Assembly: GCF_002937075.1 (NCBI RefSeq)
Contig: NZ_NHSJ01000106.1
Coordinates: 1 to 62,851 of the forward strand
From: Rhodoblastus sphagnicola
GTDB lineage: Bacteria; Pseudomonadota; Alphaproteobacteria; Rhizobiales; Beijerinckiaceae
Direction: 5' to 3'
DNA: 62,851 nucleotides
Below, piece after piece: positions 1-62,851 of this stretch; positions within the stretch are counted from its first letter, which is position 1; every line of letters begins with the position of its first letter. The notes beneath the pieces are model-generated. The model had not been told where the DNA came from and did no database searches. It was given only the letters and a program-made list of their open reading frames with translations. The position numbers were made by a program, and so were the translations under genes.

Positions 1-752
<752 letters not shown>

Positions 753-782
753 CGCCGATCCGTCGCCGCGCAGGCACGGCAT

Positions 783-816
783 CGCCCGGCAAGCTGTCGC
801 GACCGCCTGCCGGGCG
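783..816. terminator. GC-rich hairpin between convergent genes
   Basis: A perfect 9-bp inverted repeat (CGCCCGGCA ... TGCCGGGCG) lies in the 72-bp gap between lon and the BON gene. No T-run follows, so it could end transcription from both sides only weakly or could simply be a structured 3' end. Confidence 0.4.
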
Positions 817-824
817 GAGCGCGC

Positions 825-1472
825 TCAACTGACCAGAAGTTCGTTCTCGACAAAGGTCGTGCCGGGCGCGGCCCAGGCGGCGGAGCCGGCCTCGTCGCGC
901 TCGGACCAGGAATGGACTTTCCCGGTCAGCTTCACCTTGCCGTCATGGGCCGATACGGCGATGGCCGCGGGATCGAACCAGGAGCGGTCCAGCGCCAGCA
1001 GGATCTTGTCCTTGATATCCGTCGCACTGGGCTTGTTCCTGACGGCCACGTCATTGCTGACGCCTCTGACGCCCCAGAGCTCGCGCACATCGTTGAGCGC
1101 CGCTTCCTGCTGGTAACGCCATTCGACGACGCCGCTCAAAGTGATCCAGCCCTTTTCCACATTCACCTTCACGGCGTTGGCGGGAATGGTCGTGCTCCAT
1201 TTCATGCGATCGACGGCGGCGGCGGCGATTTCCTCGTCGCCATGTATCACGTCAGAGGGCAGTCGCACCTCGATCTCCTCGGCGACCGCCTTGACGCCAT
1301 GGACTCGCCGCGCCGCCTTCTCGGCCGCGTATTTCTCGGCGAAGGTCGGGACATGGCCCATGAGGGTCACGATGCCGTCTCTCGCCGTCACGCCGATGTG
1401 CGCGGCGTTGACGCTCGGCTCCCAGGCCAATTCGTCGAGCACGGCCTGTTTCAACTCCTTGTCGTCGGACAT
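825..1472 (-). CDS. Protein with three BON domains
   Basis: 215 aa with three tandem BON modules at roughly residues 5-70, 78-145 and 148-213, each with the typical pattern of an amphipathic helix followed by G-x-V-x-L-x-G. BON domains bind phospholipid or other hydrophobic surfaces; the family includes OsmY-like stress proteins. There is no signal peptide, so unlike OsmY this protein is probably cytoplasmic. ATG start at 1472 follows an AGAA-type ribosome site. Its own copy of the shared 19-bp promoter box lies 60-100 bp upstream (1533-1575), so it belongs to the island regulon. Exact function is not known. Confidence 0.85.
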   Translation of the reverse strand: MSDDKELKQAVLDELAWEPSVNAAHIGVTARDGIVTLMGHVPTFAEKYAAEKAARRVHGVKAVAEEIEVRLPSDVIHGDEEIAAAAVDRMKWSTTIPANAVKVNVEKGWITLSGVVEWRYQQEAALNDVRELWGVRGVSNDVAVRNKPSATDIKDKILLALDRSWFDPAAIAVSAHDGKVKLTGKVHSWSERDEAGSAAWAAPGTTFVENELLVS

Positions 1473-1532
1473 GACTTTCTCCAGAAGCGCGATCAGAGCG
1501 GTGACGGGACATCACTTCATGACCCGGCTTGG

Positions 1533-1575
1533 ATAGAAGCCGGGCCAGCGCGCCGACAGGATCGGAATGTACCCA
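1533..1575 (-). promoter_or_regulatory. Shared FixJ-like box with -10, site 1 (BON gene)
   Basis: On the minus strand the box reads TGGGTACATTCCGATCCTG (1575 to 1557). CTAT follows at 1536-1533, 26 bp after TTCCG. It points to the BON gene start 60 bp further on. It is one of fifteen aligned copies in the window. Confidence 0.75.
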
Positions 1576-1724
1576 CATCGGCCCGCGCCCATCGGCGGCG
1601 GTCGCTGTTTCGCACAGGTCGAAAGCGCGAGCGCCGCCTCAATCCTTGAGCAAATCGGGCGCGTTGGCGCGTGGCGCGCGCCGGGATATGCGCTCCAAAT
1701 GAATCGCCTTTTTCTCCTCGCCCG

Positions 1725-1767
1725 TAGGTGTTTTCCGAGGCTGCCCCGGCTTGCGCAACCCGCCTAA
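1725..1767 (+). promoter_or_regulatory. Shared FixJ-like box with -10, site 2 (glucan synthase)
   Basis: The box reads TAGGTGTTTTCCGAGGCTG at 1725-1743, with CTAA at 1764-1767, 26 bp after TTCCG. It is the most divergent copy in its first half. It points to the glucan synthase start at 1828 and is divergent from site 1. Confidence 0.6.
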
Positions 1768-1827
1768 GCACAAACAGGCTCCCGGCCGTTCCCGGCTCGC
1801 GGTCCGAGACCATCCCGCGGGAGAGCA

Positions 1828-4800
1828 ATGATGTCACTTTCAGCGTTGAAGGACGAGTTCGCGGCGACGCCACGCCGCTTCCCACGCTTTTCGAGGAAAA
1901 CCTCGCCATGGGATTCGAAGTCGCCGATCCGCGAGGAATTGTTCAGCGTCGAACGCCTTGAATCGCATGTCCGCAGTCTTGCGCTCGCGCAGCCCGTCGC
2001 TTCCCGGACAGCGCGGGGCCGGCCACTGGCCCCGCGACTGGCCGACAACGGCGCCGTCTTGTTGGCGACCTATCAATTGATCGTGAAGGAGATCAACGGC
2101 GGGCGCGCGATCACGCCGGCGGCGGAATGGCTCGTCGACAATTATCATCTGGTGGAAAAGCAGATCCATCAGATCCAGATGGAATTGCCGCCCGGCTATT
2201 ATCGCCAGCTTCCCAAGCTTATCACCGGCCCCTTCGCCGGCTACCCCCGCGTCTTCGGCATAGTCTGCGCCTTTGTCGCCCATACCGACAGTTGTTTCGA
2301 CGCCGAAATCCTCACCAGCGCCATCAACGCCTATCAGTCGGTCCAACCTCTCACCATCGGCGAACTCTGGGCCGTTTCCATCACATTGCAGATCGTGTTG
2401 ATCGAGAATCTGAGGCGTCTCGCGCAAGAGGTCACCGTTGACCGGAGCGCGCGGCGCGACGCGGACGCCGCCGCCGATCGCCTGCTCGGCGTGCGCGAGC
2501 AAGCCGCCGAGCCGGCCTCGATTGTTTTCGCCGGGCGCGACGCCCAACCGCTTGAAGAAGCCTTCGCCGTCCAGCTCGTCCATCGGCTGCGCGACCAGGA
2601 CCCGAAATTCACGCCCGCGCTGACCTGGCTCGATGCGCGCCTGTCGCAACAGAACCACACCGCGGATTCGGTCGTGCGCGCGGTCCACCGCAACCAGGGC
2701 GCCGCGAACGTCACCATGCGCAACATCGTGATGAGCCTGCGAGTCATCTCCGAGGTTGACTGGAAGGAATTGTTCGAGCGCTTTTGCCTGGTCGATGGCG
2801 CCCTAGCGCTCAATGGCGCCTTCACGGACATGGATTTCGCGACCCGCACCCTTTACCGCGCCGCCGTCGAGGAACTGGCGCGAGGGTCCGACCACAGCGA
2901 ACTGGACATCGCGCTCCTCGCGGCGGCCGAGGCGCGCAAAGCCCGGCCGGAGCTCGCTGAATTGGAACAGATGCGGCGTGGCGATCCCGGTTACTCCCTG
3001 CTTGCCGGCGGGCGACCGGCGTTCGAGCGCGCGATCGGGTTTCGCAACAGTCGGCTCTGGCCCGCGCAGCTCACCGCCAAGCTTGGTTTCGACGCCTATG
3101 CCGCCGCCATCGTGATCGTGTCGGCCGGTCTGCTCGCGGCGCCGATGCTCGCCCTGTCCAGGCTGGGCGTCGGCTTCGCCCAACTCGGCCTGTTGGCGGC
3201 GCTTGGCGCGATTCCCGCCATTGACGCGAGCGTGGCGCTGATCAACCGGGCCATCGCGTTTTTCCTCCGCGCGACGCCCCTGCCGGGCATGGAGCTTCGC
3301 GACGGCGTGCCCCCGGCGCTGCGCACGCTTGTCGCCGTGCCGACGCTGCTGACGACGCGCGAAGACATTGCCGAACAGGTGGAGCGGCTCGAAATCCATC
3401 ATCTCGCCAGTCCCGAGGGCGACCTGCATTTCGCCCTGCTGTCGGACTGGGTCGACGCCGACACGGAGCGCGCGGAGGGCGACGCGGACTTGGTCGCTTG
3501 CGCCCGCGACGGCATCGACGCCCTCAATCGACGCTATGGCCCGGCGCCCGCCGGCCCGCGCTTCCTGCTGCTGCACCGCCGGCGCGTGTGGAATGAAAGC
3601 GAGCGGCGCTGGATCGGCTGGGAGCGCAAGCGCGGCAAGCTCCACGAGTTGAACCGGCTGCTGCGCGGCGCGACCGACACCACCTTCATCGCCCGCGACG
3701 GCGGCGCCGGTTCGATCCTTCCGGAAAATGTCAAATATATCGTCACGCTGGACTCGGACACGCGGCTGCCGCGCGATTCCGTGCGCAAGCTGATCGGCAA
3801 GATGGCGCATCCGCTCAACCGGCCCCGGCTCGACGCCGCGCTGGGCCGGGTGGTGGAGGGCTATGGCATCCTTCAGCCCAGGGTCACGCCCTCGCTTCCC
3901 GTTGGCGACGAAGGCTCGCTCTATCAGCGCCTGTTTTCGAGCGCGAGCGGCATCGACCCCTATGCGGCGGCGGTTTCGGACGTCTATCAGGACATGCTCG
4001 GCGAAGGCTCCTATGCGGGCAAGGGCATCTACGACCTCGATGTGTTCGAGACCGCGCTCGCCGGCCGGGCGCCCGAGTCCACCCTGCTCAGCCATGATTT
4101 GTTCGAGGGGACTTTCGCGCGGGCGGGCTTCGCCTCGGATGTCGAAGTCGTCGAGCAGTTTCCCACGCGCTACGACGTCGGCGCGCTGCGGCATCACCGC
4201 TGGGCGCGCGGCGACTGGCAATTGCTGCCCTGGATTCTCGGCTTCGCGCCCAAGGGCGACTCGGCGCAAGGCCTCGCGCGCGATATTCCCCAGGTCGGCC
4301 GATGGAAGATGATCGACAATCTGCGGCGCACGCTTTCCGCGCCAACCGGCGCGCTCGCCCTGGCTCTGGCCTGGACGCTGCCGCTTGAACCGGCCCTCGT
4401 CTGGACGGCGTTCGTGCTGGCGACCATCGTCACGCCAACGCTTATCCCGGTGATTTCGGCGATCCCGTCCCGCAGCCCCGGAGTCGCCCTCTCCGACCAT
4501 CTGCGGTCGCTCGCCGGAGACCTGCGCATCGCCGCCATGGTGTCCGCGTTCAATATCGCTTTTCTCGCGGACCAGGCCTGTCTGATGGGCGATGCGATCG
4601 GGCGAACCTTGTGGCGGCTTTTCGTCAATCGCCGTCACTTGCTGGAGTGGACGCCCGCGGCGCAATGCACGGCGCGACGGCGTCTCGACATGCGCGGGTT
4701 CTTCACGCGCATGTCCGGAGCGACGGGCGTCGCCGCGGCGGCTTTGCTCGCGGCGCTGCTTTCACCGCACGGAGCCTGGCCGCTGGCGGCGCCTTTCGCG

Positions 4801-7800
4801 GCGCTTTGGGCCTTCTCGCCCGTGCTGGCGCGCTATGTCAGCCTGCCGCATCGGCCCGAGAGCCGCGCCAGGGCCTCGCGCGACGAAGCGCGCGCGCTGC
4901 GGCGGATCGCGCGCGCAACGTGGCGGTTCTTCGAGGTCTTCGTCACCAAGGAGGACCACGGGCTGCCCCCGGACAATTTCCAGGAGAATCCGGCGCCGGC
5001 GCTGGCGCATCGCACGTCGCCCACCAACATCGGTCTTTATCTGCTCGCGATCGCCAGCGCGCGCGACTTCGGCTGGATCGGCGCAACCCAGGCGATCGAA
5101 CGCCTGGAGGCGACGCTGGCGTCCATGACCCGATTGGCGCGTTATCGCGGCCATTTCTACAATTGGTACGACACAGCCGATCTCGCCGCGCTCGAACCCA
5201 GATATGTGTCCTCGGTCGACAGCGGCAATCTGGCCGGCCACCTCATCGCCGTCGCCAACGCCTGCCGGGAATGGCGGCGCGCGCCCATTGCCGATGACGC
5301 GTGTCGGGCGGGCGTCGCCGACACGCTGGCGCTGGCCGGCGAACAGGCCGCCCTGCTTCGCCTTGGACCCGCGCTCCAGACGGTGACGCAGCGTCGGTTC
5401 GAAGATTCGCTCGCCGCCGTGACCAAACGGCTTGACGAGGCGCCCGCAAAGCCGCTGGCGCTCCAATTGCCCGAACTCGCCGGCGAGGCCGAAGCGCTGC
5501 TCGATCTCGCGCGGGCGATCCAGCTTGAACGCGGCGACGCGAGCGCGGCCGATCTGCTCTATTGGTCGCAAGCCAGCCTCGCCGCGATCCAAGCCCATCG
5601 GCGGGAATTTGCGTTCGCCGGGGAGATCGCCTCGTCGCGCCACGCCCGCCTCGTCGCCTTGGAAACTTCGTTCCGGGCCATGGCGATGGCGATGGAATTC
5701 GACTTTCTGTTCGACCACGAGCGAAAATTGCTGTCGATCGGATATCTGATTTCGGAAGCGGCGCTGGACGCCAGTTGCTACGACCTGCTTGCGTCCGAAG
5801 CGCGGCTCGCGAGTTTCTTCGCCATCGCCAAGGGCGACATCCCCGCCCGGCACTGGTTCCGGCTCGGACGCGCCGCGACGCCCGTCGCGCATGGCTCCGC
5901 CCTGATCTCCTGGTCCGGCTCGATGTTCGAATATCTGATGCCGCCGCTCGTCATGCGCGCGCCGATCGGAAGCCTGCTCGAACAGACCGACCGGCTCATC
6001 GTGCGCCGACAGATCTCTTATGCCGCCAAGCTCGGCCTGCCCTGGGGAATCTCCGAATCCGCCTATAACGCCCGCGATCTCGACCTCACCTACCAATATT
6101 CCAATTTCGGCGTGCCCAGCCTCGGGCTGAAGCGCGGCCTGGAGGAGAACAAGGTCATCGCGCCCTATGCGACGGCGCTGGCGACCATGGTCGATCCCTC
6201 CGCCGCCGTCGCGAATTTCGGGCGGCTGAGCGCGATGGGCGCGCGGGGCCGCTTCGGGTTCTACGAAGCGGTGGATTTCACGCCGACGCGGGTTCGCGAA
6301 GGCGCCCGCTTCGCTGTTGTGCGCGCCTTCATGGCGCATCACCAGGGCATGACCATCGTCGCCATCGCCAATGCGGTGCTGGGCGGCTTGATGCGCGAGC
6401 GCTTTCACGCCGAGCCCATGATCCAGGCCACCGAATTGCTGCTACAGGAGCGGGTGCCGCGCGAAGTGGCGACGACGCTTCCCTGGGCGGCCGAAGTCAA
6501 ATCGGCCGCGCACGCCAGCGACGCGGACCCCTCCGGCGGACGCCGGCTGACCTCGCCGCATCAAGTCCCGCCCGCGAGCCAGCTTCTTTCCAATGGCCGC
6601 TACGCCGTGATGCTGACGGCGGCGGGTTCGGGCTACAGCCGGTGGGGCGACATCGCGATCACGCGATGGCGCGAGGATGCGACGCGCGACGACAGCGGCG
6701 CCTATATCTTTCTCAGGGACATGCGCGGCGGCGCCGTCTGGTCGGCGGGATTTCAACCGACCGGCGCCGAGCCGGACGCCTATTGCGTCGATTTCAACGA
6801 GGATCGCGTCAAGTTCTCGCGCAAGGACGGGAGTCTCACGACCACGCTCGAAGCGCTGGTCTCGGCCGAGGACGATTCCGAGGTGCGCCGGGTCTCCATC
6901 TCCAACGCCGGCGCTCAAAGCCGCGACATCGAGGTCACCTCCTATTGCGAACTCGCCCTTGGCCCGCAGAGCGCGGATGTGGCGCATCCCGCCTTCGCCA
7001 AACTCTTCGTCGAGACGGAATATCTCGCCGATGTCGGCGCGATCCTCGCCACAAGGCGCAGGCGGACGCCCGACGAGCCGGAAATCTGGGCGGCGCATTT
7101 GAGCGTCGCCAATGGCGAAGCGGTGGGCGCCCCGGAGTTCGAAACCGACCGGGCGCGCTTCCTTGGTCGCGGACAGGGCGTGCGCGCGCCCCTCGCCATG
7201 GCGGCGGCGGGGCCGCTCGGCAATTCTTGCGGAACCGTGCTCGACCCGATCTTCGCCTTGCGCCGCCGCCTTGTCATCGCGCCCGGAGCCACGGTTCACG
7301 TCGCGTTCTGGACGATGGCGGCGGAGACGCGCGAGGCGCTGCTGGATCATATCGACAAACATCGCGACGCCGCCGCCTACGCGCGGGCGACCACGCTCGC
7401 CTGGACCCAGGCGCAGGTCCAGCTTCATCACCTCGGCGTCAAGCCCGGCCAGGCCGGACGTTATCAACGTCTGGCGAGCCACGTCATTTTCGCGGGGCGC
7501 GCGATGCGGCCCGCGTCGGACACCATTCGCCAGGGGTCCGGCCCGCAATCGGGCCTTTGGCCTCACGGCATTTCCGGCGACCTGCCCATCGTGCTGTTGC
7601 GCATAGCCGAAATCGAGAACCTCTCCGCCGCGCGCGAAATCCTGCAAGCCCATCAATATTGGCGGATGAAAATGCTCGCCGTCGATCTTGTCATCCTCAA
7701 CGAACACGAATCCTCCTATGCGGAAGATCTTCAAAAGGCGATCGAAACCCTTGTGCGCGCCAGCCAGCGCCGACCCGCGCCCGGCGCCGAGCGCCTCGGG

Positions 7801-10449
7801 GGACGGGTGTTCGTTGTTCGCGCCGACCTGATCGGCGCCGACGCGAGCAGGCTGCTTGTTTCCGCCGCGCGCGTCGTGATGGCGGCGCAACAGGGGAGCC
7901 TGTCGGATCAACTCGACCGCGTCGCCGAATCCAGAGCTTCCCCCGCGTCGCCGATTCGTCTGTTCGCCAAACCGCGCGTCGCGCTTGCCAAGCCGCACGC
8001 CGCGCTCGCCAAACAAGACGCCGCCTTCGCGAAGCCGGATCTCGAATTCTTCAACGGACTGGGGGGATTTGGCGACGACGGGCGCGAATATGTCACCATC
8101 CTCGGACCGGGCCAGTCGACGCCGGCGCCCTGGATCAATGTGATCGCCAATGCGGCTTTCGGCTTCCAGACGGCGACCGATGGCGGCGGCTACACCTGGT
8201 CGGGCAACAGCCGCGAGAACCAGCTTACGCCCTGGTGCAATGACCCTGTCGGCGACCCGCCCGGCGAGGCCTTCTATCTGCGCGATGACGACAGCGGCGA
8301 CGTCTGGAGCCCGACGGCGCGGCCCATTCGCCTGGATGGCGCGACCTATCTGGCCCGCCACGGCCGGGGCTATAGCCGCTTCGAGCTTGAGGCGCATGGC
8401 GTTTCCGCCGACTTGCTGCAATTCGCGCCGCTGGCGGGATCGATCAAGATCTCGCGGCTGCGGCTGACCAACCGGACCAACCGGACCCGCCATATCAGCG
8501 TGACCGCCTTCGTCGAATGGACGCTCTGCGCGGCGCGATCCGCTTCGCTCGGCTTTGTGGAAACCGAGATCGACGCCGCGACCGGCGCCATTTTCGCGCG
8601 CAATCCATGGAACATGACCTTCGGCTCGCGCGTGGCTTTCGCCGACATGCGCGGCGCGCAGACGGAATGGACGGGCGATCGGCGCGCGTTCATCGGCCGC
8701 AACGCCACGCTGGCGAACCCGGCCGCCTTGGCCAGCGCGGCGACTTTGTCCAACACGGTCGGCGCCGCGCTGGACCCCTGCGCGGCGATGCGCGCCAGGA
8801 TCAGTTTGCCGCCCGACGGCGCGGCCGAAGTCGTGTTCTTCCTGGGCGACGCGGAGTCGCGCGAGGCGGCCCGCGCCACGATCCGGACATTCCGCGACGC
8901 CGATCTCGACGCCATCGAGGCCGATATCGCCCGTTTCTGGGACGAGACCCTGGGCGCCGTCGTGGTCCGGACGCCCGACCGCGCGATGGATCTCATGCTC
9001 AATGGCTGGCTGCTCTATCAAACCCTCGCCTGCCGCGTCTGGGCGCGCTCGGCCTTCTATCAGGCCAGCGGCGCCTATGGGTTCCGCGACCAGTTGCAGG
9101 ATGGCATGGCGCTCGCCGCCGCGCGGCCCGACCTGACGCGCGCGCATCTCTTGCGCGCGGCGGCGCGGCAGTTCGTGGAGGGCGACGTTCAACACTGGTG
9201 GCTGCCGCGCAGCGGCCAGGGCGTGCGCACGAAAATCTCGGACGACCGGCCCTGGCTGGCCTTTGCCGTCGCGCATTATGTCGAGACGACGCAGGACTTG
9301 TCCGTGCTCGACGAATCCCTGCCCTTCCTCGAAGGCGCGCCGCTCGAACCCGGCGAGACCGACCGGTTCTTCACGCCGGCGATCTCAGGCAAAGCCGCCA
9401 CGCTGTTCGAGCATTGCGCGCTGGCGCTCGATCACAGTCTGGCGCTTGGAAGCCACGGGCTGCCGCTGATGGGAACCGGCGACTGGAACGACGGCATGAA
9501 CCGCGTCGGCGAAAAAGGCGAAGGCGAGAGCGTCTGGCTCGCCTGGTTCTTGCACACGACGCTCATGAATTTCGCGCCCTTGGCTGAGGCCCGAGGCGAG
9601 ACTTCGCGCGCAAAAACTTGGCGTGAACATGCGCTGTCCCTGCAAGCCTCGCTGGAGCGCGAGGCCTGGGACGGCGAATGGTACAAGCGGGCCTATTTCG
9701 ACGATGGCGCGCCGCTGGGGTCGGAGACAAACGCGGAATGTCGCATCGACTCCATCGCGCAATCCTGGGCCGTGCTCTCCGGCGCCGCGCCGCCCGAACG
9801 CGCGGCCCGCGCCATGGCGGCGCTCGATCGCCAGTTGATCAAGAAAGACGACGGATTGGCGCTGCTGTTCACCCCGCCCTTCGACACGCCGGCGCGCGAT
9901 CCCGGCTATATCAAAGCCTATCCGCCGGGCGTGCGCGAAAACGGCGGCCAGTACACCCATGCCGCGACCTGGTCCGTGATGGCTTTCGCCGCGCTCGGCG
10001 ACGGCGACAAGGCCGGCGCGCTTTTCTCAATGCTCAACCCGATCAATCATGCGCTATCGGACGCGGAGGTGGAGCGCTACAAGGTCGAGCCCTATGTCGT
10101 CAGCGCCGACATTTACTCCGAGCCGCCCCATGTCGGGCGCGGCGGCTGGACCTGGTACACCGGTTCGGCCGGCTGGCTGCAACGCGCCGGCGTCGAAAGC
10201 GTGCTGGGCCTTCGCTTCCGGGGCGCGACGCTGCTGATCGATCCGTGCGTTCCCAAGGCCTGGGACCGGTTCGAGGCCGACCTGCGCTACAAGTCCGCGC
10301 ATTACGCGATTTTCGTCGAAAATCCGAACGGGGTGTGTCGGGGCGTCGTTTCGGCGCGCCTCGACGGAATCGAAATCGTGGAGCGCCCGTTGCGGGTCGC
10401 CTTGCTCGACGACGGGCGCCGGCGCCGCGTTGACGTGCAATTGGGTTGA
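1828..10449 (+). CDS. ndvB: Cyclic beta-1,2-glucan synthase, NdvB/ChvB type (GT84-GH94)
   Basis: 2873 aa, the usual size of this family. Such membrane enzymes build cyclic beta-1,2-glucan from UDP-glucose; the product goes to the periplasm and helps with osmotic adaptation and surface properties. Visible parts: an N-terminal cytoplasmic region, membrane segments near residues 425-475, a glycosyltransferase domain with DSDTRLP near 642 and RHHRWARGDW near 787, further membrane segments near 835-1010, then a long region ending in a GH94 phosphorylase-like domain with GTGDWNDGMN near 2550 and RENGGQYTHAATW near 2705. The GH94 part trims or sets ring size in the known enzymes. The start has a GGGAGAG ribosome site. 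No ndvA/chvA exporter is adjacent. A copy of the shared box lies 60-100 bp upstream, suggesting stress or low-oxygen control, which would be unusual for an ndvB gene. Confidence 0.93.
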   Translation: MMSLSALKDEFAATPRRFPRFSRKTSPWDSKSPIREELFSVERLESHVRSLALAQPVASRTARGRPLAPRLADNGAVLLATYQLIVKEINGGRAITPAAEWLVDNYHLVEKQIHQIQMELPPGYYRQLPKLITGPFAGYPRVFGIVCAFVAHTDSCFDAEILTSAINAYQSVQPLTIGELWAVSITLQIVLIENLRRLAQEVTVDRSARRDADAAADRLLGVREQAAEPASIVFAGRDAQPLEEAFAVQLVHRLRDQDPKFTPALTWLDARLSQQNHTADSVVRAVHRNQGAANVTMRNIVMSLRVISEVDWKELFERFCLVDGALALNGAFTDMDFATRTLYRAAVEELARGSDHSELDIALLAAAEARKARPELAELEQMRRGDPGYSLLAGGRPAFERAIGFRNSRLWPAQLTAKLGFDAYAAAIVIVSAGLLAAPMLALSRLGVGFAQLGLLAALGAIPAIDASVALINRAIAFFLRATPLPGMELRDGVPPALRTLVAVPTLLTTREDIAEQVERLEIHHLASPEGDLHFALLSDWVDADTERAEGDADLVACARDGIDALNRRYGPAPAGPRFLLLHRRRVWNESERRWIGWERKRGKLHELNRLLRGATDTTFIARDGGAGSILPENVKYIVTLDSDTRLPRDSVRKLIGKMAHPLNRPRLDAALGRVVEGYGILQPRVTPSLPVGDEGSLYQRLFSSASGIDPYAAAVSDVYQDMLGEGSYAGKGIYDLDVFETALAGRAPESTLLSHDLFEGTFARAGFASDVEVVEQFPTRYDVGALRHHRWARGDWQLLPWILGFAPKGDSAQGLARDIPQVGRWKMIDNLRRTLSAPTGALALALAWTLPLEPALVWTAFVLATIVTPTLIPVISAIPSRSPGVALSDHLRSLAGDLRIAAMVSAFNIAFLADQACLMGDAIGRTLWRLFVNRRHLLEWTPAAQCTARRRLDMRGFFTRMSGATGVAAAALLAALLSPHGAWPLAAPFAALWAFSPVLARYVSLPHRPESRARASRDEARALRRIARATWRFFEVFVTKEDHGLPPDNFQENPAPALAHRTSPTNIGLYLLAIASARDFGWIGATQAIERLEATLASMTRLARYRGHFYNWYDTADLAALEPRYVSSVDSGNLAGHLIAVANACREWRRAPIADDACRAGVADTLALAGEQAALLRLGPALQTVTQRRFEDSLAAVTKRLDEAPAKPLALQLPELAGEAEALLDLARAIQLERGDASAADLLYWSQASLAAIQAHRREFAFAGEIASSRHARLVALETSFRAMAMAMEFDFLFDHERKLLSIGYLISEAALDASCYDLLASEARLASFFAIAKGDIPARHWFRLGRAATPVAHGSALISWSGSMFEYLMPPLVMRAPIGSLLEQTDRLIVRRQISYAAKLGLPWGISESAYNARDLDLTYQYSNFGVPSLGLKRGLEENKVIAPYATALATMVDPSAAVANFGRLSAMGARGRFGFYEAVDFTPTRVREGARFAVVRAFMAHHQGMTIVAIANAVLGGLMRERFHAEPMIQATELLLQERVPREVATTLPWAAEVKSAAHASDADPSGGRRLTSPHQVPPASQLLSNGRYAVMLTAAGSGYSRWGDIAITRWREDATRDDSGAYIFLRDMRGGAVWSAGFQPTGAEPDAYCVDFNEDRVKFSRKDGSLTTTLEALVSAEDDSEVRRVSISNAGAQSRDIEVTSYCELALGPQSADVAHPAFAKLFVETEYLADVGAILATRRRRTPDEPEIWAAHLSVANGEAVGAPEFETDRARFLGRGQGVRAPLAMAAAGPLGNSCGTVLDPIFALRRRLVIAPGATVHVAFWTMAAETREALLDHIDKHRDAAAYARATTLAWTQAQVQLHHLGVKPGQAGRYQRLASHVIFAGRAMRPASDTIRQGSGPQSGLWPHGISGDLPIVLLRIAEIENLSAAREILQAHQYWRMKMLAVDLVILNEHESSYAEDLQKAIETLVRASQRRPAPGAERLGGRVFVVRADLIGADASRLLVSAARVVMAAQQGSLSDQLDRVAESRASPASPIRLFAKPRVALAKPHAALAKQDAAFAKPDLEFFNGLGGFGDDGREYVTILGPGQSTPAPWINVIANAAFGFQTATDGGGYTWSGNSRENQLTPWCNDPVGDPPGEAFYLRDDDSGDVWSPTARPIRLDGATYLARHGRGYSRFELEAHGVSADLLQFAPLAGSIKISRLRLTNRTNRTRHISVTAFVEWTLCAARSASLGFVETEIDAATGAIFARNPWNMTFGSRVAFADMRGAQTEWTGDRRAFIGRNATLANPAALASAATLSNTVGAALDPCAAMRARISLPPDGAAEVVFFLGDAESREAARATIRTFRDADLDAIEADIARFWDETLGAVVVRTPDRAMDLMLNGWLLYQTLACRVWARSAFYQASGAYGFRDQLQDGMALAAARPDLTRAHLLRAAARQFVEGDVQHWWLPRSGQGVRTKISDDRPWLAFAVAHYVETTQDLSVLDESLPFLEGAPLEPGETDRFFTPAISGKAATLFEHCALALDHSLALGSHGLPLMGTGDWNDGMNRVGEKGEGESVWLAWFLHTTLMNFAPLAEARGETSRAKTWREHALSLQASLEREAWDGEWYKRAYFDDGAPLGSETNAECRIDSIAQSWAVLSGAAPPERAARAMAALDRQLIKKDDGLALLFTPPFDTPARDPGYIKAYPPGVRENGGQYTHAATWSVMAFAALGDGDKAGALFSMLNPINHALSDAEVERYKVEPYVVSADIYSEPPHVGRGGWTWYTGSAGWLQRAGVESVLGLRFRGATLLIDPCVPKAWDRFEADLRYKSAHYAIFVENPNGVCRGVVSARLDGIEIVERPLRVALLDDGRRRRVDVQLG

Positions 10450-10508
10450 CCCGGGCGACACGGCGTTGGTCCTCGCGAGGCGACTCGCCTGATTTGAATC
10501 GGCTGACG

Positions 10509-10551
10509 TGAGTAGATTCCGTGCCTGCCCTTTCCCGGCGGCGCCGTCTAG
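10509..10551 (+). promoter_or_regulatory. Shared FixJ-like box with -10, site 3 (70-aa protein)
   Basis: The box is TGAGTAGATTCCGTGCCTG at 10509-10527, with CTAG at 10548-10551, 26 bp after TTCCG. The small gene starts 30 bp later. Confidence 0.75.
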
Positions 10552-10581
10552 GGTGGCTGAAATTCGAGACAGGAGGCGTGC

Positions 10582-10794
10582 ATGCACTGGGATCGATTCG
10601 CAACGGGTTTGAAGCACCTCATCGCCAAAGTGGCCTCTCCGGAAAATCTGGCGCCAGAAGACGATCCTGCCGCCGACACTGCAATCCCCCGCGACCCCTT
10701 CGGCAATGACGGATATTGCGAGGAACGCGTGGAGCCCTATTCCCCGGACTATCGGACCGAGCGTAGCGACTCCTCGCTGCACTTGAGCTGCTGA
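10582..10794 (+). CDS. Small acidic protein of unknown function, 70 aa
   Basis: I do not recognise this protein. It has a near-perfect ribosome site (AGGAGG seven bases before ATG) and one of the strongest copies of the shared promoter box 30 bp upstream, which together make it a real gene. The product is short, hydrophilic and rich in Asp, Glu and Pro in its middle, with two cysteines (one is the last residue). No membrane segment or signal peptide is visible. It lies between ndvB and the macAB pair, in the same direction. Confidence 0.65.
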   Translation: MHWDRFATGLKHLIAKVASPENLAPEDDPAADTAIPRDPFGNDGYCEERVEPYSPDYRTERSDSSLHLSC

Positions 10795-10853
10795 GGCGGC
10801 TTCAAGCGAAACGGAACTTGGCTCGCATTAGGAAAATGCGACAAAATAAGGAT

Positions 10854-10895
10854 CTCAAGCCTGTTCCGATCCCCTTGGATCGCAACAGGCTTGAG
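10854..10895. repeat. Intergenic palindrome (interrupted 18-bp stem)
   Basis: Arms CTCAAGCCTGTT and AACAGGCTTGAG pair perfectly; inside them CGATCC and GGATCG also pair around a CCTT loop. The stretch 10795-11005 holds no convincing gene. A 63-codon TTG-initiated frame (10818-11009) runs through the palindrome. The form resembles the dispersed intergenic palindromes common in Hyphomicrobiales; whether it occurs elsewhere in this genome cannot be seen here. Confidence 0.55.
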
Positions 10896-11005
10896 CGGAT
10901 CCGCGAGGGCAAGGATGCGCCACGAGCAGAAATTCGCTCCTTCTCCCCGCAAGCCATGCTGCAAGCCATGCTCTTTGAATCCGTGACCCATCAGGTCCAG
11001 CCGCT

Positions 11006-12199
11006 ATGACGGTCGTCGGGCTTGCGCCGAAGGCCGAGGCCAAGGCCGGGAGGACGAGTCTTGCCGGCAAGCGCGCCGGACTCGTCGCCGCTGCGCTGCT
11101 GGCGCTGTTGGCGGCCGGCCTCCTCTGGCGCCATCTCCATGCCCCGCCAACGCCGCATTATCTCAGCGCGCCCGCGACGCGGGGCGATATCGCCCGCGCG
11201 GCGGCGGCGACGGGCACGGTCAACCCCGAACTCACCATCATCGTCGGCAGCTATGTCTCGGGCGTGCTGGTGCAAATTTCCTGTGACTACAACACACAGG
11301 TCAAGGCCGGCCAAATCTGCGCCAGGATCGATCCGCGCCCCTATCAGGCCCTGGTCGATCAGGCCAAGGCCAATCTGGCGGTGGCCAAGGCGCAACTGGT
11401 CAAGGATCAGGCCGGTCTGGCTTACACAAAGCTGAACTGGGAGCGCAATCGCTTGTTGCTCCAGCAGAAATCCGTCGCCCGCGACGCCGCCGACCTGTCG
11501 AAAAGCAATCTCGATCAGGCAGAGGCGCAGATCGGTTTCGATCTCGCCACCATCGACCAGCGCCAGGCCCTGCTGGCGGCGGCGCAAGTCGATCTCGACT
11601 ATACCAACATCACCTCCCCGGTGAATGGGACGGTGGTCTCGCGCAATGTCACCCAGGGCCAGACGCTGGCGTCGAGCCTGAACACGCCGACCCTGTTCCT
11701 GATCGCCACCGATCTCACCCGCATGCAGGTCGACACCAATGTCAGCGAGAGCGACATTGGCGAGGTCAAGCAGGGCGACAAGGCCAGCTTTACGGTGGAC
11801 GCCTTTCCGACCCGCCTGTTTTCGGGCACCGTCACCCAAGTGCGCCAATCGCCGCAGACGGTGCAGAATGTCGTCACCTATGACGCCGTGGTCAGCGTCG
11901 CCAACACCGATCTGGCGCTCAAGCCGGGCATGACCGCTTCGACCCGGATCATCACCGACCAACGCACGAACGTGCTGCGCGCGCCCAACCAGGCCTTGCG
12001 TTTTACGCCCGCGAACGTGGACGCGGCGGCGCCGTTGAAACCGGGCCTTGCGCGGCTGTGGCTGCTGCGCGACGAAAAACCCGTCGCCATCGATATTGTC
12101 GCCGGGCTCGACGACGACAATTTCACCGAAATTGTTCAGGGCGATGTGAAGGCGGGCGATGTGATCCTGCTCGGCGCGGAGGGGAGCGCCGTCCGGTGA
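11006..12199 (+). CDS. macA: MacA-like periplasmic adaptor of an ABC efflux pump (HlyD family)
   Basis: 397 aa. A single N-terminal membrane anchor (about residues 22-42) is followed by a biotinyl-lipoyl-like half motif, a long coiled-coil hairpin (about 115-190, rich in Ala, Gln and Leu), the second lipoyl half (TSPVNGTVVSRNV) and beta-barrel domains. Such adaptors join an inner-membrane MacB to an outer-membrane TolC-type channel. The next gene, macB, overlaps its stop codon by four bases (GTGA), so the two are translationally coupled. No TolC gene is in the window. Substrate unknown: macrolides, peptides or lipids are the family's usual cargo. No copy of the shared box is found directly upstream. 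Confidence 0.9.
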   Translation: MTVVGLAPKAEAKAGRTSLAGKRAGLVAAALLALLAAGLLWRHLHAPPTPHYLSAPATRGDIARAAAATGTVNPELTIIVGSYVSGVLVQISCDYNTQVKAGQICARIDPRPYQALVDQAKANLAVAKAQLVKDQAGLAYTKLNWERNRLLLQQKSVARDAADLSKSNLDQAEAQIGFDLATIDQRQALLAAAQVDLDYTNITSPVNGTVVSRNVTQGQTLASSLNTPTLFLIATDLTRMQVDTNVSESDIGEVKQGDKASFTVDAFPTRLFSGTVTQVRQSPQTVQNVVTYDAVVSVANTDLALKPGMTASTRIITDQRTNVLRAPNQALRFTPANVDAAAPLKPGLARLWLLRDEKPVAIDIVAGLDDDNFTEIVQGDVKAGDVILLGAEGSAVR

Positions 12200-14277
12200 C
12201 GCTGGAGCAGCCGGTCATCAAGCTTGAAGCGGTGACGCGGACGTTTGTCGTCGGCGACTTGGAGGTGCGCGCCCTGCGCGCCGCCACCTTGACCATCGCG
12301 CGCGGCGAATTCTTGGCCATCATGGGGTCTTCGGGCTCCGGCAAATCGACGCTGATGGCGATTCTCGGTTGCCTCGACCGCCCCACCAGCGGCGCTTATC
12401 TTCTCGACGGCGTCGATGTCGCCGGACTCGACGAACCCGAACTGGCGCGCATCCGCAGCGAAAGGCTCGGCTTCGTGTTCCAGAGCTTCAATCTGCTGGC
12501 GCGCACCAGCGCGCTGGAGAATGTCGGGCTGCCGCTTTACTACGCGGCGGCTGGCCCGGTCGATGGCGCGACGCGGCGGGCGCGGGCGCAAAAATCGCTG
12601 GAATTCCTGGGGCTTGGCGCACGCGAAGCCAATATGCCGAACCAGCTCTCCGGCGGGCAGCAGCAGCGCGTCGCCATCGCCCGCGCCCTGATCAACGCGC
12701 CCAGCCTGCTGCTGGCCGACGAGCCCACCGGCAATCTCGACACCAAAACCTCGCACGAGATCATGGAGACCTTGACGCAGTTGAACCGCGACCAGGGCGT
12801 GACCATAGTTCTCGTCACCCATGAATCCGACATAGCCGCCTATGCCGACCGTCTGCTGACCATGCGCGACGGCGAAATCATCTCCGACGCGCGCACCCGC
12901 CCGACGCGCGCGCCCAATGTTGTCGCGAAGGCGCCGCCGCCGTCGAACCGGCCCACCGTCGGCGGCTTCTGGTCGTTCGGCCTGATGATCGTCGCCGCCG
13001 CCGTGCAGGCCATCGGCCGCAACAAGATGCGCTCGTCGCTGACCATGCTCGGCGTCTTCATCGGCGTGGCCGCCCTGATTGTCATGGTCGCGGTCGGCGA
13101 CGGCGCCAATGAGGCCGTGCGCAAGCAGATCGAGGGCCTTGGCGCCAATGTCGTGGTGATCCTGCCCGGCGCGGCCCATCGCGGCGGCATGCGCGGCGGC
13201 GCCGGCAGCGCCAGCACCTTGACGCTCGCGGATGCGGCGGCCATCCGCCGCGAGGACGCCGCCGTCGCCCAGGTCGGCTATCTCATCCGCCAGCAGGGTC
13301 AGGCGCAATACGCCAATCAGGACTGGACCACCACCATTCAGGGCGTCAGCCTCAATTATCCGCCGATCACCAATTGGCGCATCGCCGCCGGACGCGCCTT
13401 CACCGCCGAGGACTCGGTCGGGGCCGAACTGGTGGCGATCATCGGCCAGACCGTGGCCCGCCAATTGTTCGGCGCCAACGAAACCCCTGTCGGCGCTTAC
13501 ATCCAGGTCAAGAACACGCCGCTGCGCGTGGTCGGCGTGCTCGCCGCCAAGGGCCAGACCTCGTTCGGCCAGGATCAGGACGATCTGGTGATGACGCCCT
13601 TCACCACCGCCGAGCGCAAGGTTTTGGGCGCGGCGGCGCCGAGTCAGACCCAGACGCCGCTGAACTGGTCCTATTTGCCGGCGCCCAATCCCTATGCGCT
13701 TCAGGCGCGGCTGACCGGCTATGTCAACCAGATCTATGTGCAGGCGGTGAGCGCGGCGCAGGTGCGCGCGGCGATCGACCAGGCCAGCGCAACGCTGATG
13801 CGCCGTCATCGCATAAAGCCCGGCGCGGTCAAGGATTTCGACATCCGCAACCTCAGCCAATATGCGGAGACCGCCGCCAACAGCAGCCGCATCATGGCGC
13901 TGCTGCTGGCCGCTGTCGCCTCGATTTCGCTGCTGGTCGGCGGCATTGGCATCATGAACATCCTGCTGGTGTCCGTGACCGAGCGCACGCGGGAAATCGG
14001 CCTGCGCATGGCGATCGGCGCGCGCCGGCTGCATGTGCTGCTGCAATTCCTCACCGAGGCCATCATTCTGTCGGTCAGCGGCGGCCTCGCCGGCATTGTC
14101 GCGGGGGTGGCCATCGCCGAAATCATTTCGCTCGGCTTCGGCTGGGGAGCGCCGTTGTCGCTGACGGCGGTGGCTGGCGGCTTCCTGTTTTCGGCGGCGG
14201 TCGGCGTGTTCTTCGGCTATTATCCCGCGCGAAAAGCCTCAAGCCTCGATCCCATCGAGGCCTTGCGCTACGAATGA
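12196..14277 (+). CDS. macB: MacB-like ABC exporter, fused ATPase and permease
   Basis: 693 aa from a GTG start that overlaps the macA stop (GTGA) with a GGAGGGG ribosome site. The N-terminal ATPase shows Walker A (GSSGSGKST, near residues 44-52), the LSGGQQQR signature and Walker B with the D-loop (LLLADEPTGNLD). The C-terminal half has a membrane segment near 260-290, a large periplasmic MacB core domain, and three closing membrane segments with the FtsX-like motif ERTREIGLRMAIGARR. This is the mechanotransmission type of ABC exporter. A hairpin plus T-rich stretch follows the gene. Together with macA it forms a two-gene operon. Confidence 0.93.
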   Translation: MTLEQPVIKLEAVTRTFVVGDLEVRALRAATLTIARGEFLAIMGSSGSGKSTLMAILGCLDRPTSGAYLLDGVDVAGLDEPELARIRSERLGFVFQSFNLLARTSALENVGLPLYYAAAGPVDGATRRARAQKSLEFLGLGAREANMPNQLSGGQQQRVAIARALINAPSLLLADEPTGNLDTKTSHEIMETLTQLNRDQGVTIVLVTHESDIAAYADRLLTMRDGEIISDARTRPTRAPNVVAKAPPPSNRPTVGGFWSFGLMIVAAAVQAIGRNKMRSSLTMLGVFIGVAALIVMVAVGDGANEAVRKQIEGLGANVVVILPGAAHRGGMRGGAGSASTLTLADAAAIRREDAAVAQVGYLIRQQGQAQYANQDWTTTIQGVSLNYPPITNWRIAAGRAFTAEDSVGAELVAIIGQTVARQLFGANETPVGAYIQVKNTPLRVVGVLAAKGQTSFGQDQDDLVMTPFTTAERKVLGAAAPSQTQTPLNWSYLPAPNPYALQARLTGYVNQIYVQAVSAAQVRAAIDQASATLMRRHRIKPGAVKDFDIRNLSQYAETAANSSRIMALLLAAVASISLLVGGIGIMNILLVSVTERTREIGLRMAIGARRLHVLLQFLTEAIILSVSGGLAGIVAGVAIAEIISLGFGWGAPLSLTAVAGGFLFSAAVGVFFGYYPARKASSLDPIEALRYE

Positions 14278-14291
14278 TGCGATTTCCGAAT

Positions 14292-14340
14292 GCGCGGAAA
14301 TCCGCCTTCCGCCTGGAGGATTTCCGCGCGATTTTGTTTT
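14292..14340 (+). terminator. Rho-independent-like terminator after macB
   Basis: Perfect 12-bp arms GCGCGGAAATCC (14292-14303) and GGATTTCCGCGC (14318-14329) are followed by a T-rich stretch (ATTTTGTTTT). A second similar half-palindrome (TTTCGCGAATTGCGAAGC) follows, so this may also be a repeat element. Confidence 0.6.
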
Positions 14341-14377
14341 CGCGAATTGCGAAGCAATCTCGCGGAAACCTTATGAG

Positions 14378-15319
14378 ATGGGGCGCGGCATGACTCTTGG
14401 CGTGATCGGTTTGCTGTTTGGCCTTGTCGGCGTCATGGCGCTTGCGGCAGGGCTGTACACGCCGGACAAGCCGCGCGCGCAGCTTGAGGCGGACTATGCG
14501 ACGCCGCCTTCGAAATTCGTGTGGGCCGGCGGGATGCGTCTGCACGTCCGCGAGACCGGCCCGGCGGCGGGACCGGCCGTCATCATGCTGCATGGCTTCG
14601 GTTCGAGCCTGTTCACCTGGGAAGCCTGGTCGGCCGGCCTGTCCGACGCCTACAGGGTGATCCGGTTCGATCTGCCGGGGTTCGGTCTGACCGGCCCGGA
14701 CCCGACCGGCGACTATTCGGACGCGCGCGGCCTTCAGGTGTTGACGGCGCTCATGGAGGTTTTGTCTGTCGAAACAGCCGCATTGATCGGCAATTCCCTG
14801 GGCGGAAAATGGGCCTGGATGTTCGCGGCCGAAAACCCTCGATGCGTGTCGAAACTGATTCTGGTGGCGCCGGACGGCTTCGCCACGTCGCTGTTTCGCT
14901 ATGGCCAGAAGAACAAGGCGCCTCTGGTCGCCCGGCTTCTCCCCTATGCCCTGCCGAATTTCCTGGTGCGCAGGATCCTTGCCGCCGCCTTTGGCGATCC
15001 CGCCGCGCTGACCAACGCCATGATCGAGCGCTACCGGGACATGATGCGCGCGCCCGGCAATCGCGGCGCCACCCTCGCGCGCATGGAGCAGATTGACGTT
15101 GAACGTCCTGACGCCTTGCTGGCCGCCATCAAGGCTCCGACCCTGCTGGTCTGGGGCGACAAAGACATGCTGATTCCAATCGGCAATCTAAGCCATTATC
15201 TCGCTCTCATTCCTGGCGGCCGCAGCGTTGTTTTCCCCGATCTCGGCCATCTTCCGCAGGAAGAGGCGCCGGTTCAGTCGCTCGCTCCCGTGCGCGCATT
15301 TCTGGACCGGTCGATCTGA
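14378..15319 (+). CDS. Membrane-anchored alpha/beta hydrolase
   Basis: 313 aa. An N-terminal hydrophobic segment (residues 5-27) probably anchors it in the membrane. The fold's landmarks are clear: oxyanion region LHGFGSS (71-77), nucleophile serine in GNSLGG (S140), an aspartate in GDKDMLIP and a histidine in LGHLPQEE, so the triad is complete. The substrate cannot be told. ATG at 14390 is an equally likely start (309 aa). It stands alone between the macB terminator and a convergent MaoC gene. Confidence 0.85.
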   Translation: MGRGMTLGVIGLLFGLVGVMALAAGLYTPDKPRAQLEADYATPPSKFVWAGGMRLHVRETGPAAGPAVIMLHGFGSSLFTWEAWSAGLSDAYRVIRFDLPGFGLTGPDPTGDYSDARGLQVLTALMEVLSVETAALIGNSLGGKWAWMFAAENPRCVSKLILVAPDGFATSLFRYGQKNKAPLVARLLPYALPNFLVRRILAAAFGDPAALTNAMIERYRDMMRAPGNRGATLARMEQIDVERPDALLAAIKAPTLLVWGDKDMLIPIGNLSHYLALIPGGRSVVFPDLGHLPQEEAPVQSLAPVRAFLDRSI

Positions 15320-15401
15320 ATTTGAACCGTCGGCGCGCGAACCGACGATGCAGGCGCCCTGCCCCGTTTGCGCGCATCGGAGTCGCCAAGGAGCCGGCGT
15401 A

Positions 15402-15842
15402 TCAGGCCGGCGTCAGCCAACCCGGCAGCTTGACCGTGCTGACGCCGTCCGCGACGATTTCTCCGGTCTGTTTCGTTATGATCGTGGTGATCTTGGCGAC
15501 ATGCTTCGGCAGCAGCGCGGTGATCGTCGCGACCAGCGTGACGGTGTCGTCGATGAAGACCGGCGCGTGAAAATTCACCAACTGGCTCAGGTAGACCGTG
15601 CCAAGGCCCGGCATCTGCTCGCCGAGCATTTTGGAAATCATGCCGAACAGGATGCCGCCATGAGCGATGCGCCGGCCAAACTTGGTGTTCTTGGCGAAGG
15701 CGTCGTCGACGTGAATCTTGTTGTGATCGCCGGTCAGGTCGGCATAGCCGCGCACCAGCGCGTCATCGATGAGTTGGTGGGAGACGCAGCTCTGGCCGAC
15801 GAAGAAATCGGAGGCGGGAACGGGTCTGGGGGCGGTGAACAT
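15402..15842 (-). CDS. MaoC-family (R)-specific enoyl-CoA hydratase-like protein
   Basis: 146 aa, one hot-dog domain, the normal length of PhaJ-type single-domain hydratases. The hydratase motif is present: D39 and H44 in LTGDHNKIHVD. Enzymes of this type hydrate trans-2-enoyl-CoA to (R)-3-hydroxyacyl-CoA, linking fatty acid oxidation to polyhydroxyalkanoate synthesis. This would fit the PHA-synthase-like hydrolase at 27.6 kb, but that link is inference. A possible tiny gene ends 20 bp upstream. Confidence 0.85.
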   Translation of the reverse strand: MFTAPRPVPASDFFVGQSCVSHQLIDDALVRGYADLTGDHNKIHVDDAFAKNTKFGRRIAHGGILFGMISKMLGEQMPGLGTVYLSQLVNFHAPVFIDDTVTLVATITALLPKHVAKITTIITKQTGEIVADGVSTVKLPGWLTPA

Positions 15843-15862
15843 TTTGGGTTTCCTTCGTCAAA

Positions 15863-16030
15863 TCAGGCCACATTGGCGGCGATGATCTCGTCGGGGAAAT
15901 CCGCCGGGGCGTCGAGCCGGCGCGTTCCAGTCATCTCGCGGAACAGCCGCGCCAAGCGCCCGGAAAGGACGCGATCGCGCGCCGTCGCGAGGCGGAAAGG
16001 CCGGTTCGGAATGCAGGCAAGCTGACACAT
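15863..16030 (-). CDS. Possible small protein upstream of the MaoC gene
   Basis: An open frame of 127 codons ends 20 bp before the MaoC gene in the same direction. Its first half would run through the opposing promoter site at 16106-16147, so a start at the internal ATG at 16030 (55 aa) is more likely. No good ribosome site is seen. I do not recognise the product, which is basic in the middle. It could also be noncoding leader sequence. Confidence 0.25.
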   Translation of the reverse strand: MCQLACIPNRPFRLATARDRVLSGRLARLFREMTGTRRLDAPADFPDEIIAANVA

Positions 16031-16105
16031 GCAGGTCGTTGAGTCGATACGCAACGCATCGCCGCGCTCCAGGTCCGTTGGCGTCGCGCGGCGCAGTGCG
16101 CCGCC

Positions 16106-16147
16106 TGAGTAGATTCCGTGCCTGTATCGGCCCCGGGAAGCCGCTAT
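16106..16147 (+). promoter_or_regulatory. Shared FixJ-like box with -10, site 4 (CsbD-like gene)
   Basis: The box TGAGTAGATTCCGTGCCTG at 16106-16124 is identical to site 3. CTAT is at 16144-16147, 25 bp after TTCCG; the CsbD-like start is 36 bp further on. Confidence 0.78.
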
Positions 16148-16183
16148 TTTTGGCCGCCGGAAACGGTCTGGAGGGTTTGGGTC

Positions 16184-16369
16184 ATGACCACCGACACACG
16201 CATCGAAGGATTCGGCCATAAAGTGAGAGGCGCCGCGATGGCGCAAGTCGGGAGTCTGGCTGGACGTCGAGAATTTCTGGCCGATGGCGTGAAGGCGCGC
16301 AACGCCGGCGTGAAGCAGAACAGCGCCGGCGGCGACCGGGATTTGGCGCGCGAGGATTTGGCGCCATGA
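16184..16369 (+). CDS. CsbD-like small stress protein
   Basis: 61 aa from the ATG at 16184, which has GGAGGG eight to ten bases upstream. The spacing of Gly, Ala and charged residues (IEGFGHKVRGAAMAQVG, then FLADGVKARNAG) follows the CsbD pattern of two short helices. CsbD proteins are abundant small stress proteins whose molecular role is unknown. The stop overlaps the next gene's start (ATGA), so the two are coupled. Expression from promoter site 4. Confidence 0.6.
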   Translation: MTTDTRIEGFGHKVRGAAMAQVGSLAGRREFLADGVKARNAGVKQNSAGGDRDLAREDLAP

Positions 16370-17049
16370 ATACCCTTCAGCGCCTTTGGCTTCGGCTCGC
16401 CCCCTCTTCCGAAACGGAAGCGCACAAAATATCGGTCGAGGACGACGCCTTCGACCCGCTTGCTGTCAACCCGACGGACGGTCCAGGGTTGACGTCATCC
16501 GTCGCATCGCCGTGGTTCTTGAACAACATTCTGTTCATCGCCATGCTGTTGATGGCGCTTGTCGGCGTCATGTTGCGGCTTTCCGTCGGTTATTGGGTCA
16601 TTCTGACGCCGATATTTGGCCTGATCTCGATCGCGGAGGGATGGAGACATTTCCCTACGCGCAGCGAACGCATAGGGTTGGCTGGCCGGATCGCGGCGAT
16701 CTGGTGCGCGCTGCTGATGTGCATCTATTTGCTCTATAGCGACAGCATACAGGGTGTCATGAGCCTGAATTCGTTATCGCTCGCCATGATGACATTGCTT
16801 GCGCTCGGAACGTTCGTCGCGGGCGTGCAGGCGCGAGTCTGGAAAATCTCCGGGGTCGGCGCGCTTCTGTTCCTGGCTGTGCCCGGCGTGGGATGGCTCA
16901 ATCAATCGCCGCTGTTGTTGACGACCGTGGTATGCATCATCATTGCGGTTGCCGGAAGTGTCTGGTGGATCAAACGACATCACCCGAACGCCCCGAGCGC
17001 TTCGCCTGACGTCGCTCCGCTCGACGATGCGTCGCCCCGAAATTCGTGA
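16366..17049 (+). CDS. Multi-pass membrane protein of unknown function
   Basis: 227 aa. A hydrophilic N-terminal region of about 50 residues is followed by about six hydrophobic helices between residues 50 and 205 and a short Pro/Ser/Asp-rich tail. I do not recognise a named family. Its start codon overlaps the CsbD-like stop by four bases, so it is made from the same box-4 transcript. Cytoplasmic-membrane location is clear from the helices; the job is not. Confidence 0.75.
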   Translation: MNTLQRLWLRLAPSSETEAHKISVEDDAFDPLAVNPTDGPGLTSSVASPWFLNNILFIAMLLMALVGVMLRLSVGYWVILTPIFGLISIAEGWRHFPTRSERIGLAGRIAAIWCALLMCIYLLYSDSIQGVMSLNSLSLAMMTLLALGTFVAGVQARVWKISGVGALLFLAVPGVGWLNQSPLLLTTVVCIIIAVAGSVWWIKRHHPNAPSASPDVAPLDDASPRNS

Positions 17050-17176
17050 GCCTGCAAAATCCGGCGCGGCCATTCGAGCCTCTCGCGTCAATGGCGCGGC
17101 AAACCGATTGAGGCGCCGCCGCCGGCCCCTCCGGCGCCGCCGCGCCCAACGGATCGAAAGACGCGCGAATCCACGC

Positions 17177-17218
17177 TGAGTAGATTCCGAGTCTGCCTCC
17201 CAAACGCCCACCGCCTAA
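17177..17218 (+). promoter_or_regulatory. Shared FixJ-like box with -10, site 5 (sigma factor gene)
   Basis: The box TGAGTAGATTCCGAGTCTG is at 17177-17195, with CTAA at 17215-17218, 25 bp after TTCCG. The sigma factor ATG is only 21 bp after it, leaving a very short leader with an AGGAGA ribosome site. Confidence 0.78.
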
Positions 17219-17239
17219 GCTTGGCGCAGGAGATCAGAC

Positions 17240-17830
17240 ATGCCCCCATTTTCGACATGTTCCCGCGCGCAGGTCAAACTGGATCTGAGCGCGCATATTC
17301 CACGCCTGCGCGCCTTCGCGCTTTCATTCTGCGGAAGCGCCGATCAGGCCGACGACCTTGTGCAGGAGACCCTCGTCAGGGCCTGGAGCCATCGTGATTC
17401 ATTCATCGAGGGCAACCTGTCGGCATGGCTCTTCACAATCCTTCGCAACGTCTACTTCTCCCAATATCGAAAGGGCAAGCGCGAGATTCCCGACATTGAC
17501 GGCATCCACGCGAGCACGCTCGCCGTCGCGCCCGGGCAGACGTCCCACATGGACATGCTCGACTTCCGGATCGCGCTGGCGCGCCTGCCAGCCAGTCAAC
17601 GCGAAGCGCTGCTGCTGGTCGGCGCGGCCGGTCATTCATACATCGAGGTGGCGGAAATCTGCGGATGCGCGGTCGGCACGATCAAGAGTCGCGTCAACAG
17701 GGCGCGGCAGGCTCTGGCCGAAATGCTGCGGATCGACCCCCTGCCCGACTTGATCGAGACGACGGACGCCACGGGCCGGAAACCCCATCGGGAGACAGAA
17801 CACTGCGCGGATCCACCCGCGCAACCGTGA
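17240..17830 (+). CDS. EcfG-like ECF sigma factor (general stress response type)
   Basis: 196 aa with sigma-70 region 2 at about residues 15-75 (LVQETLVRAWSHRDSF, AWLFTILRN) and region 4 at about 100-155 (LPASQREALLLVG, AEICGCAVGTIKSRVNRAR). These stretches match the EcfG (ECF15) group, which drives the alphaproteobacterial general stress response and is held by the anti-sigma factor NepR until PhyR releases it. No nepR or phyR lies next to it, so this is probably an additional EcfG paralogue; many Hyphomicrobiales have several. Its own promoter carries the shared box, so it seems to be a target of the island's regulator. The last 40 residues are a disordered, polar tail. Confidence 0.88.
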   Translation: MPPFSTCSRAQVKLDLSAHIPRLRAFALSFCGSADQADDLVQETLVRAWSHRDSFIEGNLSAWLFTILRNVYFSQYRKGKREIPDIDGIHASTLAVAPGQTSHMDMLDFRIALARLPASQREALLLVGAAGHSYIEVAEICGCAVGTIKSRVNRARQALAEMLRIDPLPDLIETTDATGRKPHRETEHCADPPAQP

Positions 17831-17919
17831 CGGAACCGATTTACGCGTTGCCGCGGGACTTGCGCATCCGCCGCCGCGCCTCGCGACGATCTCGGAGAGC
17901 AAGCTTCCACGCCACAGGT

Positions 17920-17962
17920 TAAGTAAATTCCGATCCTGTCGCACTCGAATTGCGCGCGCTAC
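17920..17962 (+). promoter_or_regulatory. Shared FixJ-like box with -10, site 6
   Basis: The box TAAGTAAATTCCGATCCTG is at 17920-17938, with CTAC at 17959-17962, 26 bp after TTCCG. This copy is the closest to the remembered FixJ site TAAGTAATTTCC. It points to the small gene starting at 18020. Confidence 0.7.
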
Positions 17963-18019
17963 CGTGCTGCTTGGACAGGCGCCACCAGCCCCCGACGAAG
18001 TCACGAAATGGAGAGCGAA

Positions 18020-18235
18020 ATGCAATTATGTCAAATGGCGCTGGCCGGCGAACCGCGCTTGCGCGTTGTCTTCGAAACCAAGCCCGTCGCGAGGGGCCTT
18101 CCGGCGGGCTCGACGCTCGGCGACATCGCCGAATGGATCGGCGACATCGCGCGCAACCACAACGGGCCGGTCCGATCCATCGATGTCAAGATGTCCGCGG
18201 GTCGAGCCGCCGCAGCTTCGCCCCTTATGCGATGA
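18020..18235 (+). CDS. Small protein of unknown function, 71 aa
   Basis: The ATG at 18020 has a GGAGAG ribosome site eight bases upstream and is preferred to the in-frame ATG at 18008, which has none. The product is soluble, with a predicted mixed alpha/beta core and a short Ala-rich end. I do not recognise it. Support comes from the shared promoter box 58-100 bp upstream and from the absence of any other gene in the gap. It converges on the PRC-barrel gene. Confidence 0.5.
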   Translation: MQLCQMALAGEPRLRVVFETKPVARGLPAGSTLGDIAEWIGDIARNHNGPVRSIDVKMSAGRAAAASPLMR

Positions 18236-18295
18236 CGGCGTCGGTGGCCCTCATGCCTTGCAACAGTCCGCGTGATATCGCCGCGACGCCGCCCG

Positions 18296-19051
18296 TCACC
18301 GATGGCCGGGCCAGTCGTAGTGGTCGCGCAGATCCTTTTCGTAATCCCTGTCGACATCGCCAAGCGCGCTCCAGGGCGGACTCGCTTTGACCTGTGCGCG
18401 GTTGACGGAGACGCGAATCTCACGGTCGGCCCAGGAGACCTTCCTCACCGCGTGGCGCGAGATCAGCACATGCTTGCCTGACCACCAATGTCCGGTGTCC
18501 ACGACAAGGTAGGGAACGAACCATCTGACGGTGTCGATCAACAGCGTCTCGACCTTGCCGATGGCGCCGTCGGCGCCAACGATGCGATAGGCGTCGATCG
18601 CCACGAGGCTGCGCAAATGGGGATCGTAATCCCGCGCGGCCAGGGCGATGTCCGCGTCGGGCGCGGGGGCGAAAAATGGCGGCGCCGAAAATTTCGCGGC
18701 GATGGGATTGGCGCCGAAAGCGTATTCCAGCGTGTTCGGCTCCCAGCCGTAATAGTCGTAGAGATGACGCTCCATCTGCATCGACACCGGCTCATGCCGG
18801 GAAAGCGCGGGGCTTTCCTCGACCTGCGCCCGCGTCAGGGCGACGGAGAGTTCGCGCCGCTCATAATCGGCCTGGCCAAGCGCGCCCGGATGCAACAGAA
18901 CCATGCGTCCCGTCAGCCAGTTCCCGGTATCGACGACCAGCCAGCGCGTCCGCCATGTCCTGTCGTCAAACAGGAAATCGGCGATGGTTCCGATCTCGCC
19001 GTCGCGCGATTTGATGGCGTAGCCTCTCAGGGCCGATGCGAACTCCAGCAT
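18296..19051 (-). CDS. Double PRC-barrel domain protein
   Basis: 251 aa from the ATG at 19051, preferred over the GTG at 19057 because AGGA sits at the right distance. Two PRC-barrel domains are seen: residues about 5-75 (GEIGTIADFLFDD, WLVVDTGNWL) and 145-215 (GAIGKVETLLIDT, YLVVDTGHWW), with a linker containing a Tyr/Trp-rich stretch. PRC barrels are small beta domains found in photosynthetic reaction-centre H subunits, RimM and many stress proteins. The repeated VVDTG(N/H)W motif marks a soluble family common in Hyphomicrobiales with no known biochemical role. Promoter site 7 lies 45-90 bp upstream. A run of nine A residues precedes the ribosome site. Confidence 0.85.
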   Translation of the reverse strand: MLEFASALRGYAIKSRDGEIGTIADFLFDDRTWRTRWLVVDTGNWLTGRMVLLHPGALGQADYERRELSVALTRAQVEESPALSRHEPVSMQMERHLYDYYGWEPNTLEYAFGANPIAAKFSAPPFFAPAPDADIALAARDYDPHLRSLVAIDAYRIVGADGAIGKVETLLIDTVRWFVPYLVVDTGHWWSGKHVLISRHAVRKVSWADREIRVSVNRAQVKASPPWSALGDVDRDYEKDLRDHYDWPGHR

Positions 19052-19094
19052 GGTCACATCCTTTTTTTTTCAAGCCTTCCCGGCGCGTCCGACG

Positions 19095-19138
19095 ATAGGC
19101 GGCGTGACGCTTGCCGCGCTAGGATCGGAAACTACTCA
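19095..19138 (-). promoter_or_regulatory. Shared FixJ-like box with -10, site 7 (PRC-barrel gene)
   Basis: On the minus strand the box is TGAGTAGTTTCCGATCCTA (19138 to 19120). CTAT is at 19098-19095, 27 bp after TTCCG. The PRC gene starts 43 bp further on. Confidence 0.77.
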
Positions 19139-19219
19139 GCGAAGATTTCGCTATTCATGCGACGGTTTTCGGCGTCAACTTGCGCAGACGAATGAAGCGG
19201 CGGCGCCAGCGGAGGAGCG

Positions 19220-20104
19220 ATGGAAGACCCCTATGACATTCTCGGGGTTGCGCGCACAGCAACGCCCGACGAAATTCGCAAGGCCTACCTGCGGCTGGCC
19301 AAGAAGCTGCACCCGGACCTCAATCCCGGCGACAAGACCTCCGAAGGCCGCTTCAAGGAGGTCGCGAGCGCCTATGATCTTTTGTCCGACGCCGAGAAGC
19401 GGCGGCGCTTCGACGCCGGCGAGATCGACGCTTCAGGGGCGCAGGCGCCGCGAGACAGATATTACCGGGATTATGCCGCGCAAGGCCACCCCTACGAGAG
19501 CGCGGCGGGCTACGCCGACTTCGCCGACACCGACGACTTTGTCGCGGAAATCTTCCGCCGGCAAATGCGGCGCGCGCGCGGGGCGGATCTTCACTACAGC
19601 CTGACTGTCGAGTTTCTCGAGGCCATCAATGGCGCGACCAAACGAATCACCCTGCCGGAAGGCGGATCGCTGGACGTGACCATCGCCCCGGGCCTGCAGC
19701 AGGGCCAGGTCTTGCGCCTGCGCGGCAAGGGCGCGCCCTCGCCCGGCGAAGGCGAGACCGGCGACGCCCTGGTGGAGATTTCCATCCGTCCGCACCCGTT
19801 TTTCACCCGGCATGGCGACAATATTCATCTCGATCTGCCCGTGACCTTCGCGGAAGCCGTCCTCGGCGCCGAGATCAAGACGCCGACGCCCACCGGAGCC
19901 GTCATGCTCAAGGCGCCGAAGGGATCGAACACCGGCACGGTCCTGCGGCTGAAAGGCAAGGGCGTCCCCCGCGCCGACGGCAACGGCGATCTCCTGGTCA
20001 AACTCAAGATCATGGCGCCAACGGAGCCGAACCCGGAGCTGGAAGCCTTCCTCGCCGCCTGGGCGCCCGCAAACTATCAACCGCGCCGGGAGATGCTGCC
20101 ATGA
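19220..20104 (+). CDS. cbpA: CbpA-like DnaJ-family co-chaperone
   Basis: 294 aa. The J domain occupies residues 4-68 with the HPD motif at 31-33; it stimulates the ATPase of DnaK. A Gly-poor linker follows, then the two C-terminal substrate-binding beta domains (from about 125, with LHYSLTVEFLEA and LRLRGKGVP). The zinc-binding domain of true DnaJ is absent, so it is of the CbpA type. Ribosome site GGAGGAG. Its stop overlaps the start of the next gene, cbpM, its usual modulator. No copy of the shared box is visible in the 80 bp upstream, although the opposite strand there carries site 7. Confidence 0.92.
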   Translation: MEDPYDILGVARTATPDEIRKAYLRLAKKLHPDLNPGDKTSEGRFKEVASAYDLLSDAEKRRRFDAGEIDASGAQAPRDRYYRDYAAQGHPYESAAGYADFADTDDFVAEIFRRQMRRARGADLHYSLTVEFLEAINGATKRITLPEGGSLDVTIAPGLQQGQVLRLRGKGAPSPGEGETGDALVEISIRPHPFFTRHGDNIHLDLPVTFAEAVLGAEIKTPTPTGAVMLKAPKGSNTGTVLRLKGKGVPRADGNGDLLVKLKIMAPTEPNPELEAFLAAWAPANYQPRREMLP

Positions 20105-20412
20105 CCTTGACCAAGCTGGACTTTCTTGCCCGCGCCGATCTCGATCACCCCACGCTCGAACTCTGGATCGAAGAGGAATGGTTGATCCCCAGCGCGACGG
20201 CCGATGATCTCGTCTTTTCCGAAGCGGATATTGCGAGGGCGCGATTGATCCGCGATCTGATCGACGATCTCGGCGTCAATGCGGAGGGCGTCGGCGTCGC
20301 GCTCCATCTGCTCGACCAGATCCACGGCTTGCGCAGGGCCATGGCCGAAGTGCTGAAGTCGTTCCACCAATATGGCGGGCCGGCCGCCGAAATTTCCGGA
20401 AGCGAGAATTAA
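20101..20412 (+). CDS. cbpM: CbpM-like chaperone modulator (MerR-type helix-turn-helix)
   Basis: 103 aa, the usual length. The sequence pattern (WIEEEWLIPS, FSEADIARARLIRDL, DDLGVNAEGVGVALHLLDQ) is that of the MerR-like CbpM/GlpE-linked family. CbpM binds the J domain of CbpA and blocks its co-chaperone action. The gene overlaps cbpA by four bases (ATGA), so both are coupled. A strong terminator follows at once. Confidence 0.9.
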   Translation: MTLTKLDFLARADLDHPTLELWIEEEWLIPSATADDLVFSEADIARARLIRDLIDDLGVNAEGVGVALHLLDQIHGLRRAMAEVLKSFHQYGGPAAEISGSEN

Positions 20413-20422
20413 CCTGCGTTTT

Positions 20423-20456
20423 GGCCTGCCACGCTTTCCGCTTGGCAGGCCTTTTT
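20423..20456 (+). terminator. Rho-independent terminator after cbpM
   Basis: Perfect arms GGCCTGCCA and TGGCAGGCC are followed directly by TTTTT. The element lies between the convergent cbpM and zinc-ribbon genes. Confidence 0.85.
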
Positions 20457-20476
20457 CCTCGCCGATCAGGCCGGCG

Positions 20477-20671
20477 CTAGCCAATCCCCTGGATGACTTT
20501 GCCTGTTCCGTCACAGCGTTCGCAAGGGTGGTCGGTCGGCTCGCCCGCCTTGTCGACCTGCTTGCCGGTCCCCTCGCATTGGGGACAAACATCCTGGCCG
20601 GTTCCAGGCGCGCCCTGCGCGGGATCGTCTTCGGGGGTGTGCTGCCGGAATGGAAGGACTGACTGCACCAT
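20477..20671 (-). CDS. Tiny zinc-ribbon protein with two DnaJ-type CxxCxGxG motifs
   Basis: 64 aa. Two repeats, CPQCEGTGK and CERCDGTGK, are spaced so that four cysteines can hold one zinc, as in one zinc centre of DnaJ. Nothing else of DnaJ is present. The ATG has GGGAG nine bases upstream. It lies end to end with cbpA-cbpM, whose CbpA lacks exactly this zinc domain, so a helper role for the chaperone is possible but not shown. Promoter site 8 lies 73-115 bp upstream. Confidence 0.75.
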   Translation of the reverse strand: MVQSVLPFRQHTPEDDPAQGAPGTGQDVCPQCEGTGKQVDKAGEPTDHPCERCDGTGKVIQGIG

Positions 20672-20743
20672 GATCTGCTCCCGTTGTTGAAGCTGGAATG
20701 ACGGTCGCGTGGCGCGACCCTGGTCCCTTCAGAGGCCGCGACC

Positions 20744-20786
20744 ATAGGCGTCGGCTGTCGCGCTCCGAAGGATCGGAAACTACGCA
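20744..20786 (-). promoter_or_regulatory. Shared FixJ-like box with -10, site 8 (zinc-ribbon gene)
   Basis: On the minus strand the box is TGCGTAGTTTCCGATCCTT (20786 to 20768). CTAT is at 20747-20744, 26 bp after TTCCG. Confidence 0.75.
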
Positions 20787-20806
20787 CGAGTTTGAAGGCG
20801 CGTCGT

Positions 20807-21241
20807 TCAGAGTCCAGGCGATTCCCGCTCATCGAAGCCGCGACAGGATTGATCGAAGGCGGACAGGGCGTCTTCGAGATAATCCGGCAGCAAGGGAATC
20901 GCCATCAGGTATTTGGCGGCGCCGCTCTCGCGTCGCGCGGCCGCGCTTTTGACCGCCGCGCGCCAATCGGAACGTTCGAAATCGCCGCGTCCAATCCAGA
21001 CGAGGGCGATGAGCGCATCGCGTTCGTCGCTGTCGAGCCCGTCGATGAATTCGACCAGCTCCAGCCGCGTCGGGAGATCGCCGGAATCGGTCAGAACGGC
21101 CGAAAATCCATCATCCGTCGCGTTGGAGGCGTCGCGTTGCGCGCCAACGTCCTCCGCCAGGAGTTCGCGGGATTTCGCCACCACGAAACAGACCTTGTCC
21201 GTGCCGATTTCCGGCATGTCCGGCTCGTTTTCGCGCAGCAT
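20807..21241 (-). CDS. DUF3775 family protein
   Basis: 144 aa. The central and C-terminal pattern (ELVEFIDGLDSDERDALIALVWIGRGDF, then YLMAIPLLPDYLEDALSAF) is that of DUF3775, a soluble family widespread in Hyphomicrobiales and without known function. Ribosome site AAGG before ATG. Promoter site 9 lies unusually far upstream, so the message would have a leader of about 150 bases with two perfect hairpins (21290-21321 and 21264-21278). Confidence 0.75.
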   Translation of the reverse strand: MLRENEPDMPEIGTDKVCFVVAKSRELLAEDVGAQRDASNATDDGFSAVLTDSGDLPTRLELVEFIDGLDSDERDALIALVWIGRGDFERSDWRAAVKSAAARRESGAAKYLMAIPLLPDYLEDALSAFDQSCRGFDERESPGL

Positions 21242-21263
21242 GCCTTCTGCCTTTCAAGGGTAG

Positions 21264-21321
21264 CCGTCGTTGCGACGGTCGCAGGAAGGGTGGCGGTCGC
21301 AGAGGGGGAGGCGACCGCCAC
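21264..21321 (-). promoter_or_regulatory. Two hairpins in the long leader of the DUF3775 gene
   Basis: Between promoter site 9 and the start codon lie a perfect 11-bp stem (GTGGCGGTCGC / GCGACCGCCAC, 21290-21321) and a smaller perfect 6-bp stem (21264-21278). The smaller one is about 22 bases before the start codon. They may affect stability or translation. I recognise no known riboswitch. Confidence 0.35.
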
Positions 21322-21394
21322 GGTCGGAGCAGCGCGATCAAGCCGGACGACCACCGTCGCCGCTCTGGATCGGCGCTCACGACCGCCGACCACA

Positions 21395-21436
21395 ATAGGC
21401 CGGGCAAGCCGTCGTGAAAGGTTCGGAATCTACTCA
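21395..21436 (-). promoter_or_regulatory. Shared FixJ-like box with -10, site 9 (DUF3775 gene)
   Basis: On the minus strand the box is TGAGTAGATTCCGAACCTT (21436 to 21418). CTAT is at 21398-21395, 25 bp after TTCCG. The next start codon in this direction is 154 bp downstream. Confidence 0.75.
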
Positions 21437-21493
21437 TCGCGCAGGGGACAGGTCTTCCCGCGCGAAACAGATCATGGCGCTAGGGACACGCGC

Positions 21494-22189
21494 TTACGCG
21501 ATTGCGCCGACGAGGGCGCCAATGCCGGCTGTGACGGCCATGGCCAGCGCGCCCCAGAAGGTGACGCGCGCCGCGCCCGCCGCCGCGTTGGCGCCGCCGG
21601 CGCGCGCCGCCAACGCGCCCATGACGATGAGTGAAAGCAGGGAGGCGCCGGCCACGAAGGCGATCAAATGGGCGCCGGGCGCCAGGGTCGCGACGGCCAG
21701 CGGAATCGCCGCCCCGGCGGCAAAGCTCGCGGCGGAGGCGAACGCCGCCTGGATCGGCCGCGCCCTGAGCGTCTCGGAAATGCCGAGTTCGTCGCGCGCA
21801 TGCGCGCCGAGCGCGTCATGCGCCATGAGCTGCTCGGCGACCGCGCTCGCCAGCGCGGGATCGAGCCCACGGCCGACATAGATGGCGGCAAGCTCGCTGT
21901 GTTCTCCCTTGTCGTTCACGCGAAGCTCCCGGCGTTCGCGTTCGAGGTCGGCCGCCTCGGCGTCGGCCTGCGAATGCACCGACACATATTCCCCGGCCGC
22001 CATCGACATGGCCCCCGCGACCAGACCGGCGACGCCCGCGACCAATATCGCGCCGCGCGCGCCCTGCGCGGCGGCCACGCCCAACACCAGACTCGCGGTC
22101 GAAAGCAGCCCATCGTTGGCGCCCAGAACCGACGCGCGCAGCCAGCCGAGGTTTCCCGTGCGATGCCGTTCTCTATGCTTGGCGCGCAT
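21494..22189 (-). CDS. VIT1/CCC1-family iron or manganese transporter
   Basis: 231 aa from the ATG at 22189, chosen because family members begin close to the motif RERHRTGNLGWLRASVLGANDG; longer in-frame starts (22240 ATG, 22258 TTG) exist. The membrane segments, the early LGANDGLLSTASLVLGV helix, the AAGEYVSV motif and the cytoplasmic metal-binding region rich in Glu and Asp (about 75-130) are typical of the VIT family, which moves Fe2+ or Mn2+ out of the cytoplasm. It is the last gene of a same-direction run from 23728 and probably shares promoter site 10. Confidence 0.87.
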   Translation of the reverse strand: MRAKHRERHRTGNLGWLRASVLGANDGLLSTASLVLGVAAAQGARGAILVAGVAGLVAGAMSMAAGEYVSVHSQADAEAADLERERRELRVNDKGEHSELAAIYVGRGLDPALASAVAEQLMAHDALGAHARDELGISETLRARPIQAAFASAASFAAGAAIPLAVATLAPGAHLIAFVAGASLLSLIVMGALAARAGGANAAAGAARVTFWGALAMAVTAGIGALVGAIA

Positions 22190-22270
22190 GTTCAGGCGTT
22201 CCGATGCGGCTGAGGATTGACGGAATTTCGATCGTCGCATCGGTCCGCGCCACGGCAAGACAAGATGGGG

Positions 22271-22753
22271 CTAAAGGTCGGCAATCGCCGACGCCCATTT
22301 CGGCGCTTGCATGTCGGCGGGCTTCTTGCTGTCGATGGCCCCGTCCAGCTCGACATGAAATTCCACCAGTTTGCCTTTCGCGGAACGCCCGAGAATTTCG
22401 AAATGGTCCGGCGTTCCCAGCGGCGCGCCCAACACCCTGTAGCCCTCGAGTTTCACCGCCGCGATCGCCAGGCTCGGATCGTGGCTGACAACCGTCTTGT
22501 CATGGCCATGCCCGCCCTTGCGAGCGATGAGGATCATCTCGCCGCCCTTCTTCGTGATCGCGGAGACCTTGATTTCCGCGTGCTTGCGGCGGCCCTGAAG
22601 CGTCACCTTGTCGCCCTCGCGCAAATCGACGAGGGAGGGTTGCGAACCGAGATCGGCGAGATGCTTGCCATCCTTGTCTTCAACGACGAACCGGCGCGCG
22701 AAAACGGCTGTCACGAGTCCGGAAATCGAGGTCTTCTTGTGGTCTTGTTTCAT
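22271..22753 (-). CDS. Soluble protein with an OB-fold-like N-terminal half, function unknown
   Basis: 160 aa from the ATG at 22753, which has AAAGGAC upstream. Residues 8-70 (SISGLVTAVFARRFVVEDKDGKH, LREGDKVTLQG) have the alternating beta pattern of small OB-fold proteins that tune metal or nucleic acid binding; the second half has no clear relatives I can name. There is no signal peptide. It lies between a secreted Gly-rich protein and the VIT1-type transporter, all on the minus strand with short gaps, which suggests a common transcript. Confidence 0.6.
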   Translation of the reverse strand: MKQDHKKTSISGLVTAVFARRFVVEDKDGKHLADLGSQPSLVDLREGDKVTLQGRRKHAEIKVSAITKKGGEMILIARKGGHGHDKTVVSHDPSLAIAAVKLEGYRVLGAPLGTPDHFEILGRSAKGKLVEFHVELDGAIDSKKPADMQAPKWASAIADL

Positions 22754-22815
22754 GTCCCATGTCCTTTGAAAGAAAAGAGGATCGCGGAAAGCTCCGCGTG
22801 ACATTCACGATGTGG

Positions 22816-23355
22816 TCAGCGTCCATGATCACCGCCGCCGCGGCCGCCGCTCCCGCCGTGGCCGACTCCGCCGCCGTGGCCGCCGCCGCCAGAGCCGCCG
22901 CCCGCAGGACCGCCGCCGGCGCCGATATGCCCGCCAGTTGGAGCGATTGGAGCCCCGCCCAGATGGCCGCCAATCCGTCCGCCGATCGCGCCGCTCAGAT
23001 GGCCGCCGATCGCGCCGCCCAGCCCGCCTGCGCGCGCGCGGGCGCCGGCGCCATTGCCGGGATGGATGCGCCCGCGACCGCCGCCCCAGCCATTCCAGCC
23101 GTAACCGCCGCCCCAGCCCATGCCGTCTTCCCAGGCATAGCCGCACCAATACCACCCCGGTCCCTGCCATCCGTTCAGGTACCAGCAGTAATTCTGGCCG
23201 CCATGATAATATTGCGCCTTCACCACCAGGCCGGTCTCCGACGCCGCGATGCGCGACGCCAGCGGGGGGCCGGCGATCGCCGCTTGCGCCGAACTCGCGG
23301 GCGACAATCCAAGCCCCGCAGCAGCGGCGAGGGTCATTGCTTTGTGACGCGACAT
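22816..23355 (-). CDS. Secreted glycine-rich protein
   Basis: 179 aa. A signal peptide (about residues 1-26, ending ...SSAQA) is followed by a Tyr/Trp/Cys-rich segment (about 45-80) and a long Gly-rich tail with repeated GGH, GGRIGGHLGG and GGGHGGG blocks. Such proteins are exported to the periplasm or surface; the Gly-His repeats could bind metal, which is inference but fits the VIT1-type metal transporter in the same gene run. Ribosome site AGAGGAA before ATG. I do not recognise a named family. Confidence 0.7.
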   Translation of the reverse strand: MSRHKAMTLAAAAGLGLSPASSAQAAIAGPPLASRIAASETGLVVKAQYYHGGQNYCWYLNGWQGPGWYWCGYAWEDGMGWGGGYGWNGWGGGRGRIHPGNGAGARARAGGLGGAIGGHLSGAIGGRIGGHLGGAPIAPTGGHIGAGGGPAGGGSGGGGHGGGVGHGGSGGRGGGDHGR

Positions 23356-23416
23356 GGCCGAATTCCTCTTCTGGACGCCGCGGCGTCGATATGTCCGCGG
23401 AACACAGTCCTGAACG

Positions 23417-23728
23417 TCAGGGCTTGGGCAGAGCCACGATTTTGTCGAGGATTTGCAGCGTGATGTCGGCGCATGTCTTCATCGTCTCGTCGTCGGCGCA
23501 TTTGACATCCACCATCGCGTCGCCATCCTGAAGGATGAAATGCGCGGCCTTGCCGGGCGGCGGCTTCGGCGCGGCGGGCGGCGCGCCGACCGCCGCTACT
23601 GGACCAGCGGGCGCTACTGGACCAGCGGGAGCCCCTGGACCGCCGGGGCCGCCGGGACCGATCACCTGCGCATGAGCCGCGCCCGCCAGCAGGACCAGCG
23701 CGACGCCCGAAATCAGATACGGCTTCAT
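23417..23728 (-). CDS. Small secreted protein with a collagen-like Gly-Pro segment
   Basis: 103 aa from the ATG at 23728 (GGAG ribosome site). A signal peptide (KPYLISGVALVLLAGAAHAQ) is followed by a GPGGPGGPGAPAGP-type stretch of about 35 residues and a compact C-terminal part with two cysteines (VDVKCADDE, KTCADITLQ) that may form a disulfide. It is the first gene after promoter site 10. Function unknown. Confidence 0.7.
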   Translation of the reverse strand: MKPYLISGVALVLLAGAAHAQVIGPGGPGGPGAPAGPVAPAGPVAAVGAPPAAPKPPPGKAAHFILQDGDAMVDVKCADDETMKTCADITLQILDKIVALPKP

Positions 23729-23802
23729 CTCGTTCTCCATTTCGACAGCCATGGCGGCGGCGAAACCGCGCATGGACGGTTTCGGCTTCCATCGCCTCGA
23801 CT

Positions 23803-23844
23803 ATAGAAACGCGGACTGAGCGTGTAAGCCTCGGAAACTACCCA
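23803..23844 (-). promoter_or_regulatory. Shared FixJ-like box with -10, site 10 (envelope gene run)
   Basis: On the minus strand the box is TGGGTAGTTTCCGAGGCTT (23844 to 23826). CTATAG is at the -10 position (23806-23801), 25 bp after TTCCG. It probably serves the four genes from 23728 down to 21494. Confidence 0.75.
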
Positions 23845-23869
23845 ACAGCTCCGCTAATCTTTGGGCGGC

Positions 23870-24874
23870 TCACGCCGGACCCGGCGGCGACGGCGTATGA
23901 AACACGATCTGTCGGGTCTTGCCGCGCCGGCGCTCGACCGCTTCCGCATAGCCAAGCGCGGTCTGGGGTTTGACGAACACCGCGATCACCTCCGGATGCA
24001 AGGCCCGAAGCCGCTGCTCCAATTCGCTCACCTTGATTTCAAGGGCGGGCGTCTGCAATTCGTCGGAGAATTCGAGACTGAGCGCGACGGCGATCTGTCG
24101 CGGGGCCAGGTGAACGGTCAGGATGCCATTGGCGTGGGCGACGCCCTCCATCTCCCGCGCGATGCGCAGCAGCGACATCACGATGGCGGGATCGGCGGAT
24201 TCCCCGATCAGCAGGCCCTTGGTCTCGCGCGCGAGAAAGACCGCCGTCAGCGCCAGCACGAGGCTGATGAGAATCGAGGCCACGCCGTCGAGGATGGGGA
24301 GGTCGAGCCTGATCGACAGGTAGGAGCCGACCAGGGCGATGACGAGGCCGATCAGCGCGGCGCTGTCCTCGAACACGACCATGAAGGACGGCGGATCCTT
24401 GCTGGCGCGCATGGCCTGGAAAAGATCGGAATCGCCCGCTCCGCGCCTGAAACCGCGCAGGGCGATCAGCCAGGTCGCGCCGTCGAACAGCGCCGACAGG
24501 CCGAGCACGATGTAGTTCACTTCGGCGAAGGCGATGGGGGTCGGATGCAGGACGTGGGTGACGCCCTCGACCAGGGCGACGCCCGCCCCCAGGGCGAACA
24601 CCTGCACCGCGACGACGAAACTCCAGAAGTAGATTTCGCGGCCATAACCGAAAGGGTGCTCCTGGTCCGGCGTCCGCTTGGCGCGATGCACGCCGTAAAG
24701 CAGCAGAATCGAATTGCTGCTGTCGACCAGCGAATGCACCGCCTCGCTCCACATGGCCGAACCGCCGGTATAGGCCGCCGCCCCGACCTTTATCGCCGCC
24801 ACGATCAGGTCTCCGGCGATGGAGACATAAAGGACGTTTCGGGTGGCGAGCAGGACCGCCGAACGGGGCGCCAT
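23870..24874 (-). CDS. Cation diffusion facilitator family transporter (ZnT9-like)
   Basis: 334 aa with about six membrane helices in residues 10-215 and a cytoplasmic C-terminal domain. H47 and D51 in HSLVDSSNS match the family's metal-binding HxxxD; the second site reads FEDSAALIG, lacking the second HxxxD, as in the ZnT9/SLC30A9 branch. Members use the proton gradient to move Zn2+, Fe2+ or other divalent ions out of the cytoplasm. The gene starts 9 bp after the dehydrogenase gene, so they form an operon under promoter site 11. Pairing a lactate/malate-type dehydrogenase with a metal exporter is odd. Confidence 0.88.
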   Translation of the reverse strand: MAPRSAVLLATRNVLYVSIAGDLIVAAIKVGAAAYTGGSAMWSEAVHSLVDSSNSILLLYGVHRAKRTPDQEHPFGYGREIYFWSFVVAVQVFALGAGVALVEGVTHVLHPTPIAFAEVNYIVLGLSALFDGATWLIALRGFRRGAGDSDLFQAMRASKDPPSFMVVFEDSAALIGLVIALVGSYLSIRLDLPILDGVASILISLVLALTAVFLARETKGLLIGESADPAIVMSLLRIAREMEGVAHANGILTVHLAPRQIAVALSLEFSDELQTPALEIKVSELEQRLRALHPEVIAVFVKPQTALGYAEAVERRRGKTRQIVFHTPSPPGPA

Positions 24875-24883
24875 GATCGGCTC

Positions 24884-25822
24884 TCAGCTTGCCTCGTAAG
24901 CGGCGTAAGCGCGCCGCAGGATGGCCGCCGAATGTTCGAGCGCCTTCTGTTCCGCCGCATCCAGGCTCAGGACGAGCACGCGCGCGACGCCGGTTTTTCC
25001 GATCACGCACGGCGTGCTCAGGCAGACGTCGCGCAGGCCATATTCGCCGGTCATCAGGGTCGAGACGACGAGAACGGCGCGTTCGTCGCGCAGGATCGCT
25101 TCGCAGATGCGGGTCACGCAACTGGCGATGGCGAAACAGGTGTTGCCCTTGAGGGCGATGACCTCGGGGCCGGCGCGCCGCACCCTGGCGAGCAGCTTCT
25201 CCCGCGAGGGCAGCGCCCCGGCTTCGGGGAAAGCCGCCAGCGGCGCGCCGCCGACATGGGCCGCGCTCCAGACGGCGACGGAGGAATCGCCGTGCTCGCC
25301 GATCACGACGGCGTCGACCGAACGGGCGTCGACATTGAGGCTTTCGCCGAGGATGGAGCGAAAACGCTCGGTATCGATCAGCGTGCCCGAGCCAATCACC
25401 TGATTGACCGGAAGACGCGAGTCCCTCTGCGCGACCAGGGTCAGGATATCGACGGGATTGGTGGTGAGCAGCAGGACGCCGTCGAAATGTTGCGCCATCA
25501 GCTTGCCGACGCAGGCGCTGACAATCTCGATGTTGGCCGCAAGCAGATCGAGACGCGAGCCGGGGAATTTTCCGGGGGCGCCGACCGTCAGGACGACGAT
25601 GGCGCTCGCCGCCGCATCTTCGTAGTCGCCCGCGAATATTTTGACCGGCATGCCCAGCGGAACCGATTGCTGAAGGTCCAGCGCCTCGCCCTTGGCGCGG
25701 TCCTCGTCGCGGTCGATGAGGACGATCTCGCGACAGAGCCGGCTTTGCAGCAGGGCATAGGCGCAGGTCGTCCCGACATGGCCGCAGCCGATGATGGCGA
25801 TGCGCGCGGGATGGAAAGGCAT
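24884..25822 (-). CDS. L-lactate/malate-type dehydrogenase with an atypical substrate loop
   Basis: 312 aa, full length for the LDH/MDH superfamily. Visible: NAD-binding GCGHVG (12-17), TNPVD, the catalytic histidine in GEHGDSS, and the DTERFR motif with the Arg that binds the substrate carboxylate. The mobile loop reads GAPGKFPGSR (81-90): Arg90 is kept, but the residue that decides specificity (Gln in LDH, Arg in MDH) is Gly84. So the enzyme reduces some 2-oxo acid with NADH, probably pyruvate or a larger one, but the name lactate dehydrogenase is not certain. Promoter site 11 lies 85-129 bp upstream, consistent with a fermentative role when oxygen is low. First gene of an operon with the CDF transporter. 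Confidence 0.85.
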   Translation of the reverse strand: MPFHPARIAIIGCGHVGTTCAYALLQSRLCREIVLIDRDEDRAKGEALDLQQSVPLGMPVKIFAGDYEDAAASAIVVLTVGAPGKFPGSRLDLLAANIEIVSACVGKLMAQHFDGVLLLTTNPVDILTLVAQRDSRLPVNQVIGSGTLIDTERFRSILGESLNVDARSVDAVVIGEHGDSSVAVWSAAHVGGAPLAAFPEAGALPSREKLLARVRRAGPEVIALKGNTCFAIASCVTRICEAILRDERAVLVVSTLMTGEYGLRDVCLSTPCVIGKTGVARVLVLSLDAAEQKALEHSAAILRRAYAAYEAS

Positions 25823-25906
25823 GCCGGTTTCCTCTCCGTTCGATTGCCGGGCGGGACATTGTAGTGGAGGCGACCGGCGCGGCCCAAGCGGCCTTGCTCA
25901 AAGCCA

Positions 25907-25951
25907 ATAGCACGCGCTGCGGCGTGTGACAAAAGTATCGGAATCTACTCA
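25907..25951 (-). promoter_or_regulatory. Shared FixJ-like box with -10, site 11 (dehydrogenase operon)
   Basis: On the minus strand the box is TGAGTAGATTCCGATACTT (25951 to 25933). CTAT is at 25910-25907; here the gap after TTCCG is 28 bp, the longest of the set. Confidence 0.7.
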
Positions 25952-26031
25952 CGTCACGCGCGCGGGCCATCGGCGCGTCGCTTCGGCGGCTCTGACCGTG
26001 TTCGCGCTGGCGACGCCGGAAACCGCCGCGA

Positions 26032-26509
26032 TTATTGCGGCGCAGAAATCTTGGGGAAAATCTGGGGGAAGATCTGGGGGAAGATCTGGGGGACCTGGCC
26101 GTTGAGTTTCTTCGGCTCCGCCGGCTGGCTTGGAACGTCCGGGGCTGCGGGAATCTTGCCGGCGACATCGCGAATTTCGACCGATTTTACCGATATGCCC
26201 CAGTCGGCGGTCTTGCGTCCGATTTCCGCGCGCAGCAACGTGTCCGCCACGTCGCGCTCGGACAGCAGCGCCGCGAGCATCGACGAACCGATCATTTCGC
26301 GCGGCGACGTCTGCGAAACCCGGTCGATCGCCTCGCGGTAATCGGTGATGTTCAGCGCCGCCTTCTGGGCGTCTTCCCGCGCGCGGGATGACGAACTTTT
26401 GCCAGTTGTTGGCCCTCTTCAAGGCGGCGGCGACGGGCATGGCCGCGAAGATCAGCGCCGCGCCCATGGCCACACAGGCCAGGGTCAAGAACAGGGTGAT
26501 CGGATTCAT
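26032..26509 (-). pseudogene. Decayed SPFH/stomatin-like gene (internal deletion, frameshift, altered C-terminus)
   Basis: The first 45 codons from ATG 26509 encode a membrane-anchor start typical of slipins. The same frame then turns to nonsense at about 26370, while a shifted frame continues as REDAQKAALNITDY, then VSQTSPREMIGSSMLAALLSE and IGRKTADWGISVKSVEIRDVA, a clear late band-7 sequence. The roughly 100 residues of the band-7 domain expected between them are missing, and after RDVA the family's C-terminal part is replaced by a Pro-rich tail with three PQIF units made by a 12-bp tandem repeat (about 26052-26092). A living member would be around 250 aa. The promoter upstream keeps the shared box but has no -10-like element. 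Confidence 0.75.
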
Positions 26510-26572
26510 GTGTCGCCGGCTCCCGGACGGATCAGTCGCAACCGAACCGCGCCTGCCGCGCGTCGAAAGCAG

Positions 26573-26591
26573 CAGGCTCGGAAACTACTCA
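26573..26591 (-). promoter_or_regulatory. Shared FixJ-like box, site 12, without a -10 (SPFH pseudogene)
   Basis: On the minus strand the box is TGAGTAGTTTCCGAGCCTG, fully consensus. At the position where the other fourteen sites have CTAT, CTAA or a one-base variant, this one has a GC-only stretch. It faces the decayed SPFH gene and is divergent from site 13, 42 bp away. Confidence 0.65.
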
Positions 26592-26633
26592 CGTCCGGGG
26601 CGCCGCGAGGCGCCGCTGAGATGAATTGAACTT

Positions 26634-26677
26634 TGAGTAATTTCCGAGCCTTACGACGCAGCGATCCCCTCGCCTAT
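26634..26677 (+). promoter_or_regulatory. Shared FixJ-like box with -10, site 13 (response regulator operon)
   Basis: The box TGAGTAATTTCCGAGCCTT is at 26634-26652, with CTAT at 26674-26677, 27 bp after TTCCG. It points to the small gene at 26745 and the response regulator behind it. Confidence 0.77.
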
Positions 26678-26744
26678 CATCGAGGCGATCAAGCGGTCGC
26701 GCCGTCGTCGGCGACGCGGCCCGCGACAACTTCTGGAGGCCGGC

Positions 26745-26969
26745 ATGTGCGCGACCCGGGGCGTCAACGGACTGGTCCTGGCCCATGGGATCTCAATGAA
26801 TCATCGTCAGACGAGGGATCCGACGGCCGGCGACGCACCCTCCACGACGCGCGCGTCGAGCGTTCTGGAGCTGGCGGAGACTCGCGAACATTTCGCGCCG
26901 CCGGAAGCGACGCGGCAAATCGCGTCCTGGGTCAACGAAGGCGGAGCCGGTGGCGAGGTCAGGCGATGA
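26745..26969 (+). CDS. Small hydrophilic protein preceding the response regulator, 74 aa
   Basis: ATG with GGAGG eight bases upstream; the stop overlaps the response regulator's start (ATGA), a strong sign of a real coupled gene. The product is polar with a helix-prone middle (SVLELAETREHFAPPEATRQIASWVNE). I do not recognise it. Being coupled to a lone receiver domain, it could be its partner, but that is only inference. Confidence 0.5.
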   Translation: MCATRGVNGLVLAHGISMNHRQTRDPTAGDAPSTTRASSVLELAETREHFAPPEATRQIASWVNEGGAGGEVRR

Positions 26970-27334
26970 AACCGCTCCGCATCCTGGTGGTCGAGGACGA
27001 CGGCATGGTCGCGTTGACGCTGGCCGAGATGCTCGAAACGCAAGGCCATAACGTCCTTGGCATCGCGACCACGGAATCCGAGGCTGTGGCGGCCGCGCGG
27101 GATCTCAAGCCCGAGATGATGATCGTCGACGCCCAATTGCGCCAAGGCGGCGGACTCGGCGCCGTCGATCGCATCCAGCAGGGCGCACGGATCCCTCATG
27201 TCTTCATCTCCGGCGACATCCTTCCGATCCGCGCGCTCAGGCCTTGGGCCACGGCCATCCAGAAGCCGTTTTTCGAGGCCGATCTGACTTGCGCCATTCA
27301 GCGCGCGCTCGACGCCGCCGCCGCGATCGCCTGA
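26966..27334 (+). CDS. Single-domain response regulator (receiver only)
   Basis: 122 aa, one CheY-like receiver domain and nothing else. The acidic pocket (E10, D11, D12), the phosphate acceptor D55 in MMIVDAQLRQGG and the lysine in IQKPF are all present, so it can be phosphorylated. With no output domain it must act through another protein, for example as a phosphate sink or shuttle in a phosphorelay. No histidine kinase is adjacent. It is translated together with the small upstream gene from promoter site 13. Confidence 0.88.
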   Translation: MKPLRILVVEDDGMVALTLAEMLETQGHNVLGIATTESEAVAAARDLKPEMMIVDAQLRQGGGLGAVDRIQQGARIPHVFISGDILPIRALRPWATAIQKPFFEADLTCAIQRALDAAAAIA

Positions 27335-27424
27335 AAATCGCCATACGACGGCGCTAGAGCTTTGCACTCAAGCCTTTCGCGATCGCCAGACGTTTCGCGG
27401 GACCGCTGCGGGATCGCCGCGGCG

Positions 27425-27467
27425 TGAGTAGTTTCCGATGCTGTTGGCGCATGTCTGCAAAGGCTAA
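27425..27467 (+). promoter_or_regulatory. Shared FixJ-like box with -10, site 14 (PHA-synthase-like gene)
   Basis: The box TGAGTAGTTTCCGATGCTG is at 27425-27443, with CTAA at 27464-27467, 26 bp after TTCCG. The start codon at 27555 lies 87 bp further on. Confidence 0.76.
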
Positions 27468-27554
27468 GTTGGTCCATTGGCGGAAATTGTCCTCGCCAGG
27501 CGCGGCTTTCGCCCGTCCCGCGAGCTGACCCGCCGAACGCGAGAAGGCCCCTTG

Positions 27555-28670
27555 ATGCACCAGGCGAAATCCGCGAAATCCCCTCTCCCACCCTTGCTCA
27601 GCCTTCCCGCGTTCTGGCCTCTCGCCATGGCGGAATCGCTCGTCAAGGAAGGCGCCGCGCTTTACGAAAAGAACATTGAATTTGTGGGCGAGGAGATCAA
27701 ATTGCACGGCGGGCTGCGGCCCAGGCTGGCGACGCCCAACCTTTTGCGCCTCGATCTGCGCAGCATGGCGCTGCGCGATTACGGCAAGCCCGGCGGCATC
27801 CCCACTCTGATCGACGCGCCTCACGCCGGACATACGGCGATGATCGCCGACTACGCCAAGGGTCAAAGCCTCGTGCAAACCTTGTTGGACAATGGCCTCG
27901 CCCATGTGGCCCTGACCGATTGGAAGACCGCCACGCCGGACATGAAAGACCTCGAAATCGACAATTACCTCGCCGATCTGGTCGTCGCCATCGACGATCT
28001 CGGCGGGCGCGTCAACCTTGTCGGTCTGTGCCAGGGCGGCTGGATGGCGGCGATGATCGCCGCGCGTTTTCCCGACAAGGTCAATGCGCTGGTGCTGGCG
28101 GGCGCTCCGATCGATACGGACGCGGGCGACGGGCCGATCAAGCGCCTGGCGCACGAGACGCCGCTTTCAACCTACCAGGAGCTTGTCGCGCTCGGCGGCG
28201 GTCTGATGCGGGGCGCGATGATGCTTCAGGGCTGGAAGAACATGCACCCGGCGCAGCATTACATGCTGGATCAGATCGATGTTTACGAGCATATCGACGA
28301 CCCCGCATGGCTGGCCAAGGAAGAGACGTTCGAGAGCTGGTACGAGAGTCCGATCGACCTGCCCGGCAGATGGTATTTGCAGGCGATCACGCAGCTCTTC
28401 AAGGAAAACCGCCTGGCGAAGGGTGAGTTCGTCGGCCTCGACCGGAAACTGGACCTGCGCGGGATCACCTGCCCGACCTACCTGCTCGCCGGCGCGAGCG
28501 ACGACATCACCACGCCGGAGCAAGTGCTCGACGCCGCGAAATATATCGCAACGCCGAACGACAAGATCGTGCGGAAGACCGTGCCCGGCGGCCATATCGG
28601 CCTGTTCATGGGCGCCCGCACGCTCAAGGAGCATTGGCCGGCGATAACCCGCTGGATCGCGGCGCAATGA
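27555..28670 (+). CDS. PHA-synthase-like alpha/beta hydrolase with a cysteine nucleophile
   Basis: 371 aa from the ATG at 27555 (AGAAGG ribosome site), preferred to a TTG at 27477. The nucleophile elbow is GLCQGG (C159): a cysteine rather than the usual serine, as in polyhydroxyalkanoate synthases (PhaC). An aspartate in AGASDDITTP and a histidine in PGGHIGLF complete the triad. It is much shorter than true PhaC (about 550-600 aa) and lacks its N-terminal domain, so it is a shorter relative whose reaction is not known; acyl transfer or PHA turnover are possible. It is under promoter site 14 and is followed 36 bp later by an eRF1-like gene in the same direction. Confidence 0.75.
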   Translation: MHQAKSAKSPLPPLLSLPAFWPLAMAESLVKEGAALYEKNIEFVGEEIKLHGGLRPRLATPNLLRLDLRSMALRDYGKPGGIPTLIDAPHAGHTAMIADYAKGQSLVQTLLDNGLAHVALTDWKTATPDMKDLEIDNYLADLVVAIDDLGGRVNLVGLCQGGWMAAMIAARFPDKVNALVLAGAPIDTDAGDGPIKRLAHETPLSTYQELVALGGGLMRGAMMLQGWKNMHPAQHYMLDQIDVYEHIDDPAWLAKEETFESWYESPIDLPGRWYLQAITQLFKENRLAKGEFVGLDRKLDLRGITCPTYLLAGASDDITTPEQVLDAAKYIATPNDKIVRKTVPGGHIGLFMGARTLKEHWPAITRWIAAQ

Positions 28671-28706
28671 CCGCTCCCGCGCGGCCCCTCATCAGGAAAC
28701 ACAGCC

Positions 28707-29102
28707 ATGACTGAACATAATCACAGCGTCGTCTGGATCGATCATCACGAAGCCCGCATCTTTCATTTCAACGCCGAGGACGAGGAGCGCCTTGTCGTGC
28801 GGCCCGATAATCCGCATGTTCACGTCCATCACAAGGCGAACGCGATCGGCAGCGGCCACGCGGCCGAGAATCAGGCGTTCTTTGGCGCCGTGGTCGAGGC
28901 GATCGGCGGATCCAAGGCCATATTGATCACGGGTCCGGGCGTGGCGAAAACGGCGCTCGTCAAGCATATCGCCCGCCATGACCCGGCCTTGCTGGAGCGT
29001 GTCGCCGGAGTCGAAACCGTCGATCATCCGTCCGACCAGAACCTGCTCGCCCACGCCCGCGCTTATTTCAAGACCGCCGACCTGATGACCGCCCAGAAGT
29101 GA
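28707..29102 (+). CDS. eRF1-domain-like protein (host-attachment/translational machinery type)
   Basis: 131 aa. The start (HSVVWIDHHEARIFHFNAED), the central HVHVHHKANAIGSGHAAENQAFFGAVVEAIGG and ILITGPGVAKTALVKHI match small bacterial proteins distantly related to the middle domain of release factor eRF1, often labelled translational machinery or host attachment protein. Their role is unknown, though members occur in stress and low-oxygen gene sets. The ribosome site is weak (CAGGAAAC). It is probably cotranscribed with the PHA-synthase-like gene. A 254-bp gap follows in which I see no gene. Confidence 0.78.
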   Translation: MTEHNHSVVWIDHHEARIFHFNAEDEERLVVRPDNPHVHVHHKANAIGSGHAAENQAFFGAVVEAIGGSKAILITGPGVAKTALVKHIARHDPALLERVAGVETVDHPSDQNLLAHARAYFKTADLMTAQK

Positions 29103-29356
29103 CGGGCGCGCCTGCGCCGCCATCGATGAGCTGTGGCGCGACGATAAAGGAAGGCTGGCGGCGGCGCCGAACCAAGGCGCAGGATCGTCATGGCCGGCGC
29201 GCGTCGCGATGCGGACCGAACGCGCCGCGTCGGCGCCGCTTCCGTGTCGAAGTCGGCCGTGAAATCTGGCCGCGAACCGCAGCCGACATGATCGAGAATG
29301 TGAAGCGATGGCGCGCCGGAGGCGACGGCCCCAAGCGCGCCAAGGCGGTTTCAAGC

Positions 29357-29770
29357 CTAATCGATGATCTGCACGATGCGGTGGCTGTGCGGATCGACCA
29401 GAACCGTCCGGTCATTGACGATGGCATATTTGTAGACCGGCACTTCGTATTCGGGCGGCACCTCGTAATAGGTCACGCCGTCATCGGGCAGAACCGCGCC
29501 GACGTCCACCTGCCGGTCGTAGGCGTAGGACTTATGATTTCTGTGGGTGGCGTAATCACGAAAGCGCGGGCGCTGATTGTCGCCAAGCAGACCGTTTATG
29601 CCTCCCACGACCGCGCCGGCGGCGCCGCCGACGACCGCGCCGACCGGGCCGGCCGCGCGATCACCCTCTCGCGACCCTTCGGCGGCGCCGCCGATAGCCC
29701 CCTGTGCGACAGCCGCGCCCGAGAGGGCGAGGAAAGCGATCGTAGCGACGGCGATTGTGTTGTTGCGCAT
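29357..29770 (-). CDS. Secreted DUF1236 protein
   Basis: 137 aa from the ATG at 29770 (AGGAAC upstream). Signal peptide MRNNTIAVATIAFLALSGAAVAQ, then a Gly/Ala-rich helix-like stretch (about 25-65) resembling glycine-zipper segments, then a C-terminal DUF1236 domain (VTYYEVPPEYEVPVYKYAIVNDRTV). DUF1236 proteins are periplasmic or surface-bound in Hyphomicrobiales; function unknown. It follows the small secreted protein gene in the same direction and may share promoter site 15. Confidence 0.8.
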   Translation of the reverse strand: MRNNTIAVATIAFLALSGAAVAQGAIGGAAEGSREGDRAAGPVGAVVGGAAGAVVGGINGLLGDNQRPRFRDYATHRNHKSYAYDRQVDVGAVLPDDGVTYYEVPPEYEVPVYKYAIVNDRTVLVDPHSHRIVQIID

Positions 29771-29814
29771 GAGAATGTTCCTGAATGTTGGATGTCCGCC
29801 GGAGATGGCCTGAA

Positions 29815-30018
29815 TCAGAAGCGATGATGACGGTGATGGCTGCGCCGCCATCCATAGTGGCGGCCCTGGCCCCATCCCTCATGCCGTCCGTGGTCCGCGC
29901 GCGCCGGCGCGACCATTTGAACGGATTGCGCCGCTGACAATGAAGGCGCGATTGGCAAGGCCAAAGCCGGCGTCGTAAGCGTCAACGCAATGAGTGAACC
30001 CGAAACCCGTCGTTTCAT
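29815..30018 (-). CDS. Small secreted His-rich protein, 67 aa
   Basis: Start at ATG 30018 (AGGATC upstream). A signal peptide (about residues 1-29) is followed by a short mature part ending in a His/Arg/Trp/Gly-rich tail (GRHEGWGQGRHYGWRRSHHRHHRF). The His cluster could bind metal. Promoter site 15 lies 67-108 bp upstream. I do not recognise a named family. Confidence 0.6.
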   Translation of the reverse strand: MKRRVSGSLIALTLTTPALALPIAPSLSAAQSVQMVAPARADHGRHEGWGQGRHYGWRRSHHRHHRF

Positions 30019-30084
30019 GGATTGATCCTGATCGTTCCGCGCATCGGGTTCGTGAACAGCCACCGCCGACTTGGAGCGCGGACC

Positions 30085-30126
30085 TTAGTCGCCAATCCTG
30101 ATGACGACAGGTTCGGAAAACACTCA
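30085..30126 (-). promoter_or_regulatory. Shared FixJ-like box with -10, site 15 (last copy)
   Basis: On the minus strand the box is TGAGTGTTTTCCGAACCTG (30126 to 30108). CTAA is at 30088-30085, 25 bp after TTCCG. It marks the right edge of the regulon island. Confidence 0.68.
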
Positions 30127-30194
30127 GGCTGGATTGCGATGGTCTGGTTGCGTTTCATCCGGCGTCCTTGGGGGCGGCGGCCCATCGACGCGTT

Positions 30195-31415
30195 TTATCG
30201 GCTTCGACGCGGAATCCGTCCCTTGCCGCGACCGAACGCCAGCAGCGCGACCGCGCCGGCGCAGACGACCCCGGCCGCGCCCATGACCAGACACAGGCCG
30301 CGCGGTTCCTCCGCGAACAGGCCGACGGCGGCGCTGCACAGCGCGCCCAGGCCGAACTGCCCGGCGCCGAACAGGGCGGAGGCCGCGCCGGCCTGCTCGG
30401 GATGCAGCGCCATCACGCCGGCGACCGCATTGGCCGCCGTGAGATTGACGCAAACCAGATAGAGCGCGACCGTCGCCACCAGCACGGCCAGCGAAGGCGG
30501 AAATTGCGCCTCGACCAGCAGCAGCGCGCCCGCCAGCCCCGCTATGGCGCCGCCCACCCGAAGCATGCGTTCAAATCCCAGTCGCACCACCAGGGCGGCG
30601 TTGAGCGTATTGCCAAGGGCGACGGCGAGGGCGCCCAGCGCGAACAAGAACGGGAAATGCGTCGGCGCGACTTGAAAATGGACGATATAGGCGAAGGGCG
30701 TTCCGGTAATATAGGCCATCAAGCCGCCATAGGCGGCGGCGCCGGCGAGAACGAGGCGGAGGACGCGGGGTGTGCGGAGAATCCTGGCGTAGGCGCCCGC
30801 CAGCGCCCGCGGACTCGTCTTGCGCCGGCGTTCGGGCGGCAGGGTTTCCGGCACAAGCAGCAGGTAAGCGCTCAAGGTCGCCGCGCCAAAGGCGGCGAGC
30901 GCCCAGAAGATCGCCCGCCAGCCCAGACCCGCGAACACGGCGGCGCCCATGAACGGCGCGACCAGCGGCATGATCGATGTGACCAGCATCATCAGCGACA
31001 TCACCCGCGCGCCCTGATTTGTCGCATAGAGATCGCGCACCATGGCGCGGGCCAGGGCCGTGGCCGCGCCGCCGCCCAGCGCCTGCGCGAAACGCAGCGC
31101 GATGAAGCTGGTCATGTCCGGCGCGACCGCGCAGCCAAGGCTCGCGGCCATGTAAAGCGCGATGCCCGCCGCCACCGCCGGACGACGCCCGAAACGGTCG
31201 GACAGCGGGCCATAGACCAGCATGCCCAAGGCGAAGCCGGCCAGAAAGGCGCCGATGCTGGCCTGAACCCGCTCGGGCGCCACGGCGAAATCCAGACCGA
31301 TGGCGGGGAGCGCGGGCAGATACATGTCGATCGAGGCCGGCCCGAACGCGCTGAGCGCGCCCAGCACCGGAATCATCGCGCGGGGCGGCGGCCGGCTCTC
31401 TCCGGCGACGATCAA
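30195..31415 (-). CDS. Bcr/CflA-family MFS drug exporter
   Basis: 406 aa from a TTG whose last bases overlap the stop of the upstream regulator (TTGA); an ATG at 31376 would give 393 aa. Twelve membrane helices are predicted. The first helix signature (LGALSAFGPASIDMYLPALPAI) and motif A (GPLSDRFGRRPAVAAG) are those of the Bcr/CflA group, which exports bicyclomycin, chloramphenicol, sulfonamides or metabolites using protons. It is coupled to the small winged-helix gene, which is likely its regulator. Actual substrate unknown. Confidence 0.88.
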   Translation of the reverse strand: MIVAGESRPPPRAMIPVLGALSAFGPASIDMYLPALPAIGLDFAVAPERVQASIGAFLAGFALGMLVYGPLSDRFGRRPAVAAGIALYMAASLGCAVAPDMTSFIALRFAQALGGGAATALARAMVRDLYATNQGARVMSLMMLVTSIMPLVAPFMGAAVFAGLGWRAIFWALAAFGAATLSAYLLLVPETLPPERRRKTSPRALAGAYARILRTPRVLRLVLAGAAAYGGLMAYITGTPFAYIVHFQVAPTHFPFLFALGALAVALGNTLNAALVVRLGFERMLRVGGAIAGLAGALLLVEAQFPPSLAVLVATVALYLVCVNLTAANAVAGVMALHPEQAGAASALFGAGQFGLGALCSAAVGLFAEEPRGLCLVMGAAGVVCAGAVALLAFGRGKGRIPRRSR

Positions 31416-31792
31416 GTCCGCGCGCCCGCGAGGGTTTTCGCGAGACAGAGCCAGGCGTCGATGTTCTGGATCGACAGACCCTGGCGTTTGGCGACGACAT
31501 AGCCCCTGGAGACGAGAAAGCCGGCCTTCCTGCGCACGGTCTCGCGGGGGATGTTGAGCGTCTCGGCCAATTGCCGGATGGTGACCGGCGAGACGATCAG
31601 GAATCCGCCGGCCGCCGTCAGGCTCAAGCTGCCGATGGCGAGGAAGATCGTCGCCTCTTCCGCGCCAAGCCCGTTCTCGCCGCGCGCGCGGCGGATGGCG
31701 CGCAGCATGTTGCTGGTCGCCGGGACGAGTTGGCTGAGCGCGCTCGGCGACACCTGCCATTCGCTCGGGAACAGGGCAATGGGATCGCTCAT
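31412..31792 (-). CDS. Winged-helix transcriptional regulator
   Basis: 126 aa. A Crp/MarR-like helix-turn-helix is visible at residues 68-110 (VTIRQLAETLNIPRETVRRKAGFLVSRGYVV). The first half is helical with no ligand-binding domain I can name. Its stop overlaps the start of the exporter gene, so it probably controls that gene and itself. Confidence 0.75.
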   Translation of the reverse strand: MSDPIALFPSEWQVSPSALSQLVPATSNMLRAIRRARGENGLGAEEATIFLAIGSLSLTAAGGFLIVSPVTIRQLAETLNIPRETVRRKAGFLVSRGYVVAKRQGLSIQNIDAWLCLAKTLAGART

Positions 31793-31804
31793 GTCGTCAC
31801 CCCG

Positions 31805-32566
31805 TTACTTCGGCTGCATGCGCAAGGCGCCGTCGAGCCGCACGGTTTCGCCATTGAGGAAGGCGTTTTCCACCATGTGAACCGCCAAGGCCGCGAATTC
31901 CTCGGGGCGGCCGAGCCGCTGCGGGAACGGAATGGCGCGGGCCAGCGACGATTGGGCGTCCTCGGGCAGCCCTTGCAGCAGCGGCGTGAGAAACAGGCCC
32001 GGCGCGATGGTGTTGAGGCGAATGCCGAACGCCGCCAGTTCGCGCGCGATCGGCAGGGTCATGGCGACCACGCCGCCCTTGGAGGCGGCATAGGCGGCCT
32101 GGCCGATCTGGCCCTCGAAGGCGGCGACGGAGGCCGTGGAAACGACCACGCCGCGCTCGCCGTCGTCGAGCGGCGCCAGCGCGGCCATGGCGGCGGTCGC
32201 CAGCCGGATCATGTTGAAGGTTCCCAGCAGATTGACGCGGATGACCTTTTCGAAATCGTCCAGGCTCATCGGCCCGTCGCGTCCCAGCACCCGCTTGGCG
32301 ACGCCAATGCCGGCGCAATTGACCAGAATGCGCGCCGGGCCGTGGACGGCCGCCGCCGCCTCCAGCGCCGCCGCGACCGAGGCGGGATCGGCGACGTCGC
32401 AAGCCGCGCCGAAACCGCCGAGATCGTGGGCGGCGGCCTGCGCCGCCTCGGCGTTGATGTCGAGCAGCGCCACTTTTGCGCCTTTGGCCGCGAGCGCTTG
32501 CGCCGTCGCCCGGCCAAGGCCGGAGGCCGCGCCGGTAACGAGGGCCGCTGTTCCCGATACAATCAT
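31805..32566 (-). CDS. SDR-family 3-hydroxyacyl-CoA dehydrogenase-like enzyme
   Basis: 253 aa from the ATG at 32566 (GGGGAG ribosome site). NAD(P)-binding TGAASGLGRA, the NCAG motif, and catalytic Ser, Tyr and Lys (STASVAAFEGQIGQAAYAASKGG) are all present. The sequence is closest in style to type II 3-hydroxyacyl-CoA dehydrogenase (HSD17B10 type), which oxidises short and branched 3-hydroxyacyl-CoA. The next gene upstream encodes an enoyl-CoA hydratase, so the two give consecutive beta-oxidation steps. Confidence 0.87.
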   Translation of the reverse strand: MIVSGTAALVTGAASGLGRATAQALAAKGAKVALLDINAEAAQAAAHDLGGFGAACDVADPASVAAALEAAAAVHGPARILVNCAGIGVAKRVLGRDGPMSLDDFEKVIRVNLLGTFNMIRLATAAMAALAPLDDGERGVVVSTASVAAFEGQIGQAAYAASKGGVVAMTLPIARELAAFGIRLNTIAPGLFLTPLLQGLPEDAQSSLARAIPFPQRLGRPEEFAALAVHMVENAFLNGETVRLDGALRMQPK

Positions 32567-32622
32567 CTGGCTCCCCAACAAACGTGCAAGAAGGCGCGCG
32601 GCCGTTCGCTACGCCGAAAAAT

Positions 32623-33441
32623 TCAGTCGGGACGCGCCACCTTGTCGGCGCGCTTTTCCAGGAAGTCGCGCACACGGTTTTTCGCTTCGATGTCGCCCTG
32701 GGCCACCGCCGCCATCAGCGATTCCATGAAGAAGCCGATGCGCGGATCGGAGTCGGCGATGCGCGGCAGCGCCTGGATCACGGAAAAATTGGTCAGCGGC
32801 GCGTTGCCGCAGCAGCGATTGGCCAATTCGAGCGCCTTGGCGAAGGACTCGTCGGCGCCGACGAGATATTGCGAGAAACCGAGCGGGACGCCTTCGGCGG
32901 CGGAATAGGTGCGCCCGGTCAGCATCATGTCGGCCATGCGGGCGACGCCGATCAGGCGCGGCAGGCGCACCGACGCGCCGCCGCCGACGAAAATGCCGCG
33001 CTGGCCTTCGGGAAGCGCGTAAAACGTGGTCGGGTCGGCGACCCGGATATGGGCGGCGCAGGCCAGCTCCAATCCGCCGCCGATCACGGCGCCCTTGAGC
33101 GCGGCGATCACCGGCGTGCGGCCGAATTCGATCTTTTCAAAACAACGATGCCAACTGCGCGAGTGGAACACGCCGGCCGTGACGTCGCGCTCGGCGATTT
33201 CCGAAAGGTCGAGGCCGGCGGAGAAATTCGGACCGATTCCATGCAGCACAACCGCGCCCACCTCCCTCGGAAGGGTGGAAAAGCATTGGTCCAGCGCTTC
33301 GATGGTTTCGTCGTTGATGGCGTTGCGCTTGGACGGACGGTCGAGGCCGACGGCGAGGACGGCGCCGTGGCGCGCCACGCGCAGCGGCCCCAGAGCGCGG
33401 GCGTCGCCTTCCTGGGGCGGGGATTTGGCTGCGTGGATCAT
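32623..33441 (-). CDS. Enoyl-CoA hydratase/isomerase (crotonase family)
   Basis: 272 aa. Crotonase landmarks: the oxyanion hole sequence (NFSAGLDLSEI), GGGLELACAAHIRVAD with the first catalytic Glu, and YALPEGQRGIFVGGG with the second. Both acidic residues are kept, so hydratase activity is likely. It is the first gene of a pair with the SDR and sits behind a strong AT-rich promoter. Substrate chain length not known. Confidence 0.87.
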   Translation of the reverse strand: MIHAAKSPPQEGDARALGPLRVARHGAVLAVGLDRPSKRNAINDETIEALDQCFSTLPREVGAVVLHGIGPNFSAGLDLSEIAERDVTAGVFHSRSWHRCFEKIEFGRTPVIAALKGAVIGGGLELACAAHIRVADPTTFYALPEGQRGIFVGGGASVRLPRLIGVARMADMMLTGRTYSAAEGVPLGFSQYLVGADESFAKALELANRCCGNAPLTNFSVIQALPRIADSDPRIGFFMESLMAAVAQGDIEAKNRVRDFLEKRADKVARPD

Positions 33442-33477
33442 TGTCTCGCCTTTTCAAGTCTGCCGCATGTCATAATC

Positions 33478-33508
33478 GTTATATAATATAATTATACGAC
33501 TTTGTCAA
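33478..33508 (-). promoter_or_regulatory. AT-rich sigma-70 promoter with palindromic overlap (crotonase-SDR operon)
   Basis: On the minus strand TTGACA (33508 to 33503) is followed, 17 bp later, by TATATA (33485 to 33480). The stretch between is an imperfect palindrome (CGTATAATTA ... TATATAACG), the sort of site TetR-type repressors of fatty acid genes use. This is a sharp AT island in GC-rich DNA. The rest of the gap 33442-33803 shows no gene. Confidence 0.6.
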
Positions 33509-33803
33509 TTCAGCTTTGTCCATTCGGGCCTCGCGCGCGGCGTTTGGGCGACCTCGATATGCGACAAAAAAGCAACAATGCGCTGACGTCGCGACCGCAA
33601 AGCCCAAGTTGGGCGGATTGCATCAAATAAGACATCGCCGTTGCCCGCGCGTCATGAAAAAAATGCGGGCATAGCTTCAAGAAATATCGGCGGCCGATGC
33701 CGGATGAGCATGAGCCCGCCAGTATATCCTTGGGAGCTAAGGCGACGAATGTTGCCAAGACATGGCGCGCAAACAAAAAAATGCGCCTTTATGGGAGGAT
33801 CAA

Positions 33804-34721
33804 ATGGAATTCAAGCATAGACTTATTGTGTCCGCGGCTGTCGCCTTGTCGTTTTGCGGCTCGATCCACGCAGCCTGCGCCAGCTCGAAATCCCTGCCGG
33901 GCATCAGCGCGGGCGCGATCACATCGGCTCCGCTCCCCGATGGCATTTACAATCTTATCGATGTGAGCTGGGGGCAACGCGGCCCCTATCAAGGATCGGC
34001 GGAAACGGACTCCCTCATCGCCGTGCCGCTGCATTTCGTTGGCTTCCTTCCCTTCAGGGTGCTTGAAGGCCACCCCTTCTTCGAGAGCGAATCTGTCTGG
34101 GCCCAGGTCACCGTGGGCAGGGGCTTTGGAACCACGGAGGCCAATCTGGACGGCTTCGCGGCGCAAAAATTCGGCGCCGGCCTGTCGTGGGATCTTGGCG
34201 GCGGCTTTTTCGGCGCGATCAAGACGGGCGCGTGGATTCCCGTGAACACGTCTGTTTCGCTGAGCGATTATTGGGTGTCGCAGACCAATGTCGCCGTTGG
34301 CTATGTCGCCAACGGCTGGGCGTTGAACGCGGATCTCGCATACGGGACCGGCAAGACCGGCGCCGAGGTCAACGTCACGCCGGTCAACGCCGCCCTGGGC
34401 CAGCCCGCCACAGCCGGCAACGCCTATGGCGTGCTGAATTTGACGGCGCTGAGGCACATCGAAAAATGGGAGGTCGGCCTGATCGGATTTGGCTCCCAGG
34501 ACGTCAGTTCGCCCTACCCCGGCTATCTGAAACAGAGCCAGTTCGCTCTCGGCGGCTTGGTCGGCTACGACTTTGGCTCGATCAAGGCGGATTTCCGGGT
34601 TTCACGCGATATCGCCCAGACCAACATGGGTGGATTTGAAACCCGCTATTGGGCGCGCCTGATCATCCCGGTCTGGAAATTCGACCAGCCCGCGGTCACC
34701 GCTGTCGCGGCAAAATACTGA
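33804..34721 (+). CDS. Outer-membrane beta-barrel protein of the phenol MetA-pathway transporter type
   Basis: 305 aa from the ATG at 33804, chosen for its GGAGG ribosome site. A signal peptide (about 1-25, HRLIVSAAVALSFCGSIHAACA) precedes a long alternating beta-strand sequence rich in Gly, Tyr and Trp (VWAQVTVGRGFGTTEANLDGF, FGAGLSWDLGGGFFGAI) and ending with an aromatic strand (WARLIIPVWKF). This pattern fits the MetA-pathway-of-phenol-degradation family of putative outer-membrane channels. No aromatic degradation genes are nearby, so the cargo is unknown. A strong terminator follows. Confidence 0.75.
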   Translation: MEFKHRLIVSAAVALSFCGSIHAACASSKSLPGISAGAITSAPLPDGIYNLIDVSWGQRGPYQGSAETDSLIAVPLHFVGFLPFRVLEGHPFFESESVWAQVTVGRGFGTTEANLDGFAAQKFGAGLSWDLGGGFFGAIKTGAWIPVNTSVSLSDYWVSQTNVAVGYVANGWALNADLAYGTGKTGAEVNVTPVNAALGQPATAGNAYGVLNLTALRHIEKWEVGLIGFGSQDVSSPYPGYLKQSQFALGGLVGYDFGSIKADFRVSRDIAQTNMGGFETRYWARLIIPVWKFDQPAVTAVAAKY

Positions 34722-34808
34722 TATCGCGGTCCAAGGCGGGCGCGCAATGCGGTCCCGCGACCCGGTTCGCAAGCTCCCGGCCTCGGACCTCTCCCAGCCA
34801 GGCCGTCT

Positions 34809-34847
34809 GCCCGCTCCGACCGTTACGGCCGGAGCGGGCCTTTGTTT
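34809..34847 (+). terminator. Rho-independent terminator
   Basis: Arms GCCCGCTCCG and CGGAGCGGGC (34809-34839) enclose a short loop and are followed by CTTTGTTT. It ends the outer-membrane protein gene, before ligA. Confidence 0.85.
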
Positions 34848-34888
34848 CGGCCGACGCGCGTCTCGCCTTCTCGCGCGAAATTGGCTAG

Positions 34889-36976
<2,088 letters not shown>

Positions 36977-37012
36977 ACAGGAGCGGCGCGGCTTCCTATG
37001 TGAGGAGCCGCA

Positions 37013-37444
37013 ATGATCGACGACGTCTATTCCCTCAAAATTCTCGAACTCGCGGCCAACATTCCGCATCTCGGGCGGCTGCCCGCGCCACAGGCGAGCG
37101 CGAGCGCGCATTCGCGGCTGTGCGGGTCGAGCGTGACAGCGGATCTGTCGTTGGCCGAGGGCAAGGTCGCCGAATTCGCGCAGGATGTGAAGGCTTGCGC
37201 GCTCGGACAGGCTTCATGCGCCGCCATGGGCCGGCATATCGTCGGGTCGACGCCGGAAGAACTGCGCGACTTGCGCGAGACCATGCGGAAAATGCTGAAG
37301 GAAAACGGGCCGCCGCCGCAGGGCAAATTCGCCGACGCCGGCGTGCTGGAGGCGGCGCGCGACTACAAGGCGCGCCATGCGTCGATTCTGCTGATTTTCG
37401 ACGCCGTGGTGAAGGCGCTGGACCAGATCGAGGTCAGCGCATGA
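37013..37444 (+). CDS. IscU/NifU-N-like iron-sulfur scaffold-type protein
   Basis: 143 aa with GAGGAG before the ATG. The fold signature of the scaffold family is present: RLCGSSVTADL (C37) and VKACALGQASCA (C62, C69). The third ligand cysteine of IscU, expected near residue 120, is replaced (ARHASILLIFDAV), as in a SufU-like branch common in alphaproteobacteria. So it may bind or relay Fe-S clusters or zinc, but differs from standard IscU. No other Fe-S assembly gene is adjacent. Confidence 0.8.
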   Translation: MIDDVYSLKILELAANIPHLGRLPAPQASASAHSRLCGSSVTADLSLAEGKVAEFAQDVKACALGQASCAAMGRHIVGSTPEELRDLRETMRKMLKENGPPPQGKFADAGVLEAARDYKARHASILLIFDAVVKALDQIEVSA

Positions 37445-37463
37445 GGGGGCGTGTATTTGAGTA

Positions 37464-37613
37464 GCCCCTCATCCTGAGGAGGCGCCGAAGGCGCCGTCTC
37501 GGAGGGCGAGGGCGGGCCACGGCGCATCCGCTGGCGGGGCCGATCCTGTGCATTCGTGGCCCGCCCTCGCCCTTCGAGACGCTTGCTTCGCAAGCTCCTC
37601 AGGGTGAGGGCTA
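37464..37613. repeat. Dispersed palindromic repeat, copy A (long inverted pair)
   Basis: The left arm begins CCTCATCCTGAGGAGGC and continues through GCCGTCTCGGAGGGCGAGG; the right arm is its near reverse complement ending GCTCCTCAGGGTGAGG. The same family recurs at 45097-45238, 50064-50163 and 53557-53717. Such elements are abundant between genes in Hyphomicrobiales. They fill the gap between the NifU-like and DUF2778 genes, which converge here. Confidence 0.8.
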
Positions 37614-37635
37614 CTTTGTTTGTTCAGCTAAGCCG

Positions 37636-38904
37636 TCAGCCGTCGCCGCGCACCACTTTCAGCTTGCGAATCTCGCCGTTGCGATAGGCGTCGAGGAAGG
37701 CGCGATAGTTGCGGAACGAGACGCAGCCGTTGGAATCGCCGCGCTGGCCGAGCATGAAGGTGTGCGCCAGCAGGCCGCTGCGGCCGTGCACGCTGCTGTC
37801 GAGCGGGGTCAGGCGCAGCGCCTGCACGCCATGGAACAGGCTTTCGCGCAGCGTGAGCTGGTAGGTCGCCGGCGGGGTCGAGCCGCGCATGCGCACATGC
37901 ACGCCGTCGGGATTGTCGAACAGCGCGCCGAGGCCGGAATGAGCTTCGAGCTGGGCGCCGCTGGGCAGGGTGACCGTGTGGGCCGCGATGTTGTAAACGG
38001 CGACGCCCTCGCCGGGCCGGGCCGAGGCGAACAGGCCGCGCGACAGTTTCAGCGAGCTTCCGCCCTCGGGCGTGGCGTAGGCGAGCTGCGGACCCTTCTG
38101 GTCGCCGTCGCTGAACAGCTTTTCAAAGAAACCGCGCGGATCGTTTTGCGTCTGCATCTGCATCTGCGGCTGGGCGCGCAGGCGGCGGGCGGCGACGCGC
38201 GGGGCGATCTCCCGCGGCTGTTCCCTGGCGCGCTCGGGCGCGGGCGTCGAGATCGGCGCGGGCGTCAGCGCGGGCTTGGCCTCCTCCTCGTCCTCGACCT
38301 TGGCGAGGCGCGTCAGATTGGCCGGGCGCGCCGGGGGAATTGGGGCGACCACCGTCTCCTCTTCCGCCAGGCGCAGGCCGAGTTCGGCGGCGCTCTTTTG
38401 CGGCGCGGTAAGAGGGGCTGCCGGCGCGGGCTCTGGCTCGGCCTCCGCGACCTGCGTCTCCTCGGCCACGGGCTTGTACATCAGATCGGACTGAAACAGC
38501 GAAGCATCGAGACCGGCCGGATGCGCGTCAGCGAGACCAATGCTGGCGAAATCGGGATCGAACAATTCGCCATAGGGGCTGGTCGAAGGGGCGGCCAGCA
38601 CGTTCTCGGCCATGCGCGAGGGGGGGGCCTGCGGGGCGATAACGGGTTCGGCGGCGGATTTGGCCGGTTTCGCGGCTTGGGCGGCTTGGGCGACTTGGGC
38701 CGCTTGGGCGACGGCGGAGGGCGCTTTCGGCTGCGCTTCGGGGACGCCGGTCTGGGTGGCGAGGCCGCTGGCGACGCGCAAGGCGACCAGGGCCGAGAAC
38801 GTCATGGTGGCGAGCACCGGCACGGCGCGGGTGAAGATTTTGCGCGGGAGGCTGGCGTTGTCCATGGTGTCCAGCTCGGTGGATTCGAAACTCCAGTCTG
38901 TCAT
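37636..38904 (-). CDS. DUF2778 protein (L,D-transpeptidase/carboxypeptidase-like), membrane anchored
   Basis: 422 aa from the ATG at 38904 (GAGAG upstream). One N-terminal membrane helix (about 20-42) is followed by a long Ala/Pro/Glu-rich, probably disordered, periplasmic linker (about 45-285) and a C-terminal domain (about 300-420). This domain carries His and Cys in HTFMLGQRGDSNGCVSFRNY, the arrangement of the DUF2778/Tlde1 family related to YkuD transpeptidases that cut or exchange peptidoglycan cross-links. It could be a cell-wall enzyme; Tlde1 members are also secreted toxins, but the long linker and anchor speak for a resident envelope role. Confidence 0.75.
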   Translation of the reverse strand: MTDWSFESTELDTMDNASLPRKIFTRAVPVLATMTFSALVALRVASGLATQTGVPEAQPKAPSAVAQAAQVAQAAQAAKPAKSAAEPVIAPQAPPSRMAENVLAAPSTSPYGELFDPDFASIGLADAHPAGLDASLFQSDLMYKPVAEETQVAEAEPEPAPAAPLTAPQKSAAELGLRLAEEETVVAPIPPARPANLTRLAKVEDEEEAKPALTPAPISTPAPERAREQPREIAPRVAARRLRAQPQMQMQTQNDPRGFFEKLFSDGDQKGPQLAYATPEGGSSLKLSRGLFASARPGEGVAVYNIAAHTVTLPSGAQLEAHSGLGALFDNPDGVHVRMRGSTPPATYQLTLRESLFHGVQALRLTPLDSSVHGRSGLLAHTFMLGQRGDSNGCVSFRNYRAFLDAYRNGEIRKLKVVRGDG

Positions 38905-39434
38905 CCGCGTACTCTCACAAACCGTAAACGAAACAAGACGCAGGGTTTTGGCCGGAGCCTGCCGCCTCGCGATTGGAGCTGAGCGCGCGGCAGGAACCGG
39001 AGCCGCCCGCAAGTGCGAACCGAACGGCGCCCGTTTGATGATTCAAACAAATCATGCCTAAAAGGCCGTTAAAATTTTCGACAATTTGTTGCATTTTCCT
39101 GCCTTTTCCGCCCCGCCGGACGATCCCCCTTGCGCCTTGAATGACCGGCGGGCGCGGTCGAGCGCAAATCTTTCCCGTCCCGAAAAGCGCCGCTTTTCAG
39201 GTCCAAAGCCAACACAACCAATGATTGACGCTTTACGCGCGCCGGGCGGCCTCAACAGCGCGCCAACTTCCCCGGCAAGAGCGGCGACGCGATCCGCCAG
39301 CACCCAAGCCCAGGTCAGAAAAGCCGCAAAAAAAGGCGAAAATGCGGATCACGATAAATTTATTTGACAGTTGCATGGACGACACAGCAGTTTCGGGCAA
39401 GGTTCGGAGGTCTGCGTCACGTCCGTCCGCCGCC
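38905..39434. other. 530-bp stretch without a convincing gene
   Basis: Upstream of the DUF2778 gene is an AT-rich part (39060-39110, several T and A runs) that likely holds its promoter. Short open frames on both strands lack ribosome sites and recognisable products. Around 39320-39375 there is another A/T-rich piece (AAAAAAAGGCGAAAATGCGG, then ATAAATTTATTTGAC) that could be a promoter for an unannotated short RNA. Nothing firmer can be said. Confidence 0.4.
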
Positions 39435-40196
39435 TCAATCTTCGGCGCCGTCGCGCCACCGACGCAAGAGAATCCGGTCGAGTCCGGCGAATGCGCCATA
39501 GAGCGCGAGGCCGCACAGGCACAGCAGGACCACCGCCGCGTACATCATCGGAATTTTCAGGCGATAGCCCGCCTCGACGATGCGGAAGGCCAGTCCCTCG
39601 CCCTGTCCGGCCGCCCCCGCCGCCAGTTCCGCCGCAACGGCGCCGATCAGCGCCAGCCCGGCGCCGATTCTCAGCCCGGTGAAGATCGAGGGCAGCGCGG
39701 ACGGCAAGCGCAGCCGGAACAGGATGTCGGCCGGCGACGCCCCCTTGAGGCGGAACAGCTCGACCAGGCCGCGGTCGGCGGCTTTCAACCCGGCGGCGGC
39801 GTTGGAGAGAATCGGGAAGAAGGCGACGAGGACCGCGCAGGCCAGCACGGCGGCGCGCGGCTCCAGATAGATCAGCAGCAGCGGCGCCACCGCGATCAGC
39901 GGCGTGACCTGCAAGGCGACGGCCACCGGCAGGAAGGCGCGCTCCAGCATGGGCGACCAGGAAAACAGCAGCGCCAGCGCCACGCCGCCCGCCCCCGCCA
40001 GCGCCAGCGCCTGCAAGGCCTCCGACAGCGTGGTCGCGGCGGCCCCGAGCAATTGCGGCGCATTGGCGAACAGCGTCGCGACGATCACGCTCGGCGCCGG
40101 GAGTTGCGCCGGCGGGATTTTCAGCAGCGCCACGGCCGCTTCCCAGGCGAGGAGCAGGGCCGCCAGCGCCAGCGGCGGCGTCAGTTTCGCGATCAT
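39435..40196 (-). CDS. ABC transporter permease, SsuC/ThiX type
   Basis: 253 aa with about six membrane helices. The cytoplasmic loop that meets the ATPase (LKAADRGLVELFRLKGASPADILFRLRLPSALPSIFTGLRIGAG) is typical of the NitT/TauT permease family. The start overlaps the ATPase gene's end (ATGA). Last gene of a three-gene operon. Confidence 0.9.
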   Translation of the reverse strand: MIAKLTPPLALAALLLAWEAAVALLKIPPAQLPAPSVIVATLFANAPQLLGAAATTLSEALQALALAGAGGVALALLFSWSPMLERAFLPVAVALQVTPLIAVAPLLLIYLEPRAAVLACAVLVAFFPILSNAAAGLKAADRGLVELFRLKGASPADILFRLRLPSALPSIFTGLRIGAGLALIGAVAAELAAGAAGQGEGLAFRIVEAGYRLKIPMMYAAVVLLCLCGLALYGAFAGLDRILLRRWRDGAED

Positions 40197-40939
40197 GTCG
40201 GCATCATGGCTTGGCGCAGGCCTTCGCTGAGGGTGGCGCAGGTTTTGGCGTATTCCGGGCTGGCGCGCAGCGCGGCGCCGCTCGCGGAGGCTTTGTCCAG
40301 CGTGACCAGCGCGTGGATCTTTCCCGGATTGGCGCGCAGCAGCGCGACGCGGTCGGCGAGATAGGCGGCCTCGAACACGGAATGGGTGACGAACAGGATG
40401 GTGACGCCGCCGCGCAAACTCTGAAGCGCGTCGTTCAACTCCCAGCGCGTGATCTCGTCGAGGCTGGCGAAAGGCTCGTCGAGCAGCAGCACCTCCGGTT
40501 CGTCGACCAGCGCGCGCGCCAGCGAGACCCGCATTTTCATGCCGCCGGAGAGTTGACGCGGCAGCGCCCGCTCCTGCCCGGCGAGTCCGACCCGCGCCAG
40601 CGCCGCTTCGACCAAGGGCGCCGCCGCGCGCCGCCCCATGCCGGCGAGCCGCAGCGGCAGCGCGACATTATCGGCGACATCGGCCCAGGGCATCAGGTTC
40701 GGCTCCTGGAACACGAAGCCGATCTCGGGTTTTTGTCCGGCCCAACTGATGGCGCCGGCCGTCGGCGTCGCAAAACCCGCGACCAGCCGCAGCAGCGTGC
40801 TCTTGCCGCAACCGGAGGGGCCAAGCAGGCACAGGGTTTCGCCGCGCTGAACGACGAGATCGACCCCGCTCAGCGCCGGCGCCGCGCGGCCGGGAAAGGT
40901 GAGCGAGAGGTTGATCAGGGTCAGCAGCGGCGCGGTCAC
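40193..40939 (-). CDS. ABC transporter ATPase, NitT/TauT family
   Basis: 248 aa. Walker A GPSGCGKST, Q-loop FVFQEPNLMPW, signature LSGGMKMRVSLARAL and Walker B VLLLDEPFASLDE are all present. It powers import through the permease encoded next to it. Overlaps both neighbours by four bases. Confidence 0.93.
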   Translation of the reverse strand: MTAPLLTLINLSLTFPGRAAPALSGVDLVVQRGETLCLLGPSGCGKSTLLRLVAGFATPTAGAISWAGQKPEIGFVFQEPNLMPWADVADNVALPLRLAGMGRRAAAPLVEAALARVGLAGQERALPRQLSGGMKMRVSLARALVDEPEVLLLDEPFASLDEITRWELNDALQSLRGGVTILFVTHSVFEAAYLADRVALLRANPGKIHALVTLDKASASGAALRASPEYAKTCATLSEGLRQAMMPT

Positions 40940-41919
40940 TGCTTTTGATCCAGCCCGAGGCCCTTATTGACGAAACGCAGGTCGAACCCCTTGGCGAGAT
41001 CGAGTCCCTTGGCGGCCGCGCCGGCTTCCACCATTTCGGCGTAATGGCGCTGGACGCGCGCCATATCGATGGCGCCAATGCCTTTCGTCAGCGCGTCGCC
41101 GGATTCGACAATGCCGAAACGTTTCATCTGCGCGATGGAGAAGGCGATCTGGGCGTCGTCGATGTCGGGGTTTTGCGCCTTGATCGCGGCATTGGCGGCG
41201 GAATTGTCGCCGTGGAGATAATGGACCCAGCCGAGAATCGAGGCCTCGACGAAGCGCCTGACCAGATCGGGGTTTTTCTCCAACAGGTCGCGGCGCGTCT
41301 CGATCGTGGTCGAATAGGTCTCAAAACCGTGGTCGGCGAGCAGGAACACGTTGGGCGTAAACCCGCCCTCGCGCGCGATGGTGAAGGGTTCGGACGTGGC
41401 GTAGCCCTGCTGGATCGAAGTCTTGTCGGCGATGAAGGGCGTGGAATTGTAAGTGTAGGGCGCGGCGTTCTTGCGCACGAAACCCCATTTCTTCTCCATC
41501 CACGGCCACAGCGTGGTGAGCGTGGCGAGGCCGACGAAGGCCTTGGCCTTGGGCAGGTCCTCGAAACGGTCGAAGCCGGCGCCGGGATGCGACATGAAAA
41601 CCAGCGGGTCTTTCTGGAAAATGGCGGCCAGCGTCACGATGGGGATGTTTTCGGCCAAGGCCGAGAACTGCCCGATAATATTGTCGCCCATGTAGAAATC
41701 GACTTTTCCCGCCGCCAGCAGCAGGCGGTTGTTCTTCTGCGGGCCGCCGGGCAGGATGGCGACGTCGAGGCCGTATTTGGCGTAAGTTCCATCGGCCAGC
41801 GCCTGATAGAAACCGCCGTGCTCGGCTTCCGCCAGCCAATTGGCGGCGAGAACCACTTTTTCCGCCGCCTGGGCGGCGACGGTCGCCAACAGGAAGACGA
41901 CAAGGCTGAGTCGGAACAA
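40936..41919 (-). CDS. NMT1/THI5-like periplasmic binding protein of an ABC importer
   Basis: 327 aa from a TTG at 41919, chosen because AGGAG lies just upstream and a clean signal peptide follows (LFRLSLVVFLLATVAAQA); a longer TTG start at 41970 would spoil it. The mature part has the NMT1 pattern (VVLAANWLAEAEHGGFYQALADGTYAKYGLDVAILPGG, KVDFYMGDNIIGQFSALAENIPIV). Relatives bind thiamine pyrimidine precursors, taurine, nitrate or riboflavin precursors. No thiamine or nitrate genes and no riboswitch are seen nearby, so the ligand remains open. It is first in the operon with ATPase and permease. Confidence 0.88.
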   Translation of the reverse strand: MFRLSLVVFLLATVAAQAAEKVVLAANWLAEAEHGGFYQALADGTYAKYGLDVAILPGGPQKNNRLLLAAGKVDFYMGDNIIGQFSALAENIPIVTLAAIFQKDPLVFMSHPGAGFDRFEDLPKAKAFVGLATLTTLWPWMEKKWGFVRKNAAPYTYNSTPFIADKTSIQQGYATSEPFTIAREGGFTPNVFLLADHGFETYSTTIETRRDLLEKNPDLVRRFVEASILGWVHYLHGDNSAANAAIKAQNPDIDDAQIAFSIAQMKRFGIVESGDALTKGIGAIDMARVQRHYAEMVEAGAAAKGLDLAKGFDLRFVNKGLGLDQKQ

Positions 41920-41991
41920 GGGCGCGCTCCTGCACAGGGCAATGCCGCAGCAGAAGCCATAAGGCCGCAAGGGTCAAGCCTGGAGAATAGG

Positions 41992-42792
41992 CTAGACCGC
42001 CAGCTTTGCCGCGATCTCGTCCAGCGCCGCATTCACCGCCGCGAGGGCCTGATTGGCCTGCTCGCGCTTGTGCGCGGGCGCGCGGTCGGGATGCCAGCGG
42101 GCGGCGAAGGCGCGCCGCGCCGCTTGCACCGCCTCGGGCGTATAGGGCTCCTCCAGGCCAATCCGACGCGCGATTTCGGCCGTCTCCAGGCTGACGGTCA
42201 GGGGCTCGGGCGCCGCCATCTTGAGGCTGTCGGCATGGTCGAGGCGCTCGTCGAGCAGCCGATGTTCGATGGCGCGCAGGTCGAAAACGCCGCCTTCGGG
42301 CGCGGCCAGCGTCGCAAAGACTCTTGGCGCGCGCCTCACGAGGCTGAGGAGATGCTTGAAAATGGCGATGCTGCGCTCCGACCCGTTCTCGTAAATGAAA
42401 CCGGCGCCGTGCTTTTCCCGCGCCAGCACGATGCGCAGCGCGTGGGTCAATTCCAGCGCCATGTCCCGGTCCGCGAGAGAGGACTTGTTGATGAAGGCGT
42501 CGAGTTCGCGCACATGCTTGACATGCCCGCCGTCGAGGCAGCTTTTCGCGAAAACCCCGTGGAGCTCGGCGCGCAAATGTTTCGACAGATGGGCGCAGTG
42601 GGCGAAAGCCGCCGCGCCGGCGCCGGCGTCGGCGTAAAGCTCGTCCTCCCGGGTCAGCGCGCCACAGAAAAACCCAAGCGCGCGAATTTTTTCGCTATCG
42701 GCCCCGGAGGCGACGGACGGCCCGGCCGGAGCGACCGCCGCCTTGCGCTGAGTCTCGCGTCCGAACGGAAAAATGCGCCGCATTCCCGTCAT
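41992..42792 (-). CDS. Protein with a C-terminal J domain
   Basis: 266 aa from the ATG at 42792; the open frame extends further, but the added part has no protein character. Residues about 50-200 are helical and contain conserved-looking LYADAGAG and CAHLSKHLRAELHG stretches without a family name I can give. The last 60 residues form a short J domain with HPD (RRAFAARWHPDRAP), so it can probably recruit DnaK to something. Divergent from recG. The ABC importer genes follow 72 bp downstream. Confidence 0.75.
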   Translation of the reverse strand: MTGMRRIFPFGRETQRKAAVAPAGPSVASGADSEKIRALGFFCGALTREDELYADAGAGAAAFAHCAHLSKHLRAELHGVFAKSCLDGGHVKHVRELDAFINKSSLADRDMALELTHALRIVLAREKHGAGFIYENGSERSIAIFKHLLSLVRRAPRVFATLAAPEGGVFDLRAIEHRLLDERLDHADSLKMAAPEPLTVSLETAEIARRIGLEEPYTPEAVQAARRAFAARWHPDRAPAHKREQANQALAAVNAALDEIAAKLAV

Positions 42793-42980
42793 GAACGAGG
42801 CTTTTTGCACTTCTCTTTTCGTCGGACCGAACACCACGCACTCCACTGACGCACGGCAACAATCTAGGGTTGAATGCTGAATGAGTTGTGTCCGCTTCGG
42901 GCGCGTTCCCGCGAAGTGGTTCATGAGCGGTGAATCGGAGGGCGCTTGTCGCCCCGCATTCCCCCGGCTAGATAGGGGCC

Positions 42981-45074
42981 ATGCGGCCTTCGCTTCTCGA
43001 TCCCCTGTTCGCCGGCGCCTCGTCTCTACCGGGGATCGGGCCAAAAACCGTAAGTTTGCTCGACCGCCTGCTCGGCGGCGTCGAACATCCGGCCCGTGTG
43101 CTCGACGTGCTGTTGCACCTGCCTCACGACGGCGTGGATCGACGCGCCCGGCCGACCATCGCGCAGGCGCCGGTGGGCGCGGTTTCGACGATCAAGGTGC
43201 GGGTGGTCGAGCATCGTCCGCCGCACGCCAAAGGCCCGTATCGCGTACTGACCGAGGACGAGACCGGCGACCTCACCCTGATTTTCTTCCGCGCCAATGG
43301 CGGCTGGGTGGAAAAGGCGCTGCCCGTTGGCGCGACGCGCTGGGTGTCGGGCCTCGTCGAAATCTTCGATTATTACAAGCAGATGGTCCATCCCGACCGC
43401 ATCCTCGACGAGGAAGGGCTGAAAACCCTGCCGCCGGTCGAGCCGGTCTATGGCCTGACCGAGGGCCTGTTTCCCCGTGTGATGGCCAAGGCGGCGGCGG
43501 CGGCTCTGGCGCGTCTGCCCGTGTTGCCGGAATGGCTGGACGAGGCTTTTGCGCGTTCGAACGGCTGGCCGAGTTTTGCCGAGGCGGTGACGCGCGCCCA
43601 CACGCCACAGGCGCCGGCGGATTTGAAACCCGAAAACAGGTTTTTCGCCCGGCTCGCCTACGACGAATTGCTGTCACACCAGCTCGCGCTGCGTCTGGTG
43701 CGCGGCAAGATGCAGGTTGCGCTCGGACGGGGGCAAAAGGGCGACGGGGCGTTGCGGGCGAAAATTCTGGCCGCCCTGCCCTTCGCGCTGACCGGCGACC
43801 AGACCAAGGCGCTGGAAGAAATTTCCGCCGATCAGGCCTCCGAAAAACGCATGCTGCGGCTGTTGCAGGGCGATGTCGGCTCGGGAAAAACCGTGGTCGC
43901 CCTGCTCGCCATGGCGCAGGCGATCGAAGCGGGGCGGCAGGCCGCGCTGATGGCGCCGACCGAAATCCTGGCGCGCCAGCACTTTGAAACCGTCAAACCG
44001 CTGGCGGAAGCCGCCGGCGTGACCGTGGCGCTGGCGACCGGACGCGACAGGGCGACCGAGCGCCGCGCCACGCTCGCCGCGCTGGCCAGCGGCGCGCTCA
44101 ATATTGTCATCGGCACCCACGCCCTGGTGCAGGAGGATTTTGTCTTTCGCGACCTTGGCCTCGCCGTGATCGACGAGCAGCACCGTTTTGGCGTGCAGCA
44201 GCGGCTCGCGCTGGGCGAGAAAAACGCGGGCGTCGATGTTCTCGCCATGACCGCGACGCCGATTCCGCGCAGTCTGGCGCTGGCCTATTTCGGCGACATG
44301 GATTTTTCCGCCCTGCGCGAAAAACCGCCGGGGCGCCAGCCGATCACGACGATCCGGTTCAGCGCCGAACGCATCGACGAAGTTGTGGCGGGACTCGGAC
44401 GGGCGCTGAAGGACGGCGCGCGGGTCTATTGGGTCTGCCCGCTGGTGGCGGGCAGCGAGGACAGCGATCTCGCCGCCGCGCAGGATCGCGCCGAGGATTT
44501 GCACAAGTTCTTTGGCGACAAGGTTGGACTTGTGCATGGCCAGATGAAGGGCCGCGACAAGGATGCGGCCATGGAGGCCTTCGCCTCGGGCGCGACGCAA
44601 ATCCTGGTGGCGACCACGGTGATCGAGGTCGGCGTCAACGTGCCGGAAGCCACCATCATGGTGATCGAGCACGCCGAGCGTTTTGGGCTGGCGCAATTGC
44701 ACCAGTTGCGCGGGCGCGTCGGGCGCGGCGACAAGAAATCCTCGTGCATTCTGCTTTATGGCGGGCCGCTGGGCGAAACCGCCAAGGCGCGGCTGGAAAT
44801 TTTGCGCGAGACCGAGGATGGGTTCAGGATCGCGGAAGAGGATTTGCGGCTGCGCGGCGAAGGGGAAATTCTCGGCGTGCGCCAGTCCGGGGCGCCGGGA
44901 TTCCGCATTGCGCGGCTGGACGTTCACGCCGACCTTTTACGCGCGGCGCGGGATGATGCGGAAAAGCTCCTGGCTGACGATCCCGACTTGCAAGGCGAGC
45001 GCGGCGAGAAGATCAAGCTGCTGCTCTACCTGTTCGAGCGCGAGACGGCGCTGAAGATGTTACGCGCGGGGTGA
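42981..45074 (+). CDS. recG: ATP-dependent DNA helicase RecG
   Basis: 697 aa, full length. RecG moves stalled replication forks backwards and processes branched DNA. The N-terminal wedge/OB domain (about 1-230) is followed by the two helicase domains: Walker A GDVGSGKTVVAL (about 298-309), motif II DEQH in VIDEQHRFGVQQR, motif III TATPIPRSLAL, and motif VI QLRGRVGRG. The terminal TRG-like region is present. The start codon lies 188 bp from the divergent J-domain gene. Confidence 0.97.
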   Translation: MRPSLLDPLFAGASSLPGIGPKTVSLLDRLLGGVEHPARVLDVLLHLPHDGVDRRARPTIAQAPVGAVSTIKVRVVEHRPPHAKGPYRVLTEDETGDLTLIFFRANGGWVEKALPVGATRWVSGLVEIFDYYKQMVHPDRILDEEGLKTLPPVEPVYGLTEGLFPRVMAKAAAAALARLPVLPEWLDEAFARSNGWPSFAEAVTRAHTPQAPADLKPENRFFARLAYDELLSHQLALRLVRGKMQVALGRGQKGDGALRAKILAALPFALTGDQTKALEEISADQASEKRMLRLLQGDVGSGKTVVALLAMAQAIEAGRQAALMAPTEILARQHFETVKPLAEAAGVTVALATGRDRATERRATLAALASGALNIVIGTHALVQEDFVFRDLGLAVIDEQHRFGVQQRLALGEKNAGVDVLAMTATPIPRSLALAYFGDMDFSALREKPPGRQPITTIRFSAERIDEVVAGLGRALKDGARVYWVCPLVAGSEDSDLAAAQDRAEDLHKFFGDKVGLVHGQMKGRDKDAAMEAFASGATQILVATTVIEVGVNVPEATIMVIEHAERFGLAQLHQLRGRVGRGDKKSSCILLYGGPLGETAKARLEILRETEDGFRIAEEDLRLRGEGEILGVRQSGAPGFRIARLDVHADLLRAARDDAEKLLADDPDLQGERGEKIKLLLYLFERETALKMLRAG

Positions 45075-45096
45075 GGCCGCTGGGACGCGCGTGGAC

Positions 45097-45238
45097 CGCC
45101 CTCGCGCTTCGAGACGGCTCCCTTGCGGGAGCCTCCTCAGCATGAGGGCTACTCTTTGTTCTTGCACAGCAATTAAATGTAGCCCTCATGGTGAGGAGGC
45201 CGCGAAGCGGCCGTCTCGAACCACGAGGGCGGTCCACG
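45097..45238. repeat. Dispersed palindromic repeat, copy B
   Basis: Contains the arms CTTCGAGACGGCTCCC ... GAGCCTCCTCAGCATGAGG and CCTCATGGTGAGGAGGC ... GCCGTCTCGAACCACGAGG, of the same family as copy A, facing each other between recG and the tandem repeat. Confidence 0.8.
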
Positions 45239-45250
45239 GACGACCAAAAG

Positions 45251-45345
45251 GCGCGGCTTGCGCCACGCCGAATCTTAACAAGGAAGGGGCGCGGCTTGCG
45301 CCACGCCGAATCTTAACAAGGAAGGGGCGCGGCTTGCGCCACGCC
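45251..45345. repeat. Tandem repeat, 38-bp unit, 2.5 copies
   Basis: Units start at 45251, 45289 and 45327, each beginning GCGCGGCTTGCGCCACGCC; the first two are identical over the full 38 bases, and the third stops after the first 19. Each unit holds a small GC palindrome (GGCGCGGCTTGCGCC). It lies just after the end of hsp20. Confidence 0.9.
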
Positions 45346-45358
45346 CCACGCCGTCGCC

Positions 45359-45877
45359 TCAATGCGAGACGGGCGGGTCTTGCGCCTTGGGCGCGCCAGT
45401 CAGGACCGGAATGGTCTTGGCCGTGGTTTCCTTTGCGGCCGGCTTCTGCACCGTCAGATGCAGCACGCCCTTGTCGTAATGGGCGGAAATCGCGTCGGCC
45501 GCAGGCTCGAACGGCAACAGAATGGAGCGATTGAACGCGCCGAAGCGGCGTTCCATCACATGCCAATCCTTGTCGTCCTTCTGCGTTTCAAATGTCTTCT
45601 CGCCGGAGACGATCAGGCGGTCGCCCTCGACGCGGACCTTGATGTCCTTTTCCTCGACGCCGGGGATTTCCAGCGTCGCCTCGATGGTCTTTTCCGTCTC
45701 GGCGATGTTCATCGCCGGAACCGGCGCCATCGCGGGCGCCATCGTCATGCCCGAACTCATACCCCTGGGTATGTCGAACATTTTCGCGAAATCGCGCCCA
45801 AACAGATCCCTTTCGAGAGCGCGGAAGGGATCGGTCATGACATCGCGGGACCACAGGTCCGGCAGCATGGTTTTCAT
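45359..45877 (-). CDS. Small heat shock protein, Hsp20 family
   Basis: 172 aa. The alpha-crystallin domain spans about residues 55-150 (EKTIEATLEIPGVEEKDIKVRVEGDRLIVSGEK, GVLHLTVQKP). An N-terminal arm with Met/Pro-rich sequence and a polar tail flank it; the tail has an IPV motif used for oligomer contacts. It holds unfolding proteins without ATP. The ribosome site is a strong AGGAGG. The leader (45878-46000) contains a GC-rich hairpin (CCGGTTCGCCGAAAACCGG), which could be temperature-responsive, but this is a guess. No shared 19-bp box is found upstream. Confidence 0.93.
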   Translation of the reverse strand: MKTMLPDLWSRDVMTDPFRALERDLFGRDFAKMFDIPRGMSSGMTMAPAMAPVPAMNIAETEKTIEATLEIPGVEEKDIKVRVEGDRLIVSGEKTFETQKDDKDWHVMERRFGAFNRSILLPFEPAADAISAHYDKGVLHLTVQKPAAKETTAKTIPVLTGAPKAQDPPVSH

Positions 45878-46130
45878 GACATCCTCCTGTCCGCCGCGCA
45901 GGCCCCCAACGGGGTCTGGCGCGGCGCTCGGCGGAGGTCACGCCGGTTTTCGGCGAACCGGCCGGAGCCTCTCGCCAAGGTTCACACTATATTATTCTTT
46001 CTCCGACGCGCATTGATCCCGGTCATTGACGGTTTTTCGGCGCTGACAAGCCGGGCCGGCGCGCCTATAAGGGCTGTCCTCGCCGGCGAAATCCGCTTCG
46101 GCGCTTTTCGCGTTGCTTTTCGGAGGAAAA

Positions 46131-46427
46131 ATGTCGGGTACGACCAGATCGAGCGGGGGGCTGGACCCACGCCGGCGAAGAATCCTGTTCCGTTGCTGGC
46201 ATCGCGGCATGCGCGAGGTCGATCTGCTGCTCGGCCAGTTCGCCGACGCCCGCATCGACCAGCTTTCCGAAGACGAGCTCGACCAGCTCGAACATTTCAT
46301 GGACGCGCAGGACGTGGACATTTTTTCCTGGTTCGCCGGCTCGAAGCCGGTCGATCCCGCCTACGCCCGGCCAATCTTCGATACGATCAAGGCGTTTCAT
46401 ACCCATAACGGGCCGATCAACGTTTGA
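46131..46427 (+). CDS. sdhE: FAD assembly factor SdhE
   Basis: 98 aa, start ATG 46131 with GGAGG. The family's motif RGMREVDLLLG (with the RGxxE core that helps attach FAD) and the pattern DLLLGQFAD ... LDQLEHFMDAQDVDIFSWF are clear. SdhE promotes covalent flavinylation of succinate dehydrogenase. It stands between hsp20 (divergent) and mfd, as often in alphaproteobacteria next to mfd or recG. Confidence 0.93.
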   Translation: MSGTTRSSGGLDPRRRRILFRCWHRGMREVDLLLGQFADARIDQLSEDELDQLEHFMDAQDVDIFSWFAGSKPVDPAYARPIFDTIKAFHTHNGPINV

Positions 46428-46435
46428 CGGCTCCC

Positions 46436-46471
46436 CCCCCCCTCTCCCCGCTTCAGCGGGGAGAGGGGGGG
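46436..46471. terminator. Strong GC hairpin between sdhE and mfd
   Basis: A run of Cs followed by TCTCCCCGC, loop TTCA, then the exact complement with a run of Gs (about 16 bp stem). No T-run follows. A shorter relative (CCCCGCCAAAGCGGGGAG) occurs after ntrC, so it may be a repeat rather than a terminator. Confidence 0.5.
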
Positions 46472-46499
46472 CCAACGATCCTTATTTACGATTGCATCC

Positions 46500-49400
46500 A
46501 TGACCGACCTCCTTCGCGCCCGAGACGAACTCGAACAAGGCCGCTCGCTCATCCTGTCGCGCGCGCCGGAAGGGTTTGACGCCCTCGTCGCCGCCGACCT
46601 TTTACGCACGCTGGCCAAGTCTGGAGAGGGGCGCTCGGTCGCGCTGGTCCATGTCGCGCGCGATCCGCAGCGCCAGCGCGCCTTCGCCGAAGCCTTCGCC
46701 TTCGCCGCGCCGGAAGCCGAAATCCTGGATTTCCCGGCCTGGGACTGCCAGCCTTACGACCGGGTGTCGCCGACCTCCGCAATATCGGCGCAGCGCATGA
46801 CGGCTTTGGCGCGGCTGGCGCGCACGCGCTCCTCGCTGGAACGGCCGCGCCTGCTGCTCACTTCGGCGCCGGCGCTGGCGCAGCGCGCGCCGCCCCGTCG
46901 CGAGCTTGCGGCGAAAAGTTTTTCGGCGGCGCCCGGCGCGGCGGTCGATCTGCACGAGCTTTGCGCCTGGCTGGAGGCCAACGGTTTCGCGCGGGCTTCG
47001 ACCGTGCGGGATTCCGGCGAATATGCGCTGCGCGGTGGCATTGTCGATCTCTATCCGCCGAGCCTGCCCGGCCCCGTCAGGCTCGACTTTTTCGGCGACG
47101 TGCTCGAAACCATCCGCGCCTTCGATCCCGAGAGCCAGCGCACCACCGCGCAATTGCGCGCGCTCGATCTCGTGCCGGTCAACGAGGCGCCGATCACCAC
47201 CGAAACCATCAAGCGCTTTCGCCAGAGCTATATCGCGCATTTCGGCGCGCAGACGCGCGGCGACGCGCTTTACGACGCGGTCAGCGAGGGACGCCGCCCC
47301 GGCGGTCTCGAGCATTGGCTGCCGCTGCTCTACGGCGAAATGGACACGCTGTTCGACTATATCGACGACGCGCCGATCCTGCTCGACCATCAGGCCGACG
47401 CCGCGACCCATGAGCGTTTTGCACAGATCGCGGATTATTATCAGGCGCGCCGCGAAGCGTTCGCGCAAAATCCCGCCACCGCCAATTACAAGCCGCTGCC
47501 GCCGGACGAGCTTTACCTGACGCCGGAAGAATTCAAGACCCGGCTCGACAAGGCCGCGACCGGAAGCTTTACCCCCTTCGCGGTCCCCGACGGCGGCGCA
47601 AAAGTGATCGATTGCGGCGGCGTTCCCGGCCGCAATTTCTCGCCCGAACGTTCCGATGAAAACATCAATGTGTTCGAGGCGGCCATCGAACATATTCGCG
47701 CGCTCCAGGGCGAGGGCAAAAAAGTCATCGTCGCCGGCTGGACCGATGGCTCGCGCGAGCGTCTCGGCGCGGTGCTGGCCGAGCATGGCTTGAAGAAACT
47801 GGAAACCGTGTCGTCGCTGTCGCAGGCTTTGGGCCTGCGCGACGCCAAGGTGGCGCTGGCGGTGGTCGGCGTCGAGGCCGGCTTTGTCGCGGGCGATCTC
47901 GCCGTTGTCGGTGAGCAGGATATTCTGGGCGACCGCATCGCGCCGCAGCGGCGGCGCAAGAAGCGCGCGGAAAATTTTCTCGCCGAAGTGGCCTCGTTGT
48001 CGGCGGGCGATGTCATCGTCCATGTCGATCACGGCATCGGCCGCTTCATCGGGCTGAAAAACATCGAGGCGGCGGGCGCGCCGCATGATTGTCTCGAAAT
48101 CCATTATCACGGCGGCGACAAGCTGTTCGTGCCGGTGGAGAACATCGAGCTGTTGTCGCGCTTTGGCTCGGAGGATTCCGAAGTCGCGCTCGACAAGCTC
48201 GGCCATTCCGCGTGGCGCGAGCGCAAGGCGCGGCTGAAACTGCGCATCCGCCAGATGGCGCACGGGCTGATCAAGATCGCCGCCGCGCGCATGCTGCACG
48301 AGGCGCCCAAGCTGGCGCCGCCGGAAGGGCTTTACGACGAATTCTGCGCGCGCTTCCCCTATGACGAGACCGAGGACCAGTTGTCCGCCATCGAGGCGAC
48401 GCTGACCGATATGGCGTCGGGACGGCCGATGGACCGGCTGATCTGCGGCGACGTCGGGTTCGGCAAGACCGAAGTCGCGCTGCGCGCCGCCTTCGCCGCC
48501 GCCTTGAACGGCGTGCAGGTGGCGGTGGTCGTGCCCACCACTTTGCTCGCCCGCCAGCATTACAAGAATTTTACCGCGCGCTTCGCCGGCCTGCCGGTGC
48601 GGATCGCGCAGATGTCGCGCATGGTGTCGGCGGCCGACCAGCGCGAGGCCAAGAAGGGCGCGGCCGACGGCTCCGTCGATATTGTCGTCGGCACCCATGC
48701 CGTGCTGGGCAAGACCGTGTCGTTCAGGGATCTTGGCCTTGTCGTCATCGACGAGGAGCAGCATTTCGGCGTCGGCCACAAGGAGCGGCTCAAGGAATTG
48801 CGCGCCGCCGTGCATGTGCTCACGCTGTCGGCCACGCCGATTCCGCGCACGCTGCAACTGGCGCTCACCGGCGTGCGCGAATTGTCGATCATCGCCACGC
48901 CGCCGGTGGACCGTTTGGCCGTGCGCACCTTCGTCACGCCGTTCGACGATCTGATCGTGCGCGAGGCGCTTTTACGCGAAAGGTTCCGGGGCGGTCAGAG
49001 TTTCTTTGTCTGCCCGCGTCTGGAAGATCTGGACGAGGCCTCCGCCTGGCTGCGCCAGAACGCGCCCGAGGCCAAATTCACCATCGCCCACGGGCAGTTG
49101 GCGGCGACGGAGCTGGAGGAGCGCATCGGCGCCTTCTATGACGGCAAATACGACATTCTGCTCTCGACCAATATCGTCGAATCCGGGCTGGACATTCCCA
49201 CCGCCAACACGCTGATCGTGTGGCGCGCGGACATGTTCGGCTTGGGACAGCTTTATCAATTGCGCGGCCGCGTCGGGCGCTCCAAGACCCGCGCCTACGC
49301 CTTGTTCACCACGCCGGTCAACCGGACGCTCACGCCGCAGGCGGAAAAGCGGCTGGAAGTGCTGCAATCGCTCGACACGCTCGGCGCGGGCTTTCAGCTC

Positions 49401-50015
49401 GCCACCCACGATCTCGACCTGCGCGGCGCCGGCAATCTTCTGGGCGACGAGCAGTCCGGCCATATCAAGGAGGTCGGTTACGAACTTTACCAGCAGATGC
49501 TGAACGAGACCATCGCCGCGCTGAAGGCCGGCGGCGGCAAGGAGGAGGAAGAGGCGTGGTCGCCGCTGATCACGCTGGGCACGCCGGTCACGATCCCCGA
49601 GCATTATGTCGAAGATCTGGACCTGCGGCTCGGGCTTTATCGCCGGCTGGCGACGCTCGACGACGAGCAGGAGATCGAGGCTTTCGCGGCGGAAATGATC
49701 GACCGGTTCGGGCCGATGCCGGACGAGGTCAAGCAATTGATGGCGCTGGTCAGCGTCAAGGCCTTGTGCCGCCACGCCCATGTCGAGAAGGTCGAGGCCG
49801 GGCCGAAGGGGATCATCGTCGGCTTCCGCCACAATTCCTTCGCCAATCCGACCGGGCTGGTGCGCTATATCGCCAAGCAGGGGCCGGACGCCAAGGTGCG
49901 GCCGGACATGAAGGTGGTGTTCACGGGCGGCGATTACGCCAGGGCCGAGGATCGGCTGAAGAAGGCGCGCAAGCTGTTGCGCGATCTGGTCGGGATTGCC
50001 GGAAAGAAGGGGTGA
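46500..50015 (+). CDS. mfd: Transcription-repair coupling factor Mfd
   Basis: 1171 aa, full length. Mfd removes RNA polymerase stalled at DNA damage and recruits UvrA. Domains in order: UvrB-like module (about 1-350, with SGEYALRGGIVDLYPP), RNA-polymerase interaction domain (about 490-560, GDVIVHVDHGIGRF), helicase domains with Walker A GDVGFGKTEVALRAAF (about 650) and motif II DEEQHFG (about 752), QLRGRVGRS, and the C-terminal TRCF domain. No defects seen. Confidence 0.97.
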   Translation: MTDLLRARDELEQGRSLILSRAPEGFDALVAADLLRTLAKSGEGRSVALVHVARDPQRQRAFAEAFAFAAPEAEILDFPAWDCQPYDRVSPTSAISAQRMTALARLARTRSSLERPRLLLTSAPALAQRAPPRRELAAKSFSAAPGAAVDLHELCAWLEANGFARASTVRDSGEYALRGGIVDLYPPSLPGPVRLDFFGDVLETIRAFDPESQRTTAQLRALDLVPVNEAPITTETIKRFRQSYIAHFGAQTRGDALYDAVSEGRRPGGLEHWLPLLYGEMDTLFDYIDDAPILLDHQADAATHERFAQIADYYQARREAFAQNPATANYKPLPPDELYLTPEEFKTRLDKAATGSFTPFAVPDGGAKVIDCGGVPGRNFSPERSDENINVFEAAIEHIRALQGEGKKVIVAGWTDGSRERLGAVLAEHGLKKLETVSSLSQALGLRDAKVALAVVGVEAGFVAGDLAVVGEQDILGDRIAPQRRRKKRAENFLAEVASLSAGDVIVHVDHGIGRFIGLKNIEAAGAPHDCLEIHYHGGDKLFVPVENIELLSRFGSEDSEVALDKLGHSAWRERKARLKLRIRQMAHGLIKIAAARMLHEAPKLAPPEGLYDEFCARFPYDETEDQLSAIEATLTDMASGRPMDRLICGDVGFGKTEVALRAAFAAALNGVQVAVVVPTTLLARQHYKNFTARFAGLPVRIAQMSRMVSAADQREAKKGAADGSVDIVVGTHAVLGKTVSFRDLGLVVIDEEQHFGVGHKERLKELRAAVHVLTLSATPIPRTLQLALTGVRELSIIATPPVDRLAVRTFVTPFDDLIVREALLRERFRGGQSFFVCPRLEDLDEASAWLRQNAPEAKFTIAHGQLAATELEERIGAFYDGKYDILLSTNIVESGLDIPTANTLIVWRADMFGLGQLYQLRGRVGRSKTRAYALFTTPVNRTLTPQAEKRLEVLQSLDTLGAGFQLATHDLDLRGAGNLLGDEQSGHIKEVGYELYQQMLNETIAALKAGGGKEEEEAWSPLITLGTPVTIPEHYVEDLDLRLGLYRRLATLDDEQEIEAFAAEMIDRFGPMPDEVKQLMALVSVKALCRHAHVEKVEAGPKGIIVGFRHNSFANPTGLVRYIAKQGPDAKVRPDMKVVFTGGDYARAEDRLKKARKLLRDLVGIAGKKG

Positions 50016-50063
50016 GCCGGTCATATGCGCTCGGTTAAGCGCTGGCAGGCTGCGGCAACAGCC

Positions 50064-50163
50064 GTGGACCGCCTCCTCAGCATGAGGGCTGCTCGATTGA
50101 TTCCATTGGTCCCCTCATGCTGAGGAGGCGAGCAAAGCTCGCCGTCTCGAAGCACGAGGGGAC
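50064..50163. repeat. Dispersed palindromic repeat, copy C
   Basis: Two facing arms, GGACCGCCTCCTCAGCATGAGG and CCCCTCATGCTGAGGAGGC ... GCCGTCTCGAAGCACGAGGGG, of the same family as copies A, B and D, between mfd and vapC. Confidence 0.8.
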
Positions 50164-50234
50164 CAACCCACGAAGTTCTCAGCAGTCACCAAGCTTAACC
50201 TAGCGCCCATGGGTGAGCCGGTTGGGACGGGCGG

Positions 50235-50642
50235 TCATGCCGCCCAATCCACCACGACCAGACCGGGGGCCCGGGAAAACTCGCCGACATTGGACGTAAC
50301 CAGCGTTCCGCCGCGCCGCCGCGCCTGAGCGGCGATGAGGAGATCGTAGGGACCGATCGGCGTTCCCGCGCGCTTGAGATGCGCGCGCAGCTTCCCCGCC
50401 TCGGCGGCGTCGGCGGAATCGAATTCCAGAACCTGGATGTCCTCGGTCAGAAAAGCATCCAGCGCGCTGGCGTTGCGCTCCGGTCTTGCGCTGTTGGCGG
50501 CGCCGAAGCGGAGTTCGAACAGCGCGATGGATGAAATCGCCATCGAAGTCGCGGACAACCGTTCTTGTTCGAAGCGGCGACGCAGGATGGGCGGGCGGCC
50601 GTTGAGAAGGCCGATCACAACGTTGGTGTCCAGACACAGCAT
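50235..50642 (-). CDS. vapC: VapC-type PIN-domain toxin
   Basis: 135 aa from the ATG at 50642. PIN-domain acidic residues are visible: D in LCLDTNVVIGLL, E in ALFELRFGA, D in GPYDLLIAAQA; the last position reads TSNVGEF with Asn, common in VapC. Such toxins cut RNA, often initiator tRNA. The cognate antitoxin gene ends 8 bp upstream, the usual VapBC order. Confidence 0.9.
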   Translation of the reverse strand: MLCLDTNVVIGLLNGRPPILRRRFEQERLSATSMAISSIALFELRFGAANSARPERNASALDAFLTEDIQVLEFDSADAAEAGKLRAHLKRAGTPIGPYDLLIAAQARRRGGTLVTSNVGEFSRAPGLVVVDWAA

Positions 50643-50650
50643 CGCGCAAT

Positions 50651-50911
50651 TCAATCCAGCGACACGTCGTCGTCGAGGTTGGGGTGGAGATCGTCGTCGC
50701 CAACATCGGGGAATTCCCCTCCGGTCAGGGAATCGATCGCGGCCCAGAAGTTTTTTGCGTCAAACGGCCTGGTTTCGATTGGCTCCAGAATCACCTTGTC
50801 GCCGATCCGGCTCACCTTGACTTCCGCGCCGGGCATACGGAATTCCTTCGGCAACCGCACAGCCTGGCTACGTCCATGCATGAACAGTTTCGCGATCGCG
50901 GTCTCGCTCAT
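50651..50911 (-). CDS. vapB: VapB-type antitoxin (AbrB fold)
   Basis: 86 aa. The N-terminal swapped-hairpin DNA-binding part (AKLFMHGRSQAVRLPKEFRMPG) is classic VapB/MazE; the acidic C-terminal end (DDDLHPNLDDDVSLD) would wrap the toxin. It binds and silences VapC and represses the operon. A palindromic ATATCTACCGCAAGATAGATAT lies 10-35 bp upstream of the start and is a likely operator. Confidence 0.9.
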   Translation of the reverse strand: MSETAIAKLFMHGRSQAVRLPKEFRMPGAEVKVSRIGDKVILEPIETRPFDAKNFWAAIDSLTGGEFPDVGDDDLHPNLDDDVSLD

Positions 50912-50925
50912 GATCGGCCTCGAAT

Positions 50926-50947
50926 GATATCTACCGCAAGATAGATA
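50926..50947. promoter_or_regulatory. Probable vapBC operator
   Basis: An inverted repeat, ATATCTA then TAGATAT, separated by CCGCAAGA, sits just upstream of vapB. Position and symmetry fit autoregulation by a VapB dimer. Confidence 0.5.
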
Positions 50948-50966
50948 TCACTTGCGACGGCGAATG

Positions 50967-52727
50967 TCACCTCTTCTTCCGTCTTGCCGAAAACGGCCTC
51001 GGCGCCAAGGCCGCCACATCCCCTTCCGCGATCAGCGCCTTGCGATAGATGTCGCGCTGTTCGTGGATCGAGGCGATCACAAGACCCATGGGCACGCCTA
51101 TGTCCACCAGCGCCGCTTCCGACAATTGCAGGCTGGCTTCGGTCGTTTCCGGCACCGCGTCGGTCGCGCCCAGGGCGTAGAGATGGCGGGCGTGAAAAGC
51201 GTCGCGGGCGCGCGCGACAATGGTGAGGTCGGGGTTTGACGCGCGGGCGAGGCGCACCACCGCGTCCACCGCGCTCGGCGTGTGCATGGTGATGATGACG
51301 GCGCGCGCCGTGGCGAGGCCGCAACCTTGCAAAAAGTCCGGGCGGGTGGCGTCGCCCCAATAGACCGGCTCGCCCTTTTCGCGCGCCGCCGCCGCCACGC
51401 CCGAATCGCCGTCCAGGCAGAGATAGTCGATCTGGTGGACACGCATCAGTTCGGCGACGATCTGGCCGACCCGTCCGTAGCCGACGATGAGGACGCGCGA
51501 TCCCGGCGCGAGATCTTCAGGCGGCGCCGGCCGGATTTGCGGGGCTTTCGGCGCGCGCATGGCAAAACTCGCCAGCGGCGGGATGAAGGTCATGGACAGG
51601 GTGACGGCGATCATGGCGTCGTCAGCCAGCTCCTTGGGCAGCAAGGCCGCCGCCGTCGCGGCGGTGAGGATGAGGAAGGCGAATTCGCCGCCCGGCGCCA
51701 GCAGCAGTCCGATTTCCCGCGCCTTTTGGGTTTTCGCGCCAAAAGCCCGCGCCAGCGCGAACACGATCGGGGCCTTCAGCGCGGTCAGGCCCAGCGCGAG
51801 GCCGAGCGTCGTCACGGGATGGGCGAGGATGCGCGCGGGATCGAGATCGGCCCCGACCGAAACGAAGAACAGGCCGAGCAACAGGCCCTTGAACGGCTCA
51901 ATGGTCAGCTCCACCGCGCGGCGGAACTCGGTTTCCGCCAGCAACAGGCCGGCGATGAAGGCCCCCAGCGCCATGGACAGGCCGGCGGCCGCCGCCGTCA
52001 CCGCGGTGGCCGTCACCACCAGCAAGCAGGCGGCGATGAACAGGTCGTCGGATTTGGTCGCGGCGACGAGATGGAAAAACGGCCGCAGCGCCAGCCGGCC
52101 GATCCCGGCGATCAGGCCGAGCGCGCCGAAGGCCGAGGCGAAGGTCCAGGCCAGATCCGCGCCCCCGCCCCCCGCCGACATCGACATCACCAGCAGCAGC
52201 GGCGCGACCAGAAGGTCCTGGAACAGCAGGACGGAAAAAATCGCGCGGCCGGAAAAAGTGTTGAGGCGCTTTTTCTCCGCCAGCACCGGCATGACGATGG
52301 CCGTGGACGACAAAGCGAGCGCGATGGCGAGAACCGCCGACGCCGCCCACCCCTGCCCCAACAGCAACGCGCAGACCATCAGCGCCAGGCCGCAGGCCGC
52401 CGCCTGCGCCGCGCCGAGGCCGAACACATAGCGGCGCAACACGACCAGACGTTCGAGCGACAGCTCCAGCCCCATGTTGAACATGAGGAAGACCACGCCG
52501 AATTCGGCCAGCGCCGCGATTCGGTCGCTTTTTACCAGAAAGGGGATTTCGACCGGCATGAATTCGTCGAGCCGCCCCAGCCCATGCGGGCCGATCAGCA
52601 GGCCCGCGAGCAGGAAACCGAGCACCGGGGACAGCCGTAACCTCTTGAACACAGGCACGACGACGCCCGCCGCCACCAGGAACAGCAACGGGGCTTGATA
52701 GGGGGCCAGATCGAAATGCGTGGTCAA
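50967..52727 (-). CDS. CPA2-family monovalent cation/proton antiporter with RCK domain (KefB/KefC-like)
   Basis: 586 aa. About twelve to thirteen membrane helices cover residues 8-395 (PVLGFLLAGLLIGPHGLG, FGVVFLMFNMGLELS). A cytoplasmic RCK-N domain follows (about 415-535) with the nucleotide-binding GYGRVGQIVAELM. This layout is that of the K+ efflux/H+ antiporters KefB/KefC and relatives. A YhbG/KefF-type partner is not adjacent. It is divergent from the Nudix-like gene. Confidence 0.92.
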   Translation of the reverse strand: MTTHFDLAPYQAPLLFLVAAGVVVPVFKRLRLSPVLGFLLAGLLIGPHGLGRLDEFMPVEIPFLVKSDRIAALAEFGVVFLMFNMGLELSLERLVVLRRYVFGLGAAQAAACGLALMVCALLLGQGWAASAVLAIALALSSTAIVMPVLAEKKRLNTFSGRAIFSVLLFQDLLVAPLLLVMSMSAGGGGADLAWTFASAFGALGLIAGIGRLALRPFFHLVAATKSDDLFIAACLLVVTATAVTAAAAGLSMALGAFIAGLLLAETEFRRAVELTIEPFKGLLLGLFFVSVGADLDPARILAHPVTTLGLALGLTALKAPIVFALARAFGAKTQKAREIGLLLAPGGEFAFLILTAATAAALLPKELADDAMIAVTLSMTFIPPLASFAMRAPKAPQIRPAPPEDLAPGSRVLIVGYGRVGQIVAELMRVHQIDYLCLDGDSGVAAAAREKGEPVYWGDATRPDFLQGCGLATARAVIITMHTPSAVDAVVRLARASNPDLTIVARARDAFHARHLYALGATDAVPETTEASLQLSEAALVDIGVPMGLVIASIHEQRDIYRKALIAEGDVAALAPRPFSARRKKR

Positions 52728-52810
52728 AGGCTTTTTCCTCTCGCGATCAGGATATAGAATTCGGCGTCGGCGCCAATCGCGCGCTCGCTAAGCATCACGC
52801 CAGGACTTTT

Positions 52811-53530
52811 ATGCGCAACGGAATTCTTGAGGCGGCGCGGCTGGAGACGAGGCTTGTCGCGGCGCCCTGGCCCTGGGCGGAACGCGAGGCGGCGCGAATC
52901 GACGCCCATTGGCGGGCGCGGCTGATCGAAAAGCCGAAGCTATTCGACGGGAAGGTGCTGCTGCTGCGCGATCCCGAATTTTGCGACTCGGCCGCCGGCG
53001 CGGTTTTGCGCGGGGATTTTTTCCTGACCAATTTTCGCAATTTTCTGGCCTGGCGCGATTTCGGCTTTCCCGATTCCAGCGTCTTCAATTGCTTCTCCAT
53101 GGCGGCGCTGCGGTCGCGCGATGGAGCCTGGCTGCTGGGCGAAATGGGCGGGCACACCATGAACGCGGGGAAGATCTATTTCGCCGCCGGCACGCCCGAC
53201 CGCAACGACATTTTTGGCGAAACCGTCGATCTCGGCGCGAGCGTCGCCCGCGAAATGACCGAGGAAACCGGGTTTTCGCCGGACGAGGCGGCGCCGGCGG
53301 CGGGGTTCCGCGTCGTGGTGGAGCGCCAGGCCATCGCCTGCATGCAGGAGCGCCGGCTCGACCTGACGGCGGAGCAGGCGATCGCGCGGGTCGCCGCGTT
53401 CCTGGCGCGCGATCCCGATCCGGAACTGGCGCGGCTCGTCGCCGTGCGCGGCGAAGCGGATTTGGACGCGGCGGCGATGCCGGGGTTCATTCTGACCTAT
53501 TTGCGGGACGCTTTCGCCTTGCAGGGGTGA
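52811..53530 (+). CDS. Nudix-like hydrolase with a degenerate Nudix box
   Basis: 239 aa. The second half of the Nudix box is kept (AREMTEETGF, the REuxEExGu core, near residue 144-152), but at the places where the canonical Gly and first Glu should stand there are Asp and Val. Activity is thus uncertain. The family hydrolyses nucleoside diphosphate-linked compounds. The start ATG is at 52811 with no strong ribosome site. Divergent from the antiporter gene. Confidence 0.7.
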   Translation: MRNGILEAARLETRLVAAPWPWAEREAARIDAHWRARLIEKPKLFDGKVLLLRDPEFCDSAAGAVLRGDFFLTNFRNFLAWRDFGFPDSSVFNCFSMAALRSRDGAWLLGEMGGHTMNAGKIYFAAGTPDRNDIFGETVDLGASVAREMTEETGFSPDEAAPAAGFRVVVERQAIACMQERRLDLTAEQAIARVAAFLARDPDPELARLVAVRGEADLDAAAMPGFILTYLRDAFALQG

Positions 53531-53556
53531 GGGCCGTAGGCGCCGGCAACCCGCTC

Positions 53557-53717
53557 ATTCCCCTCACCCTGAGGAGGCCCTGCAAGGGCCGTCTCGAAGG
53601 GCGAGGGAGTCGTTAGCCTCGCCGTTGCGTGTTGCAAGAGGCTGCGCGCCCAAGCAGTCGTGGACCGCCCCCGCCCTTCGAGACGCCGCTTTCAGCGGCT
53701 CCTCAGGGTGACGGCTA
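53557..53717. repeat. Dispersed palindromic repeat, copy D
   Basis: Arms CCCCTCACCCTGAGGAGGC ... GCCGTCTCGAAGGGCGAGG and CCGCCCTTCGAGACGCC ... GGCTCCTCAGGGTGACGG face each other. Same family as copies A-C. They fill the gap between the convergent Nudix-like and CinA-domain genes. Confidence 0.8.
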
Positions 53718-53725
53718 CTGGAAGG

Positions 53726-54232
53726 TCAGGCGATGAGGCTTGGCTCCACGGCCTCCATCAGCAGGCTCAGGCCGAAAGCCGCGGCCTGCTTGCGGATTTC
53801 GCTTCGGCTGAGATCGGCTGCAAAATTCTTGCGCACGATCTTCACCGGGCGCTCGTCGCGGGCGACGGCGAAAAAAACCGTTCCCACCGGCTTGTCCGCC
53901 GAACCGCCGCCCGGCCCGGCGACGCCGGAGACCGCCAGGGCGAGATGGGCGCGGGAATTTTCCAGCGCGCCCAAAGCCATGGCCTCCACGCTGGCTTCGG
54001 AGACCGCGCCGAATTTCGCGATCAACTCTTTCGCCACGCCGAGCAGGTCGATCTTGGCCTCGTTGCTGTAGGTGACGAAGCCGCGCTCGAACACGTCGGA
54101 CGCGCCGGGAAATTCCGTGAGCGCGGCGGCGATCAGGCCGCCGGTGCAGCTTTCGGCGGTGGCGAGCTTCAGCTTTTTTTCGCGCGCGGCGGCCAGCAGT
54201 TTTTCCGCCTGGTCCAGAACGTGTCTGTTCAT
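53726..54232 (-). CDS. CinA C-terminal-domain protein, nicotinamide-nucleotide amidohydrolase (PncC-like)
   Basis: 168 aa from the ATG at 54232, which has GGGGAGGGG upstream. The stand-alone CinA amidohydrolase domain shows KLATAESCTGGLIAAALTEFPGASDVFERGFVTYSNEAK and AVSGVAGPGGGSADKPVGTVFFA, typical of PncC, which deamidates NMN to nicotinate mononucleotide in NAD recycling. The N-terminal molybdopterin-like part of full CinA is absent. Neighbour of ispDF, the usual order in Hyphomicrobiales. Confidence 0.9.
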   Translation of the reverse strand: MNRHVLDQAEKLLAAAREKKLKLATAESCTGGLIAAALTEFPGASDVFERGFVTYSNEAKIDLLGVAKELIAKFGAVSEASVEAMALGALENSRAHLALAVSGVAGPGGGSADKPVGTVFFAVARDERPVKIVRKNFAADLSRSEIRKQAAAFGLSLLMEAVEPSLIA

Positions 54233-54246
54233 TTCCCCTCCCCAAA

Positions 54247-54291
54247 GCATGATCCCAAAAAGTGGACACCGGTTTTTGGAAAAGATCATGC
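54247..54291. repeat. Rhizobial-type intergenic palindrome (GCATGATC element)
   Basis: GCATGATC and GATCATGC flank an inner pair (CCAAAAA / TTTTTGG) around TGGACACC. This matches the general form of short palindromes found many times in Hyphomicrobiales genomes. Confidence 0.75.
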
Positions 54292-54303
54292 TCAAACAAA
54301 GAG

Positions 54304-54347
54304 CCTAGCCCGTGATGCGTTTCCGTGGAAACGCATCACGGGCTAGG
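54304..54347. repeat. Perfect 21-bp inverted repeat overlapping the end of ispDF
   Basis: Arms of 21 bases are exact reverse complements with only two bases between them. The right arm contains the ispDF stop codon. It would form a very stable hairpin at the 3' end of the ispDF message, and is followed in that direction by the GCATGATC palindrome. Terminator or repeat element. Confidence 0.75.
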
Positions 54348-55533
54348 GCAGGCGCACGGTCGCGATCGCCTGCGCCGCTATGCCTTCCTGGCGCCCGGTA
54401 AACCCGAGCTTCTCCGATGTGGTCGCCTTGACCGCCACGCGGTCCAGCGGCAGGCCCATGATCTCGGCGATGCGCGCGCGAATGGCGTCGCGGTGCGGGC
54501 CGACTTTTGGACGCTCGCAGATCAAGGTGGCGTCAATATGGGCGACGCGCCCGCCCTTGGCCGCCACCAGCGCGACGGCGTGGGCCAGGAACTGGTCCGA
54601 GGAGGCGCCGCGCCATTTTTCATCCGTCGGCGGGAAATGCGCGCCGATGTCGCCGTCGGCGATCGCGCCCAGCACGGCGTCGGTGATGGCGTGCAACAGC
54701 ACGTCGGCGTCGGAATGGCCGATCAATCCTTGATTATGCGGGATTTTCACGCCGCCGAGCCAGACGTGGTCGCCCTCGCCCAGCGCGTGGACGTCGAAAC
54801 CCATGCCGGTGCGAATATCGGGCAGGTTCTCCAACAGCTTCAGCTCCGCGTGCAAAAAATCCTCCATTGTGGTGAGTTTGCCGTTTTCCGTGTCGCCGGG
54901 AAAGATGAAAACGCAATGGCCCGCCCATTCGGCGACGGCGGCGTCGTCGGTCAGTTCGCTCGCGCCCGCCGCCCGGGCCGAAAGGTGGGCCTTGTGGATC
55001 AGGCCGAAACGGAACGCCTGCGGCGTCTGCACGGCGCGCAGGCTGGCGCGCTCGGGCGTCGCGACAATGCGGGAATCCTCGGCGACCTGCTTGATCGTGT
55101 CGGTCACGGCGAGGCCGGGAATAGCCGCGCCTTTTTCACGCGCCGCATGGAGCGCGCGGTCGATCAGGGCGGGACTGGCGAAAGGCCGCGCGGCGTCGTG
55201 GATCAGCACGTCATCGTCGTCGTCGCAGAGGGGGGCGAGCGCATCGAGGCCGTTGCAGACGCTTTCCTGCCGCGTGGCGCCGCCGATGGTCGGCTCCAGC
55301 AGGCGGGCGCGCAGGTCGGGCTTGAGCGGCGCCACCGCCGCGTCATAAAGGTCGCGGTCGTCGGCGTGGATGACGACTTTTGCCTGCGAGGACGGCGCGG
55401 CTGTCAGCAGGGCTTCCAGGGTGCGGGTGAGCACCTGCCGCCCCCCCAGGTCGCGATATTGTTTCGGGCCGCCCGCGCCGGCGCGGGAACCGCGACCCGC
55501 CGCGACAACGAGAAAAACGCACCGCTCCACCAT
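54343..55533 (-). CDS. ispDF: Bifunctional IspD-IspF enzyme of isoprenoid synthesis
   Basis: 396 aa fusion. Residues 1-225 form IspD, which joins CTP and methylerythritol 4-phosphate ([38 protein letters not shown]). Residues 235-396 form IspF, which makes the cyclic diphosphate ([42 protein letters not shown] with the metal-binding Asp and His). Fused IspDF is frequent in alphaproteobacteria. Start ATG at 55533; the open frame upstream is not part of it. Divergent from dusB. Confidence 0.96.
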
Positions 55534-55644
55534 GTCAGCCCCACAAAACTCCTGAACCGGCGCCACAACGCCGGGTGTGAATGTTGTTGTCAAGCCGGCG
55601 CCGTTTTTCTTTGCAGAACAGAAGAATCTGTCTAAAATGGATGC

Positions 55645-56679
55645 ATGGATAATTTTGCCCAACAAACATGCAGCGTCATCAGCGATGTCTGGCGTGTCGG
55701 CGGGCTGACGCTGGACGGGCGGGCCATGCTCGCGCCCATGGCGGGGATCACCGATCTCGCCATGCGGCGGCTGGCCCGGCGCTTCGGCGCGGCCTTGGCC
55801 TTTTCGGAGATGGTGGCCGCCGACGCGAGCGGGCGCGACCGGCGCGAATCGCTGCTGCGCCTGCGGGGCGAGGGCGTGTCGCCCCATGCCGCGCAGATCG
55901 CCGGCTGCGATCCCGCCGACATGGCGCAAGCCGCGCGGCGCGCGGAACAGGCCGGCGCCGACCTGATCGACATCAACATGGGCTGCCCGGCGCGGCGCGT
56001 GACCGGCGGGGCCGCCGGCTCGGCCCTGATGCGCGACCTCGATCTGGCGCAAGCCCTGATCGCGGCGACGGTGCGGGCGACCAAGATTCCGGTGAGCGTG
56101 AAAATGCGGCTCGGCTGGGACCGGGACGCGCTCAACGCGCCGGAACTGGCGCGCCGCGCCGAGGGCGAAGGCGCCGTCATGGTCACGGTGCATGGCCGCA
56201 CCCGCAACCAGTTTTACAAGGGCGAGGCCGATTGGGCGGCGATCCGCGCCACGGTGGAGGCGGTCAAGATTCCGGTGGTCGCCAACGGCGATTGCCGCAA
56301 CGCGGCGGATGCGCGGCGGATGCTGGAGCTTTCGGGCGCGCGCGCGGTGATGATCGGCCGCGCCGCGCTGGGCCAGCCCTGGCTGGTCGGCGACATCGCG
56401 CATGAACTGGCGCATGGCGAGGCGCGTCAAAAACTGCCGGCGGCGACCCGCCGCGCCGCCGCGCTGGAGCATTTTGCCGGCCTGCTCGACATATTCGGCG
56501 AAGCCCACGGGCTGCGCCATGCGCGAAAACATCTCGCGGCTTACGCCGATCAGGCCGCGCGCGAAAACTTTTTCGTCGATCCGCGCGCACGGCGCCGGTT
56601 GGTGGAGAGCGACGACGCCCGCGAGGTGGAGGCCTTGTTGCAGGATCTTTACGACACCCCCCGGAAGGAAGCGGCATGA
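55645..56679 (+). CDS. dusB: tRNA-dihydrouridine synthase DusB
   Basis: 344 aa FMN enzyme that reduces uridines in the tRNA D-loop. TIM-barrel landmarks: [20 protein letters not shown] (29-48), the catalytic C114 in [20 protein letters not shown], and the [16 protein letters not shown] region. It overlaps ntrB by four bases (ATGA), forming the typical dusB-ntrB-ntrC operon of alphaproteobacteria. Confidence 0.96.
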
Positions 56680-57833
56680 AGGCGAAAAAAGCCCAGTTCG
56701 TTGGCGCGCCCTTCGGCGTTTTGCCTAATAATGAGGCGGATTGTGAGATGGACGCCTGCATGGCGACCCATCTGCTCAACGCCCTGCCCCATCCGCTGCT
56801 GTCGATCGGCGGCGACGGCATGATCCACGACGCCAATCCGGCGGCGGAGCTGTTCTTCGCGATGTCGCGCAATGCGCTGAAAAAAATTCGCTTTCAGGAG
56901 CTGCTGCCGTTCGGCTCGCCGCTGATCGGCGCCATCGAGCAGGTGCGCAGCCGCCGCGCGCCGATCAATGAATATCGCGTCGATCTGGGCACGCCGCGCA
57001 TCGGCGTCGAACGCTATGTGGACATTCACATGGCGCCCCTGCCGCAACTCGACAATGGCGTGGTGGTGATGTTGCAGGAGCGCACCATCGCCGACAAGAT
57101 GGACCGACAGCTCACCCATCGCGGCGCGGCGCGCTCGCTGTCGGCCATGGGCGCGATGCTGGCCCACGAGATCAAGAATCCGCTGTCGGGCATACGCGGC
57201 GCCGCGCAATTGCTGGAGACCGCGCTCGGCGACGAGGACCGCGCCCTGTGCCGGCTGATCTGCGACGAGACCGACCGCATCGTCAATCTGGTCGATCGCA
57301 TGGAGGCCTTTTCCGACGGCCGGCCGGTGGAGCGCCGCGCCATCAACATTCATGAAGTGCTGGAGCATGTGCGCAAGGTGGCGCAGGCGGGCTTCGCCCG
57401 CAACATCCGCTTCGTCGAAGCCTACGATCCCTCGCTGCCGCCGGTGCTGGCCAACCGCGACCAGTTGATCCAGGTGTTTCTCAATCTGGTGAAGAACGCG
57501 GCGGAGGCCATCGGGCCGGACGCCTTGCAGGGCGAGATCGAGCTGACCACCGCCTTTCGTCCGGGGGTGCGGATTCGCACGCCCGGCAAAGCCTCGCCGG
57601 TCAGCCTGCCGCTGGAGTTCTGCGTGCGCGACAACGGGCCGGGCGTGCCCGAGGATCTCGTCCCGCATCTGTTCGACCCGTTCGTGACCACAAAACCGTC
57701 GGGTTCTGGCCTCGGTCTTGCATTGGTGGCGAAAATCATCGGCGATCACGGCGGCGTCATAGAATGCGAATCGCACCCGCGCAAAACCGTGTTCAGGATG
57801 CTGATGCCGGTCTATGCCCGCCGCGACGCTTGA
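56676..57833 (+). CDS. ntrB: Nitrogen regulation sensor kinase NtrB
   Basis: 385 aa cytoplasmic kinase. PAS domain about residues 30-120, dimerization/phosphoacceptor domain with H164 in [17 protein letters not shown], and ATPase domain with N-box ([12 protein letters not shown]), DNGPGVP and GSGLGLAL. It phosphorylates or dephosphorylates NtrC according to nitrogen state signalled by PII. GGAAGG upstream; coupled to dusB. Confidence 0.95.
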
Positions 57834-57860
57834 GACAGCTATTTTCTGGAGGTTCATTGA

Positions 57861-59339
<1,479 letters not shown>

Positions 59340-59376
59340 GGGATTTCGTTGTCAGGCGCGGTGGACGCCGTGCGTC

Positions 59377-59405
59377 CCCTCGCCCCGCCAAAGCGGGGAG
59401 AGGGG
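59377..59405. repeat. GC hairpin after ntrC
   Basis: CCTCGCCCCGC, loop CAAA, GCGGGGAGAGG. It is related to the hairpin at 46436-46471. It lies between the convergent ntrC and GGDEF-EAL genes and may act as a weak bidirectional terminator. Confidence 0.5.
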
Positions 59406-59419
59406 GCGGAATGCCGGAC

Positions 59420-62400
59420 TCATCCCGCCGCCCGCTCCGATTCGGGCGCGGGGAGCAGCCGCTTGAGCAAATCCTCTTCCCACAGCGGCTTGTCGAACAG
59501 ATAGCCCTGCGCCAGCGCGCAGCCGCTCGCAGCGAGGAAATCGGCCTGTTCCTGGGTTTCGACCCCTTCCGCCAGCGCGGTGACTTTCAGCGAATTCGCC
59601 AGCCTGATGATCGCGACGGCGATTTCCATGCTCACGGGATCGCCCGGTATGTCCTGGACGAAACCGCGATCCAGCTTCAGCTTGTCGATGGGGAAGCGCT
59701 TGAGATAGAACAGCGAGGAATGGCCGGCGCCGAAATCGTCGATGGACAGACGCGCCCCCAAATTCTTCAGCGCGCGCAACATCGCCTCCACCTCGCCGCC
59801 GGGCTCCGCCAGCGCGTTTTCCGTGATCTCGATTTCGAGGCAGTGCGGCGGCAGTCCGGTCTCCGTGAGGATCGCCGCGACGCGCTCGGCGAGGTTGGCG
59901 CGGCTGAGTTGCGCGGGCGAGAAATTGACCGCGATCACATCGATCCGAGCGCCCTGGTCGAGCCAGGACTTCATCCGCGCGCAGGCCTCGCGCAAAACCC
60001 ACTCGCCCAGCGGGACAATGAGGCCGGTTCTCTCCGCCAGCGGGATGAACTCGTCCGGCGCGACGAGGCCCGAGGGCGAACGCCAGCGCACCAGCGCCTC
60101 CACGCCGACGATGGCGCGGTCCTTCAACGAAATGAGCGGCTGGAACTGCAAGACGAATTCGCCGCGCTCCAGGCCGCGCCGCAATCCGGATTCCAGCGCG
60201 AGCCGGGCGTTGGCCTCCGCCGTCACCTCTTCCGAATAGAAATAGAGGGCGCCGCCGCCATTCTGCTTGGCGAGATAGAGCGCGGAATCGGCGCGCTGGA
60301 TCACGTTGTCGGCCTGTTCGCCGAGATCGTCGTTCCCATCCACCGGGAACAGGCTGACGCCGATGCTCAGGCCCACGCAGGCTTCGCGCTCGTGCTCCAG
60401 CGCGAAGGGCGCGACGGTCGCCGCGATCAGCCGCCGCCCGATGGCGGCCACCTCGTGGGCGTCCTGAAGATCTTCGAGCAGGACCACGAATTCGTCGCCG
60501 CCCAAACGCGCCAGCGTGTCGTTGGGCCGCAGCGCCTTCTTCCAGCGTTCGGAGGCGAGCGTCAGAAGCTGGTCGCCCGCGACATGGCCGAGGCTGTCGT
60601 TGACCGTCTTGAAGCGGTCGATATCAAGGAACAGCACGGCGCCCAATGCCGCCAACGTCGCCCCCTTGTGGGTGTTCGCCGCGTTGCGCGCGCGCGCGAC
60701 CGCCTGCGTCAGGCGCAGGCTGAGCAGCGTGCGGTTGGGCAGTCCGGTCAGCGGATCGTGATGCGCCAGGAATTTCAGCCGCTCCTCGGATTCCTTGATC
60801 CGGGATATGTCGGTGAACAGGCCGACATAATGGGTGATCGCGCCGGCCGCGTCGCGCACCGTCGAAATCGTCAGCCATTCCGGATAGACGACGCCATCCT
60901 TGCGCCGGTTCCAGATCTCGCCCCGCCAGACGCCTTTCGCGTCGATGTCTTTCCAGATCGCCCGGTAGAAGTCGGCCTCGTGACGGTCCGATTTCAGCTT
61001 GCGCGGGTTCCCGCCGCGCACCTCCGCCTCGCTGTAGCCGGTGATTTCCTCGAAGGCCGGATTGACCATGATGATGTTGCGCGCGGCGTCCGTGACGCAG
61101 ACGCCTTCATGGGTGCTGACGAACACCGCCCGCGCGAGCCGCAAGTCCGCCTCATGGGCCTTGCGCTCGGTGATGTCGGTGTCGGCGCCGACCACCCGCT
61201 CCATGCGGCCCGCCGCATCGAACACCGGCAAGCCGCGCGACAGAATGTCGATCCAGCGCCCGTCGCGGTGACGCATGCGCGTCTCGAATTCGAAGCTCTT
61301 GCGCAGGCCGGCGCGGACCTCATGGAACTGCCGGCTGAAAATCTCGCGTCCCTCGTCCTCGACCACGCGCCGCCAGGCGGTGGCGCGGCTTTCGATCTCG
61401 TCTTCGCCATAGCCCAGCATCGCCTTCCAGCCGGGCGAGAAATAGGCCTCGTCGGTGTCGGGACGCCAGTCCCACACCCCTTCCCGCGCGCTCTCCAGCG
61501 CCAGCCGGAAACGCTCCTCGCTCTGCGCGAGCGCGGCCTGCGCCGCCTTGCGGCTGGAAATGTCCTCGATCGCGACCATCAGGTAATCGGGCGCGCCGTC
61601 CTCGCCCTGCGCGAAGCTGACCGAGATCGCGGCGTCGAACCAGGAGCCGTCCTTGCGGCGATAGCGGCGCTCGGAGAAATAGGCCCTGCTCGCGCCGGAG
61701 CGCAGGCTCTCGACATAGCGGCTCATCTCGGCCTGGCCCTCCGGCGACGCCGGCAGAAGGACGTTGTTGGCCAGCAGTTCCTCCTCCGAATAGCCGAACA
61801 TTTCGCAGGCGCGCCTGTTGACGCGCACGAGGCGGCCGTGAATGTCGCCATGGACCATGCCCACGGCGGCCTGTTCGAACGTCACCTGAAAGCGGCGCTG
61901 CAAATTGCGGTCGGCGCGAACGCGCGCGAGTTTCTGGTCTTGCAGCACGAAACCGGCGATGATCCAGATGGCGGCGATGGCGAGGGCCACGACCAGACCG
62001 ACGTTGCGCGCGTAAAGGTTGCTGTCGGCCAGCGCCTCGCTTTCGTCGATGCGCGCGATCAGCGTCCAGCCGGTCCCCGGCACCTTGGCGCCGGCGGCGA
62101 AGACCGGCGTTCCCATCGGATCGACGCCGCGCATGGCCTCGGCCTCCCCGCGCATGAAGCGGACGATCGGCGCATTCGAGTCCGCGTAGTTCAGGCGCAG
62201 GCGCAGCGCCGCCTCGGGATTGCGCAACACGCCGCTGAGGAACAGCACGTCGGAGCCGTCGCGACGCGCGAGCGCGCCGGCCCCGGTCGCGCTCGGGAGC
62301 GGCCAGGAAAAGACGAAGGGGTAGAGGTGATCGCTCGCCGCCAGTTTGGCGTAGAGCGCGAAGCGGCGCGCGCCGCCGGACGCATGGACCGGCAGCGGCG

Positions 62401-62851
62401 CGACAAAGCCGAAGCTCGGCCCCACCGCGCTGCGCCCGAAGTGGAGTTCGACCAGGGCCGGCGCGGACTCCGCGAAGGCTTTCGCCGTGGCGGCGGCGAT
62501 TTCCGGGGCCGGGCTGTCGTTGGCGGCGAAGAACGAATGGCCCTCCGCGTCGATCAGATCGACGGCGACGAAATTGAAATCGGCGCCGCGCCGCGCCAGA
62601 TTGTTCTGGATCTTCGCCATGTCGAGCCTGCGGGGATCGAGGTCGCCGAGGTCGCCCTGAGCGACGACGCTGGCCGCCAGCGCGGCCGCATTGGCCTCCT
62701 GCGCCTGGAGCCATCGTCCGAGATCGCCGGCTTTCATTTGTGCGATGGCGCGGACCTCGTCGAGCGTATTTCGCTCCATGGAGGCGACGCTGGTCTGGAA
62801 CGCCAGCCATCCCGCGCCGATGACGGCCAGCGTCAGCGCCGCCGGCCCCGC
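59420..62851 (-). CDS. Membrane sensor with PAS, GGDEF and EAL domains (5' end outside window)
   Basis: The frame stays open to the right edge, and the codons before the first Met at 62779 encode a hydrophobic helix (LTLAVIGAGWLAF), so the true start lies beyond the window. At least 1143 residues are present. From the N-terminus: membrane helix, a periplasmic sensory domain of about 240 residues (Cache-like), a second membrane helix (LVVALAIAAIWIIAGFV), three PAS domains (ETRMRHRDGRW, EITGYSEAEVRGGN), a GGDEF domain with an intact GGDEF motif (RLGGDEFVVLLED), and an EAL domain with intact VGVEALVRW and DDFGAGHSS. It could both make and break cyclic di-GMP. It sits where ntrYX lies in many relatives. 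Confidence 0.92.
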   Translation of the reverse strand, partial: AGPAALTLAVIGAGWLAFQTSVASMERNTLDEVRAIAQMKAGDLGRWLQAQEANAAALAASVVAQGDLGDLDPRRLDMAKIQNNLARRGADFNFVAVDLIDAEGHSFFAANDSPAPEIAAATAKAFAESAPALVELHFGRSAVGPSFGFVAPLPVHASGGARRFALYAKLAASDHLYPFVFSWPLPSATGAGALARRDGSDVLFLSGVLRNPEAALRLRLNYADSNAPIVRFMRGEAEAMRGVDPMGTPVFAAGAKVPGTGWTLIARIDESEALADSNLYARNVGLVVALAIAAIWIIAGFVLQDQKLARVRADRNLQRRFQVTFEQAAVGMVHGDIHGRLVRVNRRACEMFGYSEEELLANNVLLPASPEGQAEMSRYVESLRSGASRAYFSERRYRRKDGSWFDAAISVSFAQGEDGAPDYLMVAIEDISSRKAAQAALAQSEERFRLALESAREGVWDWRPDTDEAYFSPGWKAMLGYGEDEIESRATAWRRVVEDEGREIFSRQFHEVRAGLRKSFEFETRMRHRDGRWIDILSRGLPVFDAAGRMERVVGADTDITERKAHEADLRLARAVFVSTHEGVCVTDAARNIIMVNPAFEEITGYSEAEVRGGNPRKLKSDRHEADFYRAIWKDIDAKGVWRGEIWNRRKDGVVYPEWLTISTVRDAAGAITHYVGLFTDISRIKESEERLKFLAHHDPLTGLPNRTLLSLRLTQAVARARNAANTHKGATLAALGAVLFLDIDRFKTVNDSLGHVAGDQLLTLASERWKKALRPNDTLARLGGDEFVVLLEDLQDAHEVAAIGRRLIAATVAPFALEHEREACVGLSIGVSLFPVDGNDDLGEQADNVIQRADSALYLAKQNGGGALYFYSEEVTAEANARLALESGLRRGLERGEFVLQFQPLISLKDRAIVGVEALVRWRSPSGLVAPDEFIPLAERTGLIVPLGEWVLREACARMKSWLDQGARIDVIAVNFSPAQLSRANLAERVAAILTETGLPPHCLEIEITENALAEPGGEVEAMLRALKNLGARLSIDDFGAGHSSLFYLKRFPIDKLKLDRGFVQDIPGDPVSMEIAVAIIRLANSLKVTALAEGVETQEQADFLAASGCALAQGYLFDKPLWEEDLLKRLLPAPESERAAG

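Follow-up and report, generated by a model that had tools for sequence, protein, structure and literature searches.

Fifteen copies of a 19-base box lie in the window, the stretch of 62,851 nucleotides of Rhodoblastus sphagnicola DNA that was analysed, and the question arises which protein reads them and what it controls. From sequence evidence we suggest, with a probability of roughly 0.8, that a one-chain cytoplasmic CheB-CheR-PAS-kinase-REC-REC-GerE fusion binds the box through its phosphorylated FixJ-type output and would drive a regulon. Genomes and contigs are referred to below by our G and C numbers.

Promoter boxes in the window

The original prediction had described fifteen boxes between 1.5 and 30.1 kb, each located upstream of a gene and facing it. 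By our own gene calls, which come from a simple hexamer script and not from a curated annotation, 15 of 15 boxes are intergenic and 15 of 15 are aimed at the next gene. Fourteen match the proposed pattern with at most three mismatches, compared with 0.07 matches on average and never more than one in 100 dinucleotide-preserving shuffles of the window. The fifteenth (1725–1743, plus strand) has five mismatches, was found by script and has the lowest weight-matrix score of the fifteen (19.8); after 30.2 kb nothing in the window scores above 4.4, in agreement with the claim that the remaining 32 kb carry no box. The shuffles and the controls with reversed pattern or reversed matrix (see below) rule out a chance repeat. 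A −10-like element had been noticed after fourteen boxes, and a YTA indeed starts 17–23 bases past the box in 14 of 15 cases, the exception being the minus-strand box at 26573. The spacing to the −10 element places the box near −43, as expected from the proposed activator-type promoter box overlapping the −35 region. The boxes and the genes next to them are:

825–1472, minus: protein with three BON domains, OsmY-like (Pfam PF04972; NCBIfam OsmY below cut-off)
1557–1575, minus: box 1, CTAT −10, 5′ of the triple-BON protein
1725–1743, plus: box 2, CTAA −10, 5′ of the cyclic glucan synthase-like gene
1939–10449, plus: GH94 protein (GH94 domains at 1.6e-119 and 6.5e-105; start chosen by script, reading frame from 1828)
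10509–10527, plus: box 3, CTAG −10, leads small proteins and the HlyD and MacB-type ABC exporter genes
11006–14277, plus: HlyD-type and MacB/ABC exporter genes (Pfam)
16106–16124, plus: box 4, CTAT −10, leads a 61-aa and a 227-aa protein
16184–16369, plus: the 61-aa protein, its family in box-headed operons of 6 genomes
17177–17195, plus: box 5, CTAA −10, 5′ of the ECF sigma factor
17240–17830, plus: ECF sigma factor (Pfam; best solved-structure match 5uxx, E 1.1e-49)
17920–17938, plus: box 6, CTAC −10, 5′ of a 75-aa protein
19120–19138, minus: box 7, CTAT −10, 5′ of a PRC-barrel protein (18296–19051)
20768–20786, minus: box 8, CTAT −10, 5′ of a 64-aa protein (20477–20671; DnaJ zinc-finger match below cut-off)
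21418–21436, minus: box 9, CTAT −10, 5′ of a DUF3775 protein (20807–21241)
23826–23844, minus: box 10, CTAT −10, leads 23417–23773, 22816–23337, 22271–22753 and a VIT1 protein (21494–22189)
25933–25951, minus: box 11, CTAT −10, 5′ of a lactate/malate dehydrogenase (24884–25822) and a cation efflux protein (23870–24874)
26573–26591, minus: box 12, the sole window box lacking a YTA element, 5′ of an 82-aa protein (26032–26280)
26634–26652, plus: box 13, CTAT −10, leads a 74-aa protein and a lone receiver protein
26966–27334, plus: receiver-only protein of 122 aa (Pfam; nearest NCBIfam the PhyR receiver, below cut-off)
27425–27443, plus: box 14, CTAA −10, 5′ of an alpha/beta hydrolase (DUF3141, PHB depolymerase-like; 27627–28670)
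30108–30126, minus: box 15, CTAA −10, 5′ of a DUF1236 protein (29357–29770)

The GH94 protein, which was scanned as two pieces and gave a weak glycosyltransferase match below cut-off, is presumably an NdvB-like glucan synthase. Of all families headed by a box, that of the receiver-only protein at 26966–27334 recurs most often, in 8 of 17 genomes.

An ECF sigma gene sits among the window boxes, a box also stands before a sigma gene of a Methylocystis plasmid, and the position of the −10 element is fixed; the box might for these reasons be regarded as part of an alternative-sigma promoter that is read by the window sigma factor. We consider this highly improbable. ECF promoters have a short two-block form, unlike the 19-base box with its FixJ core and a −10 element at 19–21 bases, and the family of the window sigma factor occurs among the box-headed proteins of two (G000 and G143) of 17 genomes.

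Distribution of the box in the host genome

When the whole genome was scanned at up to three mismatches, 60 sites on 19 contigs were found, as compared to one site for the reversed pattern. Because the sites are spread over 19 contigs, the boxes do not form a single island; the proposed regulon island was too narrow, and a regulon confined to the window is ruled out. The genome scan had been named as the observation that could overturn the proposal, and it found the boxes non-random in place and direction: 62 of 62 genome sites are intergenic while the intergenic share of bases is 16.4%, and 58 of 61 face the next gene. The positions described as invariant are so within the window, but genome-wide, among 52 sites with at most two mismatches, three of them vary slightly (G at position 4 in 51 sites, T at position 10 in 50, C at position 17 in 51). 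Among the targets, genes for energy metabolism under low oxygen occur together with those for Dps, trehalose, chaperones, ion pumps and lone receivers; they fit the low-oxygen or dormancy-like programme that had been anticipated.

In some hosts the islands lie on plasmids and near transposases, as might be the case for a dispersed mobile repeat or an attachment site devoid of a regulatory role. The intergenic location and the orientation of the sites speak against this explanation, as does the finding that clear information beyond the box is limited to the adjacent bases and the −10 region; its probability is close to nil. We favour a regulatory site read by the fusion protein, the gene of which is surrounded by 12 boxes on contig C92 outside the window.

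The fusion protein and its association with the box

The fusion comprises 1437 aa (C92:16863–21176; Pfam) and has the domain order CheB methylesterase, CheR methyltransferase, glutamate-rich coiled coil, PAS, histidine kinase, receiver 1, receiver 2 and GerE. HisKA, HATPase, receiver and DNA-binding domain are hence found on one chain as in one-chain hybrids (Pfam), and with a peak 19-residue hydropathy of 1.35 the protein has no transmembrane sensor. Among 66 aligned full-length relatives the HisKA histidine is kept in 65 and the receiver aspartate in 65 and 66 (receivers 1 and 2). The CheB residues Ser, His and Asp (58, 61 and 63 of 66) and the CheR residues Arg (65), Gly (66), Glu (65), Asn (64) and Tyr (64), which we take to be catalytic, are likewise conserved. 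The linker has at least four [EQ]E pairs at an exact spacing of seven residues in 64 of 66 proteins and in 0 of 3300 shuffles, which do not keep the seven-residue period inherent to any coiled coil. This spacing is known from the methylation helices of chemoreceptors. It is a tentative idea that the CheR and CheB domains may methylate and demethylate the coiled-coil glutamates, which would give one soluble protein a chemoreceptor-like memory and an adapting, change-responsive regulon. No chemoreceptor or CheA/CheW product is listed near the fusion in eight plasmid regions with incomplete gene tables.

Receiver 2 and GerE have FixJ as best solved-structure match (7.1e-38) and score 233.7 bits against NCBIfam FixJ, below the equivalog cut-off of 255. 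FixJ is a receiver–GerE protein with a phospho-acceptor Asp, and the fusion has this arrangement (Pfam; Asp 66/66). FixJ is further defined by binding to GTAGTTTCC-type DNA; in sequence comparison, the box core GTAGTTTCCG is one base off the SELEX consensus GTAGTTTCCC given in the FixJ report (PMC4999443). The third defining property, a stand-alone partner of the haem-PAS kinase FixL, does not apply, as the fusion output is joined to its own kinase. Judged by these sequences, the recognition class of the box is FixJ. The proposed FixJ/NarL-type regulator is thereby retained as a class, but not as a separate regulator of the usual kind, since the two stand-alone proteins most similar to FixJ in this genome do not track the boxes and the giant fusion does.

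This tracking is seen in two samples. Among 149 genomes of the family, an intact or contig-cut fusion is present in 14 of the 15 genomes with at least four boxes versus 5 of the 134 others (Fisher p 1e-14, in a test that ignores phylogeny). In the class sample (289 genomes minus 4 family members) ten genomes have a site at up to one mismatch, and 8 of these match the fusion C-terminus at E 1e-60, compared with 4 of the 275 others (Fisher p 2e-11, likewise ignoring phylogeny). Near 80 named loci of fusion relatives there are 197 box matches versus 4 with the reversed matrix, and 66 of the 80 have at least one box; the 14 boxless loci are ten stand-alone gammaproteobacterial regulators and four others, mostly short or truncated. 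Boxes beside fusion relatives recur in Alpha-, Beta- and Gammaproteobacteria and on annotated plasmids. On eight such plasmids, where genes make up 70% of the bases, 43 of 44 boxes are outside listed genes, and the next listed gene is faced by 38 of 42. The association has exceptions: G408 has three boxes and no fusion relative at E 1e-25, G071, G125, G137, G101 and G144 have the fusion and 0–2 strict boxes, and G100 has kept four boxes and the fusion as broken remnants only. The islands may have been transferred jointly, which could make the association look stronger than it is.

For 35 of 46 full-length fusions a box falls within the interval from 900 bases before the start to 250 bases into the gene. 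As this upstream box usually faces away from the fusion, autoregulation through the box is unsupported; in C92 the box at 16728 belongs to a lone receiver gene and not to the fusion.

The genome encodes the fusion, the C116 and C82 proteins and nine further GerE proteins; the comparison covered the first three. The C116 and C82 proteins both have REC-GerE architecture, and the core selected by FixJ is nearly that of the box, so that a stand-alone FixJ-type regulator of a classical FixLJ pair might control the boxes. Against this, the C116 protein has a 66% relative in G033 of the same genus, a genome without any site at two or fewer mismatches, and no match at E 1e-40 in the box-rich G086, G133, G110 and G118; the C82 protein has none at E 1e-45 in G123, G133, G086, G110, G118 and G079 (at most 19 candidates scored per genome in both cases). 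In addition, none of the 60 genome sites lies on contigs C116 and C82. We reject these two proteins on their distribution, and control by a classical pair is improbable. A somewhat better, though still minor, chance has to be granted to the fusion sharing or contesting the box with FixJ or proteins resembling it, in which case more than one signal would converge on a single regulon. The near identity of the box to the FixJ SELEX core and the presence of several FixJ-like proteins in many family genomes speak for it; against it, family genomes with a C116-type match and no fusion have 0–2 strict sites, G100 (four) excepted.

Predicted mechanism and related systems

We return to the fusion as the predicted activator. 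We infer that, upon a signal, its kinase would phosphorylate receiver 2, and that the GerE domain would bind the box, whose centre lies near −43 and which overlaps −35, and recruit the polymerase to the −10 element 19–21 bases downstream. The predicted output, spread across the genome, is energy metabolism at low oxygen, protection by trehalose and Dps, chaperones and ion transport, and the lone receivers expressed from box promoters probably exert feedback on the fusion kinase.

Our searches of the open-licence literature gave no description of the fusion as the regulator of a regulon. For Rhodospirillum centenum a CheB-CheR hybrid is noted briefly (PMC2890560). Papers on Caulobacter starvation (PMC3073932) and on PHB in S. 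meliloti (PMC5596199) gave no lead for the box system. The large protein, frequently listed under the name of a chemotaxis enzyme (16 of 24 plasmid records), gains a probable target box and a likely regulon. The fusion ranges over Alphaproteobacteria, Caballeronia and Dyella and is sometimes plasmid-borne, and the predicted system would be a transferable low-oxygen and stress-survival programme carrying its own switch. In fusion-carrying genomes the box is a simple finder of target genes, and a role of CheB and CheR beyond chemotaxis becomes directly testable.

The hybrid two-component systems of Bacteroides likewise unite a sensor kinase with a receiver and a DNA-binding domain on a single chain, but with a transmembrane periplasmic sensor and an AraC output, whereas the fusion is soluble, ends in GerE and bears CheB and CheR. 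The actinobacterial DosR dormancy regulon resembles the present system in its NarL/FixJ-class regulator, repeated box and stress and low-oxygen genes, and differs in kinase, box and host group. As to the PhyR-NepR-EcfG general stress response, the lone receivers are similar to the PhyR receiver, below cut-off, and the window ECF sigma factor is similar to 5uxx; however, the predicted activator here is of the FixJ class and the box presumably differs from the EcfG promoter form. The lxa locus of Burkholderia cenocepacia, a low-oxygen locus, likewise clusters genes of stress, metabolism and transport that serve survival under anoxia, but the regulators treated in the passages on it are a Crp/FNR-type protein and FixLJ, and these passages mention no fusion (PMC9104464; PMC6127331). 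With FixL/FixJ the system shares the REC-GerE output, the near-identical DNA core (PMC4999443) and the link to oxygen-limited physiology. In contrast to FixL/FixJ, the present box extends further, including GA and CCT positions, and has tens of predicted targets, of which PMC4999443 lists few for FixJ, and the fusion unites kinase, two receivers, DNA-binding domain, CheB and CheR in one chain.

The box and its promoter geometry

The pattern TGAGTAGWTTCCGANCCTK matches the window 14 times when up to 3 mismatches are allowed, versus a mean of 0.07 matches in shuffled sequences. One further box deviates more strongly:

Window 1725–1743, plus strand: fifteenth box, 5 mismatches to the pattern

According to our own gene calls all fifteen boxes are intergenic and all are directed at the next gene, as originally observed. 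The original observation of a −10-like element after fourteen boxes and of a box-free remainder of the window also holds: a YTA starts 17–23 bases past the box in 14 of 15 cases, and beyond 30.2 kb the top score is 4.4, whereas even the lowest-scoring of the fifteen boxes reaches 19.8.

The boxes had been described as a regulon island. The cluster is real, but the boxes extend beyond one island: the genome (5.09 Mb, 141 contigs) contains 60 sites at up to 3 mismatches over 19 contigs, including 14 on the window's contig, 12 on C92, 6 on C27 and 5 on C140, whereas the reversed pattern matches once. With a weight matrix from 52 genome sites (up to 2 mismatches) we examined the window and stretches from 17 other site-bearing contigs, excluding the C73 site with its 3 mismatches. 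The boxes are not scattered at random in position and direction: all 62 sites with a score of at least 12 are intergenic (intergenic share of bases, 16.4%), and 58 of the 61 with a called downstream gene are directed at it. Among 59 sites scoring at least 15, YTAN lies 19, 20 or 21 bases past the box 34 times and at any other offset at most three times; the A/T peak at position 42 is seen again in 142 sites from other genomes. A −10 T at positions 40–42 would place the transcription start at 52–54 and the box centre near −43. Over 55 sites, the called start codon lies a median of 116 bases from the box.

A candidate regulator on contig C92

The genome has 12 GerE matches, 11 of them above the cut-off. 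One large GerE protein stands out by its location:

C92 16863–21176: fusion gene, 1437 aa, GerE domain at its end, among the C92 boxes

Pfam identifies CheB methylesterase, CheR_N, CheR, PAS, HisKA, HATPase, two receivers and GerE in this fusion. The best structure match of receiver 2 plus GerE is full-length FixJ (5xso, 7.1e-38); the same part reaches 233.7 bits with the NCBIfam FixJ model (under the cut-off of 255), and the kinase core shows similarity to the NahK/ErcS family (218 bits, cut-off 400). PMC4999443 gives GTAGTTTCCC as the FixJ consensus from SELEX and TAAGTAATTTCCCTTA as the fixK site; the former can be set beside the box core, GTAGTTTCCG.

In the family sample of 149 genomes, at least four sites at up to 2 mismatches occur in 15, and 14 of these encode an intact or contig-cut fusion, compared to 5 of the remaining 134 (G071, G125, G137, G101 and G144, with 0–2 strict sites; Fisher p = 1e-14, uncorrected for phylogeny). 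The fifteenth genome, G100, which belongs to the same genus, has only broken remnants: two short pieces, one with stops, at C29 188092–188563, and only four boxes are kept, which looks like regulon decay following loss of the regulator. In G033, also of this genus, neither fusion nor box was found. In a sample of the class (289 genomes minus 4 family members, up to 1 mismatch) ten genomes have a site; eight of them and 4 of the 275 others have a match at E 1e-60. One of the eight, G199, has a 377-aa frame in place of the full fusion, and a few further matches sit in frames of 900–1220 aa. The exceptions are G214, where a frame of 916 aa close to one of the boxes contains a 47% relative, and G408, which has no fusion relative at E 1e-25. 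G408 carries three boxes inside 2.4 kb (C83 14038–16393).

Besides the fusion we tested the two stand-alone FixJ-like proteins of the genome, on C116 and C82, and their distribution does not track the boxes. The FixJ/NarL-type regulator originally inferred is supported as regards the output domain. Of the three GerE proteins compared among the 12, the fusion tracks the box and these two stand-alone proteins do not.

Relatives, plasmids and possible mechanism

The best 80 of 566 candidate relatives from a scan of genome contigs include loci from Acetobacteraceae, Rhodospirillales, Hyphomicrobiales, Sphingomonadales, Caulobacterales, Caballeronia and Dyella, and their loci (1.42 Mb) contain 197 boxes at a score of at least 14 versus 4 with the reversed matrix. 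No box was found in 14 of these 80 loci; ten of the 14 hold stand-alone gammaproteobacterial regulators. An open frame of 1380 aa or more is present in 46 loci of this set. In 35 of the 46 a box lies between 900 bases upstream of and 250 bases inside the fusion start, mostly facing away, and 16 have one between 50 bases before and 600 after the fusion end. Shorter REC-GerE or REC-REC-GerE proteins with the fusion's helix (frames of 250–653 aa) occur at L184, L192, L196, L197, L198, L204 and G199 C1 1149544–1150140; the six L loci have 1–5 boxes apiece. Locus L114 (G143 C12), which also has boxes, encodes proteins of 1232 and 1193 aa without GerE (1434–5132 and 12623–16204), both ending in a receiver resembling receiver 1 of the fusion; one of the two matches crosses a TAG.

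PLSDB has 24 plasmids with a match to the fusion C-terminus at E 1e-60; the feature at this place is labelled chemotaxis protein CheB (11), CheR family methyltransferase (5), response regulator (2), histidine kinase (1) or not at all (5). Eight of the 24, examined with their annotation (two of Methylocystis, and one each of Caballeronia, Lichenicola, Phyllobacterium, Sphingomonas, Acidiphilium and Methylocapsa), carry 44 boxes; by the incomplete PLSDB tables 43 lie outside listed genes, which cover 70% of bases, and 38 of 42 are directed at the next listed gene; with a limit of 500 bases the figure is 35 of 38. The reversed matrix has no match on these eight. In Methylocapsa polymorpha pRX1 (L226 16857–21137) the annotation splits the fusion region into two genes, one named CheB and one CheR family.

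Catalytic residues are conserved in most of 66 aligned fusions: the HisKA His in 65, the receiver Asp in 65 and 66, the CheB Ser/His/Asp in 58, 61 and 63 (gaps there in 3–5 rows) and the CheR positions in 64–66. No membrane span is evident in the fusion. The CheR–PAS linker has 20.5% Glu (6.7% in the whole fusion), and 64 of 66 fusions show at least four [EQ]E pairs with 7-residue spacing there, a period expected in any coiled coil. We propose that this linker may be the substrate of the adjoining CheR and CheB. When 120 loci were searched by tblastn with the C92 lone receiver, 30 gave matches at E 1e-8; in at least one case (L111) the matched sequence belongs to the fusion itself. The lone receivers suggest a feedback role like that of FixT.

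Probable target genes and comparison with known systems

The Pfam analysis covered 70 whole or partial proteins from the genome, namely part of the box-headed genes, neighbours and regulators. Box-headed genes encode, among others, a trehalose phosphatase and a GT20 protein (presumably OtsB and OtsA) and a GH15 protein; phosphoketolase, lactate/malate and D-2-hydroxyacid dehydrogenases, cytochrome b561 and a PQQ dehydrogenase-like protein; Dps, Hsp20, BON and PRC proteins, DUF1236 and an MCRA protein, which we take to be oleate hydratase; and four lone receivers and an ECF sigma factor. Boxes also head genes for P-type ATPases, VIT1 and an ATP synthase operon:

L033 4688–8219: ATP synthase operon containing a V/A-type domain; a box lies 352 bases upstream

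The product of the sigma gene (window 17240–17830) resembles 5uxx, presumably an EcfG-type sigma, and could possibly link the regulon to the general stress response. The DnaJ/CbpM-like pair inside the island (19220–20412) is without its own box.

Across 17 genomes, box-headed operons encode 281 proteins; the family that recurs most among them is the lone receiver (8 genomes), and next come a family that includes the P-type ATPase (7) and Dps (6). The plasmid islands hold varying sets of Dps, CsbD, AI-2E transporter, phosphoketolase, acetate kinase, alcohol dehydrogenase, oleate hydratase, USP, slipin, GrpE and lone receivers. Such a mixed gene content suggests a programme of low-oxygen energy conservation and protection of resting cells.

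The component parts of fusion and regulon are of known kinds. Their combination, in which CheB, CheR, kinase and FixJ-type output form one chain that goes with a defined box and a large, transferable regulon, is not described in the literature searched. The nearest low-oxygen island found there is the lxa locus, which PMC9104464 and PMC6127331 discuss in connection with FixLJ and with regulators of the Crp/FNR type.
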